Both the position numbers and the translations under genes were made by a program. The notes beneath the pieces are model-generated. The model ran no database searches. It worked only from the letters and a program-made list of their open reading frames with translations, and had not been told where the DNA came from. Below are positions 1-64,000 of a DNA stretch of 64,000 bases, in pieces. How positions within the stretch are numbered: the stretch's first letter is position 1; each line of letters begins with the position of its first letter. Origin of the DNA: Knoellia locipacati (GTDB lineage: Bacteria > Actinomycetota > Actinomycetes > Actinomycetales > Dermatophilaceae). The stretch lies in the NCBI RefSeq assembly GCF_007992835.1, contig NZ_BKBA01000004.1:124001-188000 (forward strand), in the 5' to 3' direction.

Positions 1-3000
1 TTCGGCAAACGTCGGAGTGGTCAGCGCAGAGGCGCCTCCAGTGTTCAGGCGACTGTACGGGGACTACGTGTGGTTCTGGCCGGGAGACAGGCCCATCGAG
101 GCCGACCCCTCGTGGACGAAGACGACGCCAGAGTCGAAGAAGACGGTCGCCTTCTCGTTTGCTCCAGCACGCCTTGACCCCGCCGTCGGCCTCATCAGTC
201 CGGCTCTGGGTGACGGGAACGGCTGGGTGCTGAGGGTGGACGCCCATGACGACGGAGCCAAGATCCCTGCCCTACCGGATCGGTGCCCCCGTTGCGACAG
301 CGAAGGCTGGAACCCAGGAGATAAGTACTTCTCAGGCACCGTACGGAGCCCCATCCGTGCCCACACGTCAGGGGCGGCACAGTCCACCCAGCTGTACCTC
401 TCGCAGCTGGTCAGAAGCATGGGTGAGACACCGGTCGAAAGCCGGACGATCGTGTTCACGGACAGCAGGGACGACGCTGCGAGGACGGCGGCTGGCGTCG
501 GCCTGAACCACTACCGTGACGTGATCCGACAGGTGACCCAGCAGATCCTTGCCGAGGGACCGGTGGACATTGATGAACTTGTCGCCAGGGCTGCTCGCAT
601 GGAGCCCCTCGACGCGGCCGAGCAGCTGATGTTCGAGGACTTCAAGGGGCGGTACCCAGAAGCGGCGCAACTGTCGGCCAAGGCCGCCTTCGTGCCGCTC
701 GCTCCGAGCGAGCAGTCGATCGTCGACGAGGCGCTGCGCACAGCCAGGGGGAACTCGCGCGTCCAGTGGGGCGAACTGCGACAGGCACTCACAGACCGCC
801 TGGTGTCTTTGGGTATTCCGCCAGCGGGCTCTGGACCTTCGGCGGCCAAGAACCAAGATGACAGCCCCTGGTGGGAAGCGTTTACCCCACCGAGCCCAGG
901 GCTCTGGACTCCGCTCCCGCCTGGTGTCCGCGAACCTCAGGCAGCGATGCACCGAGAGCGGCTCGCGACGGCGCTCGCAACCGCGCTCTTCGGTCGGGCC
1001 GGCCGGGATCTCGAGGCCATGGGCATCGCCTACTTCGCCAGCGGACGAAAGCCCACGGCTCGAGGGCCCCTTAGTAGCGCAGACCTCGACGCACAAGTGC
1101 TCAGCTCGGTCATCAGGGTCCTCGGCATACGACGGCGTTGGGTCGGAGGCGACTCTAAGCCGACTGCTTCGCCGCCCCCGGCGGTGAATGGTTACCTCAA
1201 GGCCGTCGCCGAGTTCCACTCGGTCGACATGGGCGATCTGCAGGAATGGGTCTCGACTGAGCTGGTCAAGGCAGGTCTCGTCCAGGACTGGCTTCTTGAC
1301 CTTAAGTCGCTGGCAGTCCCCCTTGTGCTCGTTCCCTGCAGCAGCGAGGAGTTCGTCTGCGGCGTGTGCAGCTTCTCCCACGGCCATGCGTCAGCGGGTG
1401 TTTGTGCAAACCACGGCTGCTACCGACCCAAGGTAGTTGCCAGATCGAGGCGTCACGATGACCTTGACACCGACTACTACGGCTGGCTCGCGAGGCAGGT
1501 ACCGCGCCGTATGGCGACTGCCGAACTCACTGGGCAGACGAAGCCACTCAGTGAGCAGCGTCGTCGTGCAAGGGTCTTCAAGGAAGTGCTTCTCCCGAAT
1601 CCGGTCGAGAACAGCCTGACCGTTCCTTTGGACGTCCTCAGCGTCACCACGACGATGGAAGTCGGCGTCGACATCGGCTCGCTCAGATCGACCCTGATGG
1701 CCAACATGCCGCCCCAGCGGTTCAACTACCAACAGCGCGTCGGTCGAGTCGGCCGAGCCGGCCAGGTGTTCTCTTACGCTGTCACGGTCTGTCGAGACCG
1801 GACGCACGATGACGACTACTACGCCAACCCGCAAAGAATGACCGGTGACGACCCGCCGCAGCCGTTCCTCGACCTCCAGCGCCCTCGAATCGTCCGCCGA
1901 GTTGTAGCTGCCGAACTGCTCCGCCGCGCCTTCCTATCGCTCCAAGACCCCCCCAAATGGACGCGCAGCAGCATCCACGGCACTTACGGCACAACAGCAG
2001 ACTGGCCGGGCCGCCGACCTGAAATTCAGGGATGGCTGCGCGAACGAGGGAACGTCAGCCCAACGGTGACGCGGTTCTGTGCCCACACCGGGCTGGACCA
2101 GACACAGCGTGACGAGATCGTCGATTGGGCCGCCAACGGAGAACTCATCGGAGAAATCGATGAGGCGATTCAGCGTGACGGTGGGACCACGGCTGAGCTG
2201 AGTGAACTCCTTGCAACCTATGGAGTGCTCCCCATGTTCGGCTTCCCGACGCGCGTCCGGCGGCTGGTCAGGAAGCGTCCCAAGGCAGTCAGCGAGCTCG
2301 ACACCGTGTCCGTGTCCGACAGGCCCCTCGATCAGGCGGTCTCCATGTTCGCCCCGGGCGCGAGGGTGGTTCGCGACGGCGCCCTCCACACCGTCGCTGG
2401 CTTCGCGGACTGGACACCCACCTGGAAGGGAATGGCGCCGGTCGATGCGATCGGTCCGGAGGTGCGGGTTGGGGCCTGCGACGCCTGCGGCGCAAGCTTC
2501 GTCGAGCCAGTGACCGAGATCTGTCCGATCTGTACCGCCACCTTGCGACTCATCCCCATGCACCAACCCTCAGGCTTCCGGACCACGTATCGACAGGAAG
2601 ATTTCGACGACGAGAACGACGAGTCACCGAGCGCTGGTGCGCCCTCCATCTCGGTAAGTGGGCCGCCCGACCGTGAAGTAACCATCGACGGCTCCACGCT
2701 CCTGTCGTACGACCAGGCGCAACTGGTGCAGGTGAATGACAACAACGGCACGCTCTTTCCGGTCGCCAAAGACGGCGATGGCAGTTACCTCGTGACCGAC
2801 CCGTCTCTGTTCCCAGACGTCAAGGGCTGGCCTCCGAAGCTCACGCCGCTCAAGGAGATCGCCATAGGCGAGCTGCGGACGACCGACGTTCTTACCGTGG
2901 GACTTCAGAACGCACACCTGCCGGGTGGTCTGGTGCCGTACTCGTCAAAGGTGCTTCCCGCGGGAATGGCGGCCTACTGGTCGCTGGCGGAGGTGCTTCG

Positions 3001-3631
3001 CCGAAGCGCCAAGCGCCTTCTCGACATCGACCCTCAGGAGCTCGAGTTCGGCCTCTACCCCACGAGCCAGGGGTCGATGACCGTGTTTATCGCGGATGCG
3101 CTCGACAACGGTGCGGGGTACGCGGCTGAACTCGGCAGCGAGGACAACTTCAGAGAGCTGCTGAGCACCACCCGCCTGGCATTGGAGCGGGACTGGAACG
3201 AGAAGGCTCACTCAGCCTGCGCCTCCTCTTGCCTCGACTGCCTCCGCTCTTATGACAACCGCCGGCTCCATGGAGCCCTCGACTGGCGGCTGGCCCTCGA
3301 CATGCTGGACCTGCTAGCGGGAGAGGCTCTCGCCCCATCCCGGTGGTTCGACCTCGGGCTCGAGACCGCACGAGGGATCGCCTCGACGCGCCTCATGAGC
3401 CTTGAGGCTGGGCAGACAGAAGGTGGCGTGCCTTACCTCGCACACAGGGACCGAGGTAAGGCGGTCCTCTTGGGTCATCCGCTCTGGCAACGCGATGAGG
3501 ACTACGCCGTTGACGAACAGATCATCGCCATCGACGAACTCGAAGACTCGCTTGGCGCCCACGGCACAACCCAGAGCGACGTGTTCGAAGCGCTTCGGAA
3601 GCCTCTCTCCTTGCTGAGGTGGCTCATGTGA
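1..3631 (+). CDS. DUF1998/MZB-type superfamily 2 helicase, 5' end outside window
   Basis: The frame is open at the left edge, so the start and the first RecA domain (motifs I and II) lie outside; about 1,209 residues are visible. The family couples ATP hydrolysis to movement on DNA. Residues below are counted from the GTG at 17. The second RecA domain shows VTTTMEVGVDIGSL near 543 and QQRVGRVGRAGQ near 572 (motifs V and VI). SPIRAHTSG and TIVFTDSRDDAARTA lie upstream. Zinc-type cysteine pairs CDAC and CPIC sit near 821-840, and the DUF1998/MZB signature CASSCLDCLRSYDN near 1068. This layout resembles anti-phage helicases such as DruE of Druantia and repair helicases such as MrfA; I cannot choose between them without the N-terminus. 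The stop overlaps the next start as TGATG, so it is coupled to the nuclease gene. Lower GC than the core suggests transfer. Helicase class sure, subsystem not. Confidence 0.8.
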   Translation, partial: SANVGVVSAEAPPVFRRLYGDYVWFWPGDRPIEADPSWTKTTPESKKTVAFSFAPARLDPAVGLISPALGDGNGWVLRVDAHDDGAKIPALPDRCPRCDSEGWNPGDKYFSGTVRSPIRAHTSGAAQSTQLYLSQLVRSMGETPVESRTIVFTDSRDDAARTAAGVGLNHYRDVIRQVTQQILAEGPVDIDELVARAARMEPLDAAEQLMFEDFKGRYPEAAQLSAKAAFVPLAPSEQSIVDEALRTARGNSRVQWGELRQALTDRLVSLGIPPAGSGPSAAKNQDDSPWWEAFTPPSPGLWTPLPPGVREPQAAMHRERLATALATALFGRAGRDLEAMGIAYFASGRKPTARGPLSSADLDAQVLSSVIRVLGIRRRWVGGDSKPTASPPPAVNGYLKAVAEFHSVDMGDLQEWVSTELVKAGLVQDWLLDLKSLAVPLVLVPCSSEEFVCGVCSFSHGHASAGVCANHGCYRPKVVARSRRHDDLDTDYYGWLARQVPRRMATAELTGQTKPLSEQRRRARVFKEVLLPNPVENSLTVPLDVLSVTTTMEVGVDIGSLRSTLMANMPPQRFNYQQRVGRVGRAGQVFSYAVTVCRDRTHDDDYYANPQRMTGDDPPQPFLDLQRPRIVRRVVAAELLRRAFLSLQDPPKWTRSSIHGTYGTTADWPGRRPEIQGWLRERGNVSPTVTRFCAHTGLDQTQRDEIVDWAANGELIGEIDEAIQRDGGTTAELSELLATYGVLPMFGFPTRVRRLVRKRPKAVSELDTVSVSDRPLDQAVSMFAPGARVVRDGALHTVAGFADWTPTWKGMAPVDAIGPEVRVGACDACGASFVEPVTEICPICTATLRLIPMHQPSGFRTTYRQEDFDDENDESPSAGAPSISVSGPPDREVTIDGSTLLSYDQAQLVQVNDNNGTLFPVAKDGDGSYLVTDPSLFPDVKGWPPKLTPLKEIAIGELRTTDVLTVGLQNAHLPGGLVPYSSKVLPAGMAAYWSLAEVLRRSAKRLLDIDPQELEFGLYPTSQGSMTVFIADALDNGAGYAAELGSEDNFRELLSTTRLALERDWNEKAHSACASSCLDCLRSYDNRRLHGALDWRLALDMLDLLAGEALAPSRWFDLGLETARGIASTRLMSLEAGQTEGGVPYLAHRDRGKAVLLGHPLWQRDEDYAVDEQIIAIDELEDSLGAHGTTQSDVFEALRKPLSLLRWLM

Positions 3632-4713
3632 TGTCTCTGGCCTGGCCGGAACCTAGTGGAGAGCGGCTGAGTCAGATCTCTCCGTCGGCCTACACCGCGC
3701 TCCTTAGATGTCCCAAACGCCTTGCTTTTCAACGTGACTTGCGGACTAAGCACTGGGTCGCGCAGTCGACTCGGACCGCGCTGGGGAGGGTCGCTCACCG
3801 CCTCACGGAACTGGTCGCGCAGGGCACGGCCCCCCTGCCTCCCGATCGCAGAGAGTGGCTGGAGGCTCAATGGGAAGCGTTGGTCCAGCAGGAGAACCTC
3901 CTGATCGAGGGGGCGTGGCCTAACCGGCAAGTACCTGCACCAAGGGACTGGCCAGGCTACGTCGCAACCCGGGTTCGCCTGCTCCGACGGCTGGCGGATC
4001 TCCCAGCAGATAGGGAGGGCCCGCGGGTTCCTGGTATCAGTCGTGGATCGACGGGACAGCCCTCGCTGCCTTGGGTAGAGCGGTATCTCGAAGACATGCG
4101 CACGCGGCTATGCGGTACTCCCGATCGCGTCGAAAGACGGGACGGGAGGATCCGAGTGGTCGACCTCAAGTCTGGCGTGGGCCAAGCGGGTATCTCTGAC
4201 GACCAACAACGCCAACTCCTGATCTACGCCCACTTGGTCCTGACGGCTTACGGCAGCCTTCCGAACGACGTGGTCATCCAGGACGTGCGAGGACGGGAGG
4301 AGAAACGCGAGGTCGAGGGCAAGGAGGTCCAACGGGTCGTCGCCCAGGCAAATGAGGCGATTGACTCCTTCAACCAGATGCTGGATGACGGGTCCGTCGA
4401 TGCCCGTCCTGGTCCTGAGGCCTGCCAGTGGTGCCCTTTTCGCGTCGTCTGCGACGACTACTGGGAAAGCCGCGACGACGCCTGGCCGCGCCTCGATGTT
4501 CGCGGCGTCGTCACTGAACGAACCGGACAGCACAGCGTTCGCCTAGACCTTGCCAGCGGATTGCCGGGCTCGACGACGTTTAGGCTCTTGCTGACTCCGG
4601 GTGTCAAGCTCCTGATGGGCGAAGAAGTCGTCGCCCTCGACCTCGAGCGGGCGGGACCTTCCACGGGGCGGATGCGTTGGAACTCACGCCTACGGAGGGG
4701 GGCAGCAGACTAG
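3631..4713 (+). CDS. PD-(D/E)XK nuclease, Cas4/RecB-like, with four-cysteine cluster
   Basis: This 360-residue protein looks like a DNA nuclease working with the upstream helicase. The core is visible: GTPD near residue 160, VVDLKSG near 177 (the D-x-K lysine) and QLLIYAHL after it (the Q/Y motif of RecB-type nucleases). One cysteine near 27 (LLRCPKR) and three near 265-274 (CQWCPFRVVC) match the Fe-S-binding arrangement of Cas4 and AddB. About 85 beta-rich residues follow and may be a small OB- or SH3-like domain. I chose the ATG at 3631 because it overlaps the helicase stop as TGATG and has GAGG 11 bases upstream; in-frame GTG codons at 3619 and 3628 are alternatives. The stop shares a CTAG palindrome with the stop of the opposing gene. 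No Cas1 or Cas2 is nearby, so a CRISPR role is unlikely; helicase-nuclease defense is the inference. Confidence 0.78.
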   Translation: MSLAWPEPSGERLSQISPSAYTALLRCPKRLAFQRDLRTKHWVAQSTRTALGRVAHRLTELVAQGTAPLPPDRREWLEAQWEALVQQENLLIEGAWPNRQVPAPRDWPGYVATRVRLLRRLADLPADREGPRVPGISRGSTGQPSLPWVERYLEDMRTRLCGTPDRVERRDGRIRVVDLKSGVGQAGISDDQQRQLLIYAHLVLTAYGSLPNDVVIQDVRGREEKREVEGKEVQRVVAQANEAIDSFNQMLDDGSVDARPGPEACQWCPFRVVCDDYWESRDDAWPRLDVRGVVTERTGQHSVRLDLASGLPGSTTFRLLLTPGVKLLMGEEVVALDLERAGPSTGRMRWNSRLRRGAAD

Positions 4714-6212
4714 TGCTCCCATGGCCAGTCGAAGCGCGCCACCGCGAGCAGCGATCTCCTGGCTTTGGGCACGCTCAATTTGTACTTAGGACGGCGTGCC
4801 CTCCCCTCGGTGCCCTCCTCGTCGGGCGCCTGCTTTCCCTGCTGAAAGCCGGTAACCTGGCCTGCCGCCTTCGCTGCCTCAAGCGCTGGCAAGTTGTGGA
4901 AGTAGAAGGCCTCGACGTGGTGGGGCTCGAACGCTGCCTTGCGCTGTCGTGATCGACCGGAGTTCGACGGCTTCGACTTCACACCCTGCGCCGCCTTGAA
5001 TTGCCGGTGCCACGCCACGAACGTCTCATCCTCGTCCGCCACTGCGACTCCACCGACCATCAGGAAACCGAGTCCTTGGTCCTCGATGCAGGCATTCATC
5101 GATTCTTGGTCGTTCAGCGGCGCCGCGCCCTGCCCCTTCACCACTTGCTCTGAGCCCGGGTAGCGCCACGCTTCCGTGTGGGCCTTAAGGTCCCACACGA
5201 ACCGCAACGAGTAGTCGAACGAGGTGTTGCCATAGCGGGTTCTGGGCGGGTTGGGGTTGGGAGTGAATGCCGCGTTCAGGACGGCTCTCCCTCGTGACTC
5301 CCAGTAGAAGCCCTGCCATTCGTTCTGGTTGGGTCCCTCCGTGACCCCCTGCTCCACCATCCACTGGATGGATTTACGCGCGTCCCAGACGACCCGTTTG
5401 CTCCCACTGGGTTGAGGCGAGGCGCGCCAGGCGTCGAGCAGAGCGGCCGCCAGAGCCGCGCCCTCCTCTTCGGGGGTGCCCAACAACATCGCCCGGTCGG
5501 ATCCAAGCCTGCCCATGCGACGCTCAGCTCCAGCGAGGAGGGTGTTGAGACCGACGAGCGAAATCGTCTCTCCGGTCGACTCACATTCCGCCGACCAAGG
5601 AGCGCCGAAGTCATCCGCGAGGGCTGACGCGAGCTTCGTCTTCGTGAGCCGCGCGTCAAGTCTGGGCGCGAGCACGCTCGCCAAGTTGATGAGCACGCGC
5701 TTGTGCTCCTTGCTCCCGGGCCCGAGCCACTCAGGTCCAGAGCCGGTCAAGGCGCTGATTCTGTTGACTGCCTCGATCTTCGACTGTGCTGGCTCGAATG
5801 CGCGCCACTCGGGCCCGCTGAGCCTCGCGGGTCTCTGTCCCTCCAACCGATGAAAGGAGTTCTCGTGGTAGGCCTCGGTTGCACCCTCGAGCAGTGCGTT
5901 GAGACCGTCGAGGGTGACTCTGTTGAGTTCGTGGTAGTCGGACCGCCACTGGACTCGCAGGACTTCAGCGATCTCTTGGGCCATTCGTGTATTCGTGCGG
6001 GCCACCTCGATTTCAAGTCCGAGGGCGTCCCGTAGCGCGATGATGGCGCGCTTCTCCCCTCGTGTGCCACCTTCGCCAGCACCCGTCAGCGAAAAGATTC
6101 GCGTCACAGCCTCCGCGATCGTGGAGGCGGGTAGGAAGAACATCGGGTCGGCTGGCGTGGCGCACACTCGCTCAACGTAGCGCCCCACTGGTCTGCTCAC
6201 GTTCGGGTCCAC
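4710..6212 (-). CDS. Putative type II restriction endonuclease, PD-(D/E)XK fold, duplicated N-terminal module
   Basis: This 500-residue protein lies 62 bases downstream of a cytosine-C5 methyltransferase on the same strand, the usual place for the cognate endonuclease. The C-terminal half has a plausible PD-(D/E)XK site: FD near 332 followed eight residues later by DLK (340-342), with a glutamate-bearing helix (FYWESRGRAV) near 303. The N-terminal half holds two tandem copies of an approximately 85-residue unit, about 33-118 and 147-235. Each opens with (V)xRIxxLTG, then a stretch with R or L-x-x-L, and ends LxGLNxLLxGA. Such duplicated units usually bind DNA, here perhaps two half-sites. I recognise no named enzyme, so specificity is unknown. 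Function rests on context plus motif. It runs convergent to the nuclease gene and shares the 4-base CTAG at the two stops. Confidence 0.68.
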   Translation of the reverse strand: MDPNVSRPVGRYVERVCATPADPMFFLPASTIAEAVTRIFSLTGAGEGGTRGEKRAIIALRDALGLEIEVARTNTRMAQEIAEVLRVQWRSDYHELNRVTLDGLNALLEGATEAYHENSFHRLEGQRPARLSGPEWRAFEPAQSKIEAVNRISALTGSGPEWLGPGSKEHKRVLINLASVLAPRLDARLTKTKLASALADDFGAPWSAECESTGETISLVGLNTLLAGAERRMGRLGSDRAMLLGTPEEEGAALAAALLDAWRASPQPSGSKRVVWDARKSIQWMVEQGVTEGPNQNEWQGFYWESRGRAVLNAAFTPNPNPPRTRYGNTSFDYSLRFVWDLKAHTEAWRYPGSEQVVKGQGAAPLNDQESMNACIEDQGLGFLMVGGVAVADEDETFVAWHRQFKAAQGVKSKPSNSGRSRQRKAAFEPHHVEAFYFHNLPALEAAKAAGQVTGFQQGKQAPDEEGTEGRARRPKYKLSVPKARRSLLAVARFDWPWEH

Positions 6213-6274
6213 GAACCCGACGCGATGCGTGCCATCCGAATCACAAGAAGGCGCTTGTTAGACGGAGCCTTCGC

Positions 6275-7687
6275 TCAGCTGGCGACCGTTTGCGTCACCG
6301 CGCCGCTTTGCGCCTCGTGAATTGTCGCGTTGTTGGCCAGCGCATCACCTGTGGGTTTGACCGGTGCATTGAGAACTGAGTTGACCAATCGACGAGGCAG
6401 GTCTGATGCATCGCGCTCTACGTGCGTGCGGAAGACGTGCCAGGCGGCTCCCACAGCGACGCCATTGCCTACCTGCTTGTACGAAGCGGAGTCACGCTGG
6501 CCACCAAAACCGAAGCTACGGCCGAAACCCTGAAGTCGCGCGGCCTCGTGGGGGGTCAGCCGACGTCGGCGGGTGCCGATGATCGACGTCTGGGTGATAG
6601 CCACTAGCGCGGGCAGGTAACTAGGGGCCTTGGCGCGGATGCCTGAGGGCCGGAAGTGCATCACGGTGTCCCACAGAGATGCCGTGTCCTGGGCCTGCCA
6701 CTCCAGCTTGCGGCGTGAGTCGGGGAAGGACGCAAAGTCAGGGTTGGCGCGCTTCCAGTCCCGGATCACGTCACGGTGCTCGTCGAAGAACCGCGCGTTC
6801 TTGATGAGGATCTGCGCCTTCCAGCGCGGGAGCGCGTCGAGCTCAAAGGGGTCGAGCCCGCGCTCGGGCACCCACGCGTCGGCCCACAGGGGGAACCCGG
6901 GCAGGCGCACACCGCGTGCGGCCCACATCCGCTGGACGAGGTCATCCCAGACGTCGACCCATCGGGTCTCATCAGCGGTGAGGCGGTAGCTGGCGATGTT
7001 GGGGATGTCTTCATCGTCATCAAGGATCCATTCGGCATCCCAGTCGTGAACGTTCCACTCGTTGACGGGGCCGCGAACGACCGTCGGGGCCACGTCCACC
7101 TCGGCAAGTGCGCGTTCCGGGCCCACAAAGGTGCCCAGGATGAAGACCCGGTCCCGAACCTGCGGAGTGCCACCCATGGAGGGCGGAAGAAAGTGGGGGG
7201 AGAACACCGAGGGTGTGGACGAGACGCGGTAGCCGATCTCCCGGAGCGTCTGGATGATGACGTCCCACTCGTGGCGGTGACGTGGTCCAGCAATGTTGCG
7301 GACGTTCTCGAGGAGGACGACCGCAGGTGTGCGTTCTTCGAGGATCCTCGCGATGTTCCAGAAGAGGGTCCCGCGGGCCTCGTCCATGCCGCGCTGGTAT
7401 CCGGACTTGGAGAAGGGCTGGCAGGGGAAGCCCGCCGCGAGGACGTCGTGCGGTGGCACGTCGACAGGGCCGTCGTCGGGCGTCGCCAGCGTGATGTCGG
7501 TGTTGACGACGGGTCGCATGGCCTCGGGGAGCGGCTCGACCCAGTTGTGGACGTACGTCTGGCGGGCTTCGCGGTCGATCTCGGAGACATAGACACACCG
7601 ACCGCCAGCATGGTCGAGCATCGAGTGGAATCCCCCGATGCCGGCGAAGAGATCCGCGTATCGGAATGCTGCAGAACTGTTCGCCAT
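6275..7687 (-). CDS. DNA (cytosine-5-)-methyltransferase
   Basis: A 470-residue m5C methyltransferase of the restriction-modification type, moving a methyl group from AdoMet to cytosine C5 to protect host DNA from the neighbouring endonuclease. The ordered motifs are all visible: I (DLFAGIGGF near residue 12), IV with the catalytic cysteine (AGFPCQPFSKSG), VI (ENV), VIII (QVRDRVF), IX (RLTPHEAARLQGF) and X (YKQVGNGVAVG). The variable target-recognition region between VIII and IX is long, about 170 residues. I start at the ATG at 7687 because motif I normally lies within 20 residues of the N-terminus; the open frame extends 36 codons upstream without homology-like sequence. A perfect inverted repeat lies just upstream and may autoregulate. 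Gene order vsr, methyltransferase, endonuclease suggests one transcript. Confidence 0.92.
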   Translation of the reverse strand: MANSSAAFRYADLFAGIGGFHSMLDHAGGRCVYVSEIDREARQTYVHNWVEPLPEAMRPVVNTDITLATPDDGPVDVPPHDVLAAGFPCQPFSKSGYQRGMDEARGTLFWNIARILEERTPAVVLLENVRNIAGPRHRHEWDVIIQTLREIGYRVSSTPSVFSPHFLPPSMGGTPQVRDRVFILGTFVGPERALAEVDVAPTVVRGPVNEWNVHDWDAEWILDDDEDIPNIASYRLTADETRWVDVWDDLVQRMWAARGVRLPGFPLWADAWVPERGLDPFELDALPRWKAQILIKNARFFDEHRDVIRDWKRANPDFASFPDSRRKLEWQAQDTASLWDTVMHFRPSGIRAKAPSYLPALVAITQTSIIGTRRRRLTPHEAARLQGFGRSFGFGGQRDSASYKQVGNGVAVGAAWHVFRTHVERDASDLPRRLVNSVLNAPVKPTGDALANNATIHEAQSGAVTQTVAS

Positions 7688-7696
7688 ACCCCCCAG

Positions 7697-7718
7697 CTTA
7701 GCTGCCTGATCAGCTAAG
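7697..7718. promoter_or_regulatory. Perfect inverted repeat upstream of the methyltransferase gene
   Basis: CTTAGCTG (7697-7704) and CAGCTAAG (7711-7718) are exact complements separated by CCTGAT, ending 10 bases upstream of the methyltransferase start. Position and size suit an operator for autoregulation, which is common in restriction-modification cassettes. I see no C-protein gene, so the methyltransferase itself or a host factor would have to bind. It may simply overlap the promoter. Confidence 0.5.
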
Positions 7719-7855
7719 TCAAGCTGCCGCGCGGACTGGTTGAAGTGGAGCGGCAGGCTGTTGTTCACGGCGGAGCGTCCTCGTCTAGTGCGCATCCCTC
7801 AGGGTCGACCCGATGCGCTGTCAGGGCACCACCTCGGTCCCCCGCGCCTACTCAA

Positions 7856-8296
7856 TCAAGGCGTACTGACATCCCTTCCGGTCCCAGTGCTGGCAGAGCG
7901 CACCTCCCTCATCACGCGGGTGGCGACGGCAGCGGAGTCTTGACGGACCTCGCACTCCCACACGCGGAGGACTGACCATCCGTGCAGCTGGGCCAGCCGT
8001 GAAGCGCGTTCGTCCCGCTCTGCGTTTCGGCGCATCTTCTCGGTCCACAAGTCCGCATTGGGGCCCGTCCAGGCTGTCTTGCGCCCGTGCTCCGGACATC
8101 CGTGCCAGAAGCAGCCATCAACGAAGACGGCCACGTGACTCGAAGGCATGACGAAGTCGGGCGTGCATCCCTTGGCGATCCGACGGTGGAGCCGGAAACG
8201 TCCGCCTGCGGCGTGGACCGCGCGCCGGAGCAGGACTTCGGGAGCCGTGTTTACCTTTCGGCGCCCAGACAGGTGGGCGCCTTCTTTCGTACTCAC
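7856..8296 (-). CDS. vsr: Very short patch repair endonuclease (Vsr)
   Basis: Vsr nicks beside T:G mismatches that arise when 5-methylcytosine deaminates, so it repairs mutations caused by the cytosine methyltransferase encoded next to it. The sequence has the family core: NTAPEVLLRRAVHAAGGRFR, then CTPDFVMPSSHVAVFVDGCFWHGCPEH with catalytic aspartate, histidines and zinc-type cysteines, then a C-terminal helix ending LRVWECEV. About 146 residues, normal for the family. The GTG at 8296 gives an N-terminus like known Vsr proteins; the GTG at 8311 is an alternative, and neither has a strong ribosome-binding site. The product is probably translated first in a vsr-methyltransferase-endonuclease operon, with 168 bases before the next gene. 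Confidence 0.9.
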   Translation of the reverse strand: MSTKEGAHLSGRRKVNTAPEVLLRRAVHAAGGRFRLHRRIAKGCTPDFVMPSSHVAVFVDGCFWHGCPEHGRKTAWTGPNADLWTEKMRRNAERDERASRLAQLHGWSVLRVWECEVRQDSAAVATRVMREVRSASTGTGRDVSTP

Positions 8297-8367
8297 CCAA
8301 CGTTGTCCCACGAGTCAAACTTACGACTCCAACGGTGGGTCGGCTTTCGACGGTAGGTTGCGACGTC

Positions 8368-8952
8368 ATGCGGAAGATCGTGGCGTTCACCCTGATGGGG
8401 ATCGACGGTGCCGTGGAGGATCCGAGCCTGCTCTTCCCTCCCAGCGACCTGCCCGACGAGCCGTTCTCCTTCGACGAGGAGTCCGAGGCCTTCGAGGCTG
8501 AGGTCATCGCGACCCAGGACGCCATCCTCCTCGGGCGCAACCAGTGGGAGGAGTGGCAGCGGTTCTGGCCGGGCGCCTCGGGCCCCTTCGCCGACTTCAT
8601 CAACGGTGTCGACAAGTACGTCCTGACGTCGCGTCCGCTCGATGCCGAGTGGGCAGGTTCGGTGCCCGTGCAGGGTTCGCTCCCCGACGTCATCGAGGAG
8701 CTCAGAGCGAAGCCGGGCAGTGACGTCGGGGTGCACGGGAGCATCCAGCTCGTGCAGTCCCTCATCGAGGCCGACCTGCTCGACGAGCTGCGCCTCATCG
8801 CCACCCCCGTGGTCGGCGCACCCGGACGCCGACTCTTCGACAACCTCAAGGCTCCCCAGCGCTACCGGCTCGTGAGCGCCGCGGCGTCGTCGACGGGGAA
8901 CCTGCTCCTCACCTACGACAGGCCGGGGTCGCCCTCTCCCGTGGAGTCCTGA
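8368..8952 (+). CDS. RibD C-terminal/dihydrofolate reductase-like family protein
   Basis: A 194-residue protein of the RibD-C superfamily, which includes NADPH-dependent reductases and many uncharacterised YyaP-like proteins. Visible hallmarks are the N-terminal strand RKIVAFTLMGIDGAVEDP, the mid-domain ATQDAILLGRNQWEEW, and the substrate-site stretch GVHGSIQLVQSLIEADLLDELRLIATPVVGAPGRRLF. I chose the ATG at 8368 because the conserved first strand begins immediately there; an upstream in-frame start would add eleven unrelated residues. The gene is transcribed away from the defense island and its 3' end overlaps the convergent sigma factor gene by 40 bases. Substrate unknown. GC and octamer content match the core chromosome, so this gene marks the far side of the island boundary. 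Confidence 0.82.
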   Translation: MRKIVAFTLMGIDGAVEDPSLLFPPSDLPDEPFSFDEESEAFEAEVIATQDAILLGRNQWEEWQRFWPGASGPFADFINGVDKYVLTSRPLDAEWAGSVPVQGSLPDVIEELRAKPGSDVGVHGSIQLVQSLIEADLLDELRLIATPVVGAPGRRLFDNLKAPQRYRLVSAAASSTGNLLLTYDRPGSPSPVES

Positions 8953-10247
8953 CCAGCGGCTCCGTGGCGTGACGCCGTCAGGTTCTCCTGTGCTCGGCGT
9001 TGCAGGACGGCTCGCTCGCCTTCATTGCTCGTGAGCCCAGCCGCCTCGGTGAAGGCCTCGGCTGCCTGCGCGTGCAGACCCGCACGCTCCAACAGGTCGC
9101 CGCGCACACTGGGCAGGAGTGGGGAGTCGCTGAGTGCGCCTGCGTCGAGCCCCGACAGCACCGCCAACCCCGAGTCCGGCCCGAACGCCCGCCCGTGGGC
9201 CACCGCCCGGTTCACCTCGACGACGGCCCCCGGCGCCGCCGAGGCCAGCACGTCGTACAACGCCGCGATCCTGCGCCAGTTCGTGTCCTCCGCCCGCCCC
9301 GCCCGGGCGTGCTCGGCCGCGATGCACGCCTGAAGGAAGTACTTCCCGACCGCGGCTCCCTGAGAGGCCAGCTGCTCCGCACGCCCCAGCACGGCCAGCC
9401 CACGTCGGACCAGCAAGGCGTCCCACCGGCTTCGATCCTGCGCCTCCAGCAGCACCGGCTCGCCGCGCGAGTCGAGGCGGGCCGGCATACGGGAGGCTTG
9501 GATCTCGAGCAGTGCCTGGAGGCCGAGCACCTCGACGTCGTCGGGAGCGAAGCCGACGAGCATCCGCGCAAGCCGCAGCGCTTCGTCCGCGAGGGCCGGT
9601 CGCATCCAGTCCTCGCCGGCGGTGGCTGAGTAGCCCTCGTTGAAGATCAGGTAGATCACGGCCATGACGTCACCGAGGCGCGCGGTCCGCTCCGGCCCGG
9701 TCGGCAGCTCGAACTGCGCCCGGGTCGTCACCAGTGTCTTCTTGGCGCGCGAGATCCGCTGACCCATGGACGACTCGCTCACGAGGAACGCTCGGGCGAT
9801 CTCCGACGTCGTGAGACCGCCGACCAGGCGGAGCGTCAGGGCGGCGCGTGACTCAGGCGTGAGCGCGGGGTGGCAGGACAGGAAGATGAGCCGGAGGACG
9901 TCGTCCTCGATGGAGTCCACCTGGTCGTCGAGGTCCGGCACGGTCGCCTCCTCTCCACCGCGGGCATGCTCGAGCTCGGCCGTCTTGCGGCGCAGGGTGT
10001 CGGCCCGCCGGAAGTGGTCGACGCCGCGACGCTTCGCGACGGCCATGAGCCAGGCACCCGGGTTCTCGGGCACCCCACCCACCGGCCACTGCTCCAGCGC
10101 GGCGACGAGGGCGTCCTGCGCGAGGTCCTCGGCCAGGTCGAGGTCACGGGTCATCCGGGTGAGAGCCCCGACGAGGCGGGCCGACTCGGCCCGCCACGTC
10201 GTGACGATGGCCTCGTCGAGGTTCTCCGAACTGGTCTGTGCCGGCAC
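8913..10247 (-). CDS. ECF42-type RNA polymerase sigma factor with long C-terminal extension
   Basis: A 444-residue extracytoplasmic-function sigma factor. Region 2 is recognisable in the first 100 residues (LTRMTRDLDLAEDLAQDALVAALEQWP, then NPGAWLMAVAKRRGVDHFRR) and region 4 near 130-190 (LVGGLTTSEIARAFLVSESSMGQRISRAKK). The remaining roughly 250 residues are a helical, TPR-like extension (FNEGYSATAGEDWMRPALADEALRLARML) that defines the ECF42 group and is needed for activity in studied members. The gene lies 23 bases downstream of a DGPF-family gene, the conserved partner of this group. No anti-sigma factor is present, as is normal here. The promoter upstream of the pair matches the published ECF42 signature, so the factor probably activates its own operon. 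The inducing signal is unknown. Confidence 0.9.
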   Translation of the reverse strand: MPAQTSSENLDEAIVTTWRAESARLVGALTRMTRDLDLAEDLAQDALVAALEQWPVGGVPENPGAWLMAVAKRRGVDHFRRADTLRRKTAELEHARGGEEATVPDLDDQVDSIEDDVLRLIFLSCHPALTPESRAALTLRLVGGLTTSEIARAFLVSESSMGQRISRAKKTLVTTRAQFELPTGPERTARLGDVMAVIYLIFNEGYSATAGEDWMRPALADEALRLARMLVGFAPDDVEVLGLQALLEIQASRMPARLDSRGEPVLLEAQDRSRWDALLVRRGLAVLGRAEQLASQGAAVGKYFLQACIAAEHARAGRAEDTNWRRIAALYDVLASAAPGAVVEVNRAVAHGRAFGPDSGLAVLSGLDAGALSDSPLLPSVRGDLLERAGLHAQAAEAFTEAAGLTSNEGERAVLQRRAQENLTASRHGAAGQDSTGEGDPGLS

Positions 10248-10270
10248 ACGGCCAGCGTAGGCAGTCCCGG

Positions 10271-10645
10271 TCAGTCGCCGGGTGCGTCCGGACCGTTGGA
10301 GATCTGGCGCAGGGTCGAGATGACCGTGACCTCGGGCCAGTGCTCGGCGTGGAGCTCGGCGAACTTCTGCTGGTCGGCCACGGCGTCCTCAAGGCTGTCG
10401 TACTGCAGGATCGACCAGCCGCCGACGACCTCCTTGGCCTCGGCGTACGGGCCGTCGACCCGGCTCACCTCGCCCTTGCGGACGACGAAGTTCACCGCGT
10501 CCTCGGTGCCGTAGAGGCCGCCTCCGTCGAGGAAGACCCCCGAGGCGGCGCGCTCACCGATGTGGGCGTCCATCGCGTCGAACAGCGACTGGGGCGGCGT
10601 GCCGATGCCCTCTTCCATCCTCACGAATCCCATGAAACGCGGCAT
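10271..10645 (-). CDS. YCII-related DGPF domain protein, partner of ECF42 sigma factor
   Basis: A 124-residue single-domain protein of the YCII/DGPF family, a dimeric alpha-beta barrel fold. The naming motif is present as VDGPYAEAKEVVGGW near residues 66-80; FMGFVRMEEG opens the domain. I start at the ATG at 10645, which has AGGAGG eight bases upstream and gives the normal family length; longer frames add unrelated residues. Biochemical function is not established for the family; members accompany ECF41/ECF42 factors and are their usual direct targets. The gene is first in a two-gene operon with the sigma factor. Confidence 0.88.
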   Translation of the reverse strand: MPRFMGFVRMEEGIGTPPQSLFDAMDAHIGERAASGVFLDGGGLYGTEDAVNFVVRKGEVSRVDGPYAEAKEVVGGWSILQYDSLEDAVADQQKFAELHAEHWPEVTVISTLRQISNGPDAPGD

Positions 10646-10692
10646 TGTGGTTCCTCCTGTTTGCGTGACGGTGTGGTGCTTCGTGCACGTAC

Positions 10693-10719
10693 GTCGAACG
10701 GCTCCCGGTGTCTTCGACA
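10693..10719 (-). promoter_or_regulatory. Candidate ECF42-dependent promoter
   Basis: On the minus strand TGTCGA (10719-10714) is followed after exactly 17 bases by CGAC (10696-10693). As I recall, the signature reported for Streptomyces ECF42 targets is TGTCGA in the -35 region and CGA/TC in the -10 region, which this matches. It lies about 50 bases upstream of the DGPF start, giving a leader of roughly 40 bases. It implies positive autoregulation. Confidence 0.65.
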
Positions 10720-10744
10720 TCCGGTCCCAGGATTCTTTCTCGGA

Positions 10745-11347
10745 TCATGCCTGAGGGTTCGGAAGGTCGCCCGACGTCGACTCCGCGCCGGCTGCCGCCC
10801 CTGACGACCTCACCGAGGCAACCTGCTTGGCCGCCTCCGCCGCGCCGTTCACACCGAGGACGACGCCCATCCACGTGATGAGGGCCTGGCGCACGTCGGA
10901 CTCGACGAACGACCGGGCATCCGGCCAGACGACGACACCCACGAGGAGGGCGACGACAGGGATGGAGGCGGCCGCCCGCATCGTGTCGAACTGGGTCAGC
11001 CCGTACGCGAACCCGCACAGGGCCGCGCCGCCCACCCCCATGGCGAACTTCGTCTTCGCGTCGATGACCATGCCCTGAGGCGCGGCCACCGCGAAGAGCA
11101 GCTCGATCGCACCGATGATGATGAGCACCGCCGCGATGGCGTGCATCGGTGCGCGTCTGCTCTGTCCCCGCGTCCGGTACCAGAGCAGGCAACCCGCGAC
11201 GATGAACGCGATGGCCAGAGCGGCGGTCGCCCGCTTGGCCCACGTCGGGAAGGGGCCCGTCGTCGTCGGGAACGCGAGGATCGAGAACCACACGAACATC
11301 ACGAGGAAGACCGCGGTCGCGCTCTGCCAGATCCTCAGCCGGTCCAT
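10745..11347 (-). CDS. Hypothetical membrane protein, about six transmembrane segments
   Basis: A 200-residue integral membrane protein I cannot assign to a family. Hydrophobic segments are visible around AVFLVMFVWFSILAF, AALAIAFIVAGCLLWY, MHAIAAVLIIIGAIELLFAVAA, FAMGVGGAALCGFAYGL, SIPVVALLVGVVVW and ALITWMGVVLGVNGAA. The C-terminal 30 residues are polar and Ser/Gly/Ala-rich. The ATG at 11347 follows GGAGGAACC, a strong ribosome-binding site; an in-frame start 19 codons upstream looks spurious. It is transcribed toward the ECF42 operon but separated from it by that operon's own promoter. Confidence 0.6.
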   Translation of the reverse strand: MDRLRIWQSATAVFLVMFVWFSILAFPTTTGPFPTWAKRATAALAIAFIVAGCLLWYRTRGQSRRAPMHAIAAVLIIIGAIELLFAVAAPQGMVIDAKTKFAMGVGGAALCGFAYGLTQFDTMRAAASIPVVALLVGVVVWPDARSFVESDVRQALITWMGVVLGVNGAAEAAKQVASVRSSGAAAGAESTSGDLPNPQA

Positions 11348-11455
11348 GGTTCCTCCCCGAGCTCGGTCCGGAACCGCGCGAACACGCAGTTCCGCGGGTT
11401 CCATCGTCCTCCTGGCACGGGCGGACGGGAGGCCAACGGCGAATCCTGTTGCTGG

Positions 11456-11497
11456 GGTCCTCAGGAAGGCGCGCTCGGTGACGTTGTTGTGAGGACC
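11456..11497. terminator. Hairpin downstream of the SRPBCC gene
   Basis: GGTCCTCA (11456-11463) and TGAGGACC (11490-11497) are exact inverted arms, 11 bases past the stop of the minus-strand SRPBCC gene. The right arm extends to TTGTGAGGACCGGG, a 14-mer found again in the hairpin at 17.86 kb. No T-run follows, as is usual for high-GC terminators. Confidence 0.45.
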
Positions 11498-11507
11498 GGG
11501 CCTCGGC

Positions 11508-12116
11508 CTACTCGTCCGGGCGGCGCTCCCCAGGTCCGGGTCGACGATTCCGCGCGGACTCCGTGAGGCGTTCGGTGAGGCCGGCGGCGAGTCCGCGGAT
11601 GGTCAGCTCGTCGAACAGGCCGCCGACCGTCCGCGCCACCCACTGGCGCCGCACCGGCGCCAACCGCACCCGGAACAGCAGTCGGGTGGCTGCTTCGGCT
11701 CCGTCATCGGACCCGGTCGGGCGCAGGACGATCGACCACGTCATCCGCATCGACCCGCGCGTCGACGTGTGGACGAGGTGCCGCTCCGGCGCCAGCAGCG
11801 CGACCGTGAAGGTCTCGTCGCGACCGCCGTAGTCGGGGATGACGTCGCCGACCGCGAGCGCCTGCCAGCGCTGGTCCACCCTGCGCAGGGCCCGCCGGCC
11901 AGGCGGGACGAGCCGCTCGACGCGGCGAGGGAGGTACCAGCCGGCCCGCTTCTTGCCGAGCTGGACGACCCACGGCCAGACGTCGCGCGGGGGTGCGGGG
12001 ACCGTGAAGGCCGTGTCCATGACGACGTCGGGATGGGGGACGAGGTCGTCGCCCGGACGGCGTTCTGCCCTCTCCTGCGGCGACGGTCGGACGTCACCCG
12101 AAGCCCGCAGCCTCAT
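11508..12116 (-). CDS. SRPBCC (START/polyketide cyclase-like) family protein
   Basis: A 202-residue protein with the SRPBCC ligand-binding fold. Recognisable features are VPHPDVVMDTAFTVPAPPRDVWPWVVQLGKKRAGWY near residues 26-65 and the strand-rich centre DETFTVALLAPERHLVHTSTRGSMRMTWSIVLRP. The longest start is preferred because family members retain the short VPxPDxxxD lead before the first strand; an internal ATG at 12020 would cut it off. The C-terminal 50 residues are helical and end in a basic tail. Ligand unknown. It stands alone on the minus strand with a hairpin just past its stop. Confidence 0.75.
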   Translation of the reverse strand: MRLRASGDVRPSPQERAERRPGDDLVPHPDVVMDTAFTVPAPPRDVWPWVVQLGKKRAGWYLPRRVERLVPPGRRALRRVDQRWQALAVGDVIPDYGGRDETFTVALLAPERHLVHTSTRGSMRMTWSIVLRPTGSDDGAEAATRLLFRVRLAPVRRQWVARTVGGLFDELTIRGLAAGLTERLTESARNRRPGPGERRPDE

Positions 12117-12143
12117 CCTCGGAGTGTAGGCACGATGGTCGGG

Positions 12144-12317
12144 TCAGTCCTCCGACTCGTTCGTCCCGGCGTCGCCGTCACTCTTTGTCTCCGCAGCGTC
12201 GGTGGTCAGGTCCAGGTCGGCGAGCGGGTCGACCCACCCCGGGGGCGGCGGAGGGTCCGGCGTCACCGGCGGGAAGGTCGTGCCGTCGGGTTGCAGGTGC
12301 GAGTGGTGCTGTTCCAT
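12144..12317 (-). CDS. Small acidic proline-rich hypothetical protein
   Basis: A possible 57-residue protein starting at the ATG at 12317. It is rich in proline near residue 20 (DPPPPPGW) and ends in an acidic, serine/threonine-rich tail. I know no family. Support is weak: a modest upstream GGTGG, an open frame, and no better explanation for the interval between the SRPBCC and PPOX genes. It could be spurious. Confidence 0.3.
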   Translation of the reverse strand: MEQHHSHLQPDGTTFPPVTPDPPPPPGWVDPLADLDLTTDAAETKSDGDAGTNESED

Positions 12318-12409
12318 GCCGATGCTGTCCACCTCTTGACCCTGCCCCGATCGGGCGCGGCCAGACGCGGGGCCGGTGACCATTTGGCCGGTGGCCCGAA
12401 GTGCCCGGT

Positions 12410-12793
12410 TCAGAGGTTGCCGAGCACCCGGTCGACGGCGATCTCGATGACCACACGCTCAGGGTTGACGCGCGGCTGTCGGTAGCGCACGGCATACCTC
12501 TCGACGGCGTCGGCAACGGACTGCGCATCGGACAGGACACGCGACGGACCCTCGAGCGAGAGCCAGTGGCGACCCTCGACCTGGCAGACGACGGCGCGAC
12601 CAGTCCGGGCCGCGTTGCGCGCCTTCTGCGACGTGCCGCTCGTGATGACCCGGGCGATCCCGGTCGCTGCGTCCCAGGTGAAGCCGACGGGGACGACGTG
12701 CGGCGAGCCGTCGCGGCGCAGCGTCGTCAGGGTGGCGAGGTGCCGGTCGGTGAGGAAGGCGAGGGCATCGTCGGACAGCTCGCTGGGGTTCAT
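12410..12793 (-). CDS. PPOX-class pyridoxamine 5'-phosphate oxidase-like, probably F420-dependent
   Basis: A 127-residue split-barrel protein. It shows the opening [29 protein letters not shown], the strand [29 protein letters not shown] and RWLSLEG-like core, typical of actinobacterial PPOX proteins that bind F420 or flavin to reduce small molecules. The ATG at 12793 gives the usual compact length; the open frame continues 127 codons upstream with low-complexity arginine-rich sequence that is not part of the protein. The octamer GGCATACC falls inside the coding sequence. Substrate unknown. Confidence 0.8.
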
Positions 12794-12918
12794 GGCCACG
12801 TGGTGAGGATGCCACGGCTGCCCCGAGCTCTTGCGTCTGCGCCTCCGGTTGCTAGAGCCGCCACATCCGCAGACGCCAGGGCCAGCCGGCCAGCCGCATG
12901 ACTCCGGGCGGGCCGCGC

Positions 12919-13530
12919 TCAGAACGTCGCGCGCAGCAGCATCGCCGCCAGCGCGAACATCACCACGCCGATGAGCACCTCGATGACCTGCCAGACCCGC
13001 GGCCGCGCGAGCCAGCGCGAGGCGAGGTGCGCGGCATACCCCAGAGCGGTGAACCACACGACGCTCGCGACCCCGGCGCCCGCCCCGAACCACCACCGAC
13101 CGGTCGGCCCGTGCGCGGTACTGAGGTTGCCGAGGAGGAGCACCGTGTCGAGGTAGACGTGCGGGTTGAGCCACGTGAGCGCCACCGCGGTCAGTGCCGC
13201 TGACCCGCGACCGGCCGCGCTCGCGCTCAGTGCCTGCGGGTGCCGCGCCGAGAGGAGCGACCGGATCCCGAACCAGACGAGGTATGCCGCACCCGCACCC
13301 GTGATGACCCGCAGCAGTCCCGGGCGGCTCTCAACCAAGGCGCCGACGCCGAGCACCCCGGCGACGATGAGGACGAGGTCGCTCAGCGCGCAGATCGCGA
13401 CGACGACCCCGACCCGGTCGCGGGCGATGCCCTGACGCAGGACGAACGCGTTCTGGGCGCCGATCGCGATGATGAGCGAGAAGCCGGACAGGAGGCCGCT
13501 GAGGGTGGCGGCGAGGATCGTGGTGTTCAT
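12919..13530 (-). CDS. LysE/ArgO-family amino acid exporter
   Basis: A 203-residue, six-helix membrane exporter for basic amino acids. Family features are the N-terminal [25 protein letters not shown], the second helix [17 protein letters not shown], and the conserved [19 protein letters not shown] in the second half. It removes excess lysine or arginine, for example during growth on peptides. It is divergent from a LysR-type regulator across 83 bases, the classic lysE/lysG arrangement, so expression is probably induced by intracellular lysine or arginine through that regulator. Which amino acid is exported cannot be read from sequence. Confidence 0.92.
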
Positions 13531-13613
13531 CGGGGTCGACGCTAGGGCTGGGTGCGAGTGAAGGCCAGCAAAGGATTCTTCAGGTTCATTAGCAGTGCTT
13601 CATCTAGGCTGGA

Positions 13614-14483
13614 GTGGTGCAGGCCGACCAGCTCCGAGCGCTCCTCGCCGTCGTCGACGAGGGGACCTTCGAGGCTGCCGCCCGACGACTCCACCTCACC
13701 CCGTCGGCGGTGAGCCAACGGATCAAGGCGCTCGAGCACGGGCTGGGCCGCGTCGTCGTGCGCCGCGGCTTCCCGTGCGAGGCCACCGATGCCGGGGAGG
13801 TGCTCGTGCGGCTGGCCCGGCAGCAGCACCTGCTCGAGCAGGAGGCGCGCGCCGCCCTCGACGAGAGTGCCGCGCCGCGCGAGCTGCCGGTCGTCGTCAA
13901 CGCCGACTCGCTCGCCACGTGGTTCCCCGCCGTGCTCCACGAGGTGGCCGAGTGGGAGGGGGTGGTCCTGCGGCTCCACGTTGAGGACGAGGGGCACAGC
14001 CACGAGCTGCTCCGCGCCGGCACCGTCCTCGGTGCGGTGACGTCGAGCCCCGCTGCCGTGCAGGGCTGCTCGGTGGAGCGGATCGGCGGCATGCGCTACC
14101 TCCCGGTCGCGACGCCGGGGCTGCGCGACCGGTTCGGTCGTGGTCGGGGAGCGGACTGGGCCCGTATGCCGGTCCTGCAGTTCAACGAGCACGACGACGT
14201 CCAGCGTGGCGTGCTGCGTGCCCACGGTGTCGCGGACGACGCGGCGCCACCGACCCACCGCATCCCGTCGTCGGAGGCGTTCGCCGAGGCGGTGCGTGCC
14301 GGCCTCGGCTGGGGTGCGCTGCCCGAGGCCCAGTGCCTGGCGGACCTCGAGCGGGGCAGGCTCGTGCGGCTCACGGCTCGCGAGCACGTCGACGTGCCGC
14401 TGCACTGGCAGGCGTGGCGACTGCGCTCACCGCTCGTCGACCGCCTCACCGAGACGATCCGGGCGCACGCACCCGCCCGCTGA
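13614..14483 (+). CDS. LysR-family regulator, ArgP/LysG type
   Basis: A 289-residue LysR-type regulator. The N-terminal winged helix is visible (LRALLAVVDEGTFEAAARRLHLTPSAVSQRIKALEHGLG, residues 7-45), followed by a periplasmic-binding-protein-like effector domain. Sequence and the divergent lysE place it in the ArgP/LysG group that senses basic amino acids. The start is the GTG at 13614 with GGAG close upstream; GTG at 13617 is equally possible. The gene ends against a 23-bp-arm hairpin shared with the convergent secreted-protein gene. Confidence 0.9.
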   Translation: MVQADQLRALLAVVDEGTFEAAARRLHLTPSAVSQRIKALEHGLGRVVVRRGFPCEATDAGEVLVRLARQQHLLEQEARAALDESAAPRELPVVVNADSLATWFPAVLHEVAEWEGVVLRLHVEDEGHSHELLRAGTVLGAVTSSPAAVQGCSVERIGGMRYLPVATPGLRDRFGRGRGADWARMPVLQFNEHDDVQRGVLRAHGVADDAAPPTHRIPSSEAFAEAVRAGLGWGALPEAQCLADLERGRLVRLTAREHVDVPLHWQAWRLRSPLVDRLTETIRAHAPAR

Positions 14484-14495
14484 CACGGCCCCTGA

Positions 14496-14559
14496 CGACT
14501 GATTGCCCCTGTGGGACACCCTCGCTGGCGCTCGGATGTCCCACAGGGGCAATCAGTCG
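14496..14559. terminator. 23-bp-arm perfect hairpin between convergent genes, ACTGATTGCCCC family
   Basis: Arms 14496-14518 and 14537-14559 are perfect complements around an 18-base loop. The outer arm contains ACTGATTGCCCC, also found at the outside of the hairpin near 24.75 kb, although the inner arms differ. It lies between the LysG stop and the secreted-protein stop, so it can act as a bidirectional terminator. Confidence 0.7.
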
Positions 14560-14572
14560 GAACGGGTGACGG

Positions 14573-15930
14573 TCAGGGGATCGCCGTCGTGGCCGCCGAC
14601 GTCCTGGCGACCGAGGTGTAGCCGGTCTTGCTCCCCGTGACGCGGACGGTGAGCGTCTTGCCCTTGTCCGTGGTGGTGAGGGCGAAGGTGCTCGAGGTGG
14701 CACCGGTGATGGCGACACCCGATCGGTACCACTGGTAGGCCAGCGTGACCGGTGCCGGACCCCACGTGCCGGGCACGGCGGTGAGCGTGGAGCCCACGGC
14801 CTTCGTCCCGCTGATGGTGGGGGTCGGTGCGGTGAGCGTGCCCGCGACGACGGCGGCCGTGGCGGCCGAGACCTTCGCGGCCGCGGCATACCCGGTCTTG
14901 CGGCCGGTGACGGTCACGGTGATCGCCTTGCCGGTGTCGGAGCCCGTGAGCACGTAGGTGCTCGCGGTCGCGCCGGTGATCGCCACTCCGGCTCGGTTCC
15001 ACTGGTAGGAGAGGGTGACCGGTGCCGGTCCCCACGTGCCGGCAGTGGCGGTGAGCGTGGAGCCGGCCTTGACCGTGCCGCTGATCGTCGGCGTGGCCGT
15101 CGTGAGGACACCGAGGACCGTGGCCGTGGCGGTGGAGGTCTTGGCGACCGTGGTGTAGCCGGACTTCGTGCCGGTGACCCGCAGGGTCAGGGTCGCGCCC
15201 ATGTCGGTGGTCGTGAGCTTGTAGGTGCTGGCGGTGGCACCGGTGATGGCGACACCGGAGCGGAACCACTGGTAGGCCAGCGTGACCGGTGCCGGTCCCC
15301 AGGTCCCGGCCGTCCCGGTCAGCGTGGAGCCGACGCGAGCCGTCCCGGTGACCGTCGGTGTCGGCGCCGTGAGCGCACCGAGGACCGTCGTCGTCGCGAC
15401 CGAGGTCTTGGCGACGGCGCTGTAGCCGGTCTTGGTGCCCGTGACCCGGACCGTGAGGGTCTTGCCCTGGTCGGTGGTCGTGAGCTTGTAGGTGCTCGCG
15501 GTGGCACCCGTGATCGCGACACCGGAGCGGAACCACTGGTAGGCGAGGGTGACCGGTGCCGGGCCCCACGTACCGGGGACGGCGGTGAGCGTGACACCGA
15601 CCGTCCGGGATCCGGAGATCGTCGGGGTCGGTGCGGTGAGCGTGCCGGCGGCGACCGCGGCGGTGGCGGCGGACGTCTTGGCCACCGTCGTGTAGGCGGA
15701 CTTGGTGCCCGTGACCGTCACGGTGATCGCCTTGGCGTAGTCGCTGCCGGTGAGCGTGTAGGTGCTGGCGGTGGCACCGGGGATGGCGACCCCGGCCCGC
15801 TTCCACTGGTAGGCGAGGGTGACCGGTGCCGGGCCCCACGTGCCCGGTGTGGCGGTGAGGACGGAGCCGACCGTGGCCGTGCCGGTGATCGTCGGGGTCG
15901 GTGCGGTGAGGGTCCCGAAGGTCGCCGCGA
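14573..15930 (-). repeat. Five tandem approximately 267-bp coding repeats
   Basis: The DNA encoding the last five Ig-like repeats recurs at about 267-base spacing; the block GTGACCGGTGCCGG is found in each unit (near 14747, 15014, 15281, 15549 and 15819). Units are much closer to each other than to the two upstream repeats, which indicates recent duplication or gene conversion. Copy number may vary between strains and be mis-assembled from short reads. Confidence 0.85.
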
Positions 15931-17614
15931 CCGGGCCGACCGTCGCGACGTAGCTGGTGTCACTGTTGGGCGACGTCGTGCGGATGTAGTAGCGGACGCT
16001 GATCTTCTTGCCGACCATGTCGCTGGTCAGCGTGAACGTCTTGTTGCCCCACGAGGACTGTGCGCCGTCGACCCGCCACTCGTAGCCCGAGTAGTCGATG
16101 GCCGCGCCGCCCACGGGGGTGCCGTGGTTGGCGGTGAGCACCTGGCCGACCACCGGCTGGCCGGAGAGCTGGAGAGGTGAGGTGAGAGCGACACCGGAGC
16201 CCACGGCATACCCGATGCTGTGCATCGACGTCGTGACGTAGCCGCTCAGGGTGCCGGTCACGCGAACCGCGATGGCCTTGCCGGCGACGTCGGAGGTCGG
16301 GGTGTAGGACGTGCCGGTCGCACCCGCGATCGGGACGTAGGTCCAGCCGTTGGAGCTGTCCCACCACCCCCACTGGTAGGTGAGGGCGACGCCGGAGGGG
16401 CCCCAGGCGCCGGGCTGGACGGTGAGCGGCGAGCCGACCTGTGCGAGCCCGCTGACCCACGGCTCGCTCGCCGTGAGCGACTTGCCGGCGACGGGGAGCA
16501 TGACGCGCAGGGTGCGCTGCTGCGGGCTCGTCGGCTGGGTGAGGATCGTCGCGCTGTCACTCGTGGCGGCGTTGTCCCAGCAGCGGGAGGCGTAGCGAGT
16601 CGTGCGGTTGGGGGCCTCGGGGCCGTACTGGTCGTCGTAGAAGCAGACCTTGTAGCGGCCTCCGACCTCGGTGTCCCAGAAGAACTTCCCAGCGTCGTCG
16701 GTGAGGAGCGGGCCGTACTGCGGGGTGTCCCAGGCACCGGTGGCCTCGTTGTGGGTGAACACGGTCCAGCGGACCCCCTGGATCGGGGCGCCGGCGCTGT
16801 CGACGGCCTCGCCGTAGAAGCCGAGGGTCGGTGAGAGCTGGAAGTTCGCGGTCGTGACCGTCGGGCCCTCGGGCAGGACGGGGCCGGGGTAGGGGTACTC
16901 GGTGGTGCTCGTGGCGGTGCCGTTCCAGTACTCGGCGTTCCAGTTGTGCTTGTCCCAGTCCTCGCGGGCGGTGATGGCGACCTTGCCGGGCTCGACCTTG
17001 GTGAGGGTGTAGGCGCCGGTGGCGTCGGTCGTCGCGGTCGCCGGGTAGCCACCGCTCGTGGGGACGCTCTCGACGGTGATCCCGGCGATGGGGGCACCGG
17101 TGTCGCTCGTGACCTTGCCCTTGACCGTGGCGTAGCGCGGCAGGCGGACGTTGGCGGTGACCGTCGGCGTCGTCGCGCTCACGACGATGGTCTTGGCCTC
17201 GCCGAGACCCGGGGCCATGTCGTAGTACTGGCTCGCGTGCGTGGCGGCGCACGGGGCGGACGGGAGGCAGTTGGCGTAGAGCGTGTACTCGCCGGGTGTA
17301 CCCACGTCGATGCTGAACCGGCCGGAGGCATCCACGTCGCCGAAGATGTCGCGGTCGTCGTTCCAGTCCTTCGGCTGTGCGTAGAGGTAGGCGTCGGGCA
17401 TCGGCACGGTCGCGCCGGACGCGTCCCGTCCGGTGACGACACCGGTGATCGTGTAGCCGGAGGCCGCAGCCACGGCCTGGGGTGCAGCCTGGGCGGGCGT
17501 CGCAGAGGCGAGCCCGAGGACGACACCGACGACAGCGGTCAGCGCGAGGACGAGCAGCCGTCGCACCCCGCTCGCGCGAGTGGCCGGTGGTTCAGCAAGG
17601 ACAGGTGTGGGCAC
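14573..17614 (-). CDS. Secreted multi-domain protein with carboxypeptidase-regulatory-like and seven Ig-like repeats
   Basis: A 1,013-residue exported protein. A signal peptide is clear: charged start, then RRLLVLALTAVVGVVLGLASATPAQA with cleavage near 43. Three stretches resembling carboxypeptidase-regulatory beta sandwiches follow (YTITGVVTGRDASG, VKGKVTSDTGAPIAGITVES, LGFYGEAVDSAGAPIQGVRW). The rest is seven Ig-like repeats: two divergent (from about 380) and five nearly identical of about 89 residues, each with PGTWGPAPVTLAYQW, GVAITGATASTY and VTGxKxGY. No catalytic motif, LPxTG sorting signal or C-terminal membrane helix is present, so it is probably released or loosely wall-bound. The GTG start follows AGGAG. 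An adhesive or polysaccharide-binding role is inference. Confidence 0.85.
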   Translation of the reverse strand: MPTPVLAEPPATRASGVRRLLVLALTAVVGVVLGLASATPAQAAPQAVAAASGYTITGVVTGRDASGATVPMPDAYLYAQPKDWNDDRDIFGDVDASGRFSIDVGTPGEYTLYANCLPSAPCAATHASQYYDMAPGLGEAKTIVVSATTPTVTANVRLPRYATVKGKVTSDTGAPIAGITVESVPTSGGYPATATTDATGAYTLTKVEPGKVAITAREDWDKHNWNAEYWNGTATSTTEYPYPGPVLPEGPTVTTANFQLSPTLGFYGEAVDSAGAPIQGVRWTVFTHNEATGAWDTPQYGPLLTDDAGKFFWDTEVGGRYKVCFYDDQYGPEAPNRTTRYASRCWDNAATSDSATILTQPTSPQQRTLRVMLPVAGKSLTASEPWVSGLAQVGSPLTVQPGAWGPSGVALTYQWGWWDSSNGWTYVPIAGATGTSYTPTSDVAGKAIAVRVTGTLSGYVTTSMHSIGYAVGSGVALTSPLQLSGQPVVGQVLTANHGTPVGGAAIDYSGYEWRVDGAQSSWGNKTFTLTSDMVGKKISVRYYIRTTSPNSDTSYVATVGPVAATFGTLTAPTPTITGTATVGSVLTATPGTWGPAPVTLAYQWKRAGVAIPGATASTYTLTGSDYAKAITVTVTGTKSAYTTVAKTSAATAAVAAGTLTAPTPTISGSRTVGVTLTAVPGTWGPAPVTLAYQWFRSGVAITGATASTYKLTTTDQGKTLTVRVTGTKTGYSAVAKTSVATTTVLGALTAPTPTVTGTARVGSTLTGTAGTWGPAPVTLAYQWFRSGVAITGATASTYKLTTTDMGATLTLRVTGTKSGYTTVAKTSTATATVLGVLTTATPTISGTVKAGSTLTATAGTWGPAPVTLSYQWNRAGVAITGATASTYVLTGSDTGKAITVTVTGRKTGYAAAAKVSAATAAVVAGTLTAPTPTISGTKAVGSTLTAVPGTWGPAPVTLAYQWYRSGVAITGATSSTFALTTTDKGKTLTVRVTGSKTGYTSVARTSAATTAIP

Positions 17615-17827
17615 GGACGACTCCTGAGTGTGAGGACGGACGGGGAGCCGTCAACCCCGTCGACCCCCGCCGACACCCAAGAGTGACTCCCCGCGGGAAT
17701 GCTAGTGGCGCCTGCCATGCCTCGGCGCCGCCGGAGACCCGATCGCGGGAAGTCCGCGGATTCCGCGGAATCTGTGGACGGCGCCACCCTCGAGCGCCGG
17801 TCACTTCGGCCACTGCGTCCACGTCAG

Positions 17828-17869
17828 GGTCCTCACAAAGGAGGGACATCTCCCGCGGTTGTGAGGACC
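17828..17869. terminator. Hairpin downstream of the Cds1-like gene
   Basis: GGTCCTCACAA (17828-17838) pairs exactly with TTGTGAGGACC (17859-17869); the loop holds a second small stem GGGA-CATC-TCCC. It starts 33 bases past the stop of the minus-strand PLP enzyme gene, so it is a likely terminator. The rest of the 287-base gap to the secreted-protein start holds its promoter region, with nothing else recognisable. Confidence 0.6.
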
Positions 17870-17901
17870 GGGAGCCGGACCTCGAAAAAGTGGCCCCCGA
17901 G

Positions 17902-19020
17902 TCACCCGAGCCAGACCCCGTCGTCCCACGCGGAGGCCAACACCGCGGCATACGGCGCGATGTCGTGACCGCGCTCGGCGACCCACGCGTCGTTGTTGTA
18001 GGTGTCCTCGTAGCGGTCGCCGCGGTCGCACACCAGCGACACGATCGACCCACGCTCGCCCGCCGCCTGCATCTCGGCGGCGAGCCTGAGCGCCCCGTAG
18101 ATGTTGGTGCCGGTCGACGGACCGGCGTGGATCCCGGTGCGCTCGCGCAGGAACCGCATCGCCGCGATCGACGCGCAGTCCGGGACGCCGAGCATCCGGT
18201 CGACGACGAGCGGCAGGAACGACGGCTCCAGCCGCGCCCGCCCGATGCCCTCGATCTTCGACGGCTCGAGCCGGGCCTCGCCGTCGCCCTGCCACGCCGG
18301 CAGGAACGCCGAGTGCTCCGGGTCGACGACGCAGACACGGGTGTCGAGCGCCTGGTAGCGCACGAACCGGCCGATCGTCGCCGACGTCCCTCCGGTGCCG
18401 GCTCCGACGACGATCCACGCCGGCACCGAGTGCTCCTCGAGCGACATCTGCTCAAAGATCGACTCGGCGATGTTGTTGTTGCCGCGCCAGTCGGTCGCCC
18501 GCTCGGCGTTGCTGAACTGGTCGAGATAGATGCCACCGGCGGCCTCGGCCACCGTGCGCGCCTCGTCGTAGACGGTCGTCGGGTCCGACACGAGGTGGCA
18601 GCGCCCGCCCTCACGCTCGATGAGCGCGATCTTCGCCGGCGACGTCGACTGCGCCATGACCGCGACGAAGGGCACGCCGAGCATCCGCGCGAAGTGCGCC
18701 TCGCTCACCGCGGTCGAGCCCGACGACGCCTCGACGACGGTCGTGCGCGGACCGATGATGCCGTTGCACAGCCCGTAGAGGAACAGCGAGCGCGCGAGCC
18801 GGTGCTTGAGCGAGCCGGTCGGGTGGGTCGACTCGTCCTTGAGGTAGAGGTCGATCCGGTTGCATCCCGGCAGGTGCACCTTGACGAGGTGGGTGTCGGA
18901 CGTGCGCATCGCGTCGGCGCGCAGCTTGCGGATCGCCTCACGCACCCACGCCCGGTCCGGCTCGGTCCGCAGCCCGGTGTCGACGAGGGGCGCGGGCTCG
19001 GACGGCGTCGTCGGTGACAT
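17902..19020 (-). CDS. PLP-dependent cysteine synthase-family enzyme, Cds1-like
   Basis: A 372-residue fold type II PLP enzyme. The PLP lysine is in [14 protein letters not shown] near residue 74; the substrate loop [21 protein letters not shown] and the phosphate-binding [19 protein letters not shown] follow. The length and the extended C-terminus resemble mycobacterial Cds1, an L-cysteine desulfhydrase making sulfide, pyruvate and ammonia, more than a classical CysK. The start at 19020 is the first ATG before the conserved N-terminus; upstream in-frame sequence is repeat-rich and overlaps a hairpin. The gene is monocistronic. Cysteine synthase activity remains possible. Confidence 0.82.
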
Positions 19021-19069
19021 GCCGCTCACCGTAGCGATGCCCTCTCGCCGGGCAAAGCGAGAGGCAAAG

Positions 19070-19113
19070 CGAGAGGCGGTATGCCGGGTGGGCACCCGGC
19101 ATACCGCCTCTCG
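19070..19113. terminator. 21-bp-arm perfect hairpin built on the CGGCATAC octamer
   Basis: Arms 19070-19090 and 19093-19113 are perfectly complementary with a 2-base loop, 20 bases past the stop of the coiled-coil protein gene. Each arm contains one copy of the overrepresented octamer in opposite orientation (19079-19086 and 19097-19104). Two direct copies of GCAAAGCGAGAGGC precede it. A likely intrinsic terminator. Confidence 0.75.
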
Positions 19114-19132
19114 TCCTGCGACCCGCTGGGGG

Positions 19133-19999
19133 TCAGGTGTTGCTGTCGTCGCGACCCTTGTCGAGGTTCGGCGTCGAGAGGTCGGAGCCCTCGGACGTGC
19201 CGGACACGGACGGGGCCGAGCCGTCGGCGAAGTCGCCGGCGTCGGTCCAAGCGTTGCCCTCGGAGGCCTTCTCGGTGGTGGCCTCGCCACCGAACTCGGA
19301 GGCCTTGGCCTCGTCGGCGAGCTCGTCGGCCTTGTCGGACGCCTTGTCCTTGGCCTCGACGGCCTTGTCCTTGGCGGCGGCGCCGGCAGCAGCGGCCTTG
19401 TCCTTCGCCGCGGCACCGGCCGCAGCGGCCTTGTCCTTGGCGGCGGAGGCGAGGTCGGTCACCTTGTCGCCGACGGACGAGTCACGCCCGTGCGACGGCG
19501 GGGTGTAGGCGCCGGCGCTGGCCCACGGGTCCTTCTTCTCGGTCGACTTCTTCCACGCGAACGCGGCAGCGCCGGCGGCGAGGAGGAGGAGCAGGGCACC
19601 CTTGCCGCCACGCTTCTGCTTGACGACGGCGTCGCCCTTGAGCACGTGGTAGGCGTCGGGCGCGCGGTCGGCGGCCTCGGTCGCGGCACCCTTGGCGGCC
19701 GCGGCGCCGGCGATGACGGTCGCGAGCGCCGAGGCGAGCTTGGGCACGACCTCCTCGACGAACGTGTCCTTGGCGTCGTGGACCTTGGGTCCGGCCTGGT
19801 CGGCGTACTCGCGGGCCGTCTCGCGGGCGAGCTCGACGTGCGGGGCAGCCTTGTCCTTGAGGTCTGCGGCCTTGGAGCGAAGGTCGGCAGCGTGCGACTG
19901 GGCACTCGAGCCGACGTCCGAGGCGGTGGAGGCAGCGGTCTCGACCCGGGCCGCGACGGCGTCGCGTGCCTGCTCGGTCTTGCTCTTCGTGCGGAACAC
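19133..19999 (-). CDS. Alanine/lysine-rich coiled-coil membrane protein, DUF5324-like
   Basis: A 288-residue protein of low complexity. Residues 1-115 are helical and Ala/Lys/Asp-rich; one transmembrane segment follows ([18 protein letters not shown], about 133-150); then come repeats of AAAKDKAA type and an acidic C-terminus. Organisation and position beside the cyclophilin gene resemble the DUF5324 proteins of Streptomyces. LEA-like amphipathic helices could bind membrane or stabilise the envelope, but no function is known. The GTG start follows AGGAG. It is divergent from ppiA across 155 bases. Confidence 0.7.
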
Positions 20000-20154
20000 G
20001 ATTTCTCCTGTCAGTGGACGATCGGGTTCCTTCCATCAAACACTGTTTCCGCACGTCACGACACCTAGGGGTCGGGTCGGACGAACCTTTCGTATGCCGT
20101 CGCGGCCCCCCACGTGCTCGTGGCCTCCCGCGGTGCGCCCCATAGAGTGGAGGC

Positions 20155-20673
<519 letters not shown>

Positions 20674-20735
20674 GCCCCGCGGTGCGTCCGGGAAGGGTCC
20701 AGAAACCTCTCAGGACGCGCAGATAGGCTCGCCGC

Positions 20736-21665
20736 GTGAGCGAGCCCACGGCATACGGACAGACCGGCACCCCCGACGAGGTGCCGGTCTGTCCGCGTCA
20801 CCCCGACCGTGTCTCCTACGTGCGCTGCCAGCGCTGCGGGCGGCCGGTCTGCCCCGAGTGCCAGCGCCCGGCCGCGGTCGGCGTGCAGTGCGTCGACTGC
20901 GTGCGCGAGGGCCAGCAGTCCACGCGCCAGGGCCGCACGATCTTCGGCGGCGACCTCGCCGGAGTCGGCGAGAAGCCGCTCGTCGTCATGGTGATCATCG
21001 GCATCTGCGTCGCCGTCTTCCTCGGCCAGATGGCGATCCCGCGGCTCACCGACGAGGTGGCGTTCGCGCCCTACCTCGGTGACACCGAGCCGTGGCGCTT
21101 CCTCACCTCGGCGTTCGCGCACTCGCCGCGCAACGTCCTGCACATCGCGTTCAACATGTACGCGCTGTGGGTCATGGGCCAGTACCTCGAGCCGATGCTC
21201 GGCCGCGCCCGGTTCGCCGCGCTCTACCTCATCAGCGCGTTCGGCGGCTCGGTCATGTACCTCCTGCTCGCCTTCCCCACGTCGGTCGAGCAGATGAACC
21301 GCGGTGACTTCGGGGCGTGGGCGACGCCCGCCGTGGGTGCCTCGGGTGCGGTGTTCGGGCTGTTCGGCGCCTTCCTCGTGCTCCAGCGCCGGCTCGGACG
21401 CGCGGCGGGTCCGATGGTCGCGACGATCGGCATCAACGCCGTGCTCGGGTTCGTCATCCCCGGCATCGCCTGGCAGGCCCACCTCGGCGGGCTCGTCGTC
21501 GGTGCCGCGTGCGCCGCGGTCTTCGCGTACACCGGGCGCCGGCCCCAGACCGGCGGGACGCAGCGGGCGAACTTCGGGGTGCACTGGCTCGGGCTCGCGG
21601 CCATCTCGGCGCTGCTGCTCGTGCTCACGGTGGTCAAGTACGCCGTGACGACCTCACCCTTCTGA
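20736..21665 (+). CDS. Rhomboid family intramembrane serine protease with N-terminal zinc ribbon
   Basis: A 309-residue integral membrane protease. Residues 12-50 form a B-box-like zinc-binding region (VCPRHPDRVSYVRCQRCGRPVCPECQ, then CVDC). Six or seven hydrophobic segments follow. The catalytic serine is in GASGAVFGLFGAF (about 203) and the catalytic histidine in WQAHLGGLVVGAA (about 250); the conserved HIAFNMYALW is also present. It cleaves membrane proteins within the bilayer; substrates are unknown. The GTG start lies 62 bases after ppiA and may share its transcript. The N-terminal zinc module is typical of actinobacterial members at this locus. Confidence 0.93.
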   Translation: MSEPTAYGQTGTPDEVPVCPRHPDRVSYVRCQRCGRPVCPECQRPAAVGVQCVDCVREGQQSTRQGRTIFGGDLAGVGEKPLVVMVIIGICVAVFLGQMAIPRLTDEVAFAPYLGDTEPWRFLTSAFAHSPRNVLHIAFNMYALWVMGQYLEPMLGRARFAALYLISAFGGSVMYLLLAFPTSVEQMNRGDFGAWATPAVGASGAVFGLFGAFLVLQRRLGRAAGPMVATIGINAVLGFVIPGIAWQAHLGGLVVGAACAAVFAYTGRRPQTGGTQRANFGVHWLGLAAISALLLVLTVVKYAVTTSPF

Positions 21666-21668
21666 GCG

Positions 21669-21766
21669 CTGTGCACTGCTGCGCCCCGGCGCAGCAGTGC
21701 ACAGTCCGTCCGCGGGTCTTCCCTCGCGCGCTGTGCAGTGCTGCGCTCCGGCGCAGCAGTGCACAG
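21669..21766. terminator. Two tandem hairpins with shared arms after the rhomboid gene
   Basis: The first is perfect: CTGTGCACTGCTGCGCC (21669-21685) pairs with 21688-21704 across a 2-base loop. The second (21731-21746 with 21751-21766) has one central mismatch. Both right arms carry the same 17-mer GGCGCAGCAGTGCACAG. The first begins three bases past the rhomboid stop, so it is a strong terminator candidate; the second looks like a duplicated copy. Confidence 0.7.
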
Positions 21767-21832
21767 GGCCGACGGCCCAGCTGGCACGCCGCCGCGCGCT
21801 CCCCAACCCCCACTCCAAGCCCGCACCGTGTG

Positions 21833-21932
21833 TTGTCCACAGGTCTTCCACCGTGTGGATTACACCGGTGTCATTCTCCACAGTGGGGATAACTCCTGTG
21901 GACAACTGTGACTTGTCCACAGCCTGTCCACA
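21833..21932. promoter_or_regulatory. Cluster of seven DnaA-box-like 9-mers
   Basis: TTGTCCACA, the actinobacterial DnaA box, is perfect at 21833-21841 and 21913-21921 on the plus strand and at 21897-21905 on the minus strand. One-mismatch boxes lie at 21874-21882 and 21924-21932 (plus) and at 21854-21862 and 21884-21892 (minus; TAATCCACA and TTATCCCCA). Seven sites in 100 bases is far above chance in this GC-rich DNA. No dnaA or dnaN gene is in the window, so this is probably not the main origin; a DnaA-titrating or reactivating locus is possible. Confidence 0.7.
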
Positions 21933-21973
21933 CCGGTGGGCACTCTCCGGGCCGGACGGCATACCGACGCACG

Positions 21974-22004
21974 ACGGCCCCCGACCACAGCGGTCGGGGG
22001 CCGT
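21974..22004. terminator. 13-bp-arm hairpin downstream of crgA
   Basis: ACGGCCCCCGACC (21974-21986) pairs perfectly with 21992-22004 across a 5-base loop, 30 bases past the crgA stop on the minus strand. A strong GC hairpin without a T-run; probable terminator. Confidence 0.75.
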
Positions 22005-22033
22005 TCGCGTCAAGGCGAGGCGCGAGTGGTGCG

Positions 22034-22288
22034 TCAGCGCCAGCGGGTCGTCATGAGGAACCCGGCCATCATGAACGCGAAGCCCGCGCCGAGGTTCCAG
22101 CGGCCGATCTGCGGCACGGGGTACTCGTGCTGACCCGAGATGTAGTACGTCACGACCCAGACGAGACCGATGAGCATGAGCCCGATCATCACCGGGACGA
22201 ACCAGCGCGGGTTCGGCTTGACGCTGTTGCTCTGCGCCGTGCGGGGCGGGGTGTAGGCGGGCTTGGCTCGGCCCTTGGACTCTGGCAC
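22034..22288 (-). CDS. crgA: Cell division protein CrgA
   Basis: An 84-residue actinobacterial division protein with two transmembrane helices (WFVPVMIGLMLIGLVWVVTYYISG and WNLGAGFAFMMAGFLMTTRWR) and a short basic cytoplasmic N-terminus. CrgA interacts with FtsZ, FtsI and related proteins and helps place peptidoglycan synthesis at septum and pole. The PxxKxR-like N-terminus, the NPRWFVP motif and the terminal TTRWR match the family. The GTG start follows GGAGAC. It is divergent from the DUF881 gene by 49 bases and lies in its conserved position. Confidence 0.95.
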   Translation of the reverse strand: MPESKGRAKPAYTPPRTAQSNSVKPNPRWFVPVMIGLMLIGLVWVVTYYISGQHEYPVPQIGRWNLGAGFAFMMAGFLMTTRWR

Positions 22289-22337
22289 GGACTGTCTCCT
22301 TGGCTAGCGGGGTCGTGGCCTAGCGTAGAGCCTTGAG

Positions 22338-23114
22338 ATGAGAGAGGCGGTGACCCCCATGGCCCGGCACACGACGTTCCTCACGACGCGCCCCACCATG
22401 TGGTCGCTGCTCGTGCCCGTCGTCGCCATCCTCGCGGGCGTCCTCTTCGCGACGAGCGGGTCGGTCGCCCAGGGGCGCAGCCTGCGTTCGGACGCCGCCG
22501 GACTGCCCGACATCATCCGTGAGCAGACCAAGAACAACACGCGGATGACCGACGAGCTCGAGAGCCTCAACACCGAGGTCGACGAGCTCACCCGCGACGG
22601 TGCACCCGGCAACGCCGAGGTCGACGCCATCAAGGACAAGGGCGACCGGCTCACCTTCGCCGCCGGCCGCACCGACGTCGAGGGTCCCGGCGTCGAGGTC
22701 CAGCTCACCGACTCCAAGCTCGCCGTCGACAAGCTGCCCGAGGGCTTCTCCGTCGACGACATCGTCGTGCACCAGCAGGACGTGCAGGCCGTCGTCAACG
22801 CGCTCTGGGCCGGTGGTGCCGAGGCGATGATGATCCAGGACCAGCGGATCATCTCGACGAGCGCCGTCCGCTGCGTCGGCAACACCCTCATCCTCCAGGG
22901 CCGCGTCTACTCACCGCCCTACCGGATCCGCGCCATCGGCGAGCCCAAGAAGCTGCGCGGGATGTTGTCGCAGTCGCCCGAGGTGCAGATCTACCAGGAG
23001 TACGTCCGCGCCGTCGGGCTCGGCTACGACGTGCGCTCCTCCGACCGGTTCGAGTTCCCGGCCTACGCCGGCTCGATCACCCCCGACCACGCGGTCGTGG
23101 ACGAGCGATCTTGA
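22338..23114 (+). CDS. DUF881 family membrane-anchored protein
   Basis: A 258-residue protein with one N-terminal transmembrane helix (MWSLLVPVVAILAGVLFATSG), an approximately 60-residue coiled coil (QTKNNTRMTDELESLNTEVDELT) and a C-terminal extracytoplasmic DUF881 domain (GPGVEVQLTDSK, DDIVVHQQDVQAVVNALWAGGAEAMMIQDQRI). DUF881 genes accompany division and sortase genes in Actinobacteria; no molecular function is established. The ATG at 22338 is used, though the ATG at 22359 would also precede the helix. It is the first of four tightly packed genes; its stop overlaps the sortase start. Confidence 0.9.
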   Translation: MREAVTPMARHTTFLTTRPTMWSLLVPVVAILAGVLFATSGSVAQGRSLRSDAAGLPDIIREQTKNNTRMTDELESLNTEVDELTRDGAPGNAEVDAIKDKGDRLTFAAGRTDVEGPGVEVQLTDSKLAVDKLPEGFSVDDIVVHQQDVQAVVNALWAGGAEAMMIQDQRIISTSAVRCVGNTLILQGRVYSPPYRIRAIGEPKKLRGMLSQSPEVQIYQEYVRAVGLGYDVRSSDRFEFPAYAGSITPDHAVVDERS

Positions 23115-23806
23115 GGCGCGCCGCGGGGGTGCTCGGCGAGCTCCTCATGACGCTCGGCGTGCTCGTCCTGCTCTTCGTCGTCTGGCAGGTCTGGTGGACC
23201 GACGTCACCTCGGACCGTGCGCACGCCAAGACGGTGTCGGCGCTGTCGCGGCAGTTCGGCGACGCGGCGGGGTCCTCGGGTGCGGGCGCGGCGGCGTCCG
23301 GCGCGAACCTGCCGTCGGGGGCGTTCGCGATCGTGCGGATCCCGCGGTTCGGCGCGGACTACGCCCGTCCCGTCGTCGAGGGCTCCTCGGCCACGGAGCT
23401 CGCGCAGGGCCTGGGCCACTACACCGGGACCGCCATGCCCGGCGAGGTCGGCAACTTCGCGATCGCCGGTCACCGCACCACCTTCGGCAAGCCGCTGTCG
23501 GCGATCGACACGCTGCGCACGGGAGACCGGGTCGTCGTCGAGACCGCTGCCGGCTGGACCGTGTATGCCGTCTCCGGTCACGAGATCGTGCGCCCGTGGC
23601 AGGGCGAGGTCATCGCGCCCGTGCCCGGCGAGGTCGGTGCGACCCCGACCAAGGCCGTGCTCACGATGACGTCGTGCCACCCGAAGTTCAGCGCGAAGCA
23701 GCGCTGGGTCGTCCACGCCGACCTCGTCGAGCAGCGGACCCGAGCTGAGGGCCCGCCGTCCTCGGACGTGTCCGTGCCAGACACTGCAGCGATGGGAGCC
23801 TTGTGA
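23111..23806 (+). CDS. Class E sortase
   Basis: A 231-residue transpeptidase that joins surface proteins to peptidoglycan. It has an N-terminal membrane anchor (LMTLGVLVLLFVVWQVWW), then the sortase barrel: histidine in FAIAGHRTTFG (about 122), cysteine in LTMTSCHPKFS (about 188) and arginine in KQRWVVHA (about 199). Class E enzymes prefer LAxTG-type signals. The start is a TTG overlapping the DUF881 stop by four bases, which is unusual but the only start that keeps the membrane anchor. No sortase substrate is encoded in the window; the Ig-repeat protein has no sorting signal. Confidence 0.93.
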   Translation: MRRAAGVLGELLMTLGVLVLLFVVWQVWWTDVTSDRAHAKTVSALSRQFGDAAGSSGAGAAASGANLPSGAFAIVRIPRFGADYARPVVEGSSATELAQGLGHYTGTAMPGEVGNFAIAGHRTTFGKPLSAIDTLRTGDRVVVETAAGWTVYAVSGHEIVRPWQGEVIAPVPGEVGATPTKAVLTMTSCHPKFSAKQRWVVHADLVEQRTRAEGPPSSDVSVPDTAAMGAL

Positions 23807-24048
23807 TGTATGCCGGTCTCTGGCGAGCGCTTCCCGGTCCCGTCGCGCTGCGGCTCCTGCTCGTGCTCGTGCTGCTCGCGGCGGTGGTCGTGGTGTGCTT
23901 CGAGTGGCTGTTCCCGCTCGTCGCGTCGTGGCTGCCCTACGACGAGACGACCGTCGACTCCGACGACGCGGCCACCGCGGTGGCCGCCCTGCCCGACATC
24001 GCTGCCCTGCCCGACCTGCTCCACACCGTGAGGACCTCCCATGGCTGA
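23806..24048 (+). CDS. Small single-pass membrane protein between sortase and amidotransferase genes
   Basis: An 80-residue protein with one strong hydrophobic segment (LRLLLVLVLLAAVVVVCFEWLFPLV, residues 16-40), a conserved-looking WLPYDETTVD just after it, and an acidic C-terminus. Genes of this size and layout recur at this spot in Actinobacteria without a known function. The ATG at 23806 overlaps the sortase stop as TGATG; its own end overlaps the next gene by eight bases. A role as sortase or division accessory is only inference from position. Confidence 0.75.
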   Translation: MYAGLWRALPGPVALRLLLVLVLLAAVVVVCFEWLFPLVASWLPYDETTVDSDDAATAVAALPDIAALPDLLHTVRTSHG

Positions 24049-24703
24049 CCCCACCCGCATCCTCGTCGTCGACAACTACGACTCGTTCGTCTTCACGATC
24101 GTCGGATACCTCGAGCAGCTCGGCGCCGAGTGCACCGTCGTGCGCAACGACGCCGTCACGCCTGCCGACGCCGCCGACTACGACGGGGTCCTCGTCTCGC
24201 CCGGGCCCGGCACCCCCGAGGAGGCCGGGGTCTCGATGGCGATGATCGAGGCGTGCGCCGAGCGCACGCAGCCGATGCTCGGGGTCTGCCTCGGCCACCA
24301 GGCGCTCGGGGTCGTCTTCGGCGCCACTGTGGGCCGGGCGCCAGAGCTGCTCCACGGCAAGACCTCGCTCGTGCAGCACTCGGGCCAGGGCGTGCTCGCC
24401 GGGCTGCCGACACCGTTCACGGCGACGCGCTACCACTCGCTGACGATCGACCCGCCGACCCTGCCCGACGCGCTCACGAGCACCGGGCAGACCGAGAGCG
24501 GCATCATCATGGCCGTCCAGCACCGCGAGCTGCCGCTGCACGGGGTGCAGTTCCACCCGGAGTCGGTCCTCACGCAGGGTGGCCACCGGCTCCTCGCCAA
24601 CTGGCTCGAGGTCTGCGGGGACGCGACCGCAGTGGAGCGCTCGCACGGCCTCAGCCCGCTGGTGCACGACGGCGCCGACGTCGCCGCCAAGGTCACCGGC
24701 TGA
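24041..24703 (+). CDS. Class I glutamine amidotransferase, anthranilate/aminodeoxychorismate synthase component II
   Basis: A 220-residue amidotransferase subunit that releases ammonia from glutamine for chorismate-using synthases. The catalytic cysteine is in GVCLGHQALG (about 86) and the histidine-glutamate pair in GVQFHPESVL (about 175); the oxyanion SPGPGTPEEAG is present. It supplies para-aminobenzoate or anthranilate synthesis and is usually called trpG or pabA at this locus; no synthase partner is nearby, so I do not choose. It ends the four-gene transcript, facing a repeated hairpin and the pknB operon. Confidence 0.93.
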   Translation: MADPTRILVVDNYDSFVFTIVGYLEQLGAECTVVRNDAVTPADAADYDGVLVSPGPGTPEEAGVSMAMIEACAERTQPMLGVCLGHQALGVVFGATVGRAPELLHGKTSLVQHSGQGVLAGLPTPFTATRYHSLTIDPPTLPDALTSTGQTESGIIMAVQHRELPLHGVQFHPESVLTQGGHRLLANWLEVCGDATAVERSHGLSPLVHDGADVAAKVTG

Positions 24704-24723
24704 CCAGCACCCGCACGACTCAC

Positions 24724-24818
24724 CAACTGATTGCCCCACCGCGAGGGGGAGCTGCGCTCCGCCCTCGCGGTGGGGCAATCAGTTGATGGGTGGCCCCTCG
24801 CGGTGGGGCAATCAGTTG
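24724..24818. terminator. 24-bp-arm hairpin plus a third arm copy, ACTGATTGCCCC family
   Basis: Arms 24724-24747 and 24762-24785 are perfect complements; the loop itself pairs as GGAGC with GCTCC. A third, direct copy of the right arm follows at 24795-24818. The outermost bases include ACTGATTGCCCC, the same as in the hairpin at 14.5 kb. It lies between the convergent amidotransferase and pknB stops, so it can terminate both. Confidence 0.75.
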
Positions 24819-24828
24819 GGAGTGGGGG

Positions 24829-26700
24829 TCAGCCGGGTGGAGTGATCGTGGGCAGGGGCACGCCGGTCGGGGTCACCGAGGGTGACGGGCTCGCCGTCGG
24901 GCTCGGTGTGGGGGTGGGCGTCGGCGACGGCTTGGGCGGCAGCTTCTGGGCGACGCGGATCGTCACCTCGGACCCGGCCGGGACGAGCTCGCCCTCGTCG
25001 GGGTCCTGCGCGATGACGGTGCCCTCCTTGGCCTGGTCGGTCTGCCGGTAGGTCGTCTTGGGCTTGAGCCCGATGGCGAGCAGCGCCGTCGACGCCTCGT
25101 CCTGGGTCATCGTCGTCAGCTTGGGGACCTCGACCTGTCCGGTCGAGACGTTGAGGGTGACGAGGCCGCCCGGCTCGAGCGACTCCCCGACCTTGGGGAC
25201 GGTGGAGACGACCCGGTCCTTGGGCTGGAGGTGGGTGTTGACCTTCTCGGTCTTGCCGACGGTGAGCTTGAGCTTCTCGAGGGCGGCGGTCGCCTCGGGG
25301 ACGGTCATGCCGGCGAGCTCGGGGACGGCCACCGAGCTGGGCCCGGACGAGACCACGAGTGCGACGGTCGTCTCGGAGGGGTCCACCCGGACGCCGGGCT
25401 TGGGGTCCTGCGAGATGACGGAGCCCTCGGGGACGCGGTCGCTGCGTTCCGAACGCTGGGTCACCGTCACGAGCTTCGACCCGCGCAGGTCGGCGATGGC
25501 CGTGGGCAACGGCTTGCCCTCGACGGCCGGCACCGCGACCTTGGCCGCCTCGGCCTGCATCGCGCGGAACTGCATGGCACCGAAGCCGAGGATCGCGAGT
25601 GCGGTGAGCACGGCGACCGTGATCATCGCCCGGCGTCGACCCCGGTGCTCGTCGCGCCGCGGCTCGCGGCTCACCGCCGCCGGGAACGTCGAGGTGGCGT
25701 GACCACCGACGGGAGCGGGAGGTGCGTCGTCCCGGGGACGGGTCTGTGCGGCATACACCTCGGTGGGTTCCGAGCTGCTCAGCGTCGCGGTCGCGCCCGC
25801 AGCCAGGGCGGCGAGGGACGCAGCAGCCTCGGGGCTGATCGCGCGTCCGAGGCGGATGTTCTGGAGGTCGCCGCGGAACGACGCGGCGTCCTGGTAGCGG
25901 TCCTCGCGCGGCTTGGCCAGCGAGTGCAGGACGACGGCGTCGATCTCCTCGGGGAGCGAGTCCTCGATGGCCGACGGCGGGATCGGCTGCTCGCCGACGT
26001 GCTGGTAGGCGATCGAGACCGGGCTGTCGCCGACGAACGGCGGGCGTCCGGTGAGGAGCTCGTAGAGCATGCAGCCGGCCGAGTAGAGGTCCGAGCGCGC
26101 GTCGACCGTCTGGCCCTGCGCCTGCTCGGGCGAGAGGTACTGCGCGGTGCCGATGACGGCCTGTGTCTGGGTCATCGTCGCGGCGGTGTCGGCGATGGCC
26201 CGGGCGATGCCGAAGTCCATGACCTTGACCGAGCCGTCGCCGCTGATCATGACGTTGGCGGGCTTGATGTCACGGTGGACGATGCCCATGCGGTGGCTGT
26301 AGCCGAGCGCGTCGAGGACACCCTCGGTGACACGCAGCGCCTCCTCGGTGGGGAGCTTGCCGCGTTCGGTGAGGATCTCGCGCAGGGTCCGGCCCTTGAC
26401 GAACTCCATGACCATGTAGGGCACGGCGACGCTGGCACCGCCGGACTCGGTCTTGTGGTCCTCGCCGGAGTCGTAGACCGCGACGATCGAGGAGTGGTTG
26501 AGCCCGGCCGACGACTGGGCCTCACGGCGGAAGCGCTTGAGGAAGGACTGGTCGCGCGCGAGGTCGCTGCGGAGCATCTTGATCGCGACGGGTCGCCCGA
26601 GACGGGTGTCGTGGCCGAGGTGGACCTCGGCCATGCCGCCGCGGCCGATGAGCTCGCCGACCTCGTAGCGCCCCCCGAGCAGCAGGGACTCCGCGCTCAT
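24829..26700 (-). CDS. pknB: Ser/Thr protein kinase PknB with three PASTA domains
   Basis: A 623-residue membrane kinase that couples peptidoglycan fragments to phosphorylation of wall and division proteins. The kinase domain spans about 11-275: GRGGMAEVHLG glycine loop, VAIKM lysine, HRDIKPANV near 140, DFG and an activation loop with TxxTQTQAVIGTAQYLSPEQ. A juxtamembrane linker leads to one transmembrane helix (MITVAVLTALAILGFGAM, about 360). Three extracellular PASTA repeats follow, then a Pro/Thr/Ser-rich tail. It ends the minus-strand transcript fhaA-fhaB-pstP-rodA-pbpA-pknB. There is no pknA between pbpA and pknB. Confidence 0.95.
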   Translation of the reverse strand: MSAESLLLGGRYEVGELIGRGGMAEVHLGHDTRLGRPVAIKMLRSDLARDQSFLKRFRREAQSSAGLNHSSIVAVYDSGEDHKTESGGASVAVPYMVMEFVKGRTLREILTERGKLPTEEALRVTEGVLDALGYSHRMGIVHRDIKPANVMISGDGSVKVMDFGIARAIADTAATMTQTQAVIGTAQYLSPEQAQGQTVDARSDLYSAGCMLYELLTGRPPFVGDSPVSIAYQHVGEQPIPPSAIEDSLPEEIDAVVLHSLAKPREDRYQDAASFRGDLQNIRLGRAISPEAAASLAALAAGATATLSSSEPTEVYAAQTRPRDDAPPAPVGGHATSTFPAAVSREPRRDEHRGRRRAMITVAVLTALAILGFGAMQFRAMQAEAAKVAVPAVEGKPLPTAIADLRGSKLVTVTQRSERSDRVPEGSVISQDPKPGVRVDPSETTVALVVSSGPSSVAVPELAGMTVPEATAALEKLKLTVGKTEKVNTHLQPKDRVVSTVPKVGESLEPGGLVTLNVSTGQVEVPKLTTMTQDEASTALLAIGLKPKTTYRQTDQAKEGTVIAQDPDEGELVPAGSEVTIRVAQKLPPKPSPTPTPTPSPTASPSPSVTPTGVPLPTITPPG

Positions 26701-26707
26701 CGAGCCC

Positions 26708-28165
26708 TCACTTCTTCAGCCCTGCCTCGATCATGGCCTTGGCGATGGGGCCGCCGACGGCGCCACCTCCACGGGCCTCGCTGTCGGGGTCGCCGCCGTT
26801 CTCGACGACGACCGCGACGGCGATCTGGGGGTCGTTGGCCGGCGCGAAGCCGGTGAACCAGGCGTGGGCGCGCGAGACGCGGTCGGTCTCGGCGGTCCCG
26901 GTCTTGCCGGCGACGCGCACGCCGTCGACCTGGGCGGGCTTGCCGCTGCCGTTCTCGACGACGGCCTCCATCATCTCGGTGAGCTGGGCGGCGACCTCGG
27001 GGCTGACGGCCTTGGAGAGCTCCTGGGGCTCGGCCCGCTCGATGACGCTGAGGTCGCTGGACAGGACCGACCGGACGAGGTGCGGCTTCATGACGATGCC
27101 GCGGTTGGCGACACCGGCGCTGAGCATCGCGACCTGGAGCGGCGTGACCCGCACGTCGTACTGTCCGACGGCGGCCTGCGCGAGCTGCGGCTGGTTGAGG
27201 TCTGCCGGGACCGTGCTCGGGGTGACCCGCATCGGGATCGAGAGCTGGTCTCCCACACCGAACTTCGCGGCCTGGTCACGCAGCGCGTCGGCGCCGAGCT
27301 GGAGGCCGAGGTAGCCGAACGCGCTGTTGCAGGAGATCTCCATGGCGTGCAGGAACGTCGTCGTGTCGTTGGCGCCGCACGAGCGCTTGCCGATGTTGGG
27401 CAGGCCGACGGTGGTCTGCGGCAGGTCGAGGACGGCCGGGCCGGGCAGCTCGGTGTCGGGCGCGAACCGGCCACTCTCGAGCGCGGCCGCGGCCGTGACG
27501 ATCTTGAACGTCGAGCCCGGCGGGTAGAGATCGCCTCCGATGGCGCGGTTGACGAGCGGCTTGTTGGCGTTGCCGTTGAGAGCCTTGTATGCGGCGTCGA
27601 CCTTCGAGAGGTCGTGGCCCGCGAGCCCCGACGGGTCGTAGGTCGGGTTGCTCACCATCGCGAGGATCTCGCCGGTCGACGGGTTGAGCGCCACCGCGGC
27701 GCCCTTGCGACCGTCGAGGGCCTTGACCGCCGCCGCCTGCACGGCGGAGTCGATGGTCAGCTCGAGGCTGGCGCCGACCGTCTTGCGGCCGGTGAAGAAG
27801 TCGGACACCCGGCGGAACGCGAGCTTGTCGCTGCTGCCGGACAGCAGGCCGTTCTCGGCCTGCTCGAGACCACCGCCGGCGCCGTAGAAGGAGTAGTAGC
27901 CGGTGATGTGCGCGTATGCCGTGCCCTGGGGGTAGGTGCGCAGCCACTTGTACTCGTTGTCGGCCGGGACCGACTTCGCGATGGCCGTGTCACCGACGAG
28001 GATCTGGCCGCGCTCGCGGGCGTAGGTGCTGAGCAGCGTGCGGCGGTTGTCGGGACGGGCGTTGAGGTCCTTGGCCCAGACGAACTGGATGAGGGTCGTC
28101 GAGACGAGCAGCGACGCGAAGAGCAGGGCCACGACGAAGGAGAGGCGGCGGATCGGCTGGTTCAT
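26708..28165 (-). CDS. pbpA: Class B penicillin-binding protein PbpA
   Basis: A 485-residue DD-transpeptidase that crosslinks peptidoglycan, likely paired with the RodA glycosyltransferase upstream. An N-terminal membrane anchor (LSFVVALLFASLLVSTTLIQFVWA) leads to the dimerisation module and the transpeptidase: active-site serine in PGSTFKIVT (about 217), SCN motif in MEISCNSAF (about 278) and KTG in VAGKTGTAE (about 422). I start at the ATG at 28165, which overlaps the RodA stop as ATGA; the frame stays open far upstream only because of GC bias. Seven bases separate it from pknB. Confidence 0.95.
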   Translation of the reverse strand: MNQPIRRLSFVVALLFASLLVSTTLIQFVWAKDLNARPDNRRTLLSTYARERGQILVGDTAIAKSVPADNEYKWLRTYPQGTAYAHITGYYSFYGAGGGLEQAENGLLSGSSDKLAFRRVSDFFTGRKTVGASLELTIDSAVQAAAVKALDGRKGAAVALNPSTGEILAMVSNPTYDPSGLAGHDLSKVDAAYKALNGNANKPLVNRAIGGDLYPPGSTFKIVTAAAALESGRFAPDTELPGPAVLDLPQTTVGLPNIGKRSCGANDTTTFLHAMEISCNSAFGYLGLQLGADALRDQAAKFGVGDQLSIPMRVTPSTVPADLNQPQLAQAAVGQYDVRVTPLQVAMLSAGVANRGIVMKPHLVRSVLSSDLSVIERAEPQELSKAVSPEVAAQLTEMMEAVVENGSGKPAQVDGVRVAGKTGTAETDRVSRAHAWFTGFAPANDPQIAVAVVVENGGDPDSEARGGGAVGGPIAKAMIEAGLKK

Positions 28166-29544
28166 CGCAGCTTCACCACCTGGGTCGGTTCGTTGGCCAC
28201 GGGGTTGGGGGCCTCCGGGTCGGGGACGGGACGGCGTGCGTGGTCGCTGATCCGGAGCAGGAGCGCGACGAGGGTCCAGTTCGCGAGCAGGGAGGAGCCA
28301 CCCTGCGAGAGGAACGGCATCGTCAGGCCGGTGAGCGGGATGACCCGGGTGACACCGCCGACGACGACGAAGCACTGGAGGGCGACCGAGAAGGCGAGCC
28401 CGGAGGCGAGCAGCTTGCCGAAGCCGTCACGGGCGCCGATCGCGGTGCGCAGGCCGCGCTCGACGAGGAGCACGTAGAGGATGAGCAGCGCGAAGAGGCC
28501 GATGAGGCCGATCTCCTCGCCGAAGCTCGGGATGATGAAGTCGCTCTCGGCGAAGTAGGTGAGGTCGGGGCGGCCGCGGCCGAGACCTGTGCCGACCATG
28601 CCGCCGGATGCCATGCCCATGAGGCCACGGGCCAGCTGGTCGGAGGTGTCGAGCGCCTCACGGCTGAACGTGTCGAGCCAGAGCAGGACGCGGCGCTGCA
28701 CGTGGCTGAAGAGCAGGTTGGCGACCCAGCAGCCGACGCAGAACAGGAGCAGGCCGATGGCCACCCACGACGTCCGCTCGGTGGCGACGTAGAGCATCGC
28801 CACGAACAGCCCGAAGAACAGGAGCGAGGAGCCGAGGTCCTTCTCGAGGACGAGCACCCCGACGGACAGCATCCACGCGACGAGGATCGGCCCGAGGTCA
28901 CGGGCCCGCGGCAGGGTGAGCCCGAGGATCCGGCGGCCGGCGACGGACAGCGCGTCGCGGGTCTGGACGAGGTAGCCGGCGAAGAACACGGCGAGGACGA
29001 TCTTGGCGATCTCACCGGGCTGGAACGAGAACGGCCCCAGGTTGATCCAGATGCGGGACCCGTAGTTCTCGACACCGAGCCCGGGCACGAGCGGCAGCAG
29101 CAGCAGGCCGAAGCCGATGGCACCGGCGAGGTAGGTGTAGCGGCGCAGGATCCGGTGGTCGCGCAGGATGATGAGCGCGGCGATCGCCAGACCCGCCGCG
29201 AGGGCGCTCCACATGAGCTGGCGCAGCGCCATGCCTTCGGCGAGGTCGCGGCCGTTGGCGAGGTCCAGCCGGTTGATCATCACGAGCCCGAGACCGTTGA
29301 GCAGCGTGGCGATCGGCAGGATGAGCGGGTCGGCGTAGGGGGCGCGCAGCCGCATCGTGATGTGGAACGCGGCGGTGATGACGACGAAGCCGGTGCCGAC
29401 GGCGACGAGGCTGGGCGGGATCGCGCCCTCGACCGCGATGCCGACGTTGATGTAGGCGAGCGCGACGATCGCGACCGCGAAGACGAGGAGCCCGAGCTCG
29501 ACGTTGCGGCCCTTGCGGGACGAGAGGGCGGAGACGGTGGTCAT
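28162..29544 (-). CDS. rodA: SEDS-family peptidoglycan glycosyltransferase RodA/FtsW
   Basis: A 460-residue polytopic membrane enzyme with about ten hydrophobic segments that polymerises lipid II with its partner class B PBP. SEDS landmarks are visible: GVENYGSRIWINLGPFSFQPGEIAKI, VLVLEKDLGSSLLFFGLF, GMVGTGLGRGRPDLTYFAESDFIIPSFGEEIGLIG and GLTMPFLSQGGSSLLANW. Position with pbpA favours RodA of the elongation machinery over FtsW of division. The ATG at 29544 overlaps the pstP stop; the downstream stop overlaps pbpA, so translation is coupled through all three genes. Confidence 0.95.
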   Translation of the reverse strand: MTTVSALSSRKGRNVELGLLVFAVAIVALAYINVGIAVEGAIPPSLVAVGTGFVVITAAFHITMRLRAPYADPLILPIATLLNGLGLVMINRLDLANGRDLAEGMALRQLMWSALAAGLAIAALIILRDHRILRRYTYLAGAIGFGLLLLPLVPGLGVENYGSRIWINLGPFSFQPGEIAKIVLAVFFAGYLVQTRDALSVAGRRILGLTLPRARDLGPILVAWMLSVGVLVLEKDLGSSLLFFGLFVAMLYVATERTSWVAIGLLLFCVGCWVANLLFSHVQRRVLLWLDTFSREALDTSDQLARGLMGMASGGMVGTGLGRGRPDLTYFAESDFIIPSFGEEIGLIGLFALLILYVLLVERGLRTAIGARDGFGKLLASGLAFSVALQCFVVVGGVTRVIPLTGLTMPFLSQGGSSLLANWTLVALLLRISDHARRPVPDPEAPNPVANEPTQVVKLR

Positions 29545-30935
29545 GCGTTGGGACTGACGCTCGGAGTCGGGCCGACCGTGGCGGTGGGCGACGGGGCGGT
29601 GGTGAGGGGCACGCTCGGCGAGGGCGACGTCGAAGGGGTCGGGGTCGGCGTCGGGGTGGGCGTGGTCCAGTTCGACGGGACCGTCGTGCAGTCGCGGCCC
29701 TGGGACTTGGCGTAGCGGCAGGCGCCGGCCTGGACCTCGAGGTTGCGGACAAGGGCGGCGGCGTCGGCCCGGGTCTTCATCGTGATGCCCCGGGCGAGCT
29801 GCGCGCGGTAGAAGTCGGGCAGGTCCTCGATGACGATGCCGCTCATGGTCTCGGGGCTCGAGAGGTCGACGGGCCCGAAGGTCTGGTCGACCCCCTTGAA
29901 CACCGTGACGCGGCCGTCGTTGACGCCGACGTAGAACTGCGACTGGGTCCACGCGTAGGCGGCGTAGCCACCGCCGACGAGCAGCACGAGCGCGAGCAGG
30001 GTGGCGCCGAGGGCCCGCAGGACGGTCGCACCCCGGCCACGAGGACCCTCGTCGGCGAGCTGGAGCTCGTCGTCGTCGCTGCCGCCGCTGGCCTCCTGGG
30101 ACAGGGCGGCTGCCTTGGCGGCGGGGGTCGTGGGGATCGGACGGGTGTGCCGGCGGAACGCCGCGGCGGCGCCGACCACTTGGGGTGAGTCGCTCGGGAC
30201 GGGACCCTTGGTGAGGTCGACGACGTCGCCCACGACCACGGTGACGTTGTCGGGGGCGCCGGCGCGCAGCGCGAGCTGGACGAGCCGCTCGGCGCAGTCG
30301 CCGGGCTTGCGCTCGGTCGTGAGGACCTCGTCGATGGTGTCGCGGGTGACGTAGTCGGAGAGCCCGTCGGAGCAGATGAGGTAGCGGTCGCCCACGATCG
30401 CGCGGCGCACGATGACGTCGGGCTCCTCACCCTCGGCACCGGTGAGGACGCGGGTCACGAGCGAGCGCTGCGGGTGGGTCGACGCCTCCTCGGAGGTGAT
30501 CCGACCCTCGTCGACGAGCGACTGGACGAAGCTGTGGTCCTTGGTGATCTGGCTGACCTCGCCGTCACGCACGACGAACGCGCGCGAGTCGCCGATGTGC
30601 GCGAGGACGAGCTTGTCGCGGGCCCGCAGGATGGCGATGAGCGTCGTGCCCATGCCGTCGAGCTCGGGGTCGTCCTGCGCCATCTGGCCTAGCTCGGCGT
30701 TGGCCGAGGTGATCCGTCGCAGCAGGGCCTGGGTCGCGTCGACACCGGAGAACGACTCGCCGTCGAGGCCGACGAGGGCCCCGAGGATCATCGATGAGGC
30801 GACGTCGCCACCGGCGTGACCGCCCATGCCGTCGGCCATCGCGAGGAGGTGCGGGCCGGCATACCCGCTGTCCTCGTTGTTGGTTCGCACCATCCCGACG
30901 TCGGAGCGGGCAGCGAAGTGGAAGGCGATACCCAC
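29541..30935 (-). CDS. pstP: PP2C-family Ser/Thr phosphatase PstP
   Basis: A 464-residue membrane phosphatase that reverses PknB phosphorylation. The PP2C domain occupies about 1-235 with metal ligands in RTNNEDSGY, MADGMGGHAGGDVAS, ICSDGLSDYVT and GAPDNVTVVV. A linker leads to a transmembrane helix (LRALGATLLALVLLVGGGYAAYAW, about 310-333), then an extracellular domain of about 90 residues and a Pro/Thr/Ser-rich tail. Phosphatase and kinase are thus both tethered to the membrane. The gene overlaps rodA by four bases and lies three bases after fhaB. Confidence 0.95.
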   Translation of the reverse strand: MGIAFHFAARSDVGMVRTNNEDSGYAGPHLLAMADGMGGHAGGDVASSMILGALVGLDGESFSGVDATQALLRRITSANAELGQMAQDDPELDGMGTTLIAILRARDKLVLAHIGDSRAFVVRDGEVSQITKDHSFVQSLVDEGRITSEEASTHPQRSLVTRVLTGAEGEEPDVIVRRAIVGDRYLICSDGLSDYVTRDTIDEVLTTERKPGDCAERLVQLALRAGAPDNVTVVVGDVVDLTKGPVPSDSPQVVGAAAAFRRHTRPIPTTPAAKAAALSQEASGGSDDDELQLADEGPRGRGATVLRALGATLLALVLLVGGGYAAYAWTQSQFYVGVNDGRVTVFKGVDQTFGPVDLSSPETMSGIVIEDLPDFYRAQLARGITMKTRADAAALVRNLEVQAGACRYAKSQGRDCTTVPSNWTTPTPTPTPTPSTSPSPSVPLTTAPSPTATVGPTPSVSPNA

Positions 30936-30938
30936 GGG

Positions 30939-31481
30939 CTACCTCCGGAGCTCGACGACGGTCGTCCCGAAGCGGATCTCGGTGCCGGCCGTCACCGGGG
31001 TGGGGGTGGTGAGCCGCTGCGGGCCGATGAAGGTGCCGTTGGTCGAACCGAGGTCCTCGACCATCCAGCCCTCGGGGCCCTTGAAGATGCGGGCGTGGCG
31101 GCCCGACGCGAAGTCGTCCTCGAGGACGAGGGCGGACTCCGGGCTGCGGCCGATGAGGATGCCGGCCTCGCGCAGCGGCAGGCTCGTGCCCGAGAGCGGT
31201 CCGCTCATGACGCGCAGGTGGTTGGGGTCGCGGTTCGCGGCACGGGCGGCGACGCGGCGACCGGCGGGCCGGCCCACCGGTCGCTGCTCCGCGGGGACGG
31301 CGGCCGGGCTGGCGCTGCGGGCCACCGGACGCGGGGTGTTGCCGCGTGCCGTCGGGGTCTTGCGGGGCGTGACCTGGGTGCCGTAGAGGTCGCCGCGCAG
31401 CACGCCGACGACGGCGACGACGAACGCCCAGAGGGCCACGAGGAGCCCGAGGCGCATGACGGTGATGGTGATCTCGCTCAT
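30939..31481 (-). CDS. fhaB: FHA domain protein FhaB (FipA-like)
   Basis: A 180-residue protein with one N-terminal transmembrane helix (LGLLVALWAFVVAVVGVLRGDLYG), a basic linker with threonines likely to be phosphorylated (PRKTPTARGNTPRP), and a C-terminal FHA domain that binds phosphothreonine (LIGRSPESALVLEDDFASGRHARI, then EDLGSTNGTFIG). The mycobacterial homologue FipA bridges FtsZ and FtsQ and is a kinase substrate. Twelve bases separate it from fhaA. Confidence 0.93.
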   Translation of the reverse strand: MSEITITVMRLGLLVALWAFVVAVVGVLRGDLYGTQVTPRKTPTARGNTPRPVARSASPAAVPAEQRPVGRPAGRRVAARAANRDPNHLRVMSGPLSGTSLPLREAGILIGRSPESALVLEDDFASGRHARIFKGPEGWMVEDLGSTNGTFIGPQRLTTPTPVTAGTEIRFGTTVVELRR

Positions 31482-31493
31482 GGGTGCCTCGCG

Positions 31494-32396
31494 CTACTTC
31501 CGGCCGGCGCGGTAGGTGACGGAGGTGCGGCCGACGGTGATGCGGTCGCCGCCCTCGAGGTGCTCGTTGGTGACCTGCTCGCCGTTGACGAACGTCCCGT
31601 TGGTCGACCCGAGGTCGCGGATCGTCGCCACCGTGTTGGGGCCGTCCTGGGTCACGCGGATCTCGCTGTGCCGCCGCGAGATCCCGGGGTCGTCGAGGAT
31701 GATGTCGGCGCTGTCGTCGCGGCCGAGGACGGTGATCGCGCCCATGAGCGGGTAGCGCTCGCCGTCGACGTCGAGCCAGGGCCGGTCGGCCGGGTTGGTC
31801 CGCCGCGTCCTGGGTGCGGGCTTCGCCGGCCGGTATGCCGCGGTCTCACCGAGGTCGTCGACCTCAGGCGCGCTGTAGCGGGGGTCGGGCCGGCCGGGGC
31901 GGGCGGGGACCGGCGCGGCCACGGGTGGCGCGGAGGCAGCGGCGGGCGAGCCGCCGGCATACGGGTCGTTCTGCCGGGACGGGCGCACGGACTGGTGCTG
32001 GCCGGTCATCCCGGTGGCGCGCGGACGCTTGGCCGTGCTGGGACGGATGCGGAAGACGCCGGTCTCGAGCTCGGTGTCCTCGTCGAAGAGGATGTCGATC
32101 GGGCCGCCGGGCTGGTAGTGCTGGCTGGAGGCGTGCTCCTCGGCGGCGGCGACCAGCTCGTTCTCGAGCTCGACCCCGTGGTCGGTGAGCCGCTCGTAGT
32201 CGGTCTCGCTCAGCTCGATCGTGAAGACGTTGGGCACGAGGCTGCGGCCCGAGCCGGCCGAGGCGGCGCGGTCGTCCATGGCCCGGCGGATCGCGCTCGC
32301 GATCTCGACGGGCTGCACCTCGGAGCGGAAGGCCTTGGCGAACACGCCGTTGACGGCACGCTCGAGCTTGCCCTCCATGCGGTCGAACAGGCCCAT
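31494..32396 (-). CDS. fhaA: FhaA: DUF3662 plus FHA domain protein
   Basis: A 300-residue cytoplasmic regulator of peptidoglycan synthesis. The N-terminal DUF3662 domain (GLFDRMEGKLERAVNGVFAKAF to about 125) is followed by a disordered Pro/Ala/Arg-rich linker and a C-terminal FHA domain (VLGRDDSADIILDDPGISRRHSEI, RDLGSTNGTFVNGE). In mycobacteria FhaA binds the phosphorylated pseudokinase domain of MviN/MurJ. It is the first gene of the six-gene minus-strand wall operon; the promoter must lie in the 191 bases between it and the DoxX gene. Confidence 0.94.
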   Translation of the reverse strand: MGLFDRMEGKLERAVNGVFAKAFRSEVQPVEIASAIRRAMDDRAASAGSGRSLVPNVFTIELSETDYERLTDHGVELENELVAAAEEHASSQHYQPGGPIDILFDEDTELETGVFRIRPSTAKRPRATGMTGQHQSVRPSRQNDPYAGGSPAAASAPPVAAPVPARPGRPDPRYSAPEVDDLGETAAYRPAKPAPRTRRTNPADRPWLDVDGERYPLMGAITVLGRDDSADIILDDPGISRRHSEIRVTQDGPNTVATIRDLGSTNGTFVNGEQVTNEHLEGGDRITVGRTSVTYRAGRK

Positions 32397-32545
32397 GGCA
32401 CACCTCCTGGCGCGGCGTCGTCGTGGCGGGTTGCCGTAGCGATGCTATCTGGCGCGACTGTGGTGGCTCGTGAGGCGTGCGTGGGCGATCTCTGGAGACG
32501 GTGTGAGCGTCGGCACGGCGAGGGGGCGGGGACAACAGGAGTCGA

Positions 32546-32571
32546 CCGCCGCACCGGAGGGGATGCGGCGG
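32546..32571. terminator. Hairpin downstream of the DoxX-family gene
   Basis: CCGCCGCA (32546-32553) pairs with TGCGGCGG (32564-32571), with further partial pairing outward, 17 bases past the DoxX-family stop on the minus strand. Probable terminator separating it from the fhaA operon. Confidence 0.55.
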
Positions 32572-32587
32572 CCGACGATCGGGGTGG

Positions 32588-33184
32588 TCAGCGCAGGATG
32601 CTGTCGTTGCCGACGATCCTGCTCCACCAGCGGCCGAGCCCGAGCTTGTCGCCGCTGAACGTGTAGGCGAGGGCGATGAGGCCCAGCGCCTCGATCCAGT
32701 GGCTGTCGAAGATCGGGTTGGTGAAGTCCTCGCCGCTACGGCCGATGGGGAACTCGGCGAAGTACATGAGGGCGAGGAGCAGGGTGCCGCCCCAGGCGGC
32801 GATCTTCATGCCCGCGCCGGCGAGGAAGGCCACGCCGATGCCGAGCAGTCCGAACATGAACAGCCAGTCCCAGAACCCACCGGCGAAGTTCGCGAAGAAG
32901 TCACCGAACGGGCCGTCGACGACGGCGGGGTTCTTGGTGAGGAACCCGGTGGTGGGCGACCCGCCGTCGATCCAGGCGTTCTTGGCCGGCGTGCTGTAGC
33001 CGAGGCCGAAGAGCTTGTCGAGGAAGGGCCAGAGGAAGGTGAAGCCGAGGACGATGCGCAGGGCGACCATGGCCCACTGGGCGACGGGGTTGCGGACCAC
33101 GTCCTCCATGTGGGTGATGCCGTCGGCATCGTGGTGGCGGGTCGTGCTGCCGGCCCGGACCGCCTCGGGGTGCTTGGTGGTCAT
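32588..33184 (-). CDS. DoxX-family membrane protein
   Basis: A 198-residue integral membrane protein. Four hydrophobic segments are visible (VALRIVLGFTFLWPFLDKLFG, FWDWLFMFGLLGIGVAFLAGAG, AAWGGTLLLALMYFAEFP, HWIEALGLIALAYTF). Spacing and the FxWPFxDKLFG motif fit DoxX/DoxD relatives, which include thiosulfate:quinone oxidoreductase subunits and redox-stress proteins. The ATG at 33184 follows GGAGGTAGAC; an upstream in-frame start would add 17 residues inside the promoter region. A DosR-like box lies upstream. Exact electron donor unknown. Confidence 0.78.
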   Translation of the reverse strand: MTTKHPEAVRAGSTTRHHDADGITHMEDVVRNPVAQWAMVALRIVLGFTFLWPFLDKLFGLGYSTPAKNAWIDGGSPTTGFLTKNPAVVDGPFGDFFANFAGGFWDWLFMFGLLGIGVAFLAGAGMKIAAWGGTLLLALMYFAEFPIGRSGEDFTNPIFDSHWIEALGLIALAYTFSGDKLGLGRWWSRIVGNDSILR

Positions 33185-33269
33185 GATGTCTACCTCCAGT
33201 TGGTAGGTGGTCCGGTGGGACGGTCCCTCCGGCACCTACAACGCTAGGAAGACGCGGCCTGCGCGAGAT

Positions 33270-33282
33270 GGGCCCAAAGTCC
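33270..33282 (-). promoter_or_regulatory. DosR-box-like motif upstream of the DoxX gene
   Basis: The minus strand reads GGACTTTGGGCCC, close to the half-conserved form of the mycobacterial dormancy (DosR) box with GGGACTTnnGGCCC. It lies about 86-98 bases upstream of the DoxX-family start, a plausible activator position, in the gap after phosphoketolase. No DosR-like response regulator gene is in the window. Single site, so tentative. Confidence 0.35.
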
Positions 33283-33310
33283 TGACTTGTGGCAGAAAAG
33301 GGGTCGAGCC

Positions 33311-35812
33311 CTAGTCGTTGTCGCCGCCCGTCAGCTGGGTGGCGTTGGGGCCGCCCTGCCCGGTCCCGGTGTCGCCGGCGTCGGCCCACACCCAGTCGCG
33401 CACCTCGGGCAGGTCCTCACCGTGCGTCGTCGCCCAGGCCCGCGCCTCGAAGCGCTTGTCCTGCATCCGCTGTCGCAGCCCGGCCGCCTTCGACCCGAGG
33501 CCGGGCACGCGGTCGATGACGTCGATGACGAGGTGGAAGCGGTCGAGGTCGTTGAGCATGACCATGTCGAACGGCGTCGTCGTCGTGCCCTCCTCCTTGT
33601 AGCCGCGCACGTGGAGGTTCTCGTGGCCGGTCCGGCGGTAGGTCAACCGGTGGATGAGCCACGGGTAGCCGTGGTACGCGAAGATCACCGGCTTGTCCGG
33701 GGTGAAGATCGTGTCGAAGTCGCGGTTGCTCAGCCCGTGCGGGTGCTCGACCTCGTCCTGCAGGCGCATGAGGTCGACGACGTTGACGACGCGCACCTTG
33801 AGGTCGGGCAGGTTCTCGCGCAACAGCTGGGCGGCGGCCATGACCTCGACGGTCGGCACGTCACCGGCGCAGGCGAGGACGACGTCGCACTCCGAGCCCG
33901 ACCCTTCCGAGCCGGCCCACTCCCAGATGCCCAGGCCGCGGGTGCAGTGGTGGATGGCCTCCTGCATCGTCAGCCACGTCGGGCCCGGCTGCTTGCCCGC
34001 GACGACGACGTTGACGCACTGGTCGGTGCGCAGCAGGTGGTCCCAGGTCGAGAGCAGCGTGTTGGCGTCCGGCGGCAGGTAGACCCGGATGATGTCGGCC
34101 TTCTTGTTGACGACGTGGTCGATGAACCCGGGGTCCTGGTGGCTGAAGCCGTTGTGGTCCTGTCGCCACACGTGCGAGCTGAGCAGGTAGTTGAGCGACG
34201 AGATCGGGCGCCGCCACTCGATGTGGTTGGTGACCTTGAGCCACTTGGCGTGCTGGTTGAACATCGAGTCGACGATGTGGATGAACGCCTCGTAGCTGCT
34301 CATCATCCCGTGGCGCCCGGTGAGCAGGTAGCCCTCGAGCCAGCCCTGGCACTGGTGCTCCGACAGCATCTCGAGGACCTTGCCCACCTTGCGCATGGGG
34401 TCGGCCTCGTCGAACGGCTCGTATGCCGCGTTCCACTGCTTCGCGGTGACGTCGAAGACCCCGCCCAGTCGGTTCGAGGCGGTCTCGTCCGGGCCGAAGA
34501 TCCGGAAGTTCTCGGGGTTGGCGCGCATGACCTCGGCGAGCCAGTTGCCCAGGACGCGAGTGGCCTCGGCGACGGCGGCGCCGCGGGCCTCCTCGTCGAC
34601 CTCGACGGCGAAGTCGCGGAAGTCGGGCAGGCGCAACGGGGTCCGCAGGAGGCCGCCGTTGGTGTGGGGGTTGGCACCCATCCGCAGGTGGCCCTCGGGG
34701 GCGAGCGCGGCGACGTCCTCGTGCAGCCGGCCGGACTCGTCGAAGAGCTCGTCCACGGCATACGACTGGAGCCAGTCCTCGAGGTTCTTGAGGTGCTCGT
34801 CGGTGTCACGCGCACTCGCGAGCGGCACCTGGTGGCTGCGCCAGTGGCCCTCGGTGGGCTTGCCGTCGATCTGCTTCGGGCCGGTCCAGCCCTTGGGGTG
34901 CTCGAAGACGATCATCGGCCAGCGCGGGCGCTCGACGTCGTCGGCGCCGACCCGGGCCGCCTCGGCCTTGATCGCGGCGATCTCGTCGAGCACGTCGTCG
35001 AGCAGCTCGGCGAAGCGCCGGTGGTAGCTCTCCGGGGCCTCGTCGTCGAACCCCGCCTTGAAGAAGTGCGGTGTGTGGCCGTAGCCGACCATGAGCGACT
35101 CGAGCTCGTCGTGGCCGATCCGGGCGAGCACCGTCGGGTTGGCGATCTTGTAGCCGTTGAGGTGGAGCACCGGCAGGACGACGCCGTCGGTCGCGGGGTT
35201 GGCGAACTTGTTGGCGTGCCAGCTCGTGGCGAGCGGGCCGGTCTCGGCCTCGCCGTCGCCGACGACGGCGAAGACGAGGAGGTCGGGGTTGTCGAGGGCG
35301 GCGCCGTAGGCGTGCGAGAGGGCGTAGCCGAGCTCGCCGCCCTCGTGGATCGACCCCGGGGTCTCGGGCGCGACGTGCGAGGGGATCCCGCCGGGGAAGC
35401 TGAACTGCTTGAACAGCCGCTGCAGCCCGGCCACGTCCTGGGTGATGTCGTGGTAGGTCTCGGTGTAGGTGCCCTCGAGGTAGGTGTTGGCGACGAGGCC
35501 CGGCCCGCCGTGCCCGGGCCCGGTGACGTAGATCGTCGACTGCCGACGCTCGTCGATCGCCCGGTTGAGGTGCGCGTAGAGGAAGTTCAGCCCGGGCGTC
35601 GTGCCCCAGTGGCCGAGGAGCCGCGGCTTCACGTGGTCCTTGTGCAGCTGCTCGCGCAGCAGCGGGTTGTCGAGCAGGTAGATCTGCCCGACCGAGAGGT
35701 AGTTCGCCGCCCGCCACCACCGGTGGATGCGGTCCAGCGTGCCGTCGTCGAGCGCCGGGACCCCGGCGTCGGAGCGGGACTGCCAGGGCGTGCCCGGGGC
35801 TGAGGTCGACAT
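33311..35812 (-). CDS. xfp: Xylulose-5-phosphate/fructose-6-phosphate phosphoketolase
   Basis: An 833-residue thiamine-diphosphate enzyme that splits xylulose 5-phosphate (and fructose 6-phosphate) into acetyl phosphate plus glyceraldehyde 3-phosphate (or erythrose 4-phosphate). Signatures are [22 protein letters not shown]-like sequence near 95-115, the PP-binding [14 protein letters not shown] (about 187), [31 protein letters not shown], and C-terminal [16 protein letters not shown]. Full length for the family. No acetate kinase or phosphotransacetylase is adjacent. The gene is followed by the DoxX gene on the same strand with a 126-base gap that holds its own regulatory motif. Confidence 0.96.
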
Positions 35813-35876
35813 CGTGCGGTCCTCTCGAGAGGGTGGCTGCGACTGCCCTCCTCACCCTAGTGACGCGGGCGCGCGC

Positions 35877-36416
35877 TCACTCGGGGTTGAGCGAGGTCCC
35901 GAGGCGCTCGCGGGCGGTGCGTCCCCGGCGCATCACGGGGACGGTCCCGGTGACGGCGCCGAGGCCCACCGTCGAGCCGTTGCCGTAGATCGTCTCGACG
36001 GCACCGGCGGGGACGGCATACGTCTCGTGCCAGATGCCCACGGCGCCGGGCGAGCGACGCGCGGCCGTGTTGAAGGCGCGCCACGCGGGCAGGTGCGCCT
36101 TCGTGCTCATCCTCGAGTACGCGTAGAGGTGCTCGGTGCTGCGCCACCACTGCACGACCCACGGGCCCTTGGCACCGATGAGGGTCGTCGCCCCGAGGAA
36201 GCCGAGGTCCTCGGCCTCGCCGCGCGCGGCCGCGGCCTTGTTGCGCTCGAGCTCGGCGAGCATCTTGGGCATCGCGAGGAACACGGGCAGCCAGAGGTCC
36301 GGGCGGTGCGGCTTCCGGAAGGTCATCCCGATGTGGAACACGACGAGGGAGTCGTCCCACGTGTGGGTCGTGCGGACGACGGCGGGTGCGTCGGCCGGTG
36401 CGGTCTGGTCGGGCAT
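35877..36416 (-). CDS. DUF4188 family protein, monooxygenase-like
   Basis: A 179-residue protein matching DUF4188: VVFHIGMTFRKPHRPDLWLPVFLAMPKML near residues 24-52 and LGATTLIGAKGPWVVQWWRSTEHLYAYSR near 72-102. Family members are often annotated as putative monooxygenases of the dimeric alpha-beta barrel fold, but activity has not been shown as far as I know. The ATG at 36416 precedes the conserved core by a short polar lead. It is divergent from a MerR regulator across 103 bases that hold operator-like repeats, so it is the probable regulated target. Confidence 0.8.
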   Translation of the reverse strand: MPDQTAPADAPAVVRTTHTWDDSLVVFHIGMTFRKPHRPDLWLPVFLAMPKMLAELERNKAAAARGEAEDLGFLGATTLIGAKGPWVVQWWRSTEHLYAYSRMSTKAHLPAWRAFNTAARRSPGAVGIWHETYAVPAGAVETIYGNGSTVGLGAVTGTVPVMRRGRTARERLGTSLNPE

Positions 36417-36433
36417 GACGGGCTCCCTGCATC

Positions 36434-36487
36434 TTGGATAGTGGAACTATCTCACTAGCAACCATCTTGGAGACGACTACTATCCAA
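36434..36487. promoter_or_regulatory. Operator-like repeats in the DUF4188/MerR divergent region
   Basis: TTGGATAGT (36434-36442) is repeated as its inverse ACTATCCAA (36479-36487), and GATAGT-GGA-ACTATC (36437-36451) forms a compact palindrome with the first copy. Three related half-sites between divergent genes suggest binding by the encoded MerR regulator at both promoters. Confidence 0.6.
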
Positions 36488-36519
36488 AGTCAAGAGTTTT
36501 CTTCCGAAGGAGGTATGCC

Positions 36520-37146
36520 GTGCGGCTCGCCGAGCTGTCCGCCGAGAGTGGTGTCGCGGTCGCGACGCTCAAGTACTACCTGCGTGAGGGGCTGCTCCAC
36601 CCGGGCCGGACCCTGTCGCGGACCTCGGCCGACTACGACGAGTCGCACGTCGACAGGGTCCGCCTGGTGCGGGCGCTGAGCGAGGTCGGCGGCCTCTCGC
36701 TGGCGACCATCGAGCAGGTGCTCGAGGTCATCACCGAACCCGGCACCGACCGCCTCCACGTGCTCGAGGCAGCCCAGCGCACCCTGGTCCGGGCGGGGGC
36801 GCGAACCCCTGACGGCGCCGACGGCGGCTCGACCCAGCGGGTGCGTGACTGGATCGAGCGCCACGGCTGGGAGATCGACCCGATGGACCCGTTCATCGAC
36901 GACCTCGCCCGCGCCTGGGAGGCGTGCGACCACGCCGCGCTCGGCCTCGACGAGGACCGGATGGACCGCTACGCCGAGCACGTCGAGGGCATCGCCACGG
37001 TCGACGTCTCCACCGTCCCGGAGGACCCGGAGGCGGCGGTGCGACACGTCGTCCTCGGGACCCTGCTCGTCGACCCGGTGCTCGTCGCACTGCGTCGACT
37101 CGCGCAGCAGCACGTCTCCCGTCGGGCTGAGAGGGTGGGGCCATGA
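36520..37146 (+). CDS. MerR-family transcriptional regulator
   Basis: A 208-residue regulator. The winged helix is at the N-terminus (LAELSAESGVAVATLKYYLREGLLHPGR), followed by the dimerisation helix (RVRLVRALSEVGGLSLATIEQVLEVI) and an effector-binding domain of about 110 residues with no cysteine cluster, so it does not look like a metal sensor. GTG at 36520 follows AAGGAGG. The spacer between ribosome-binding site and start is itself a copy of the genome octamer (GTATGCCG). Its stop overlaps the next start as ATGA. Confidence 0.9.
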   Translation: MRLAELSAESGVAVATLKYYLREGLLHPGRTLSRTSADYDESHVDRVRLVRALSEVGGLSLATIEQVLEVITEPGTDRLHVLEAAQRTLVRAGARTPDGADGGSTQRVRDWIERHGWEIDPMDPFIDDLARAWEACDHAALGLDEDRMDRYAEHVEGIATVDVSTVPEDPEAAVRHVVLGTLLVDPVLVALRRLAQQHVSRRAERVGP

Positions 37147-38252
37147 GCTCCTGGTGCGCGGTCTACGTCGACGTCGGCTACCTCCTCGCCTCGGCGGCCA
37201 CCCGCGTCACGGGGTCGTCCCTGCGCAGCAGCGTCGAGGTCGACTACCCGGCCCTCGTGCGACGGCTCGTCGAGCAGGTCGAGACCGACTCGGGGCTGCC
37301 GGTCCTGCGCGTCAACTGGTACGACTCGGGGTCGCGCCCGGGCGGGCAGCCCGACCACCAGCAGGACCTCATCGGGCTGCTCCCCCGGGTCAAGCTCCGC
37401 CTCGGCCGCCTCTCGTACGCCGGCGAGCAGAAGGGCGTCGACGTCCGCCTCGGGCTCGACCTCGCCCTCCAGGGCCGGGCCCGCGTCGCCGACGTCGTCT
37501 ATCTCGTCTCCGGCGACGACGACCTCACCGAGGCGGTCGAGGAGGCGCAGGGCGCCGGTGTGCAGGTCCGCCTGCTCTCGGTCCCCGGCGTCACCGGCAC
37601 CTCGCACGCGGTGTCCAAGCACCTGCGGCGCGCGGCCGACGACGAGCTGCTCGTCGACGCCGAGACCATCGACCTGTGCGTGCGCTCGCGGGCCCTGGCC
37701 CCCGGACTCGTTCCCGCTCCGGGCGAGTCCGACGACGCGGCGGACGAGCTGGTGGCCGCCGACGACTCGGTGGTCGTCCTCAACCCGGTCGACCCGGACC
37801 CGACCGTCGACCCGTCGGCGACGGCCGAGCCCTCGACGGACGAGCCCGGCCTCCCCGAGCCCGACGTGGCAGCCCCGGAGACGGGTGAGACGGTCCCCCG
37901 GAGCCGACCGGACGGCATACCGGGTCCTTCGCCGGCCGTCTTCGGGCGTCTGCGAGCGAGCGAGGTCGTGCTCCCGGAGCCGCTCACCCCCGTGGCGGCA
38001 GCGGCCACCGAGGCGGGCCCCGGCCTCTGGGACGCCGTCGCGTATGCCGTGGTCTCGTCGTGGTGCCGCACCGCGACTCCCGGATCGCTCGCGGAGCTGC
38101 GGGGTGCGCACCCGACCGTGCCCGGTGAGCTCGACCGGGCGCTGCTGCTCGACCTGTCGAGCCGGTCCGGGGCCTACGACATCGACGACGCGGCCCGGCA
38201 CGGTGTCCGCGACCGCTTCTGGCACCACGTCGGGCGGATCCGCCTCACGTGA
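37143..38252 (+). CDS. NYN domain (PIN-like) putative ribonuclease
   Basis: A 369-residue protein with an N-terminal NYN domain, a PIN-like nuclease fold. Conserved acidic residues are in YVDVGYLLASAA (about 9), KGVDVRLGLDLALQ (about 100) and VVYLVSGDDDLTEAVEEAQ (about 122). A disordered Pro/Asp/Glu-rich linker (about 195-265) leads to a C-terminal helical domain of 90 residues (GLWDAVAYAVVSSWCRTATPGSLAELRG). RNA cleavage is typical of the family; the target is unknown. It overlaps both neighbours by four bases, so it is translated with the MerR regulator and glycosyltransferase. Confidence 0.85.
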   Translation: MSSWCAVYVDVGYLLASAATRVTGSSLRSSVEVDYPALVRRLVEQVETDSGLPVLRVNWYDSGSRPGGQPDHQQDLIGLLPRVKLRLGRLSYAGEQKGVDVRLGLDLALQGRARVADVVYLVSGDDDLTEAVEEAQGAGVQVRLLSVPGVTGTSHAVSKHLRRAADDELLVDAETIDLCVRSRALAPGLVPAPGESDDAADELVAADDSVVVLNPVDPDPTVDPSATAEPSTDEPGLPEPDVAAPETGETVPRSRPDGIPGPSPAVFGRLRASEVVLPEPLTPVAAAATEAGPGLWDAVAYAVVSSWCRTATPGSLAELRGAHPTVPGELDRALLLDLSSRSGAYDIDDAARHGVRDRFWHHVGRIRLT

Positions 38253-39547
38253 GGGTCAACATCATCGCCGCCGGGTCCCGGGGCGACGTCCAGCCGATGG
38301 TCGCGCTCGGGGTGGGCCTGCAACGGGCCGGCCACACGGTGACGATCTGCGCGGGCGACGACTTCGAGGGGCTCGTCACCGGCCACGGGGTGGGGTTCGT
38401 CCCGGCCGGACTGCGGATCGACGAGCTCATCGCCTCACCGCTGGGCGTCGCCTGGCTCGGTGAGTCGAGCCGCAGCCCGTGGCACGAGCTCGCGGCCATG
38501 CGCCGGCTCGTGCGCTCGACCGTGCAGGAGTATGCCGGCGCGTGGGTCCCGCTCGTCGGCTCGGCCGACCTGTGGGTCAGCGGGTTCCTCACGGTCCACG
38601 CCGTCGACGCCATGGTGGCCGTCGGTGGCGGCCGGCACGTGACGACGGAGTTCGCGCCGATGCGCCCGTCGCGGGAGGGGTGGGCCGGTCTCCAGCCGCG
38701 GCTCCCCCGTCGTGGCTCGCTCGTGAATCGCCTCGCGGGACAGGCGCTCCTGCACACGGTCGCGTCCGTGGTCGGCATCGCCGGCGACGAGGCCCGTGCC
38801 GAGATGGGCCTGGCACGCACGGGGCGGCGGGGCGTGCTGGAGGCGGTCCGTCGCACCCCGGCACTGCTCGCCGCCTCGCCGGTGGTCGTGCCGCCGGCGC
38901 CGGACTGGAAGGGGAACCCGGCGGTGACGGGCTATTGGTTCCTCGACGAGGACCCCGGGTTCGTGCCGGACCCACGGCTGGCGTCCTGGCTCGCTGACGG
39001 GCCCACGGCCTACGTCGGGTTCGGGTCGATGTCGACCCGCGAGGCGCGGGCGCTCGGCGAGGTCGTCGCCCGGGCCGCTCGGGCCGCCGAGGTGCGGGTC
39101 GTGCTGCACTCGGGCTCGGCGGGGCTCGAGTCGCACGACGACGAGTGGGTGCACGCGGTGGGTCCCGTGCCGCACGGGTGGCTGTTCCCGCGGATGGCCG
39201 GGGTCGTCCACCACGGCGGGGCGGGGACGACCGGGGCCGCGCTGCGTGCCGGGGTGCCGCAGGCGGTGGTGGCCCATATCGGTGACCAGCCGTACTGGGG
39301 ACGCCGGGTGTGGGAGCTGGGTGTCGGCGCCCGTCCTGTCCGGCGGCACGCCCTGTCGCAGGAGTGGCTCACGGCGGTGCTGCGTGGGTTCGCCCGCGGC
39401 GAGCGCAGGTCGCGAGCGGCGGTGGTGGGAGCGGAGATTCGGCGTGAGGACGGGGTGGCCCGCGCGGTCGAGCTGCTCAGCGCCAGGCGAAGCGGACCGG
39501 TTGGCCCGGCTGGAGCTGCGCGGCCCGGTCGACGCACGCCGCAGTGA
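38249..39547 (+). CDS. UGT/GT-B glycosyltransferase (sterol/lipid glucosyltransferase-like)
   Basis: A 432-residue GT-B fold transferase. The N-terminal acceptor domain starts IIAAGSRGDVQPMVALGVGLQRAGHTVTI; the C-terminal donor domain carries YVGFGSMSTREARA and the nucleotide-sugar signature VHHGGAGTTGAALRAGVPQAVVAHIGDQPYWG. This resembles the family of sterol, lipid and macrolide glucosyltransferases. The natural acceptor is unknown. The GTG start overlaps the NYN stop by four bases. The 3' end overlaps the convergent pxpC coding sequence by 71 bases, so transcripts of the two operons collide here. Confidence 0.88.
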   Translation: MRVNIIAAGSRGDVQPMVALGVGLQRAGHTVTICAGDDFEGLVTGHGVGFVPAGLRIDELIASPLGVAWLGESSRSPWHELAAMRRLVRSTVQEYAGAWVPLVGSADLWVSGFLTVHAVDAMVAVGGGRHVTTEFAPMRPSREGWAGLQPRLPRRGSLVNRLAGQALLHTVASVVGIAGDEARAEMGLARTGRRGVLEAVRRTPALLAASPVVVPPAPDWKGNPAVTGYWFLDEDPGFVPDPRLASWLADGPTAYVGFGSMSTREARALGEVVARAARAAEVRVVLHSGSAGLESHDDEWVHAVGPVPHGWLFPRMAGVVHHGGAGTTGAALRAGVPQAVVAHIGDQPYWGRRVWELGVGARPVRRHALSQEWLTAVLRGFARGERRSRAAVVGAEIRREDGVARAVELLSARRSGPVGPAGAARPGRRTPQ

Positions 39548-40340
39548 CGACGCCGATGACCGGGTAGCCGCCGGTGACCGGGGAGTCGTTGAGGCAGAGC
39601 ACCGGCAGCCCGCCCGGTGGGACCTGGATGGCGCCACGCACCAGAGCCTCGCTCGCGAGCTCGGCGTCGCGCCGGTCGAGGAGACGCTCGACGGGGGTGC
39701 CGTCCAGGCGGATCCCCCGCCGGTCGCTGCGCGAGGAGGTCGTCCACGTCGTGCTCGCGAGCGCCGCGGGGTCGGCGAACCAGTCGTGGCGCGGCCCGGG
39801 GGTGACGTCGAGGACGACGGTGCCGCTGCGCGGGTCGGCGACGCCGGCGGCGTCGAGCACCGGGAAGGACTCGGTGCGGGTGCCCACCTCGAGCACCTGA
39901 CCGGCGGCGAGGGGTGCCGGGCCGAGCCCGGACATCGTGTCGCTCGACGCCGACCCGAGCACGGGCGGGACGTCGAACCCACCGCGGACCGCGACGTAGG
40001 TGCGCAGGCCTGCGGACGGCATACCGAGAGAGAGGACCTGGCCGTCCCGGACCCGGACGAGGGCGTTGTGGGGCGCGGCCCGCCCGTCGAGCTCGGCCGG
40101 AGCGGGCGCCCCGGTGAGGCACACGAGGAGCTCGCCGACCGCGCGCAGGCGCAGGCCGCCGAAGGTGACCTCGAGCGAGGGCGTCCCCGTGGCGTTGCCG
40201 AGCAGGCGGTTGCCGAGGAGGTAGGACCCGACGTCCGCGGCACCGGCCCGCCCGACGCCGACGGCGAGGTGGCCGACGCGGCCCAGGTCCTCGACGAGGG
40301 TGAGCGGTCCGGGGTCGAGGACCTCGACGGCCGGTGTCAT
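39477..40340 (-). CDS. pxpC: 5-oxoprolinase subunit PxpC
   Basis: A 287-residue subunit of the ATP-dependent bacterial 5-oxoprolinase, which opens pyroglutamate to glutamate. It contains the biotin-carboxyltransferase-like core typical of the KipA/PxpC family (GPLTLVEDLGRVGHLAVGVGRAGAADVGSYLLGNRLLGN near 10-50 and VPPGGLPVLCLNDSPVTGGYPVIGVV near 240-265). The start overlaps the pxpB stop by four bases. The last 71 bases are also the antiparallel end of the glycosyltransferase gene. Last gene of pxpA-pxpB-pxpC. Confidence 0.93.
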   Translation of the reverse strand: MTPAVEVLDPGPLTLVEDLGRVGHLAVGVGRAGAADVGSYLLGNRLLGNATGTPSLEVTFGGLRLRAVGELLVCLTGAPAPAELDGRAAPHNALVRVRDGQVLSLGMPSAGLRTYVAVRGGFDVPPVLGSASSDTMSGLGPAPLAAGQVLEVGTRTESFPVLDAAGVADPRSGTVVLDVTPGPRHDWFADPAALASTTWTTSSRSDRRGIRLDGTPVERLLDRRDAELASEALVRGAIQVPPGGLPVLCLNDSPVTGGYPVIGVVTAACVDRAAQLQPGQPVRFAWR

Positions 40341-40987
40341 CTCGGGACCTCGACGAAGCGGACGGTGGTGCCCGGGGTGAGGAGCGCGGGAGGGTCGCGG
40401 TCGGGGTCCCAGAGGACGAGGTCGGTCGTGCCGAGGAGCTGCCAGCCGCCCGGCGACTCGCGCGGATAGATGCCGCTGAACTCACCCGCGAGCCCCACCG
40501 CACCTGCCGGGACGCGGGTGCGGGGCTCGGTGTGTCGGGGCACGACGAGCCGTGGGTCGCCGCCGACGAGGTAGGCGAAGCCGGGTGCGAAGCCGCCGAA
40601 CGCGACCCGCCACGGGGTGCCGGTGTGGGCGGAGACGACCTCGGCGGCAGTCAGCCCGGTCTGGGCCGCGACGGCGTCGAGGTCGGGGCCGTCGTAGCGG
40701 ACGGGCACCTCGACGACGCGGGAGGCAGGCCGCGGGGTCGTGGCGTCGGCGTCGGTTGCGGCGGCGCGGATCGCGTGCGCGAGGGCGGTGAGGTCGGTGG
40801 TGGCCCGGGCGACGACGAGGAGGGTGCGGGCGGCGGGGACGAGGTCGTCCACCTCGCCCCACGGGCCGTCGCCGTCCTCGACGAGCCCTCCGAGGGTGGA
40901 CTCGAGCGCGAGCACCGACTCGAGGTCGTCGGTCTCGACGAGCCAGGCGCACTCGCCCATGGGGAGGAGGCGGACGTCGACGGGCAC
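40337..40987 (-). CDS. pxpB: 5-oxoprolinase subunit PxpB
   Basis: A 216-residue KipI-like subunit. The family core is visible: RYDGPDLDAVAAQTGLTAAEVVSAHTGTPWRVAFGGFAPGFAYLVGGDPRL, then VPAGAVGLAGEFSGIYPRESPGGWQLLGTT. With PxpA and PxpC it forms the 5-oxoprolinase complex that clears pyroglutamate formed spontaneously from glutamine. Seven bases separate it from pxpA and it overlaps pxpC, so the three are one operon. Confidence 0.94.
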   Translation of the reverse strand: MPVDVRLLPMGECAWLVETDDLESVLALESTLGGLVEDGDGPWGEVDDLVPAARTLLVVARATTDLTALAHAIRAAATDADATTPRPASRVVEVPVRYDGPDLDAVAAQTGLTAAEVVSAHTGTPWRVAFGGFAPGFAYLVGGDPRLVVPRHTEPRTRVPAGAVGLAGEFSGIYPRESPGGWQLLGTTDLVLWDPDRDPPALLTPGTTVRFVEVPR

Positions 40988-40994
40988 GGCGGGC

Positions 40995-41786
40995 TCAGGC
41001 CGTGAAGGGTGCGATCTCGACGCCGGCGCCGGTGAGGGCCGCCCGGACCGCGCGCGCCATCTCGACGGCGCCCGGCGAGTCGCCGTGGGTGCAGATCGAC
41101 TCGGCCTGCACCTCGATGTCGGTGCCGTCCACGGCGGTGACCCGCTGCTCGGTCACGAGCCGGACCATCCGGGCTGCGACCTCCGTGGGGTCGTGGAGGA
41201 CGGCACCGGGTGCGCCGCGGGGCACGAGCGTGCCCTCGGGTGTGTAGGCACGGTCGGCGAACGCCTCGACCACCGTGCGCAGACCGGCGGCCTCGGCACG
41301 GCGCAGGAACACCGAGCCGGGCAGGCCGAGGACGGGCAGGTCCGGGTCGATGGCGACGACCGCCCGGACGACGGCCTCCGCCTGCTCCTCGTGGTGCGCG
41401 ATGGCGTTGTAGAGGGCGCCGTGCGGCTTGACGTAGGCGACGTGGCCGCCGGCCACCCGGGCCAGCATCTCGAGGGCGCCGACCTGGTAGATGACGTCGG
41501 CGGTGAGCTCGTCGGGGTCCATGTCGACGAAGCGCCGCCCGAAGCCGACGAGGTCGCGGTAGCCCACCTGGGCGCCGATGACGACGCTCCGCTCGACAGC
41601 GCGGGCGCAGGTCCGCTGGAGGGTGAGGCTGTCGCCGGCGTGGAAGCCGCACGCGACGTTGGCGCTCGTGACGACGTCGAGCATCGCGTCGTCGTCGCCG
41701 AGCCGCCACGTGCCGAGCGACTCGCCGAGGTCCGCATTGAGGTCGACCCGCCTCGTGGTGCTGGCGCCGGTCGTGGCTCCCGTCAT
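40995..41786 (-). CDS. pxpA: 5-oxoprolinase subunit PxpA (LamB/YcsF family)
   Basis: A 263-residue subunit with the YcsF signature: [39 protein letters not shown] near 14-52, then [32 protein letters not shown] and [16 protein letters not shown]. It forms the catalytic core for pyroglutamate ring opening. I start at the ATG at 41786, just before the conserved first strand; the frame upstream stays open through non-coding DNA and the tRNA gene. First gene of the pxpABC operon. Confidence 0.95.
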
Positions 41787-41969
41787 GGGGCCAGTCTGCC
41801 CGTGACGCGAGGCCGGTCGTCGTCCGTCGCCGCTGAGGAGGTGTGTCGGGTGGAGGAGTGTCTTCGCTCCACCACGTGACGCAACGGCGGTCCCACGGTG
41901 GTGGGCCGACGGCATACCGGATCCGGTTTGGAGGACGTGGGGTGCGTGCGGCACACTGGGACGGCTCAC

Positions 41970-42052
41970 GCGCAAGTGGCGGAACGGCAGACGCGCTGCG
42001 TTCAGGTCGCAGTGTCCGAAAGGGCGTGGGGGTTCAAATCCCCCCTTGCGCA
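41970..42052 (+). tRNA. tRNA-Leu (CAG anticodon)
   Basis: An 83-base class II tRNA with a seven-pair acceptor stem (GCGCAAG with CTTGCGC), discriminator A, anticodon loop TTCAGGT on a CTGCG/CGCAG stem giving CAG, a long variable arm and the T arm GGGGGTTCAAATCCCCC. CAG reads CUG, the dominant leucine codon in this GC-rich genome. CCA is not encoded. A terminator hairpin with a T-rich flank follows. No integrase or attachment-site duplication is seen beside it. Confidence 0.95.
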
Positions 42053-42060
42053 CGTGTGGA

Positions 42061-42076
42061 GATGTCCGCGGACATC
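42061..42076. promoter_or_regulatory. 16-bp perfect palindrome between tRNA-Leu and its terminator
   Basis: GATGTCCGCGGACATC is self-complementary without a spacer. It lies nine bases after the tRNA and five before the terminator hairpin. It may be part of the 3' processing region or a protein site; I know no match. Confidence 0.3.
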
Positions 42077-42080
42077 CCGG

Positions 42081-42111
42081 AAGGCCCCGAACCCCGTCGG
42101 TTCGGGGCCTT
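42081..42111 (+). terminator. Intrinsic terminator of tRNA-Leu
   Basis: AAGGCCCCGAACC (42081-42093) pairs perfectly with 42099-42111 around CCGTC and is followed by the T-rich CTGCTTCTCC. The best canonical intrinsic terminator in the window. Confidence 0.85.
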
Positions 42112-42223
42112 CTGCTTCTCCGCTGCACTCAGGGTGCACGGGGCGACATCGGGTCCGTCCCCCGGCGTCGCACGGGCGAAGCGGCCCTTAGGCTCGATCG
42201 ATGACCACAGGAGGAGGCTGCGC

Positions 42224-43879
42224 GTGAACGACCAGGATGCCCTGATCGCCGGGCGCTACCGTCTCGTCAAGGTCATCGCGGCCGGGGGGATGGGCGTCGT
42301 GTGGGAGGCCTGGGACGAGCGTCTGGAGCGGGCGGTGGCCGTCAAGCAGCTGCACGCGCTTCGCGGCGTCCCGCAGGCCGAGGCCGAGGAGGCCAAGGAC
42401 CGCGCCATGCGCGAGGCGCGCATCACCGCTCGGCTGCACCACGCCCACGCCGTGCCGGTCTTCGATGCCGTGGAGCACGACGGCCAGCCGTGCCTCATCA
42501 TGCAGCTGCTGCCGTCGACCCCGCTGTCGACGGTGATCCGCGACAGCGGACCGCTGCCCCTGGCCCGGGTCGCGACGGTCGGTGCCGAGGTCGCCTCCGC
42601 ACTCACGGCGGCCCACGCGCTGGGCATCGTCCACCGCGACGTCAAGCCGGGCAACATCCTCATCACGCCCGACGGTGGCGCGCACATCAGCGACTTCGGC
42701 ATCTCACACGCGATGGGCGATGCCACGCTCACGCGCACCGGGATGATCCACGGCACCCCTGCGTACCTTGCGCCGGAGGTGGCTCGCGGGGAGGACGCGT
42801 CGTTCCCGGCGGACGTCTTCTCGCTCGGCTCGACCCTGTATGCCGCTCTCGAGGGTTCGCCTCCCTTCGGCTCGGACGGCAACTCGCTCGCCCTGCTGCA
42901 CAAGGTGGCCGCGGCGAACGTCTCACCGCCGACCCGGGCGGGGAGCCTCACGCCGTTCCTGCTCGAGATGCTGGCCTCGGAGCCGGGCGACCGCCCCTCG
43001 ATGGAGGCCGTCGCGGTCACGCTGGCAGACCTCCGCGCTGACGACGGGGCCCATGAGGTGCACACGACGGCACCCATGGCCGCGGTGGCCGGCGCCCCAG
43101 CGGTGGCCGACCACGCGGCGGAGGCCGACCCCGCGCCGGTGGAGCGTGAGCCGGTGGAGCGTGAGCCGGTGGAGCGTGAGCCGGACCTCCTCGACGACCT
43201 GCTCCCGCAGCACGACCGGGCCCGGGAACAGCCCCCGGCGCCTACCCCGGCGGGTGACGTCGCGGAGACGGGACGCCGTCGACGGCTCTCGCCACTGCTC
43301 CTGCTCGTCGCCGCCATGGTCGTGGCAGGGCTGGTGTGGGGGCTCGTGTCCGCACTGAACGACGACAACGGTGGCGACCCGTCCACGGCGGACTCGGGCG
43401 CCACGACCCAGACCACCCCGGGGAGCGCGTCACCGACGCCCTCCGCCACTCCCACGACCCCAACGCCCTCGGCCACGCCCACGACCTCATCGCCGTCGGC
43501 CACGCCCACCCCCAGTGCCACGACGCCGTCGCCGAGCGCCTCGACCCCGTCGAGCTCGTCGGCCCGGCTCGGCACGGCGATCACCACGTACTACGGGTTG
43601 CTCCCCGGCGACACGGACTCGGCCTGGCCGCTGTTGACCGCGGGCTACCAGCGCAGCCCCAGCGGCGGTCGCCAGGGCTTCGAGCGCTTCTGGTCACCCG
43701 TCCGCGACGTCACGGTGAGCAACGTCCGCGCCACCTCACCGGACCGGGTCACCGCCACGATCACCTACTCCTACAAGGACGGTCGCACCGTCGTCGAGAG
43801 CACCCGCTACCGGCTCGTCGACGAGGGCGGCGTCCTCAAGATCGCGGCCTCCGAGGTGCTGAGCAGCCGACGCGGCTGA
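42224..43879 (+). CDS. Membrane Ser/Thr protein kinase with extracellular C-terminal domain
   Basis: A 551-residue eukaryote-like kinase. Kinase landmarks: AAGGMGVVWEAWD, VAVKQL, HRDVKPGNILI (about 138), SDFGISHAMGD and THGTPAYLAPEVARG-like activation segment (residues 12-270). The cytoplasmic linker has three perfect copies of EREPV-type pentapeptide. One transmembrane helix follows (LLLLVAAMVVAGLVWGLVSAL), then a Thr/Pro/Ser-rich stalk and an NTF2-like domain (ITTYYGLLPGDTDSAWPLLTAGYQ). No PASTA repeats, so its ligand differs from that of PknB. The GTG at 42224 follows AGGAGG; the open frame upstream crosses the tRNA and is not coding. The stop lies within a three-copy 7-bp repeat (43874-43894). 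Confidence 0.9.
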   Translation: MNDQDALIAGRYRLVKVIAAGGMGVVWEAWDERLERAVAVKQLHALRGVPQAEAEEAKDRAMREARITARLHHAHAVPVFDAVEHDGQPCLIMQLLPSTPLSTVIRDSGPLPLARVATVGAEVASALTAAHALGIVHRDVKPGNILITPDGGAHISDFGISHAMGDATLTRTGMIHGTPAYLAPEVARGEDASFPADVFSLGSTLYAALEGSPPFGSDGNSLALLHKVAAANVSPPTRAGSLTPFLLEMLASEPGDRPSMEAVAVTLADLRADDGAHEVHTTAPMAAVAGAPAVADHAAEADPAPVEREPVEREPVEREPDLLDDLLPQHDRAREQPPAPTPAGDVAETGRRRRLSPLLLLVAAMVVAGLVWGLVSALNDDNGGDPSTADSGATTQTTPGSASPTPSATPTTPTPSATPTTSSPSATPTPSATTPSPSASTPSSSSARLGTAITTYYGLLPGDTDSAWPLLTAGYQRSPSGGRQGFERFWSPVRDVTVSNVRATSPDRVTATITYSYKDGRTVVESTRYRLVDEGGVLKIAASEVLSSRRG

Positions 43880-43901
43880 CGGCTGACGGCTGACGGCGTC
43901 C

Positions 43902-44191
43902 TCATCCGTCGATGACGGCGGCGTCGATCCGGGTCCCCGACGCGAGCACGGTCACGGACCCGTGTGAGGTGACCGCCTCGTCCCAGCCGTCGGGCGCGAG
44001 GTCGGCACCGTCGCGCTCCGTCCGCCGCACGAGAAGCCCTCGTCGCCGGGTCCGTCGACCACGAGCATGGTGGCCTTGTTGAGCAAGGACCACCACTGCG
44101 CGCCGGAGACCTCGACATCGGTCAGCTCGACTGTGGGCACGCCCTCGGCGAGGGTCAGGGTGACGCGGTCGCTCTCGAGGAACTCTGGCAT
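43902..44191 (-). pseudogene. Small hypothetical gene interrupted by a one-base frameshift
   Basis: The frame from the ATG at 44191 reads a sensible acidic protein (MPEFLESDRVTLTLAEGVPT, then LTDVEVSGAQWWSLLNKATMLVVDGPGDEGF) and then turns into low-quality Ser/Arg/Thr sequence. The next frame continues well from the same point: LVRRTERDGADLAPDGWDEAVTSH to the stop at 43902. Restoring one C in TTCTCGTGCGG near 44030 gives a continuous 96-residue protein ending VLASGTRIDAAVIDG. Either a real recent pseudogene, programmed shifting (no slippery run is seen) or a base-call error. I recognise no family. The WW-containing core would fit small immunity-like proteins only speculatively. Confidence 0.6.
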
Positions 44192-44239
44192 CGCCTCAAC
44201 CTGGCGGCGGCTCGGCCCCCACGGAGGTGTGCGGGCGGG

Positions 44240-45037
44240 CTACTGCCCCAGCGCGACGTCGTGGGTCAGGTAGGCGACCGTGTCGGCACCCAGCGACGGC
44301 AGGTACGTCGTGAAGCCCATGACGTAGACGTCGGGGCCGACCTTCTCGAAGCACGCCATGCCGCCCCCGGCGTCGCCGTACGTCGGACCGTTGCACAGCA
44401 CCGCCGGCGTGGACGTGGCGGTGGCCGACGACAGGAGGTCAGGGAAGCGCGCCTCCATCGTGGCGCCGTCGACGATCGACTCGTAGAGGGTGAAGGTGAC
44501 CATGTTGGTGGCCGAGCACTGAGCCGTGTTCTGGTCGGGCACCGGCACGCAGTCGAAGGGGCCGATCGTCGGCTTGTCGTGAGTGCTGACGGCGACGGGC
44601 TTGAGGGGCTGGACCGCCGACAGCCGGACCTCGGAGTCCGGGGTGTCCTGGGTGTCGGCGGCCTCGCGCAGCGCCGGCAGGCCCGTGACGGGGTCGGTCC
44701 AGACCTCGCAGTGCAGGGCCTCGCGACGGGCGAGGTCGGCGGGCTGGACGGCCGCGACCTGTTCGGGAGAACCGTATTCGCGTGCGTTGACCTCCTCTGT
44801 CGCCGTCAGCGCCTCGCACGACTGCGCCTCGGCGATCCGGTCGAGGGCGAGCTGGACGTCGACCATGCCGGTGGGTGGCGGTGACGTGGTCGCGCTCTCG
44901 CCGGCGGTGGGGCCGGGGGTGGTGCTCGACGACGGTGTGCCGGCGGAACCCGAGGTCGTGCCCGCATCCGGGCCGCACCCGGCGAGCAGGGCCGCTCCGA
45001 CGAGGACTCCCATGACGCCCCGGACGACTCGACGCAC
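44240..45037 (-). CDS. Lipoprotein of unknown function
   Basis: A 265-residue exported lipoprotein. A short signal sequence ends in the lipobox LLAGC near residue 18, followed by a Ser/Thr/Gly/Pro-rich spacer and a domain of about 200 residues with six cysteines (QSCEALTATEEV, LHCEVWTD, FDCVPVPDQNTAQCSATN, VLCNGPTYGDAGGGMACFEKVG), probably disulfide-bonded. The fold resembles no family I can name. I start at the GTG at 45037, which has GAGGGCAGT upstream and gives a normal signal peptide; the longer frame adds 50 residues before it. Divergent from the giant-protein operon across 322 bases. Confidence 0.75.
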   Translation of the reverse strand: MRRVVRGVMGVLVGAALLAGCGPDAGTTSGSAGTPSSSTTPGPTAGESATTSPPPTGMVDVQLALDRIAEAQSCEALTATEEVNAREYGSPEQVAAVQPADLARREALHCEVWTDPVTGLPALREAADTQDTPDSEVRLSAVQPLKPVAVSTHDKPTIGPFDCVPVPDQNTAQCSATNMVTFTLYESIVDGATMEARFPDLLSSATATSTPAVLCNGPTYGDAGGGMACFEKVGPDVYVMGFTTYLPSLGADTVAYLTHDVALGQ

Positions 45038-45359
45038 GAGACTGCCCTCCCTCTCCCGATCCGACCCGACGTCCCGGGACCCGCGGGTCATCCTGCTGGA
45101 CGCGACCGCGGTCCCGCTGCCGAACGGCGAAAAGACCGCGACTGCCGGGGCCGACCACCCTGCTCGTCTCGATCCGGATGACGGCACACGTCGGCAGTGA
45201 CTAGCCCGGATTGGCCATGTCGGGGCCCCTGAGGGGTCACCACACTCGTGTCATTGAGTCGGATGCCACAGCCGGTTCTCCACCGCGCGTCGACGACCTC
45301 GACCTCCGCAGCGGTGACACGACACAGACGTCCGGTGCCCTCTTTGTCGGAGGCCGGTC
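45038..45359. promoter_or_regulatory. Divergent intergenic region before the giant-protein operon
   Basis: The 322 bases hold the promoters of the lipoprotein gene and the six-gene operon. The only clear structure is CCCCT-G-AGGGG at 45226-45236, a short inverted repeat about 125 bases upstream of the operon's first start. GGAGG precedes that start. I see no -35/-10 pair I would trust, no riboswitch and no coding capacity. Confidence 0.4.
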
Positions 45360-45989
45360 ATGGCAGGGAAATCGCGAGTCGCGGCGAGCAGCCTCGCCGA
45401 CAACGCGGACCTGCCACGCCTCGTCACGGTGCTCGACAGGGCGACGTGGTTCACGCCGCTGACCAAGCGCGTGCCACCCGGTCAGACGAGCAAGGACCAG
45501 GTCCGGATCCCGGTCCGCGACGCCCAGCGGCTCCTCGTCGACGTCGTGCGTCTCGTCGCCGACCTGCCGAAGGACACGACGCCGGTCCTCGTCTGGCAGC
45601 AGGGAGCGGCCGAGCTCGAGGTCGACACGTCGGCGACGACCCTCGACTGCGACCACGGCCTGGTCACCGTCGGCGTCCGGGTCGACTGCGACCAGCTGCG
45701 GGAGCCCACCGCGGTGTCGGTGCCGTTCGCGGTGGGCACCGTCGAGGCCCCGACCGGTCTGGTCATGTCGACCTTCACCCGTCTGTCCGGGCCACCGGTC
45801 GTCACCGACGCGTGGTCGGACGCCATCACCGCCTTCGCGTGGGAGTCGCTCGTCGAGCTGACCCGCCGGGTGTGCGCCCAGCTCGGTCGTGACACCCGGG
45901 CGCGGGCCCTCATCCCGGGCGGGATCGCCGCGGAGAAGGGCGTCCTGCTCGTGCAGCCCATGTCACGGACGGCGGCGATGAGGGGGTGA
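45360..45989 (+). CDS. Hypothetical protein, first gene of the giant-protein operon
   Basis: A 209-residue cytosolic protein with no signal peptide or membrane helix. It begins with a polar helix (VAASSLADNADLPRLVTVLDRATWF) and then alternates strands in a beta-sandwich-like way (VLVWQQGAAELEVDTSATTLDCDHGLVTVGVRVDCDQL, VSVPFAVGTVEAPTGLVMSTFTRLSGPPVVTDAW). I recognise no family. The region near residue 75-120 resembles in style the repeated strands of the next, giant protein, so it could be a capping or chaperone-like subunit; this is inference. Six bases separate it from the next gene. Confidence 0.75.
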   Translation: MAGKSRVAASSLADNADLPRLVTVLDRATWFTPLTKRVPPGQTSKDQVRIPVRDAQRLLVDVVRLVADLPKDTTPVLVWQQGAAELEVDTSATTLDCDHGLVTVGVRVDCDQLREPTAVSVPFAVGTVEAPTGLVMSTFTRLSGPPVVTDAWSDAITAFAWESLVELTRRVCAQLGRDTRARALIPGGIAAEKGVLLVQPMSRTAAMRG

Positions 45990-45995
45990 GCAGTC

Positions 45996-48900
45996 ATGGC
46001 GTTCGGTGAGGACGACCTCGGGGGGTTCGGGTCACTCACGCGCGCCATCGGTCTCACCCGCGGGACGAACGGTGACAGCAACCCCGACTGGTTCGGCGAC
46101 CCGGTCGGCGGCGCGGCGCCGCCGCACACCAACGCCAACGGGTTCGCGACCCTCCTCTCCGACGACGACCAGCGGGACGCCCTCATCGAGTTCGTCGACG
46201 AGGTCCTCGGGCCGCCCACCGGTCACGACGACGCGACGTCCCGATGGGTGCCGCTGTTCGCCAACGTGGACCCTGCGGTCACGGTGTATGCCGTCCTCGA
46301 ACCGACCGGGTCCGCCACTGCAGGGACGGTGCGCATCGGGGTGGGGGTCGAGCACCGAACGGGGCTCGCCGGTGACCCGTCCGCCGCGCCCCGCGTGACG
46401 ACCCGGCTCCACGTCCCGATCGCCCACGTCGCCAGAGGCAGCGACACCCGCCCGGCCGACGGGCCGAACCCGAGCTGGCTGCTCCTCGGCCGGGAGGGCG
46501 GGCGGATCGGCGTCGAGGTGGAGGCGACCTTCACCGACGCACCCCCCGTGCCCGGCGAGTCGTTCCTGCGAGGGCTCTCCGCGTCGATCGGGATCCCGAC
46601 CGGCAACGAACCCGTCGAGTTCCGGCTCTCGCTCACCGACCTCCAGCTGCCGGGTGCGGCGTCCCCGACGACGCAGACGTTGACCCTGGACGACCTCGCC
46701 ACCGTCGGGCCGGACCTGATGCAGTTCATCGCCGGTCTGGTGCGCGCGCAGGTCGCCGCCCTCCCGACGAGCAGCCCGGCGCTCGCCAGGGTCTGGGCTC
46801 TCGCGGGCATGCTCGGCCTGCGCGACGGGGTGGCCGACCTGCCGCCGCTGCCGCTCGAGGACATCGTCCAGCGCGGACTGCCGGCCCTCGTCGACTGGCT
46901 CGAGGACATCCTCGAGACCGAGACCCACCTCGACGCGTGGCTCGCCGAGCTCGCCGCCCTCACCGGTGGGACCCCCGACGCAGCCCGCAACGCGGTGACC
47001 CTCACGGTCGGCCCGTGCACCGTCACCGTCGGGCTCGTCGTCGCCGCCGGCACCGGTGGGCACCCGACCCTCACGCCGTGGGTCGAGCTGGCACTCGGCA
47101 CCCGGTCGGGTGCGCAGGCCCTCGCCCACGTCGACCTGCTCGTCGCCGACACCGGGACGGGTGCGGCCACGGCGATCCCGGCGCTGCGGGCCGAGGCCGT
47201 GTTCGGCGCCGACGCCGGTGGCACCCGGCTCTTCGCGGGAGGTGCCGGACAACCGCGACTCGGGTCGGTGCACGTCGGCCTGCGCCTCGACGAGGCGAGG
47301 CGTCCGGCCTTCGTCCTCACGCTCCACGACGTCGACCTCCCCGGACAGCCGCACCGCGACGTGCTCGACCTCTCCAGCCCTGACGCGGCCCTCGACGCGG
47401 CCGACGACGTGCTCGACGGCGTCCTCTCCGACGCCCTCGACGCGCTCGGTGACGCCGGTGGCCTCCTCAAGGTCCTCCTCGGGGTCGACCCACCGGGGAC
47501 GATCGACAGCCCGGACATCCTCGACCTCGTGCGCGACCCGGTCGCGACGATGCGCGACTACTGGCTCGCCATCACCGACGACCAGGACGCGATGACGCAG
47601 GCCCTCGGCGCCGTGCGGCACCTCCTGCTCGGCTCCGCCGGCCCGATCGTCCCCGGGACCGGCCGCGTGGACGACCCGTGGCGGATCGTCCTCGGCGACG
47701 ACGACACCGTGGGGCTCGACCTCTGGCGTGACGGCACGAGGTTGCGGGTCGCCGTCTCCGCGGTGGCCGACCTCGACGTCCTCGACGACCTCCGGGTCGA
47801 CGCGTCCGCCCGGCTCTCGCTACTCAGCCTCGACCTCTCGACCGGTGCGGCGTCCTTCCTCGAGGACGTCGTCGGACGTGCCGGGATCGGCCCCCGCGGC
47901 ACCGACCCGGCGGTCCTGCGGATCGGGGACGACCTCGCCATCGAGGCCCCCCGGCTCGGGGTCGACGTCACGTGGACACCGCGCTCGGGGGTGCGGGTCG
48001 CACCGAGCGGTGAGGGAGTCGCGCTCCTCGTCAGTGGCCTCGGGTCCCGCGCCCCCGACCGGCTGCCCGTCCCGCTGCCCCACCTCGACGAGCACGGCAG
48101 CTGGAGCCCCGACTGGGCACCGGACTGGGCCGCCCTCGAGCGGGTCCTCGGCCACCTGCTCCGCAGGGTCGGCAGCGACGTCCTCGACGCGCTCGCGGAC
48201 CTCGTCGGGTGGGGCGAGGCCGAAGCCCGCTTCGGTGCCCCGCCGACGGTACGCGCGCGGCTGGCCCTCGACGTGCTCCTCACCGACCCCGCGGGGGCGA
48301 TCGAGCAGTGGCTGCTCGACCTCACCCTCGACTGCCGCATGCTCGGCTCGGCGCTGCGCCCGCTCGCCTGGCTCCTCTCCGCCGGGTCCCTGGGCGCACC
48401 TCTCGGCGACGGCCGCCCCGAGCGTCCGTGGCGGCTCCCTGTCGGTGGCGCGGCCGGCGCTCCCGGGCTCGCGGTGTGGACCGTCCCCGGCTGCCGGCCC
48501 GAGACGGCCCGCCGCGGCCCCGCCGAGGCCCTCGACCTGCTCACCGGCACGAGCATCCCGAGCGCGGCGACGACCGCGAGCGTCCTCCTCTCGGTCGCGC
48601 CGAGTGTGCCCGAGCTCGCCGACCTGCTGCACGGGCGCACGGGTCTCGCCACCGGTCTGACCGGACTCGTCACCCGCTGGTCGGGCACCGACGGCCTCGT
48701 CGCCGCACCCGCGACCGTCGAGGTCGACGGGCACGAGGTGCTCGCGGGTGACGCGGGGGTGCGCGTCAGGACTGCGGCCGGCCTCACGTATGCCGGCCTC
48801 GTCGCCTCCGTGCGCAGCGGCGCGGGCCTGCCGGTCGCGCCCGGTCAGGACGGAGTGCCGGCCGCCGTCGTGCACGTCGGCTGCGTCGGCGTCCACGACC

Positions 48901-51900
48901 AGGACTGGCTCGATCTCGTCCCGGCACCCCAACGGATCGACGCCACCGGTCCCAGCCCCGCGGCCGTCCCGGCCACCGGCGACGGGCCGTGGTTCGTTCT
49001 CGTGCCCGATGTCGCGCAGGCCGCCGCCGACCGACCCGACCACGACGGCCTGCTCGCCCAGGCCGAACGGGTGGCTGCCGCGCTCGCCGCGCGGACCGCG
49101 CCGGTGCTGCTCGTCGGGCACGGTGGGGCCGGGGCCGCCACGGTCCGGGCCACGGCCCTCGGAACGGTGGCGACCTCGGTCGACGACGTCGTCACCGTCG
49201 GCACCCCGTGGGGCCCCGTCGCCACGACCGCCTTCGAGACCGACCTCACCGGGGACGCCCTGCGCCTCCTCACCGCCCTCGCGCCGAGCGACACGTCGGC
49301 GCAGGCGGACACCGTCCTCGGCCTCGGGTCCGCCCCCGCGCGACAGGGACTGGACCTCGTGGGCCGCAGCCGCAGCGACCTCACCCGGCTCCCCAGCGCC
49401 CTCGCGGTGACCCGCGACCCGTCGGTGCGGGTGCACGCGTGCTTCGCCTCGCTGGGCTCGGGGGACATCGAGCGCGCCCTCGGGGCCTTCGTCGCGCAGA
49501 CCGTCCAGGCGCGCCTTCGCGCGCTCGAGGCCCTGCCGTCCGGTCCGCCGCAGGAGGTGCACGTCGCGCTCGACCTCCCCGTCGTCGACGGCACGATCGG
49601 CGGGCTGCTCCTCGGAGCCGGCGCCCGGCTCGACCTGCTCACCGTGGCCCGCGCCGCGCCCCGCCTGCGACCGCAGCGCGAGGTGACCGTCAGTCTCACC
49701 GTGGCGGTGACGGACGGCTGGCTCGTCGGTGGACCCGGTGCCGCGCAGCACGACATCGAGTGCCGCTGGGTCGGGTTCGAGGTGCACGTCCCGCTCGACG
49801 GTGGCGCCGGGCGCACCGAGGTGAGCCTGCACGAGGCTCGCGCGCACACGGCATACCGGGAGGTCTGGACGGTCACGGGCGACGGGACCGGGGCGCCGCC
49901 GGAGGTCCGCATCCTGCTCGGCGAGGTCGTGGCGCGGCTGCGCACGGACACGAACCTCGCCCACCTGCTCACCGCGGTCGGACTGCTGCGCGACGGCGGC
50001 CTCGACCCGAGCGGGCTCGACCGGCTGCTCCACGACCCGGCCGCCACGGTGCGCGCCGGTGTGGCCGCCGCACCCCTCGCGGTCGCCACCGCCCTGCGCG
50101 GGATCATCGGCGGCAGCGTCCCGTCCGACGTCGTGCCCACGGCCTTCCGGGTGTCGAGCGGGCCCGCCCACCTCACCGTCGACCTCGCCACCGGCACCGT
50201 GGCGGGCGAGCTCGCCCTCACCGAACCGGTGCCGCTCACCGTCACCCTCGCCGCGGGACCGACCGGCGCCGGGGTCGACGTCAGGGTCGGCGCGGTCGAC
50301 GACACCCTCGGCGGGGTGCAGCTGGTCGGGCACGCGGGGCCCGGCGGCGCGACCCTGCGGGTCGACCTTGCCGCACCCGGGCGACCGGTCGCCCAGGTCG
50401 CGCTCCTGCCCGACCCCAACGCCGACGGTCTCGTGTCGCTCGCCACCGCCCTGCTCCCGGCGCTCCTGCTCAAGGCACTCGGCACCGCGCTGCGGGAGAT
50501 CGTCGAGGACCCCGTGCTCGACGAGTGCCTCGGCGCCGCAGGGCTGCTCGGCTCCGCCGACCCCGAGTCCGGCGTCCGCGACCTCGTCCCGCCGCTGGGC
50601 CTCGTCTGGGACCCCGTCGGGTGGCTGAGGGCGCGCGTGGACCCGCTCGCGGCGACGGTCACCGTCCTCGACGCGCTCGCCCGCGTCGTCACCCCGGACC
50701 GCGGCGCGACACCGGGATGGCCGCTCACCGACGACGTCACCGTGACGTATGCCGTCGTCGCCGGTCGTCTCGAGCTCGCCGCCGCGGTCGCGCTGAGTCC
50801 CACGATCGACGGGCGCCCCGTCGCGACCTCGCTCACCGGTGGCCTGTCGATCGGCACGACCGGTGCCCCCGTCGCCCTGCTCGACGCGAGGGTCACCGTC
50901 GACGGCTGGGGTCTCGACCTCGGTGTCGGCGGCTCCGACCCGGCGCCCGTGCGGCTCGACCTCGTGCGACCCGCCCCCGACACCGCCCTGCGGCTCGTCC
51001 CCGCCGGACCCGGGCTGGGCAGTGCGCTCGCGGACGGCGCGGAGTCGCTCGTCGTCCTCGCGCTCAACGAGCTGGTCGGCCACCGCACCGACGCCGCCTC
51101 TCTGCGACAACAGGTCGCGCAGGCGACGTTCGACGTCTGCGGCGCCCTCGACCTGCTCGTCGCGGCCAAGGTCGACAAGGGGAAGCTGCGGCTCTACACC
51201 CAGCCGCCCGGGCCGGGCGCGGTGCTGCTCAGCCGCCTGCCCGCGCTCGCGTCCACCGGGCTGGCCGCGCTCGCCGAGGCGCTCGACCCGGCGCACACCC
51301 TCGTCGCCAGCACGCTCGACGGCGCCGGGACCGTGCGGCGGTTCGGGCTCGGGACGGCCGTCGCAGGGGTGCGGCCGTTCTCGGTCACGGTCGACGGGTC
51401 GGGCACACCGTCGGTGAGCTTCGGGTGCGACATCGCGCTCGGGACGTGGGGCCGCTTCGCGGTCGAGGAGCTCCGCCTCGACGCGAGCGGCGTGCGGGTC
51501 GCGGTGCGCGGTGGGCCGTTCGTCGTTCCGCTGGGTCCCACGACGCTGCGCCCGGTCGTCGTGGTCCGGGCCGGTGTCGCGGCCGGCGTCGGCACCCGGC
51601 TCCTCGCCGTCGGGCTCGCCGTCGACGAGGTCGAGTCGGTCCAGCTGCGGTGGGCGCTGGACACCAGCCCGCCGGAGCTGTGGGCGATCACGGGCGGCTC
51701 CTCGCCGGGACAGTCGCAGGCGCCCGAGGCCATCGCCGCCGACCTCCTCGGCATCGGGGTCGAGATCGTCTCCGGCCTCGTCGCCCAGCAGCTCGGGAGC
51801 ATCATCACCGACCGTGCGACGGCGCTGCTCAAGGACGTCGTGTTCAGCAACGCCCAGCGGCGGATCGACCCCGGGTTCGTGCACGCGCTCTTCCACCCCG

Positions 51901-54900
51901 AGGAGCTGCTCGACCGGCTGCAGACCCTCGCGTGGAACTGCGCGACGATCACCCCCGGCTTCGAGCTCACCATCGGCGACCAGGTGACGCTCGGCCTCGT
52001 CTCGGAGCCCGAGGGAGACGTCGCCACGAAGAAGATCGGGCTCCGGCTCGACGTCAAGAAGCCGCTCGTGCTCTCGAACAGCGACCCCAAGGTCGAGCTC
52101 GTCTCGCGGGCGGACTGGATCACGGGAGCGCCGCCGTCCGGGCTCCACATCTTCCTGCTCGAGGGGACGAGGACCTCGCTCGACATCGTCCCGCAGGTGC
52201 GGGTCACCGGGGTGGGCCTGCGGTTCTCGGGCGCCGCCCGTCCGATCGTCGACCTCGACGGGTTCTCGATCGACGCCATCGAGGTCAACCTCTACGGCGA
52301 GGCGGCCCGCGAGGGTCTGGGCGGTGGCATCCGGCTCAAGCTCGACGGGCTGTCGGTCGCCCCTGCTGGTGGTGGCGGCGACAACGCCATGGCGAACTCG
52401 CTCATGACCGACGTCGGCTCGTCCAGCGGATCGAGCCGGCCGTCGTTCAGCCCGTCGCTCGCCCTGCAGAAGCACCCCGGCCCCACCGAGAAGCTCGGGG
52501 TCACGCTGCGTGCCGGTGACCCGCCCGGCCCGTGGTGGCTCGTGGTGCAGCGCCAGCTCGGCCCGCTCTACGTCGAGCGCGTCGGCCTCGGGACGACCGA
52601 GAGCGGCGGGACGGTGACGTCGATCAGCCTGCTGTTCACCGGACAGGTCTCGCTCTTCGGGCTCACGGCCGCCGTCGACGGCCTCGGCATCACCTGGAAG
52701 GGCGGCGACGTCGCCAGGATCGAGAACTGGGCGGTCGACCTCAACGGCCTCGCGGTCGCCGCGGACATGGCGGGTGTCTCGATCTCGGGCGGCCTGCTCA
52801 AGCTCACCGAGGGCACGGCGGTGTCCTACGTCGGGATGCTCGTCGGGAGGTTCGCGGCATACGGGCTGTCGGTCTTCGGCGGGTTCACCAACGACCGCGG
52901 CAACGCCTCGTTCTTCATCTTCGGCGGCGTCAACGGGCCGTTCGGCGGGCCACCGATGTTCTTCCTCACCGGGATCGGCGGCGGCCTGGGGATCAACCGC
53001 GGGCTCCGCGTGCCCGACGACCTGTCGAGGTTCGGAGACTTCCCCTTCATCCAGGCCCTCGACCCCGCGGCCACGCCGCCGGCCGACCCGATGGTGCGGC
53101 TGCGCGAGCTCGCGACCTACTTCCCGCACCGGATGGGCGAGTTCTGGTTCGCCGCGGGCATCTCGTTCACGTCGTTCAACCTCGTCGACGGGGTCGCGGT
53201 CATCGCCGTGTCGTTCGGCAACGGGCTCGACGTCAACCTCTTCGGGCTCGCGCGGATGGCGCTGCCGCGTCCGGGCGCGGCGATCGTGTCGATCGAGCTC
53301 GCCCTGCTCGCGCACTTCTCCACGAGCGAGGGCGTCTTCCTCATCAAGGCCCAGCTCACCGACAACTCGTGGCTGCTCTACGAGGACGTCCGGCTCACCG
53401 GCGGGTTCGCCTTCGCGATCTGGTGGAAGGGGCCGCTGGCCGGGCAGTTCGTCCTCACCATGGGCGGCTACCACCCCGACTTCCCGGTGCCGGTGGGCTA
53501 CCCCGAGGTCCCGCGGCTCGGTCTGGTGTGGAAGGTCAGCGACGCCATCGTCATCAAGGGCGGCTCCTACTTCGCCCTCACCTCCGAGGCGCTCATGGCC
53601 GGGCTCGACATCGAGGTCAGCCTCGACTTCGGGTGGGTCTGGGCCAAGGTCTCGTTCGGGGCCCACGGCATCGTCTGGTTCGACCCATTCTGGTTCGAGG
53701 TCATGGCCTACGCCCGGATCTCCGCCGGCATCGACATCGACCTCCCGTGGCCGTTCGGCTCGCTGTCGTTCTCGATCTCGATCGGCGCGAAGATCAAGGT
53801 CTGGGGACCGAAGTTCGCCGGTCGCGCCGAGTTCGAGATCGGGCCCTGCACCGTGCCGGTCGAGTTCGGCGACAAGGCCAAGGTCGAGCCCGAGACCCTC
53901 GACTGGCCGCACTTCGTCACGAAGTACCTCGAGGACGCTGGCAGCGCCGCCAAGGCCCTGTCGGCGATCACCGGCCGCGGCACCCTCCCGACCGCGACGT
54001 CCAGCCCGAAGGGCGCCCCGAGCGCCGACGGCTCGCTCGCCCTGCCCTTCCAGGTCTTCGCGGAGTTCGAGCTCACCCTGACGACGACGATCCCGACGTC
54101 GCACGTCGACGTCGGGCAGGGTTCGGCGCAGGCGGTGGCGCTCACGCTCTCGAGCGGCGCCCCGACCAGCCTGGGCATGGCGCCGATGGGTGCCGCCGGG
54201 CTCACCTCGACCGTCCGGGTCACGCTCGAGCGCAAGAACTTCTCCGGCGCCTGGGAGCCCGACTCCGCGCACCTGAGGAAGCTCGCCTCCCGGGTCGACC
54301 GCGACCACTACCCGCTCGGGGTGTGGGGCTCGCCGAAGTCGCTCGGTTCCGCACCGGCCCTGCCGAGCACCGAGATCGTCACCGCCGGCAACCGCGTCAC
54401 CCTCGTCGCCGGGATCGCCCTCAACCCCGTCGGCCCGCAGATCGAGTACCGCCGCGTCACCGCCGGTCGCCGCCCGCTCCCGCTGCGGGCCACCGGTGCC
54501 ACCCGCGCCGCCTTCCTCAAGACCTCGCGCGACCTCGCCCTGCCGGTGCCCGCGACGTCCGACGACGCGCTGGTGCTCGCGCGGGCCACGCTCTTCCCGC
54601 CCGTGCTCGACGTCATGAAGCCGGGTCAGCACAGCGCCCTCGCCCGGGCGTCCTACCGCCGCGACCGCGTCTCGCCCCCCCGCATCGCCTCGCTCACCGA
54701 CGGTCTCGCGAAGGCCAACGGCGCCGACGGCCAGCGCCTGCCGAGCGAGCCCGTGCCGGTCGAGGTCCGCTCCGCGCGCCGCCCGGTCGTCGCGGCGCTC
54801 ATGACCTCCGGGGTCGGCGCCGCCGTGCGAGCCCCGGTGACGACGGTGGCCGACGGCTCGCTCAAGCGGCGCCCGGCGCCGACGATCGAGTCGGTCAAGG

Positions 54901-56015
54901 GCCGGCTCGGGGTGCACCTGCCCGTCGTCCTCCGCGGCACCGCCGCACCCGGCGTCGTCACGGGCGACACCGTGCTCGCCACCACCCTGCCGCGCACCGA
55001 CGTCGCCGGTGCCGTGCGCACGTATGCCGTGGGGCGCGTCGGCTCCTCCCTCGCGACCGCGGGTGGCGGGCCCCTCGTCGGTGGGCTCGGGAGCCTCGCC
55101 GGCACGAGCCGGCCGGCCCCGCGACGCAGCTCGAGGGCTGCGCGGGCGGACGCGACCGGGACCCGGCTGCGGCCGGGCGACCTCGTCGTCCTGCGCAGCC
55201 CCGACGCCCAGATCGACGTCGACCCCGACCTCCGCCCCTCGCTCGCCGTCGACGGCACCGCCAGGGTCGTCACCATCACCGGACGCCTCGTCACCGGCGA
55301 CCGCGTGGTCTCCGGATCGAGCGTCGAGGTGCCCGTCGGCACGACCCTCGTCGCCGCCCACGCCGACGGGTCGGCGACGGCCGGGATCGCCGGCGCCGAC
55401 GGCGGCGCCGGCGGGAGCGCGAGCAGTGCCGGTTGGACCTCGCGGAGCCGGGTGGCGCGGCTCGGCAGCCACGTCGGTCTGGCCGCGGGGTGCACCCTGA
55501 GCGTCGACGCCGCGGGTGGGACCTTCCAGGACGCCGCCGCCACGGGGTGGTGCGACGCCGACGAGCTCGTCGCCTCGGCCCGCGAGATCGTCACGCGCTT
55601 CGCCGGACCAGTGGGCATCGTCGCCGTCGCGCTCACCGGGCAGGAGCCCGTCACCCCCACCCCCGCCGACATCGACCTCGTCGGCGCCACCCCTGCCCTC
55701 GGCGCCGACGGGCATCCGAAGCCACCGGTCGCCGTCGTCCTCGGCTCGACCACCGTGCTCGTCCACGCCGTCGTCAGCGACCGCGAGCAGCGGGCCGCCG
55801 GTGGCGTCCGGGTCGTCGTCCGGTCGGGTGGCACGTGGCAGGTGACCGGCGTCCTCGCCGCGCCCGACGGCGACGGCGGGCACACGGCATACGCGGAACG
55901 GCTGGCCAGGGACGGTCTGGAGGCCGTCGTCGCGCGGGTGCTCGCCACCGAGGGCGACGGCGCCGAGCTCACCTGGACCGACCCACCCAAGCGCCCGGCG
56001 AGGAGGAGGCGATGA
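45996..56015 (+). CDS. 3,339-residue giant protein with DUF6603-like region
   Basis: One of the largest bacterial proteins outside polyketide and peptide synthetases, with no signal peptide, membrane helix or known catalytic domain. Residues 1-230: beta-rich head. About 240-1700: repeated modules, each a helical part (LLxxLG...LLxDP...LxxLL) followed by strands, starting near 240, 484, 717, 1310, 1486 and 1685. About 990-1110: alpha/beta-hydrolase-like segment in which the nucleophile elbow reads GHGGAG (about 1040) and is followed by VVTVGTPWGP (about 1066-1075); the expected serine is glycine. About 1950-2650: long amphipathic beta array matching DUF6603 (SLFGLTAAVDGLGITWKGGD, FFIFGGVNGPFGGPPMFFLTGIGGGLGINRG, FVLTMGGYHPDFPVPVGYP). 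The last 700 residues are strand-rich with a basic end. DUF6603 has no known function. ATG follows a GAGGGGG site. Reading frame is certain; role unknown. Confidence 0.88.
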   Translation: MAFGEDDLGGFGSLTRAIGLTRGTNGDSNPDWFGDPVGGAAPPHTNANGFATLLSDDDQRDALIEFVDEVLGPPTGHDDATSRWVPLFANVDPAVTVYAVLEPTGSATAGTVRIGVGVEHRTGLAGDPSAAPRVTTRLHVPIAHVARGSDTRPADGPNPSWLLLGREGGRIGVEVEATFTDAPPVPGESFLRGLSASIGIPTGNEPVEFRLSLTDLQLPGAASPTTQTLTLDDLATVGPDLMQFIAGLVRAQVAALPTSSPALARVWALAGMLGLRDGVADLPPLPLEDIVQRGLPALVDWLEDILETETHLDAWLAELAALTGGTPDAARNAVTLTVGPCTVTVGLVVAAGTGGHPTLTPWVELALGTRSGAQALAHVDLLVADTGTGAATAIPALRAEAVFGADAGGTRLFAGGAGQPRLGSVHVGLRLDEARRPAFVLTLHDVDLPGQPHRDVLDLSSPDAALDAADDVLDGVLSDALDALGDAGGLLKVLLGVDPPGTIDSPDILDLVRDPVATMRDYWLAITDDQDAMTQALGAVRHLLLGSAGPIVPGTGRVDDPWRIVLGDDDTVGLDLWRDGTRLRVAVSAVADLDVLDDLRVDASARLSLLSLDLSTGAASFLEDVVGRAGIGPRGTDPAVLRIGDDLAIEAPRLGVDVTWTPRSGVRVAPSGEGVALLVSGLGSRAPDRLPVPLPHLDEHGSWSPDWAPDWAALERVLGHLLRRVGSDVLDALADLVGWGEAEARFGAPPTVRARLALDVLLTDPAGAIEQWLLDLTLDCRMLGSALRPLAWLLSAGSLGAPLGDGRPERPWRLPVGGAAGAPGLAVWTVPGCRPETARRGPAEALDLLTGTSIPSAATTASVLLSVAPSVPELADLLHGRTGLATGLTGLVTRWSGTDGLVAAPATVEVDGHEVLAGDAGVRVRTAAGLTYAGLVASVRSGAGLPVAPGQDGVPAAVVHVGCVGVHDQDWLDLVPAPQRIDATGPSPAAVPATGDGPWFVLVPDVAQAAADRPDHDGLLAQAERVAAALAARTAPVLLVGHGGAGAATVRATALGTVATSVDDVVTVGTPWGPVATTAFETDLTGDALRLLTALAPSDTSAQADTVLGLGSAPARQGLDLVGRSRSDLTRLPSALAVTRDPSVRVHACFASLGSGDIERALGAFVAQTVQARLRALEALPSGPPQEVHVALDLPVVDGTIGGLLLGAGARLDLLTVARAAPRLRPQREVTVSLTVAVTDGWLVGGPGAAQHDIECRWVGFEVHVPLDGGAGRTEVSLHEARAHTAYREVWTVTGDGTGAPPEVRILLGEVVARLRTDTNLAHLLTAVGLLRDGGLDPSGLDRLLHDPAATVRAGVAAAPLAVATALRGIIGGSVPSDVVPTAFRVSSGPAHLTVDLATGTVAGELALTEPVPLTVTLAAGPTGAGVDVRVGAVDDTLGGVQLVGHAGPGGATLRVDLAAPGRPVAQVALLPDPNADGLVSLATALLPALLLKALGTALREIVEDPVLDECLGAAGLLGSADPESGVRDLVPPLGLVWDPVGWLRARVDPLAATVTVLDALARVVTPDRGATPGWPLTDDVTVTYAVVAGRLELAAAVALSPTIDGRPVATSLTGGLSIGTTGAPVALLDARVTVDGWGLDLGVGGSDPAPVRLDLVRPAPDTALRLVPAGPGLGSALADGAESLVVLALNELVGHRTDAASLRQQVAQATFDVCGALDLLVAAKVDKGKLRLYTQPPGPGAVLLSRLPALASTGLAALAEALDPAHTLVASTLDGAGTVRRFGLGTAVAGVRPFSVTVDGSGTPSVSFGCDIALGTWGRFAVEELRLDASGVRVAVRGGPFVVPLGPTTLRPVVVVRAGVAAGVGTRLLAVGLAVDEVESVQLRWALDTSPPELWAITGGSSPGQSQAPEAIAADLLGIGVEIVSGLVAQQLGSIITDRATALLKDVVFSNAQRRIDPGFVHALFHPEELLDRLQTLAWNCATITPGFELTIGDQVTLGLVSEPEGDVATKKIGLRLDVKKPLVLSNSDPKVELVSRADWITGAPPSGLHIFLLEGTRTSLDIVPQVRVTGVGLRFSGAARPIVDLDGFSIDAIEVNLYGEAAREGLGGGIRLKLDGLSVAPAGGGGDNAMANSLMTDVGSSSGSSRPSFSPSLALQKHPGPTEKLGVTLRAGDPPGPWWLVVQRQLGPLYVERVGLGTTESGGTVTSISLLFTGQVSLFGLTAAVDGLGITWKGGDVARIENWAVDLNGLAVAADMAGVSISGGLLKLTEGTAVSYVGMLVGRFAAYGLSVFGGFTNDRGNASFFIFGGVNGPFGGPPMFFLTGIGGGLGINRGLRVPDDLSRFGDFPFIQALDPAATPPADPMVRLRELATYFPHRMGEFWFAAGISFTSFNLVDGVAVIAVSFGNGLDVNLFGLARMALPRPGAAIVSIELALLAHFSTSEGVFLIKAQLTDNSWLLYEDVRLTGGFAFAIWWKGPLAGQFVLTMGGYHPDFPVPVGYPEVPRLGLVWKVSDAIVIKGGSYFALTSEALMAGLDIEVSLDFGWVWAKVSFGAHGIVWFDPFWFEVMAYARISAGIDIDLPWPFGSLSFSISIGAKIKVWGPKFAGRAEFEIGPCTVPVEFGDKAKVEPETLDWPHFVTKYLEDAGSAAKALSAITGRGTLPTATSSPKGAPSADGSLALPFQVFAEFELTLTTTIPTSHVDVGQGSAQAVALTLSSGAPTSLGMAPMGAAGLTSTVRVTLERKNFSGAWEPDSAHLRKLASRVDRDHYPLGVWGSPKSLGSAPALPSTEIVTAGNRVTLVAGIALNPVGPQIEYRRVTAGRRPLPLRATGATRAAFLKTSRDLALPVPATSDDALVLARATLFPPVLDVMKPGQHSALARASYRRDRVSPPRIASLTDGLAKANGADGQRLPSEPVPVEVRSARRPVVAALMTSGVGAAVRAPVTTVADGSLKRRPAPTIESVKGRLGVHLPVVLRGTAAPGVVTGDTVLATTLPRTDVAGAVRTYAVGRVGSSLATAGGGPLVGGLGSLAGTSRPAPRRSSRAARADATGTRLRPGDLVVLRSPDAQIDVDPDLRPSLAVDGTARVVTITGRLVTGDRVVSGSSVEVPVGTTLVAAHADGSATAGIAGADGGAGGSASSAGWTSRSRVARLGSHVGLAAGCTLSVDAAGGTFQDAAATGWCDADELVASAREIVTRFAGPVGIVAVALTGQEPVTPTPADIDLVGATPALGADGHPKPPVAVVLGSTTVLVHAVVSDREQRAAGGVRVVVRSGGTWQVTGVLAAPDGDGGHTAYAERLARDGLEAVVARVLATEGDGAELTWTDPPKRPARRRR

Positions 56016-58192
56016 CCATCAAGGAGGGCCACTTCCAGCTCTACGCCAACCTGGCGCCAGCGCTGCCCGCCGGTGACTACCGGTTCACGACCGAGCAGGA
56101 CCTCGACGCGACCGGGCCCAAGGGACGCCTCGACCCGGGCGCACTGCCCGTCGACGACCTGCGCACCCACGTCCGCGTCACCTCGCCGCGCTTCCAGCTG
56201 CCGCCCGACCAGGTGCTCTCGACCTATCCGCCGGCGAACACCGAGGGCGCCTACGGCAGCCGGCTCCCGCAGGTCGTCATCAAGCGGCGCACCCTGCCGT
56301 GGGAGCGCACCGTCGACCCCGAGAACGAGACCGACATCGACCGGCCCGAGACGCCGTGGCTGGCGCTCGTCGTCATCGCCGAGAACGAGGCCCAGCTCGT
56401 CCTCAACCAGCCCGTCGCCGAGTGCGTCACGCCCGGCCAGGTGCTGCCGGGCACACCGGACGTCGCCCAGGGCAACTACCTCCAGGTGCGGCGGTCCGTC
56501 GTCGACAGGGTGCTGCCGACGCAGAAGGACGTGGCGCTGCTCGCGCACGCCCGCGAGGTCGACATCCACGACACCGAGCTGATGATGGGCGACGACGACG
56601 GCTTCCTCGCGGTCGTCATCGCCAACCGGCTGCCCCTCCCCGGTCGTGACGCCGCCGGCAAGGAGGTCCCCGTGACCTACCTTTGCGCGCTGCTCAACCT
56701 CGAGGGCCAGTTCGACGTCCTGCGCCGCGAGAGCCCACCCCAGCGCACGCACACCGTGTGGCCGGTGCACGAGATGGCCGAGCTCGTCCTCGACGCCGCC
56801 GAGAGCGACCACGTCGTTATGGGCACCCTCAAGGCCGACGACATCTGGGCCGGCAACGTCGCGCACGCGCTCGGGACACAGGCCAACGTCCACGCCGGGC
56901 CGCACGCCGACTCGGTCGACGATCCGCAGGCCGACTCGGTCGACGCGATGCGGCCGATCCGCAGGGCGACCGTGGCCAAGGAGAGCCGGACCGTCACGCC
57001 GCAGCTGCGCGAGGGCTGGGCCACCGGCACCGCCGCGGCGACGGACTCGGTCTACGACGTCATGGCCAAGCCGTTCGGGCGGATCAAGGAGTCGGTCAAG
57101 CACATCCAGCTCGAACCCGAGTACCGCTTCCCCGTGCTGCTCCACTGGTCGTTCACCTCGGTGGGGGACGTGACGTTCGAGGGCCTCATGGACCACCTCG
57201 ACTCGGGGCTGCTCGGCACGCTGCCGCCCGAGGAGACGACGCCGGCCAACCCGCTGCGCACACCGGGACGCACCCCGGGGCTCCTGCCGCTCGAGGTCGT
57301 GGAGACCGGGCACGTCGGCATCGACCAGCGCACGCGGCGGGGCGACACGGTGCGCGCGTGGTACCGCGGGCCGCTCCTGCCGCACCCCGCCGACACCGCC
57401 GCCGACCGACTGCCGCTCGCGCACACCGCCGACCAGCTGCGTGCGGTGGTGCCCGACCGGCGCGAGGACCTCTCTCTCGCCGTGGCCTTCGAGATCGGAC
57501 GGCTGCTCGCGCTCAACGCCCCGGCGACGGTGTCGGCGCTGCTGGCCTGGCGGCAGACGCACTACCAGGCCGCGCGCCGTGAGGCGCTCTGGGCCAAGGC
57601 GCTCGACGGGCTCGAGCTCCAGGGACTCAAGGTGCGCCCGGAGCGGGCGCTCGGGATCCTGCTCGGGCGGGGCCTCGCACGCGGTCTGGCGGCCACCCCG
57701 GCCACCGTGCTCGGTGACCCGCTCGCCCCGGTGACACGCGGCACGACGATGCGGCTGGACTCGCTCGAGGGTGCCGGGCTGGCGAGGACGCTCGCCGGCG
57801 GGTTCGCCATCGACGCGGACCTCTCGGCCCCGCTCGTCGACCTCGCGCGCATCCTGCGCGACGCACCCATGCCCCGCGTCGACCTGCGCGACCTGCCCGG
57901 CCGCGAGGCCAAGGACCTCACTCGCGGGGCCCTGCGGCTCGAGCTCGACCTCGCCACGGGCCTGCTCGCCGTCGACGCCCTCGGCCTGCCAGCGCAGCTC
58001 AACCCGGTCCTCGGCGCCGGTGCCTTCGGCCCGATCGAGCGCGTCGACCACGTGGACCGGGTCGGCGGTGGCATCGGGCGTGGTGGCCCGGGTCGCGCCG
58101 GTCCGGGTCGCGCCGGTCCGGGTCGCGCCGGTCCGGGGCCACGGCGTGCGCCCGACGCCCTCGATGCCGCCCTCGACGAGCTGGAGGACTGA
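56012..58192 (+). CDS. 726-residue hypothetical protein with collagen-like tail
   Basis: An intracellular protein of unknown family. Strand-rich N-terminal part (FQLYANLAPALPAGDYRFT, then FQLPPDQVLSTYPPANTEGAYGSRLPQVVIKRRTLPWER, and TPWLALVVIAENEAQL near 115-130). Centre: FPVLLHWSFTSVGDVTFEGLMDHLDSGLLGTLP near 375-405 and AWYRGPLLPHP near 449. C-terminal half helical (ALNAPATVSALLAWRQTHYQAARREALWAK). The end holds three perfect 15-base repeats (58091-58135) encoding GRAGP, a short collagen-like tail, then an acidic helix. The ATG overlaps the giant gene stop as ATGA behind GGAGGAGG. No signal peptide. Motifs such as WYRGPL suggest a conserved family, but I cannot name one. Confidence 0.8.
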   Translation: MTIKEGHFQLYANLAPALPAGDYRFTTEQDLDATGPKGRLDPGALPVDDLRTHVRVTSPRFQLPPDQVLSTYPPANTEGAYGSRLPQVVIKRRTLPWERTVDPENETDIDRPETPWLALVVIAENEAQLVLNQPVAECVTPGQVLPGTPDVAQGNYLQVRRSVVDRVLPTQKDVALLAHAREVDIHDTELMMGDDDGFLAVVIANRLPLPGRDAAGKEVPVTYLCALLNLEGQFDVLRRESPPQRTHTVWPVHEMAELVLDAAESDHVVMGTLKADDIWAGNVAHALGTQANVHAGPHADSVDDPQADSVDAMRPIRRATVAKESRTVTPQLREGWATGTAAATDSVYDVMAKPFGRIKESVKHIQLEPEYRFPVLLHWSFTSVGDVTFEGLMDHLDSGLLGTLPPEETTPANPLRTPGRTPGLLPLEVVETGHVGIDQRTRRGDTVRAWYRGPLLPHPADTAADRLPLAHTADQLRAVVPDRREDLSLAVAFEIGRLLALNAPATVSALLAWRQTHYQAARREALWAKALDGLELQGLKVRPERALGILLGRGLARGLAATPATVLGDPLAPVTRGTTMRLDSLEGAGLARTLAGGFAIDADLSAPLVDLARILRDAPMPRVDLRDLPGREAKDLTRGALRLELDLATGLLAVDALGLPAQLNPVLGAGAFGPIERVDHVDRVGGGIGRGGPGRAGPGRAGPGRAGPGPRRAPDALDAALDELED

Positions 58193-58195
58193 GCG

Positions 58196-59206
58196 ATGAG
58201 AACCGACGTCCACCAGATGCTGGGTGACCTGCCGAAGGCCTACGCCGCGACGACCGACACCGGTGCGGAGCACCCGCCCCGGGACGACGACGACCCCGGT
58301 GCCATGCCGGCCGAGCTGCGCCGGTGGCTCGTGCGGCTGCGGCTGCTCGAGGGCGTGCCGTTCGCCAACCTCGTCGCCGACACCGAGCTCCTGCCCGAGG
58401 AGTCGATCCGCTGGTTCTACCTCGACCGGCGGTGGACCGACGCGCTCGTTCAGGGCGCCCTCTCGGCCGGCACCGTCAACAGCGACGACCGGGTGCAGCT
58501 CACCGCGCAGTACGACGCCGTCCGCGACGAGCTCGACACCGAGGAGCGCAACTATCGCCGGGCCGCGGGCAGCCCGCGCTTCGAGGGCAAGGTCGAGTCG
58601 GTGAGCGGCTTCCTGCTGCGCAGCAGGGCGGTGTCGGGGTGGCCGGGGCTGCACGTGCGTGCGTTCTCGGTCGACCCCGAGGAGGCCGACGACGCGACCT
58701 ACCCCGAGGTCGACCCGCGCCGGATGCGGCTGCTGCGACTCGAGCGCCTCGCCCCCGCCGTCCTGCTCGTCCTCTTCGACGGCGTCCCCGCGGTCGTGCA
58801 CATCGAGGAGCCGCGCCAGGGCGTGCAGTTCGGCTTCGACGTCGCCGCCACGACGGGCCAGCTCTCGGCGACGTTCCGGGCGCGCAAGCGCGACACCTTC
58901 GAGGACCTGCCCGGCGCCGCCAACGTCATCGACGTGCCCTTCCGCGCCGACGGGGCGCCGGGGGTCGTCGACATCCAGGCGATCTCGACCGAGCTGGCCA
59001 AGCCGTCGCACCCGGGCACCGGGGCGGCCGACGGCCTCGACTCCGCGGAGTACGCCCTCCAGCTCATCCGCTTCCCCTACCGCCAGGTCTTCGGTGACGC
59101 CGAGGGACCGACCGGCAACGTGCCCATCAAGACGGTCTTCCAGCCGCGGATCATGTACGCCGACCACGTCGCGCAGACGTTCGTCGCGATGAAGGACCCG
59201 CGATGA
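58196..59206 (+). CDS. 336-residue hypothetical protein of the giant-protein operon
   Basis: A cytosolic protein of unknown family. After a polar lead comes a helical module (ELRRWLVRLRLLEGVPFANLVADTELLPEESIRWFYLDRRWTDALVQGALSAG, about 40-95) whose LPxESIRxFYxDxxWxDALxxGAxS pattern looks strongly conserved. A helical link (RDELDTEERNYRRAAG) leads to a beta-rich domain (VESVSGFLLRSRAVSGWPGLHVRAFS, LLRLERLAPAVLLVLFDGVPAVVHIEEPRQGVQFGF), ending in ALQLIRFPYRQVFG. It is three bases after the 726-residue gene and overlaps the next by four, so it is made together with them. Possibly an adaptor between the large subunits; inference only. Confidence 0.8.
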   Translation: MRTDVHQMLGDLPKAYAATTDTGAEHPPRDDDDPGAMPAELRRWLVRLRLLEGVPFANLVADTELLPEESIRWFYLDRRWTDALVQGALSAGTVNSDDRVQLTAQYDAVRDELDTEERNYRRAAGSPRFEGKVESVSGFLLRSRAVSGWPGLHVRAFSVDPEEADDATYPEVDPRRMRLLRLERLAPAVLLVLFDGVPAVVHIEEPRQGVQFGFDVAATTGQLSATFRARKRDTFEDLPGAANVIDVPFRADGAPGVVDIQAISTELAKPSHPGTGAADGLDSAEYALQLIRFPYRQVFGDAEGPTGNVPIKTVFQPRIMYADHVAQTFVAMKDPR

Positions 59207-62200
59207 GCCAGATCCCGTTCGAGGTCTCCGGCACGGTGCTCAAGGCCACGGCCTACACCGCCCGCTGGGCAGCCCTCGCCGCCGCCGACACCGACCTCGC
59301 GACCTTCCAGACGTGGGACAAGCGCCTGTCGCGCGACCGGCGGATCCTCGTGCCCGTGGACGTCCAGGCCTTCGTCGCCCCGACCGGCGGGAGCGACCCG
59401 GTCGTCGCCGTGGCCGGACGCACCGGCGACCCGGACCCCTTCGACGCCGGGTCGCCCCTCGCTGCCGGGGTGCACCTGCACTGGGCCATGCCGGACTCGC
59501 TCCTGCGCGGCTCGACCGACCCCGTCACGGGTGACCTCCGGCTGCCGGTGCTGCCCGACCGCTGGGTCGTCGTCCGCCACCTCTACCCCAACGGCTCGCG
59601 CTCCATCCATGTCACCGGCTGGGTCGTCGACGCCGTCACCGGGACGGTCACCTCGCTCCTCGACTACACCGGTGCCGCGTCGTCCGCGCCCGTCGACGAG
59701 ACCTTCACCCCCCTCGACGGGTTCCGTGGTGGGTCACCGCTGTGGACGGCGGCGTATGCCGCGTCGCGCAACCGCTTCGCGCTCCACGACCCGCTCACGG
59801 ACCTGCCGGCGCTGGCCCCGGCGGCGCCCCAGGGCTGGGACGCGGGGCGGGCGGCATACACGGTCGCGGGCTGGTGGAGCGTGCGCGAGGAGGACCCGCT
59901 CGCCTCCGCCACCGGAACGGTCGAGCTCCAGCGGGTGCTGGCCGGTCTCGGCTGGGGTCTGGGCCGAGAGGGTGAGGACTCGTGGGACGAGCCGCCGGAC
60001 CCGCGCGTCAATGCCCTTGTCCGCCGGATGGGGCTCACCTCGGCCAGGACCACCACGGCGACAACCTTCGTCCGCAAGTACGGCTCCGACACCGTCCAGG
60101 ACGAGGACGTCGCACCCACCGCCGGGCTGCCCGTGCGCGCCACCGAGCGGACCTTCGTCGGCATCGGCACGACGCGCTACCACGCGCTCTGCCACGGCAG
60201 CGTCCTCGGCGTGCCCATCGACGGCTCCGTCGACGGCGTCGACGAGCGCCCCGCCCGGGAGGTGCTCGGTGCCTCGGCGGGGCTCGACCTCGACGACCTC
60301 GCCGCCGCCTTCGCCGCGCCGGGCCTGGCCACCGGTCTGGGCCTCAGCGCCGACCAGCGCCTGCTCGCCGAGCGGCTCGTCGCCGCCTTCACCGCAGGGA
60401 CCCTGTCGGAGCTCGGCGCCCAGGACGGGCTCGCCGACCTCGAGGAGCGCGAGCACTCCGACGGCTTTTGGTCGCTCTCGGCGCCACCGGTCGAGGGCAG
60501 CCACGACGACGTCGTGCGCGCCGAGGACTCCTCGCCGTTCGGACCGACCCGGGTGGGACGCAAGGGCCGGGGCGCACAGGCGGCATCGGGTCTCGAGGAG
60601 GTCCGGGTCGAGTGGGCGACCGGGGTGCGGATGTTCGCCGACACGGCCCGGAGGTCCTCGTCGCGGGCCAGCGAGCGCCTCACCGAGAAGGTCCAGCGGC
60701 GCGATCGCGCCGGCACCCCGAGACCGACCGCGTCGGCGGCCGCGCCACCGGCAGGTCCCACCGCGCGCACCGTCCCCAAGGCGCCGCCGCGCCGCTACCG
60801 CCCGGCCCCGCTCATGGTCGCGGTCTCGGGCGTCAAGCCGCACCACCGCCACCACGGTGACGGGCTCCACGAGGGTGGGCTGCTGCGGTGCCGGTACCCC
60901 GGCGAGGCGCTCCCGGCCATCGACGGGGTCGTCGACGGACGGACCGTCGTCCCGACCCTGGGCAGCGGCGCCATCCCACCCGAGGTCACCCGGATCGTGC
61001 GTGAGGCGACCCTGCTCGACGGCTACCACCACGGCTGGCTCGCCGCTGCCGGTGCGACGCCCGGCAAGGACGTCGGCCCGGTCCACACCCGCCTCGTCTC
61101 CGAGCTGGTCCGGATCCACGGCTCGGACGCGGCCTACGACGGCACCGGGGTCGGAGCGCTCACCGAGATCGCGAAGCGCGCCTCCGACGGTGCGCTCAAG
61201 GAGACGTGGCACCACGCCGGAGCCCGCCGCTCGCCGGCCGCGGTCGACAGCGCTGCCGAGCTCGCGGCATACAGCGCCTATCCCGGGACGCCACCGAGCC
61301 CGGTCGCGATCACGACCTGGCGCCAGCCGTGGGTCCCGCTCTTCCTCGAGTGGCGGGTGCGGCTCGACGGCGCGGCCTCGCTGGAGGGCTGGACGCTCGG
61401 GACCACGGACCTCGAGGGCGAGCCCGTCGCCTCACCCCTCACGCGGACGTATGCCGGCCGCTCACCCCTGCACCGCGGCGTCGGCGACGCGCTGTCGAAC
61501 GGGATCCGCGAGTGGCTCGTCGCCGAGCAGCGACGTGACGAGGCCGACGTGACGAGCTCGCAGCTCGAGGACGCCGACGAGGTCGCGCTCGGGGAGCTCG
61601 CGACCTTCCTCGACCCGCTCGACCTCGCGTCCGCCTCGCTCGACGGGCTGCGCGAGCAGCTCCTCGGCATCCGCTACTCGGGCATCGTCGTGCGCGACGA
61701 GGACACGAAGAAGCCGGTCGCGGACGCCCTGCCGGTGCCGGTCTTCGGCGGCACCGCCACCATCGAGGAGCTCCGGCTCGTCGACGCCTTCGGCCGCACG
61801 CTCGACGTGCCCGTCGACGACGTCGTGACGACGACCCAGCTCGACACCGGCACACCGGGCGAGCTGCGCCTCACCCCGCGGATCCAGAACGCCGCCCGGT
61901 GGCTCTTCCGGCTCGTCGACCCGGCGCACCCGCTCGGCAGCGACCCGGCGACGGCGCTCGAGGCGTGGGTGGACCAGGTCCACCCCGAGGTCGCGGTCAA
62001 CCCGGTCTGCGGGTTCCTCCTGCCCGACCACATGGACGAGTCGCTCGAGGTCTTCGACCGCGCCGGAGACCCGATCGGCGAGCTCACCCACGACGCGATC
62101 ACCGACGCGGTGACGTGGGAGCCGGCGCCCGGCCGGCCGATCCCCCCGGACGCGGGGCCGATGACGGCGCTGCCCGCGCACGCGCAGCACGTCGGGCTCT

Positions 62201-63132
62201 TCGCGGACGGCGTGGTCCGCGCCGACATCGCCGCCCGCAACGGGACCACCGACCCCGGCGAGTCGAGCTCCCTCACCGCGCTGCTGCGGGCCGTCGACTC
62301 GACGATGTGGTCGGTCGACGCGTTCTCGTCGCTCGGCACGCCCACCGTCGCCGGGCTCGTCGGCCGACCGATCGCGGTCGTGCGCGCCACCCTGCGGATC
62401 GACGCACCCGACGACGTCGACGAGGTGACGGTCACCGCGGGTGGCGGGGGGACCGACGCGGTCGCGGCGCGGCGCGCGGCATACGCCGAGCTGTCGAGGC
62501 ACCGGTTCCCGGTGCGCATCGGCGAGCTGGGACGCAGCGACGACGCGGTGCTCGGCTTCTTCGTCGACGACGACTACGCACGGTTCCACGTCGTCGACAA
62601 GGTCGTCGCCGCGCTCGCCCTCGACACCGGACGCCACCGCGGGCAGCTCGGGCTGCTCGGCAGCAACGACGTGCCGGACGTCCGGCCGCTCGACCACCCC
62701 TACCTCGAGCTCGAGGACACCGTCGAGGTCCGGCTCGGTGAGACCCGGCGGCTGACGATCCTCATGCTGCCCGGCGGCAAGGCGCACCTCACGTCCGGCA
62801 TCCTGCCGCGCAAGTCGCTCGCGCTCGCCGACGAGTGGGTGAGTCCGGGGCTGCGCCGGCTCGTCCCGTCGCTGCGCACCGGGCCCGTCCTCGTCGACCC
62901 GGCGCAGGTGCGGCTGCCCAAGGTGGCGTCGTTCGGTCCGGACCAGCAGTTCACCCGGCGCACCGGGCCGCTCACCTGGCGCGACGACCCGATCGTCGCG
63001 GCGTCGACCTCGGCCTACCTGCCGCCCATGCCGCACGAGGCCCAGGAGGGCTGGATCAGGGTGGCCCCCGCACCCGCGCCGAAGCCGGCAGCCGGTGGCG
63101 CCCAAGCCACACCGCCAGGGGGTGCCCCGTGA
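59203..63132 (+). CDS. 1,309-residue hypothetical protein of the giant-protein operon
   Basis: A large intracellular protein without signal peptide, membrane helix or recognised domain. Notable segments: GVHLHWAMPDSLLRG (about 88-102) and LPVLPDRWVVVRHLYPNGS (about 113-131), then TRYHALCHGSVLGVPIDG (about 325), a central Arg/Pro/Ala-rich linker (about 455-530), VPLFLEWRVRLDG (about 710), and a C-terminal region with HLTSGILPRKSLALADEWVSPGLRRL (about 1187-1212) and TRRTGPLTWRDDPIVAASTSAYLPP. It closes with a Pro/Ala/Lys tail. The ATG overlaps the previous stop; the end overlaps the next GTG as GTGA. Full open frame with the strong third-position GC of its neighbours. Function unknown. Confidence 0.82.
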   Translation: MSQIPFEVSGTVLKATAYTARWAALAAADTDLATFQTWDKRLSRDRRILVPVDVQAFVAPTGGSDPVVAVAGRTGDPDPFDAGSPLAAGVHLHWAMPDSLLRGSTDPVTGDLRLPVLPDRWVVVRHLYPNGSRSIHVTGWVVDAVTGTVTSLLDYTGAASSAPVDETFTPLDGFRGGSPLWTAAYAASRNRFALHDPLTDLPALAPAAPQGWDAGRAAYTVAGWWSVREEDPLASATGTVELQRVLAGLGWGLGREGEDSWDEPPDPRVNALVRRMGLTSARTTTATTFVRKYGSDTVQDEDVAPTAGLPVRATERTFVGIGTTRYHALCHGSVLGVPIDGSVDGVDERPAREVLGASAGLDLDDLAAAFAAPGLATGLGLSADQRLLAERLVAAFTAGTLSELGAQDGLADLEEREHSDGFWSLSAPPVEGSHDDVVRAEDSSPFGPTRVGRKGRGAQAASGLEEVRVEWATGVRMFADTARRSSSRASERLTEKVQRRDRAGTPRPTASAAAPPAGPTARTVPKAPPRRYRPAPLMVAVSGVKPHHRHHGDGLHEGGLLRCRYPGEALPAIDGVVDGRTVVPTLGSGAIPPEVTRIVREATLLDGYHHGWLAAAGATPGKDVGPVHTRLVSELVRIHGSDAAYDGTGVGALTEIAKRASDGALKETWHHAGARRSPAAVDSAAELAAYSAYPGTPPSPVAITTWRQPWVPLFLEWRVRLDGAASLEGWTLGTTDLEGEPVASPLTRTYAGRSPLHRGVGDALSNGIREWLVAEQRRDEADVTSSQLEDADEVALGELATFLDPLDLASASLDGLREQLLGIRYSGIVVRDEDTKKPVADALPVPVFGGTATIEELRLVDAFGRTLDVPVDDVVTTTQLDTGTPGELRLTPRIQNAARWLFRLVDPAHPLGSDPATALEAWVDQVHPEVAVNPVCGFLLPDHMDESLEVFDRAGDPIGELTHDAITDAVTWEPAPGRPIPPDAGPMTALPAHAQHVGLFADGVVRADIAARNGTTDPGESSSLTALLRAVDSTMWSVDAFSSLGTPTVAGLVGRPIAVVRATLRIDAPDDVDEVTVTAGGGGTDAVAARRAAYAELSRHRFPVRIGELGRSDDAVLGFFVDDDYARFHVVDKVVAALALDTGRHRGQLGLLGSNDVPDVRPLDHPYLELEDTVEVRLGETRRLTILMLPGGKAHLTSGILPRKSLALADEWVSPGLRRLVPSLRTGPVLVDPAQVRLPKVASFGPDQQFTRRTGPLTWRDDPIVAASTSAYLPPMPHEAQEGWIRVAPAPAPKPAAGGAQATPPGGAP

Positions 63133-64000
63133 GCGACGTCGACGACGGCCGTCGCCGGGCCCGCGCTGCGCGCAAGGCGGTGCGCCGCGGCAACGCTCGC
63201 AGGCGACAGGCCTGGCGCGACGAGATGCGCGGCGAGCCGGACACCGCCGCCCTCGCCGAGGCGCTCCAGCGGCTGGCCGACGCCGAGGGCGAGGCCGCGG
63301 ACGACGACGCCGCGCGCGATGCCCGCCGTGGTGGGCCGCTCGCCGCGCCGTCGGCCACGGCCGCCGGACGCTGGGTGCCGGTCGGTCCCTCCGTCGTGCG
63401 GCGCGGGCAGGCGACCGGACGGCCGCGGGTCACCGGCCGGATCAACGACCTCGCCGTCTCCCCGAACGGCCTGCGCGCGTATGCCGCGTCCGGCAACGGA
63501 GGTCTCTGGTACACCGAGGACGCCGGCGCGACGTGGGCCCCCGTGGGTGGCTGGGTGACGCGGGGCCGGGTGGCGGGCGGCCGCACCAACGCGCTCACCG
63601 TCGGCTGTGTGGAGGTGGTCTTCGGCGCCGACGCCGAGCACGACCTCGTCCTCGTCGGCACGGGCGAGGTGTCCGCGAGTCCCTCGCACTCGGGTGCGGC
63701 GCAGGGTGGGATCGGGGTGCTGTCCGCCGTCGGGCCGGTGACGCTGGCGGTCACCCACGACGACCCGTGGGAGCCCGACGTCAACGCGCTCGCGACCTTC
63801 GAGGGCGCGCGGACCTATCGGATCGCCCACGACCCCAACACCGACGTCGGCGCCACGAGCGGGGTGCGGGCCCACCGCGTCATCGCCGCCAGCTCGGCGG
63901 GCCTGTTCACCGGGCTCCGTCAGGCGGTGCCGGCGGCGGGCGGGTTCCCGGCCCGCGGCACCTACCGGTGGACCCCCTGCGCGCTCGCCCACGTCGGCGG
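63129..64000 (+). CDS. BNR/beta-propeller-like protein, 3' end outside window
   Basis: The first 290 residues of a protein that runs off the right edge. A basic N-terminal helix (RRRARAARKAVRRGNARRRQAWRDEM) and an acidic stretch precede a propeller-like domain. One clear blade reads GRINDLAVSPNGLRAYAASGNGGLWYTEDAGATWAPVGGW near 97-140, with the BNR/Asp-box pattern (S/T-x-D-x-G-x-T-W). Further strands (HDLVLVGTGEVSAS, RVIAASSAGLFTGL) suggest more blades. Usually such repeats are extracellular sialidase- or YCF48-like, but no signal peptide exists here. The GTG start overlaps the 1,309-residue gene by four bases; an AGGGGG lies upstream. Probably a structural or substrate-reading member of the same complex. 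Confidence 0.78.
   Translation, partial: MSDVDDGRRRARAARKAVRRGNARRRQAWRDEMRGEPDTAALAEALQRLADAEGEAADDDAARDARRGGPLAAPSATAAGRWVPVGPSVVRRGQATGRPRVTGRINDLAVSPNGLRAYAASGNGGLWYTEDAGATWAPVGGWVTRGRVAGGRTNALTVGCVEVVFGADAEHDLVLVGTGEVSASPSHSGAAQGGIGVLSAVGPVTLAVTHDDPWEPDVNALATFEGARTYRIAHDPNTDVGATSGVRAHRVIAASSAGLFTGLRQAVPAAGGFPARGTYRWTPCALAHVG

What the first reader, a model, noticed from the sequence alone, without database searches (positions are those of the whole stretch)
45360..64000. Six-gene operon encoding an uncharacterised giant intracellular protein assembly
Seen: at least 18.6 kb of one strand with gene spacings of +6, -4, +3, -4 and -4 bases, encoding proteins of 209, 3,339, 726, 336, 1,309 and at least 290 residues, none with a signal peptide or membrane helix. 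Known: DUF6603 (in the giant) and BNR repeats (in the last) are structural-looking families; the other proteins match nothing I know. Inference: a stoichiometric, beta-rich cytosolic complex, perhaps a particle, scaffold or conflict system. The investment (over 6,000 residues) implies a selected function.
Basis: partly seen in the sequence, partly recalled or inferred. Interest (0 to 1): 0.9.

Follow-up and report, generated by a model that had tools for sequence, protein, structure and literature searches.

The report
Widespread unknown giant-protein operon (DUF6603)
A bacterium carries an operon for a 3,339-residue protein of unknown function and five partners; the same core of genes, in nearly the same order, turns up in many unrelated bacteria, so it looks like an undescribed, horizontally spread molecular machine.

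Summary
In 90 DUF6603 loci (one genome twice), B follows A in 78 of 79 testable loci, C in 67 of 72, D in 57 of 66. In 296 sampled genomes of the phylum, D (4 genomes) and B/C (5) occur only with A. B and C are fused in 28 proteins, so a complex is likely. A consists of tandem ~200-240-residue repeats plus DUF6603, predicted as a long two-faced beta-sheet, laid out like lipid-bridge grooves but without homology detected. The gene before A is exchangeable (g1 here; immune-type metallo-beta-lactamase-fold or endonuclease/phosphatase-like proteins elsewhere), and so is the gene after D (propeller, tail-collar or other binding proteins). Best reading: a cytosol-assembled, modular conflict or delivery particle (0.35). 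That it is a conserved system unlike any I could identify is much safer.

The parts
45360..45989 (+). g1: 209-residue protein of a family found here only before giant A proteins
   Evidence: Family in 27 of 90 loci; gap to A -4 to +27 bases. 24 of 29 complete giant-A loci (3,000 residues or more) carry it, 0 of 48 smaller ones. No Pfam match at E<=1, best PDB profile match E 0.67.
45996..56015 (+). A: 3,339-residue DUF6603 giant
   Evidence: Pfam DUF6603 E 5.9e-117; homologues in the 90 loci; amphipathic-beta excess over shuffles.
46593..51545 (+). A, residues ~200-1850: tandem repeats of ~200-240 residues, each a cluster of amphipathic strands plus a strand-poor segment
   Evidence: Profile-profile self-comparison: 13 of 378 non-overlapping window pairs with probability >90, best 98.2; strand clusters 109-256, 330-434, 561-698, 1185-1280, 1388-1463, 1574-1669, 1792-1879.
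48873..49595 (+). A, residues ~960-1200: alpha/beta-hydrolase-looking insert between repeats, nucleophile motif degenerate in this copy
   Evidence: GHGGAG at residue 1041 here; GHSxxG or AHSxxG in several of 30 aligned giants. The naming is from recall; no Pfam match.
51543..54485 (+). A, residues 1850-2830: region modelled with AlphaFold2 (mostly long beta-strands)
   Evidence: pLDDT 86.2, pTM 0.67, 70 sequences; Foldseek and VIA-align results.
52545..53939 (+). DUF6603 domain
   Evidence: within the most conserved part of 30 aligned giants.
56012..58192 (+). B: 726 residues; fused to C in 28 proteins of relatives; possibly a CopC-like Ig-type domain (weak)
58196..59206 (+). C: 336 residues, equivalent to the C-terminal part of fused B-C proteins
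   Evidence: After A in 67 of 72 testable loci; matches positions 419-686 of the 690-position B-C profile, B matches 7-391.
59203..63132 (+). D: 1,309 residues, motif GVHLHWA[L/M]PD near the N-terminus
   Evidence: Downstream of A in 57 of 66 testable loci; of the other nine, five have D upstream and four are the second locus type without it. In 296 phylum genomes found only with A.
63129..64000 (+). E: first 290 of 1,259 residues, probable beta-propeller protein (weak); ends at G000:C4:190908
   Evidence: Family in 20 loci, window included, cut by the 10-kb flanks; found in 8 of 15 relatives' genomes searched, nearly full length in Janibacter, Pedococcus, Marihabitans, Marinobacter and a Gemmatimonadaceae MAG, in part in two roseobacters and a Pseudomonadota MAG.

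Best explanation
The operon encodes one large complex, assembled in the cytosol and spread between bacteria as a unit. A is its scaffold: a giant protein whose repeats and DUF6603 domain form a long beta-sheet with one greasy and one polar face, wrapping or presenting something hydrophobic (lipid, membrane or another greasy surface). B, C and D are the fixed partners that build on A. The slot before A holds an exchangeable module, an enzyme-like protein in many relatives (immune-type nuclease fold, endonuclease/phosphatase fold, peptidase) and g1 here. The slot after D holds an exchangeable recognition module: a probable beta-propeller (E here) or phage-tail-collar, fibre or lectin-like protein elsewhere. 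I think it most likely works as a modular conflict or delivery particle: recognition module binds a target, hydrophobic scaffold engages or crosses its membrane, enzyme acts. Shown: gene set, order, co-occurrence, fusions, differing flanks, a gene tree that mixes phyla. Predicted only: the beta-sheet and its faces. Inferred: complex, particle, delivery, and release without a signal peptide (for example by lysis).
For: A in ten phyla by the tree's labels, followed by B in nine of them (the one Myxococcota locus, L083, ends too soon). No orphans in 296 genomes (hypergeometric p 1.3e-5 for D and 2.3e-7 for B/C with the own genome left out). Median gaps A-B 8.5, B-C -4, C-D 3.5, D-E -1 bases, and 28 B-C fusions. 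Repeats and amphipathic strands in A, no amphipathic-strand excess in B-C, D, E or g1. Gene before A on the same strand within 300 bases in 68 of 77 loci, g1 in 26 of these. Metallo-beta-lactamase-fold (MBL) proteins at -1 or -2 in 12 loci, THxDxDH motif kept in 12 of 12; all 6 of those 12 that I scanned one by one match PADLOC LmuA, RTasMBL and Avs1a models. Endonuclease/phosphatase-like proteins in 4. Phage tail collar, Kelch, WD40, LamG and FISUMP domains in genes near A or after D. The tree mixes phyla at well-supported nodes.
Against: No export signal was seen, and I saw no secretion, lysis or tail gene linked consistently. Recognition domains of this kind are usually extracellular (recalled), which sits badly with signal-less proteins unless cells lyse. 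The flanking slots in this window (g1, E) hold no recognised enzyme or receptor-binder. The sheet's closest solved structures match only loosely (TM normalised by the model at most 0.18 in the 50 rows shown). The trypsin partner that goes with such nucleases in immune systems was not seen (motif GDSGGP in none of the A, B, C or D proteins). One locus with enough sequence (L090, Sporomusa) has no recognisable B or C after A.
Confidence: 0.35

Rival explanations
1. Intracellular lipid handling: A is a bacterial cytosolic hydrophobic groove or belt that carries lipid or coats a lipid body or membrane, and B-E are adaptors.
For: Repeat layout (5-9 amphipathic strands, then a strand-poor segment, per ~200-240 residues) resembles the repeating-beta-groove unit as described in PMC7613979 (passages). 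The hydrophobic strand face is rich in L/V/A/I/F/G and almost free of charge over 70 homologues. Top Foldseek hit is ApoB100 (E 1.3e-4, probability 0.44), and LPD-3 appears at 6.3e-3 (probability 0.14). No signal peptide seen. Giants carry a hydrolase-like insert.
Against: No match to a Pfam family other than DUF6603 at E<=1. The hits are loose, and porins and ushers score as well. It does not explain exchangeable nuclease-like and tail-fibre-like neighbours or patchy transfer.
Confidence: 0.22
2. Intracellular immunity: the complex senses phage or other invaders and fires the enzyme encoded before A.
For: MBL-fold proteins before A in 12 loci match models of Lamassu, DRT and Avs1 proteins; in a set of 84 neighbours, 8 match LmuA and a few others match single defence models. 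Such nucleases sit upstream in several antiphage systems (PMC12799240, passages). Patchy distribution: 3 of 9 genomes in the genus.
Against: None of the six window proteins matches PADLOC at E<=1. Pfam shows no NTPase or known sensor in the window's proteins. A binding-protein slot after D is not typical of immunity (recalled). Most loci lack the nuclease-like gene (found in 12 of 90).
Confidence: 0.18
3. Surface or matrix structure: an adhesin, sheath or S-layer-like assembly exported by an unknown route.
For: Lectin-, collar-, propeller- and Ig-like domains. S-layer-associated proteins among the Foldseek hits. The g1 of one Acidobacteria MAG begins with a hydrophobic stretch (L067).
Against: No signal peptide seen in the window proteins, and only 5 of 359 family members pass the hydropathy threshold in their first 40 residues. 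Found in both monoderms and diderms (recalled biology of the hosts).
Confidence: 0.12
4. A relic or variant of a phage tail or contractile injection system.
For: Neighbours in relatives include tail-collar and tail-fibre families.
Against: The DUF6603 domain, a B-C protein and a D protein have no match in 50,697 phage records; no relative of B or of DUF6603 confirmed in viral contigs; no PHROG match at E<=1 for the window proteins, the sixth only in part; the B-C fold has no match in predicted viral structures at E<=0.001.
Confidence: 0.05

Closest known systems
Pfam PF20248 (DUF6603), family of unknown function
   Same: A contains the domain (E 5.9e-117).
   Different: Pfam describes one domain; here it is the anchor of a conserved multi-gene system. 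No paper in the searched library holds the word DUF6603.
Repeating-beta-groove / bridge-like lipid-transfer proteins (VPS13, ATG2; bacterial AsmA/TamB-like)
   Same: Giant size, tandem units of a strand cluster plus a strand-poor segment, strands with one hydrophobic and one hydrophilic face.
   Different: No sequence match at HMMER sensitivity; longer strand runs in DUF6603; no chorein domain or membrane anchor found; embedded in an operon with B, C and D.
ApoB100 beta-belts
   Same: Top Foldseek hit of the modelled part of A (E 1.3e-4).
   Different: TM-score 0.09 and rmsd above 50 A: a local resemblance only.
Antiphage systems with upstream metallo-beta-lactamase nucleases (Lamassu, Avs1, Hachiman, DRT)
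   Same: In 12 relatives a protein of this fold lies upstream of A.
   Different: The window's core matches no PADLOC model; no trypsin-type motif; the window copy has no such enzyme before A.
Tc toxin complexes, extracellular contractile injection systems, umbrella toxins (first two recalled; the last from the start of an abstract in a listing, PMC13274773)
   Same: Logic only: fixed core, exchangeable enzyme, exchangeable binding module.
   Different: No sequence comparison with these was made beyond the Pfam, PHROG and PADLOC scans, which found no overlap with the core.

Membership tests
DUF6603 (Pfam PF20248) | Match above the curated cut-off (27 bits) | tested here: met
   391.7 bits.
Repeating-beta-groove / bridge-like lipid transfer | Tandem units of 5 beta-strands plus a helix/loop element, >=150 residues each | tested here: inconclusive
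   Tandem ~200-240-residue repeats with clusters of 5-9 amphipathic strand-like runs, but the N-terminal repeats were not modelled and DUF6603 has longer strand runs.
Repeating-beta-groove / bridge-like lipid transfer | Hydrophobic concave and hydrophilic convex face | tested here: inconclusive
   Face difference of 1.5 or more in 28 of 36 strands of 7+ residues; which face is concave was not measured.
Repeating-beta-groove / bridge-like lipid transfer | Sequence homology to chorein, AsmA or TamB families | tested here: inconclusive
   Pfam scan at E<=1 gives DUF6603 only, but this is single-sequence HMMER; no profile-profile comparison with those families was run.
Repeating-beta-groove / bridge-like lipid transfer | Binds and moves lipids | not testable with these tools
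   Needs purified protein.
Known antiphage systems (PADLOC 2023) | Core proteins match a system's models | tested here: not met
   0 families for six of six proteins at E<=1.
Antiphage systems with MBL nucleases | Upstream MBL-fold nuclease-like gene | tested here: inconclusive
   Present in 12 relatives with motif intact, not before A in the window.
Antiphage systems with MBL nucleases | Trypsin-like protease partner | tested here: inconclusive
   GDSGGP motif in 0 of 89 A, 78 B, 71 C and 74 D proteins; looser GxSGG pattern in 0 called proteins of the 12 MBL loci. A motif search only.
Tailed phage / contractile injection system | Tail, sheath, tube or baseplate homologues in the core | tested here: not met
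   No PHROG, phage-record or viral-contig relative found for the proteins given.
Outer-membrane beta-barrel | Closed barrel and signal peptide in a diderm | tested here: inconclusive

The most novel reading that the evidence does not exclude
A new class of bacterial nanomachine: a cytosol-assembled, horizontally spread particle in which a giant bridge-like hydrophobic beta-groove protein, with three dedicated partners, couples exchangeable enzymes (including immune-type nucleases) to exchangeable recognition modules, so that cargo or lipid is delivered into or extracted from a target membrane.
Probability: 0.3. Interest if true: 0.95.

Novelty: categorically new. Interest (0 to 1): 0.8.

Why it matters
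A system of more than 7,000 residues, with its giant protein in ten bacterial phyla, has no assigned function, and its domain's name occurs in no paper of the library searched. If A is a cytosolic hydrophobic groove it would extend the lipid-bridge principle to bacterial cytosol, including monoderms. If the whole is a conflict particle it would be a new kind beside tailocins, toxin complexes and immune systems. The exchangeable flanking genes make the function testable by comparing relatives.

Tried and rejected

Limits of the counts. Relatives were gathered through A with motifs of the window's type (137 candidate stretches, 82 confirmed, best 80 kept), so the second locus type is under-sampled. 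G261 and L064 are the same genome and are both in the counts; G204 and L107 are nearly identical. Loci with A too near a contig end were left out of each synteny count (11, 18 and 24 of 90 for B, C and D). The profiles used were trained on these loci. G051 was dropped because the second gene caller missed its A; that caller also missed B-C in L073, which one search found by six-frame search. The 84 neighbours were chosen by me from 188. The tree is a quick one (SH-aLRT only), phyla follow record titles (many are MAGs), and long branches make several placements unsure. Amphipathic excess was not found in A's first 200 residues (0.21 against a shuffled mean of 0.17, maximum 0.32) and is slight in its C-terminal 690 (0.12 against 0.07).
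Full report
OBSERVATION. The six genes are there as described, with gaps +6, -4, +3, -4, -4. The contig continues beyond the window. The sixth gene, E, is 1,259 residues from its GTG, and a 415-residue gene lies 588 bases after it on the same strand. The 415-residue gene is conserved near E in Janibacter HTCC2649, Pedococcus, Marihabitans and Marinobacter, on the opposite strand in Pedococcus and Marihabitans. The genome is Janibacter-like: its nearest DUF6603 relative is Janibacter sp. HTCC2649 at 91%.

IS IT A REAL SYSTEM? DUF6603 occurs in 9 of 296 genomes sampled from the phylum (own included) and in 0 of 14 named controls. I collected loci through A alone: eight further genomes of that sample, one Embleya plasmid, and 80 named genome contigs. 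With the window that makes 90 loci, of which G261 and L064 are one genome. The tree's rows carry ten phylum labels. Six-frame profile searches then asked what lies downstream. B was found within 3 kb on the same strand in 78 of 79 loci that have more than 1.5 kb of sequence (the exception is L090), C in 67 of 72 (exceptions: four loci of a second type, and L090), D in 57 of 66. Of the nine without D downstream, four are the second locus type and five have D upstream. The profiles were trained on these same loci, but the neighbours were not used to choose the loci. Of the ten phyla, nine show B after A; the single Myxococcota locus (L083) ends too soon.

NO ORPHANS. Searching the same 296 genomes for D found 4 genomes, and for B/C 5, every one also carrying A. 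The other DUF6603 genomes of the sample are of the second type, without D. Leaving the own genome out, the chance of D and B/C falling only in A genomes is 1.3e-5 and 2.3e-7.

PHYSICAL COUPLING. Over the loci the median gaps are A-B 8.5, B-C -4, C-D 3.5, D-E -1 and g1-A -4 bases. B and C are one protein in 28 cases. Overlapping genes plus fusion argue for a complex (inference).

TRANSFER. On the DUF6603 tree a clade of 15 rows with SH-aLRT 100 joins the window and other Intrasporangiaceae with an Ilumatobacteraceae MAG, two Gemmatimonadaceae and Marinobacter/Ketobacter (quick tree, no bootstrap). The genes beyond the operon mostly differ in the relatives whose flanks I read. Only 3 of 9 genomes of the genus have DUF6603. 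Thirteen plasmid records hold a DUF6603 match, three of them haloarchaeal; in the four plasmids whose annotation I read, the proteins next to it are 'hypothetical'.

WHAT A LOOKS LIKE. Complete A proteins range from 673 residues (one 201-residue fragment in L115 aside) to 3,622; 29 of 77 are 3,000 or longer. Comparing windows of 30 aligned giants with each other gives 13 of 378 non-overlapping pairs above 90% probability: tandem ~200-240-residue repeats over residues ~200-1850. Column-averaged hydropathy shows excess two-residue periodicity in those repeats (0.26-0.29 of windows; shuffled means 0.11), in residues 1850-2160 (0.31 against 0.14) and in DUF6603 (0.49 against 0.24), but no excess in D, B-C, E or g1, nor in A's first 200 residues or hydrolase-like insert. 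AlphaFold2 of residues 1850-2830 is confident (pLDDT 86.2, pTM 0.67) and mostly long strands joined by short turns, with helical breaks; I take it for an antiparallel meander. In 28 of 36 strands one face is clearly greasier. From model residue 320 on, the greasy face of those strands is L, V, A, I, F and G in 84% of cells over 70 homologues, with W 0.7%, Y 3.1% and under 3% charged. A lipid-facing barrel would be expected to show aromatic girdles (recalled).

EXCHANGEABLE FLANKS. Of 77 loci with upstream sequence, 68 have a same-strand gene within 300 bases before A; it is g1 in 26. In 12 loci a metallo-beta-lactamase-fold protein with intact THxDxDH lies at -1 or -2; the six scanned singly all match PADLOC LmuA, RTasMBL and Avs1a models. 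In several immune systems such proteins are nucleases encoded upstream (PMC12799240, passages). Four are endonuclease/exonuclease/phosphatase-like (L081 just over Pfam's cut-off; L068 and L084 below it; L082 by similarity to L081). One second-type locus (G108) has an M64 peptidase before A and another (G051) a PhoD-like protein below the cut-off. Among 84 of 188 neighbours scanned as a set, the commonest families were metallo-beta-lactamase (5), phage tail collar (4) and Kelch (4). Individually scanned genes after D include Kelch, tail collar, WD40, LamG and FISUMP proteins.

MECHANISM. Shown: a conserved, operonic core with differing ends and a tree that mixes phyla. Predicted: A is a repeat-built two-faced sheet. 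Inferred: complex, hydrophobic scaffold, recognition module, enzyme cargo. I commit to a cytosol-assembled conflict or delivery particle at 0.35, with lipid handling (0.22) and intracellular immunity (0.18) as serious rivals. The missing signal peptide counts against delivery unless cells lyse, and the tail-fibre-like neighbours count against the other two.

NOVELTY. DUF6603 as a domain is catalogued; I saw no description of the system in what I could search. I rate it categorically new as a system, with function open.

Noticed in passing
window 1-7795: Lower-GC stretch (0.64-0.65 against 0.69-0.77 later) with a helicase-like 1,209-residue frame, a 364-residue nuclease-looking protein and a cytosine-methyltransferase-looking protein; by recall it resembles a DISARM-type defence locus.
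   Followed up: partly
G000:C4, window-equivalent 88408-99227 (L010:7408-18227): Five genes of 233 to 1,089 residues on one strand that look by recall like a restriction/helicase island, about 21 kb downstream of the operon.
   Followed up: no
A residues ~960-1200 (window 48873-49595): Alpha/beta-hydrolase-like insert whose nucleophile motif is kept in some giants and degenerate in others, including this one.
   Followed up: partly
L026-L027 (G051), L025 (G108), L028-L029 (G193), L030-L031 (G288): A second DUF6603 locus type: a B-like protein, then a ~1,550-2,100-residue 'LPIRLETR' protein and a 'RQWQFGEF' protein or fused part; the two G051 proteins have no Pfam family.
   Followed up: partly
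L084:6243-7271 and L072:4345-6372: Proteins encoded just before A in a Saprospiraceae MAG and an Aquimarina have lysine/arginine-rich stretches towards their C-termini that look like nuclear-localisation signals; no tool tested this (sequences).
   Followed up: no
L157 (Paenibacillus polymyxa plasmid NZ_CP133769.1): A DUF6603 gene lies about 8-9 kb from a 'phage baseplate assembly protein V' and a GH-E family nuclease.
   Followed up: no
L113:7473-8642: Second gene before A in Methylovulum is a beta-looking, amphipathic-looking 389-residue protein with no Pfam family.
   Followed up: no
window 39477-41786: Three genes on - that look by recall like a 5-oxoprolinase (KipI/PxpA-type) set, next to tRNA-Leu at 41970-42053.
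   Followed up: no
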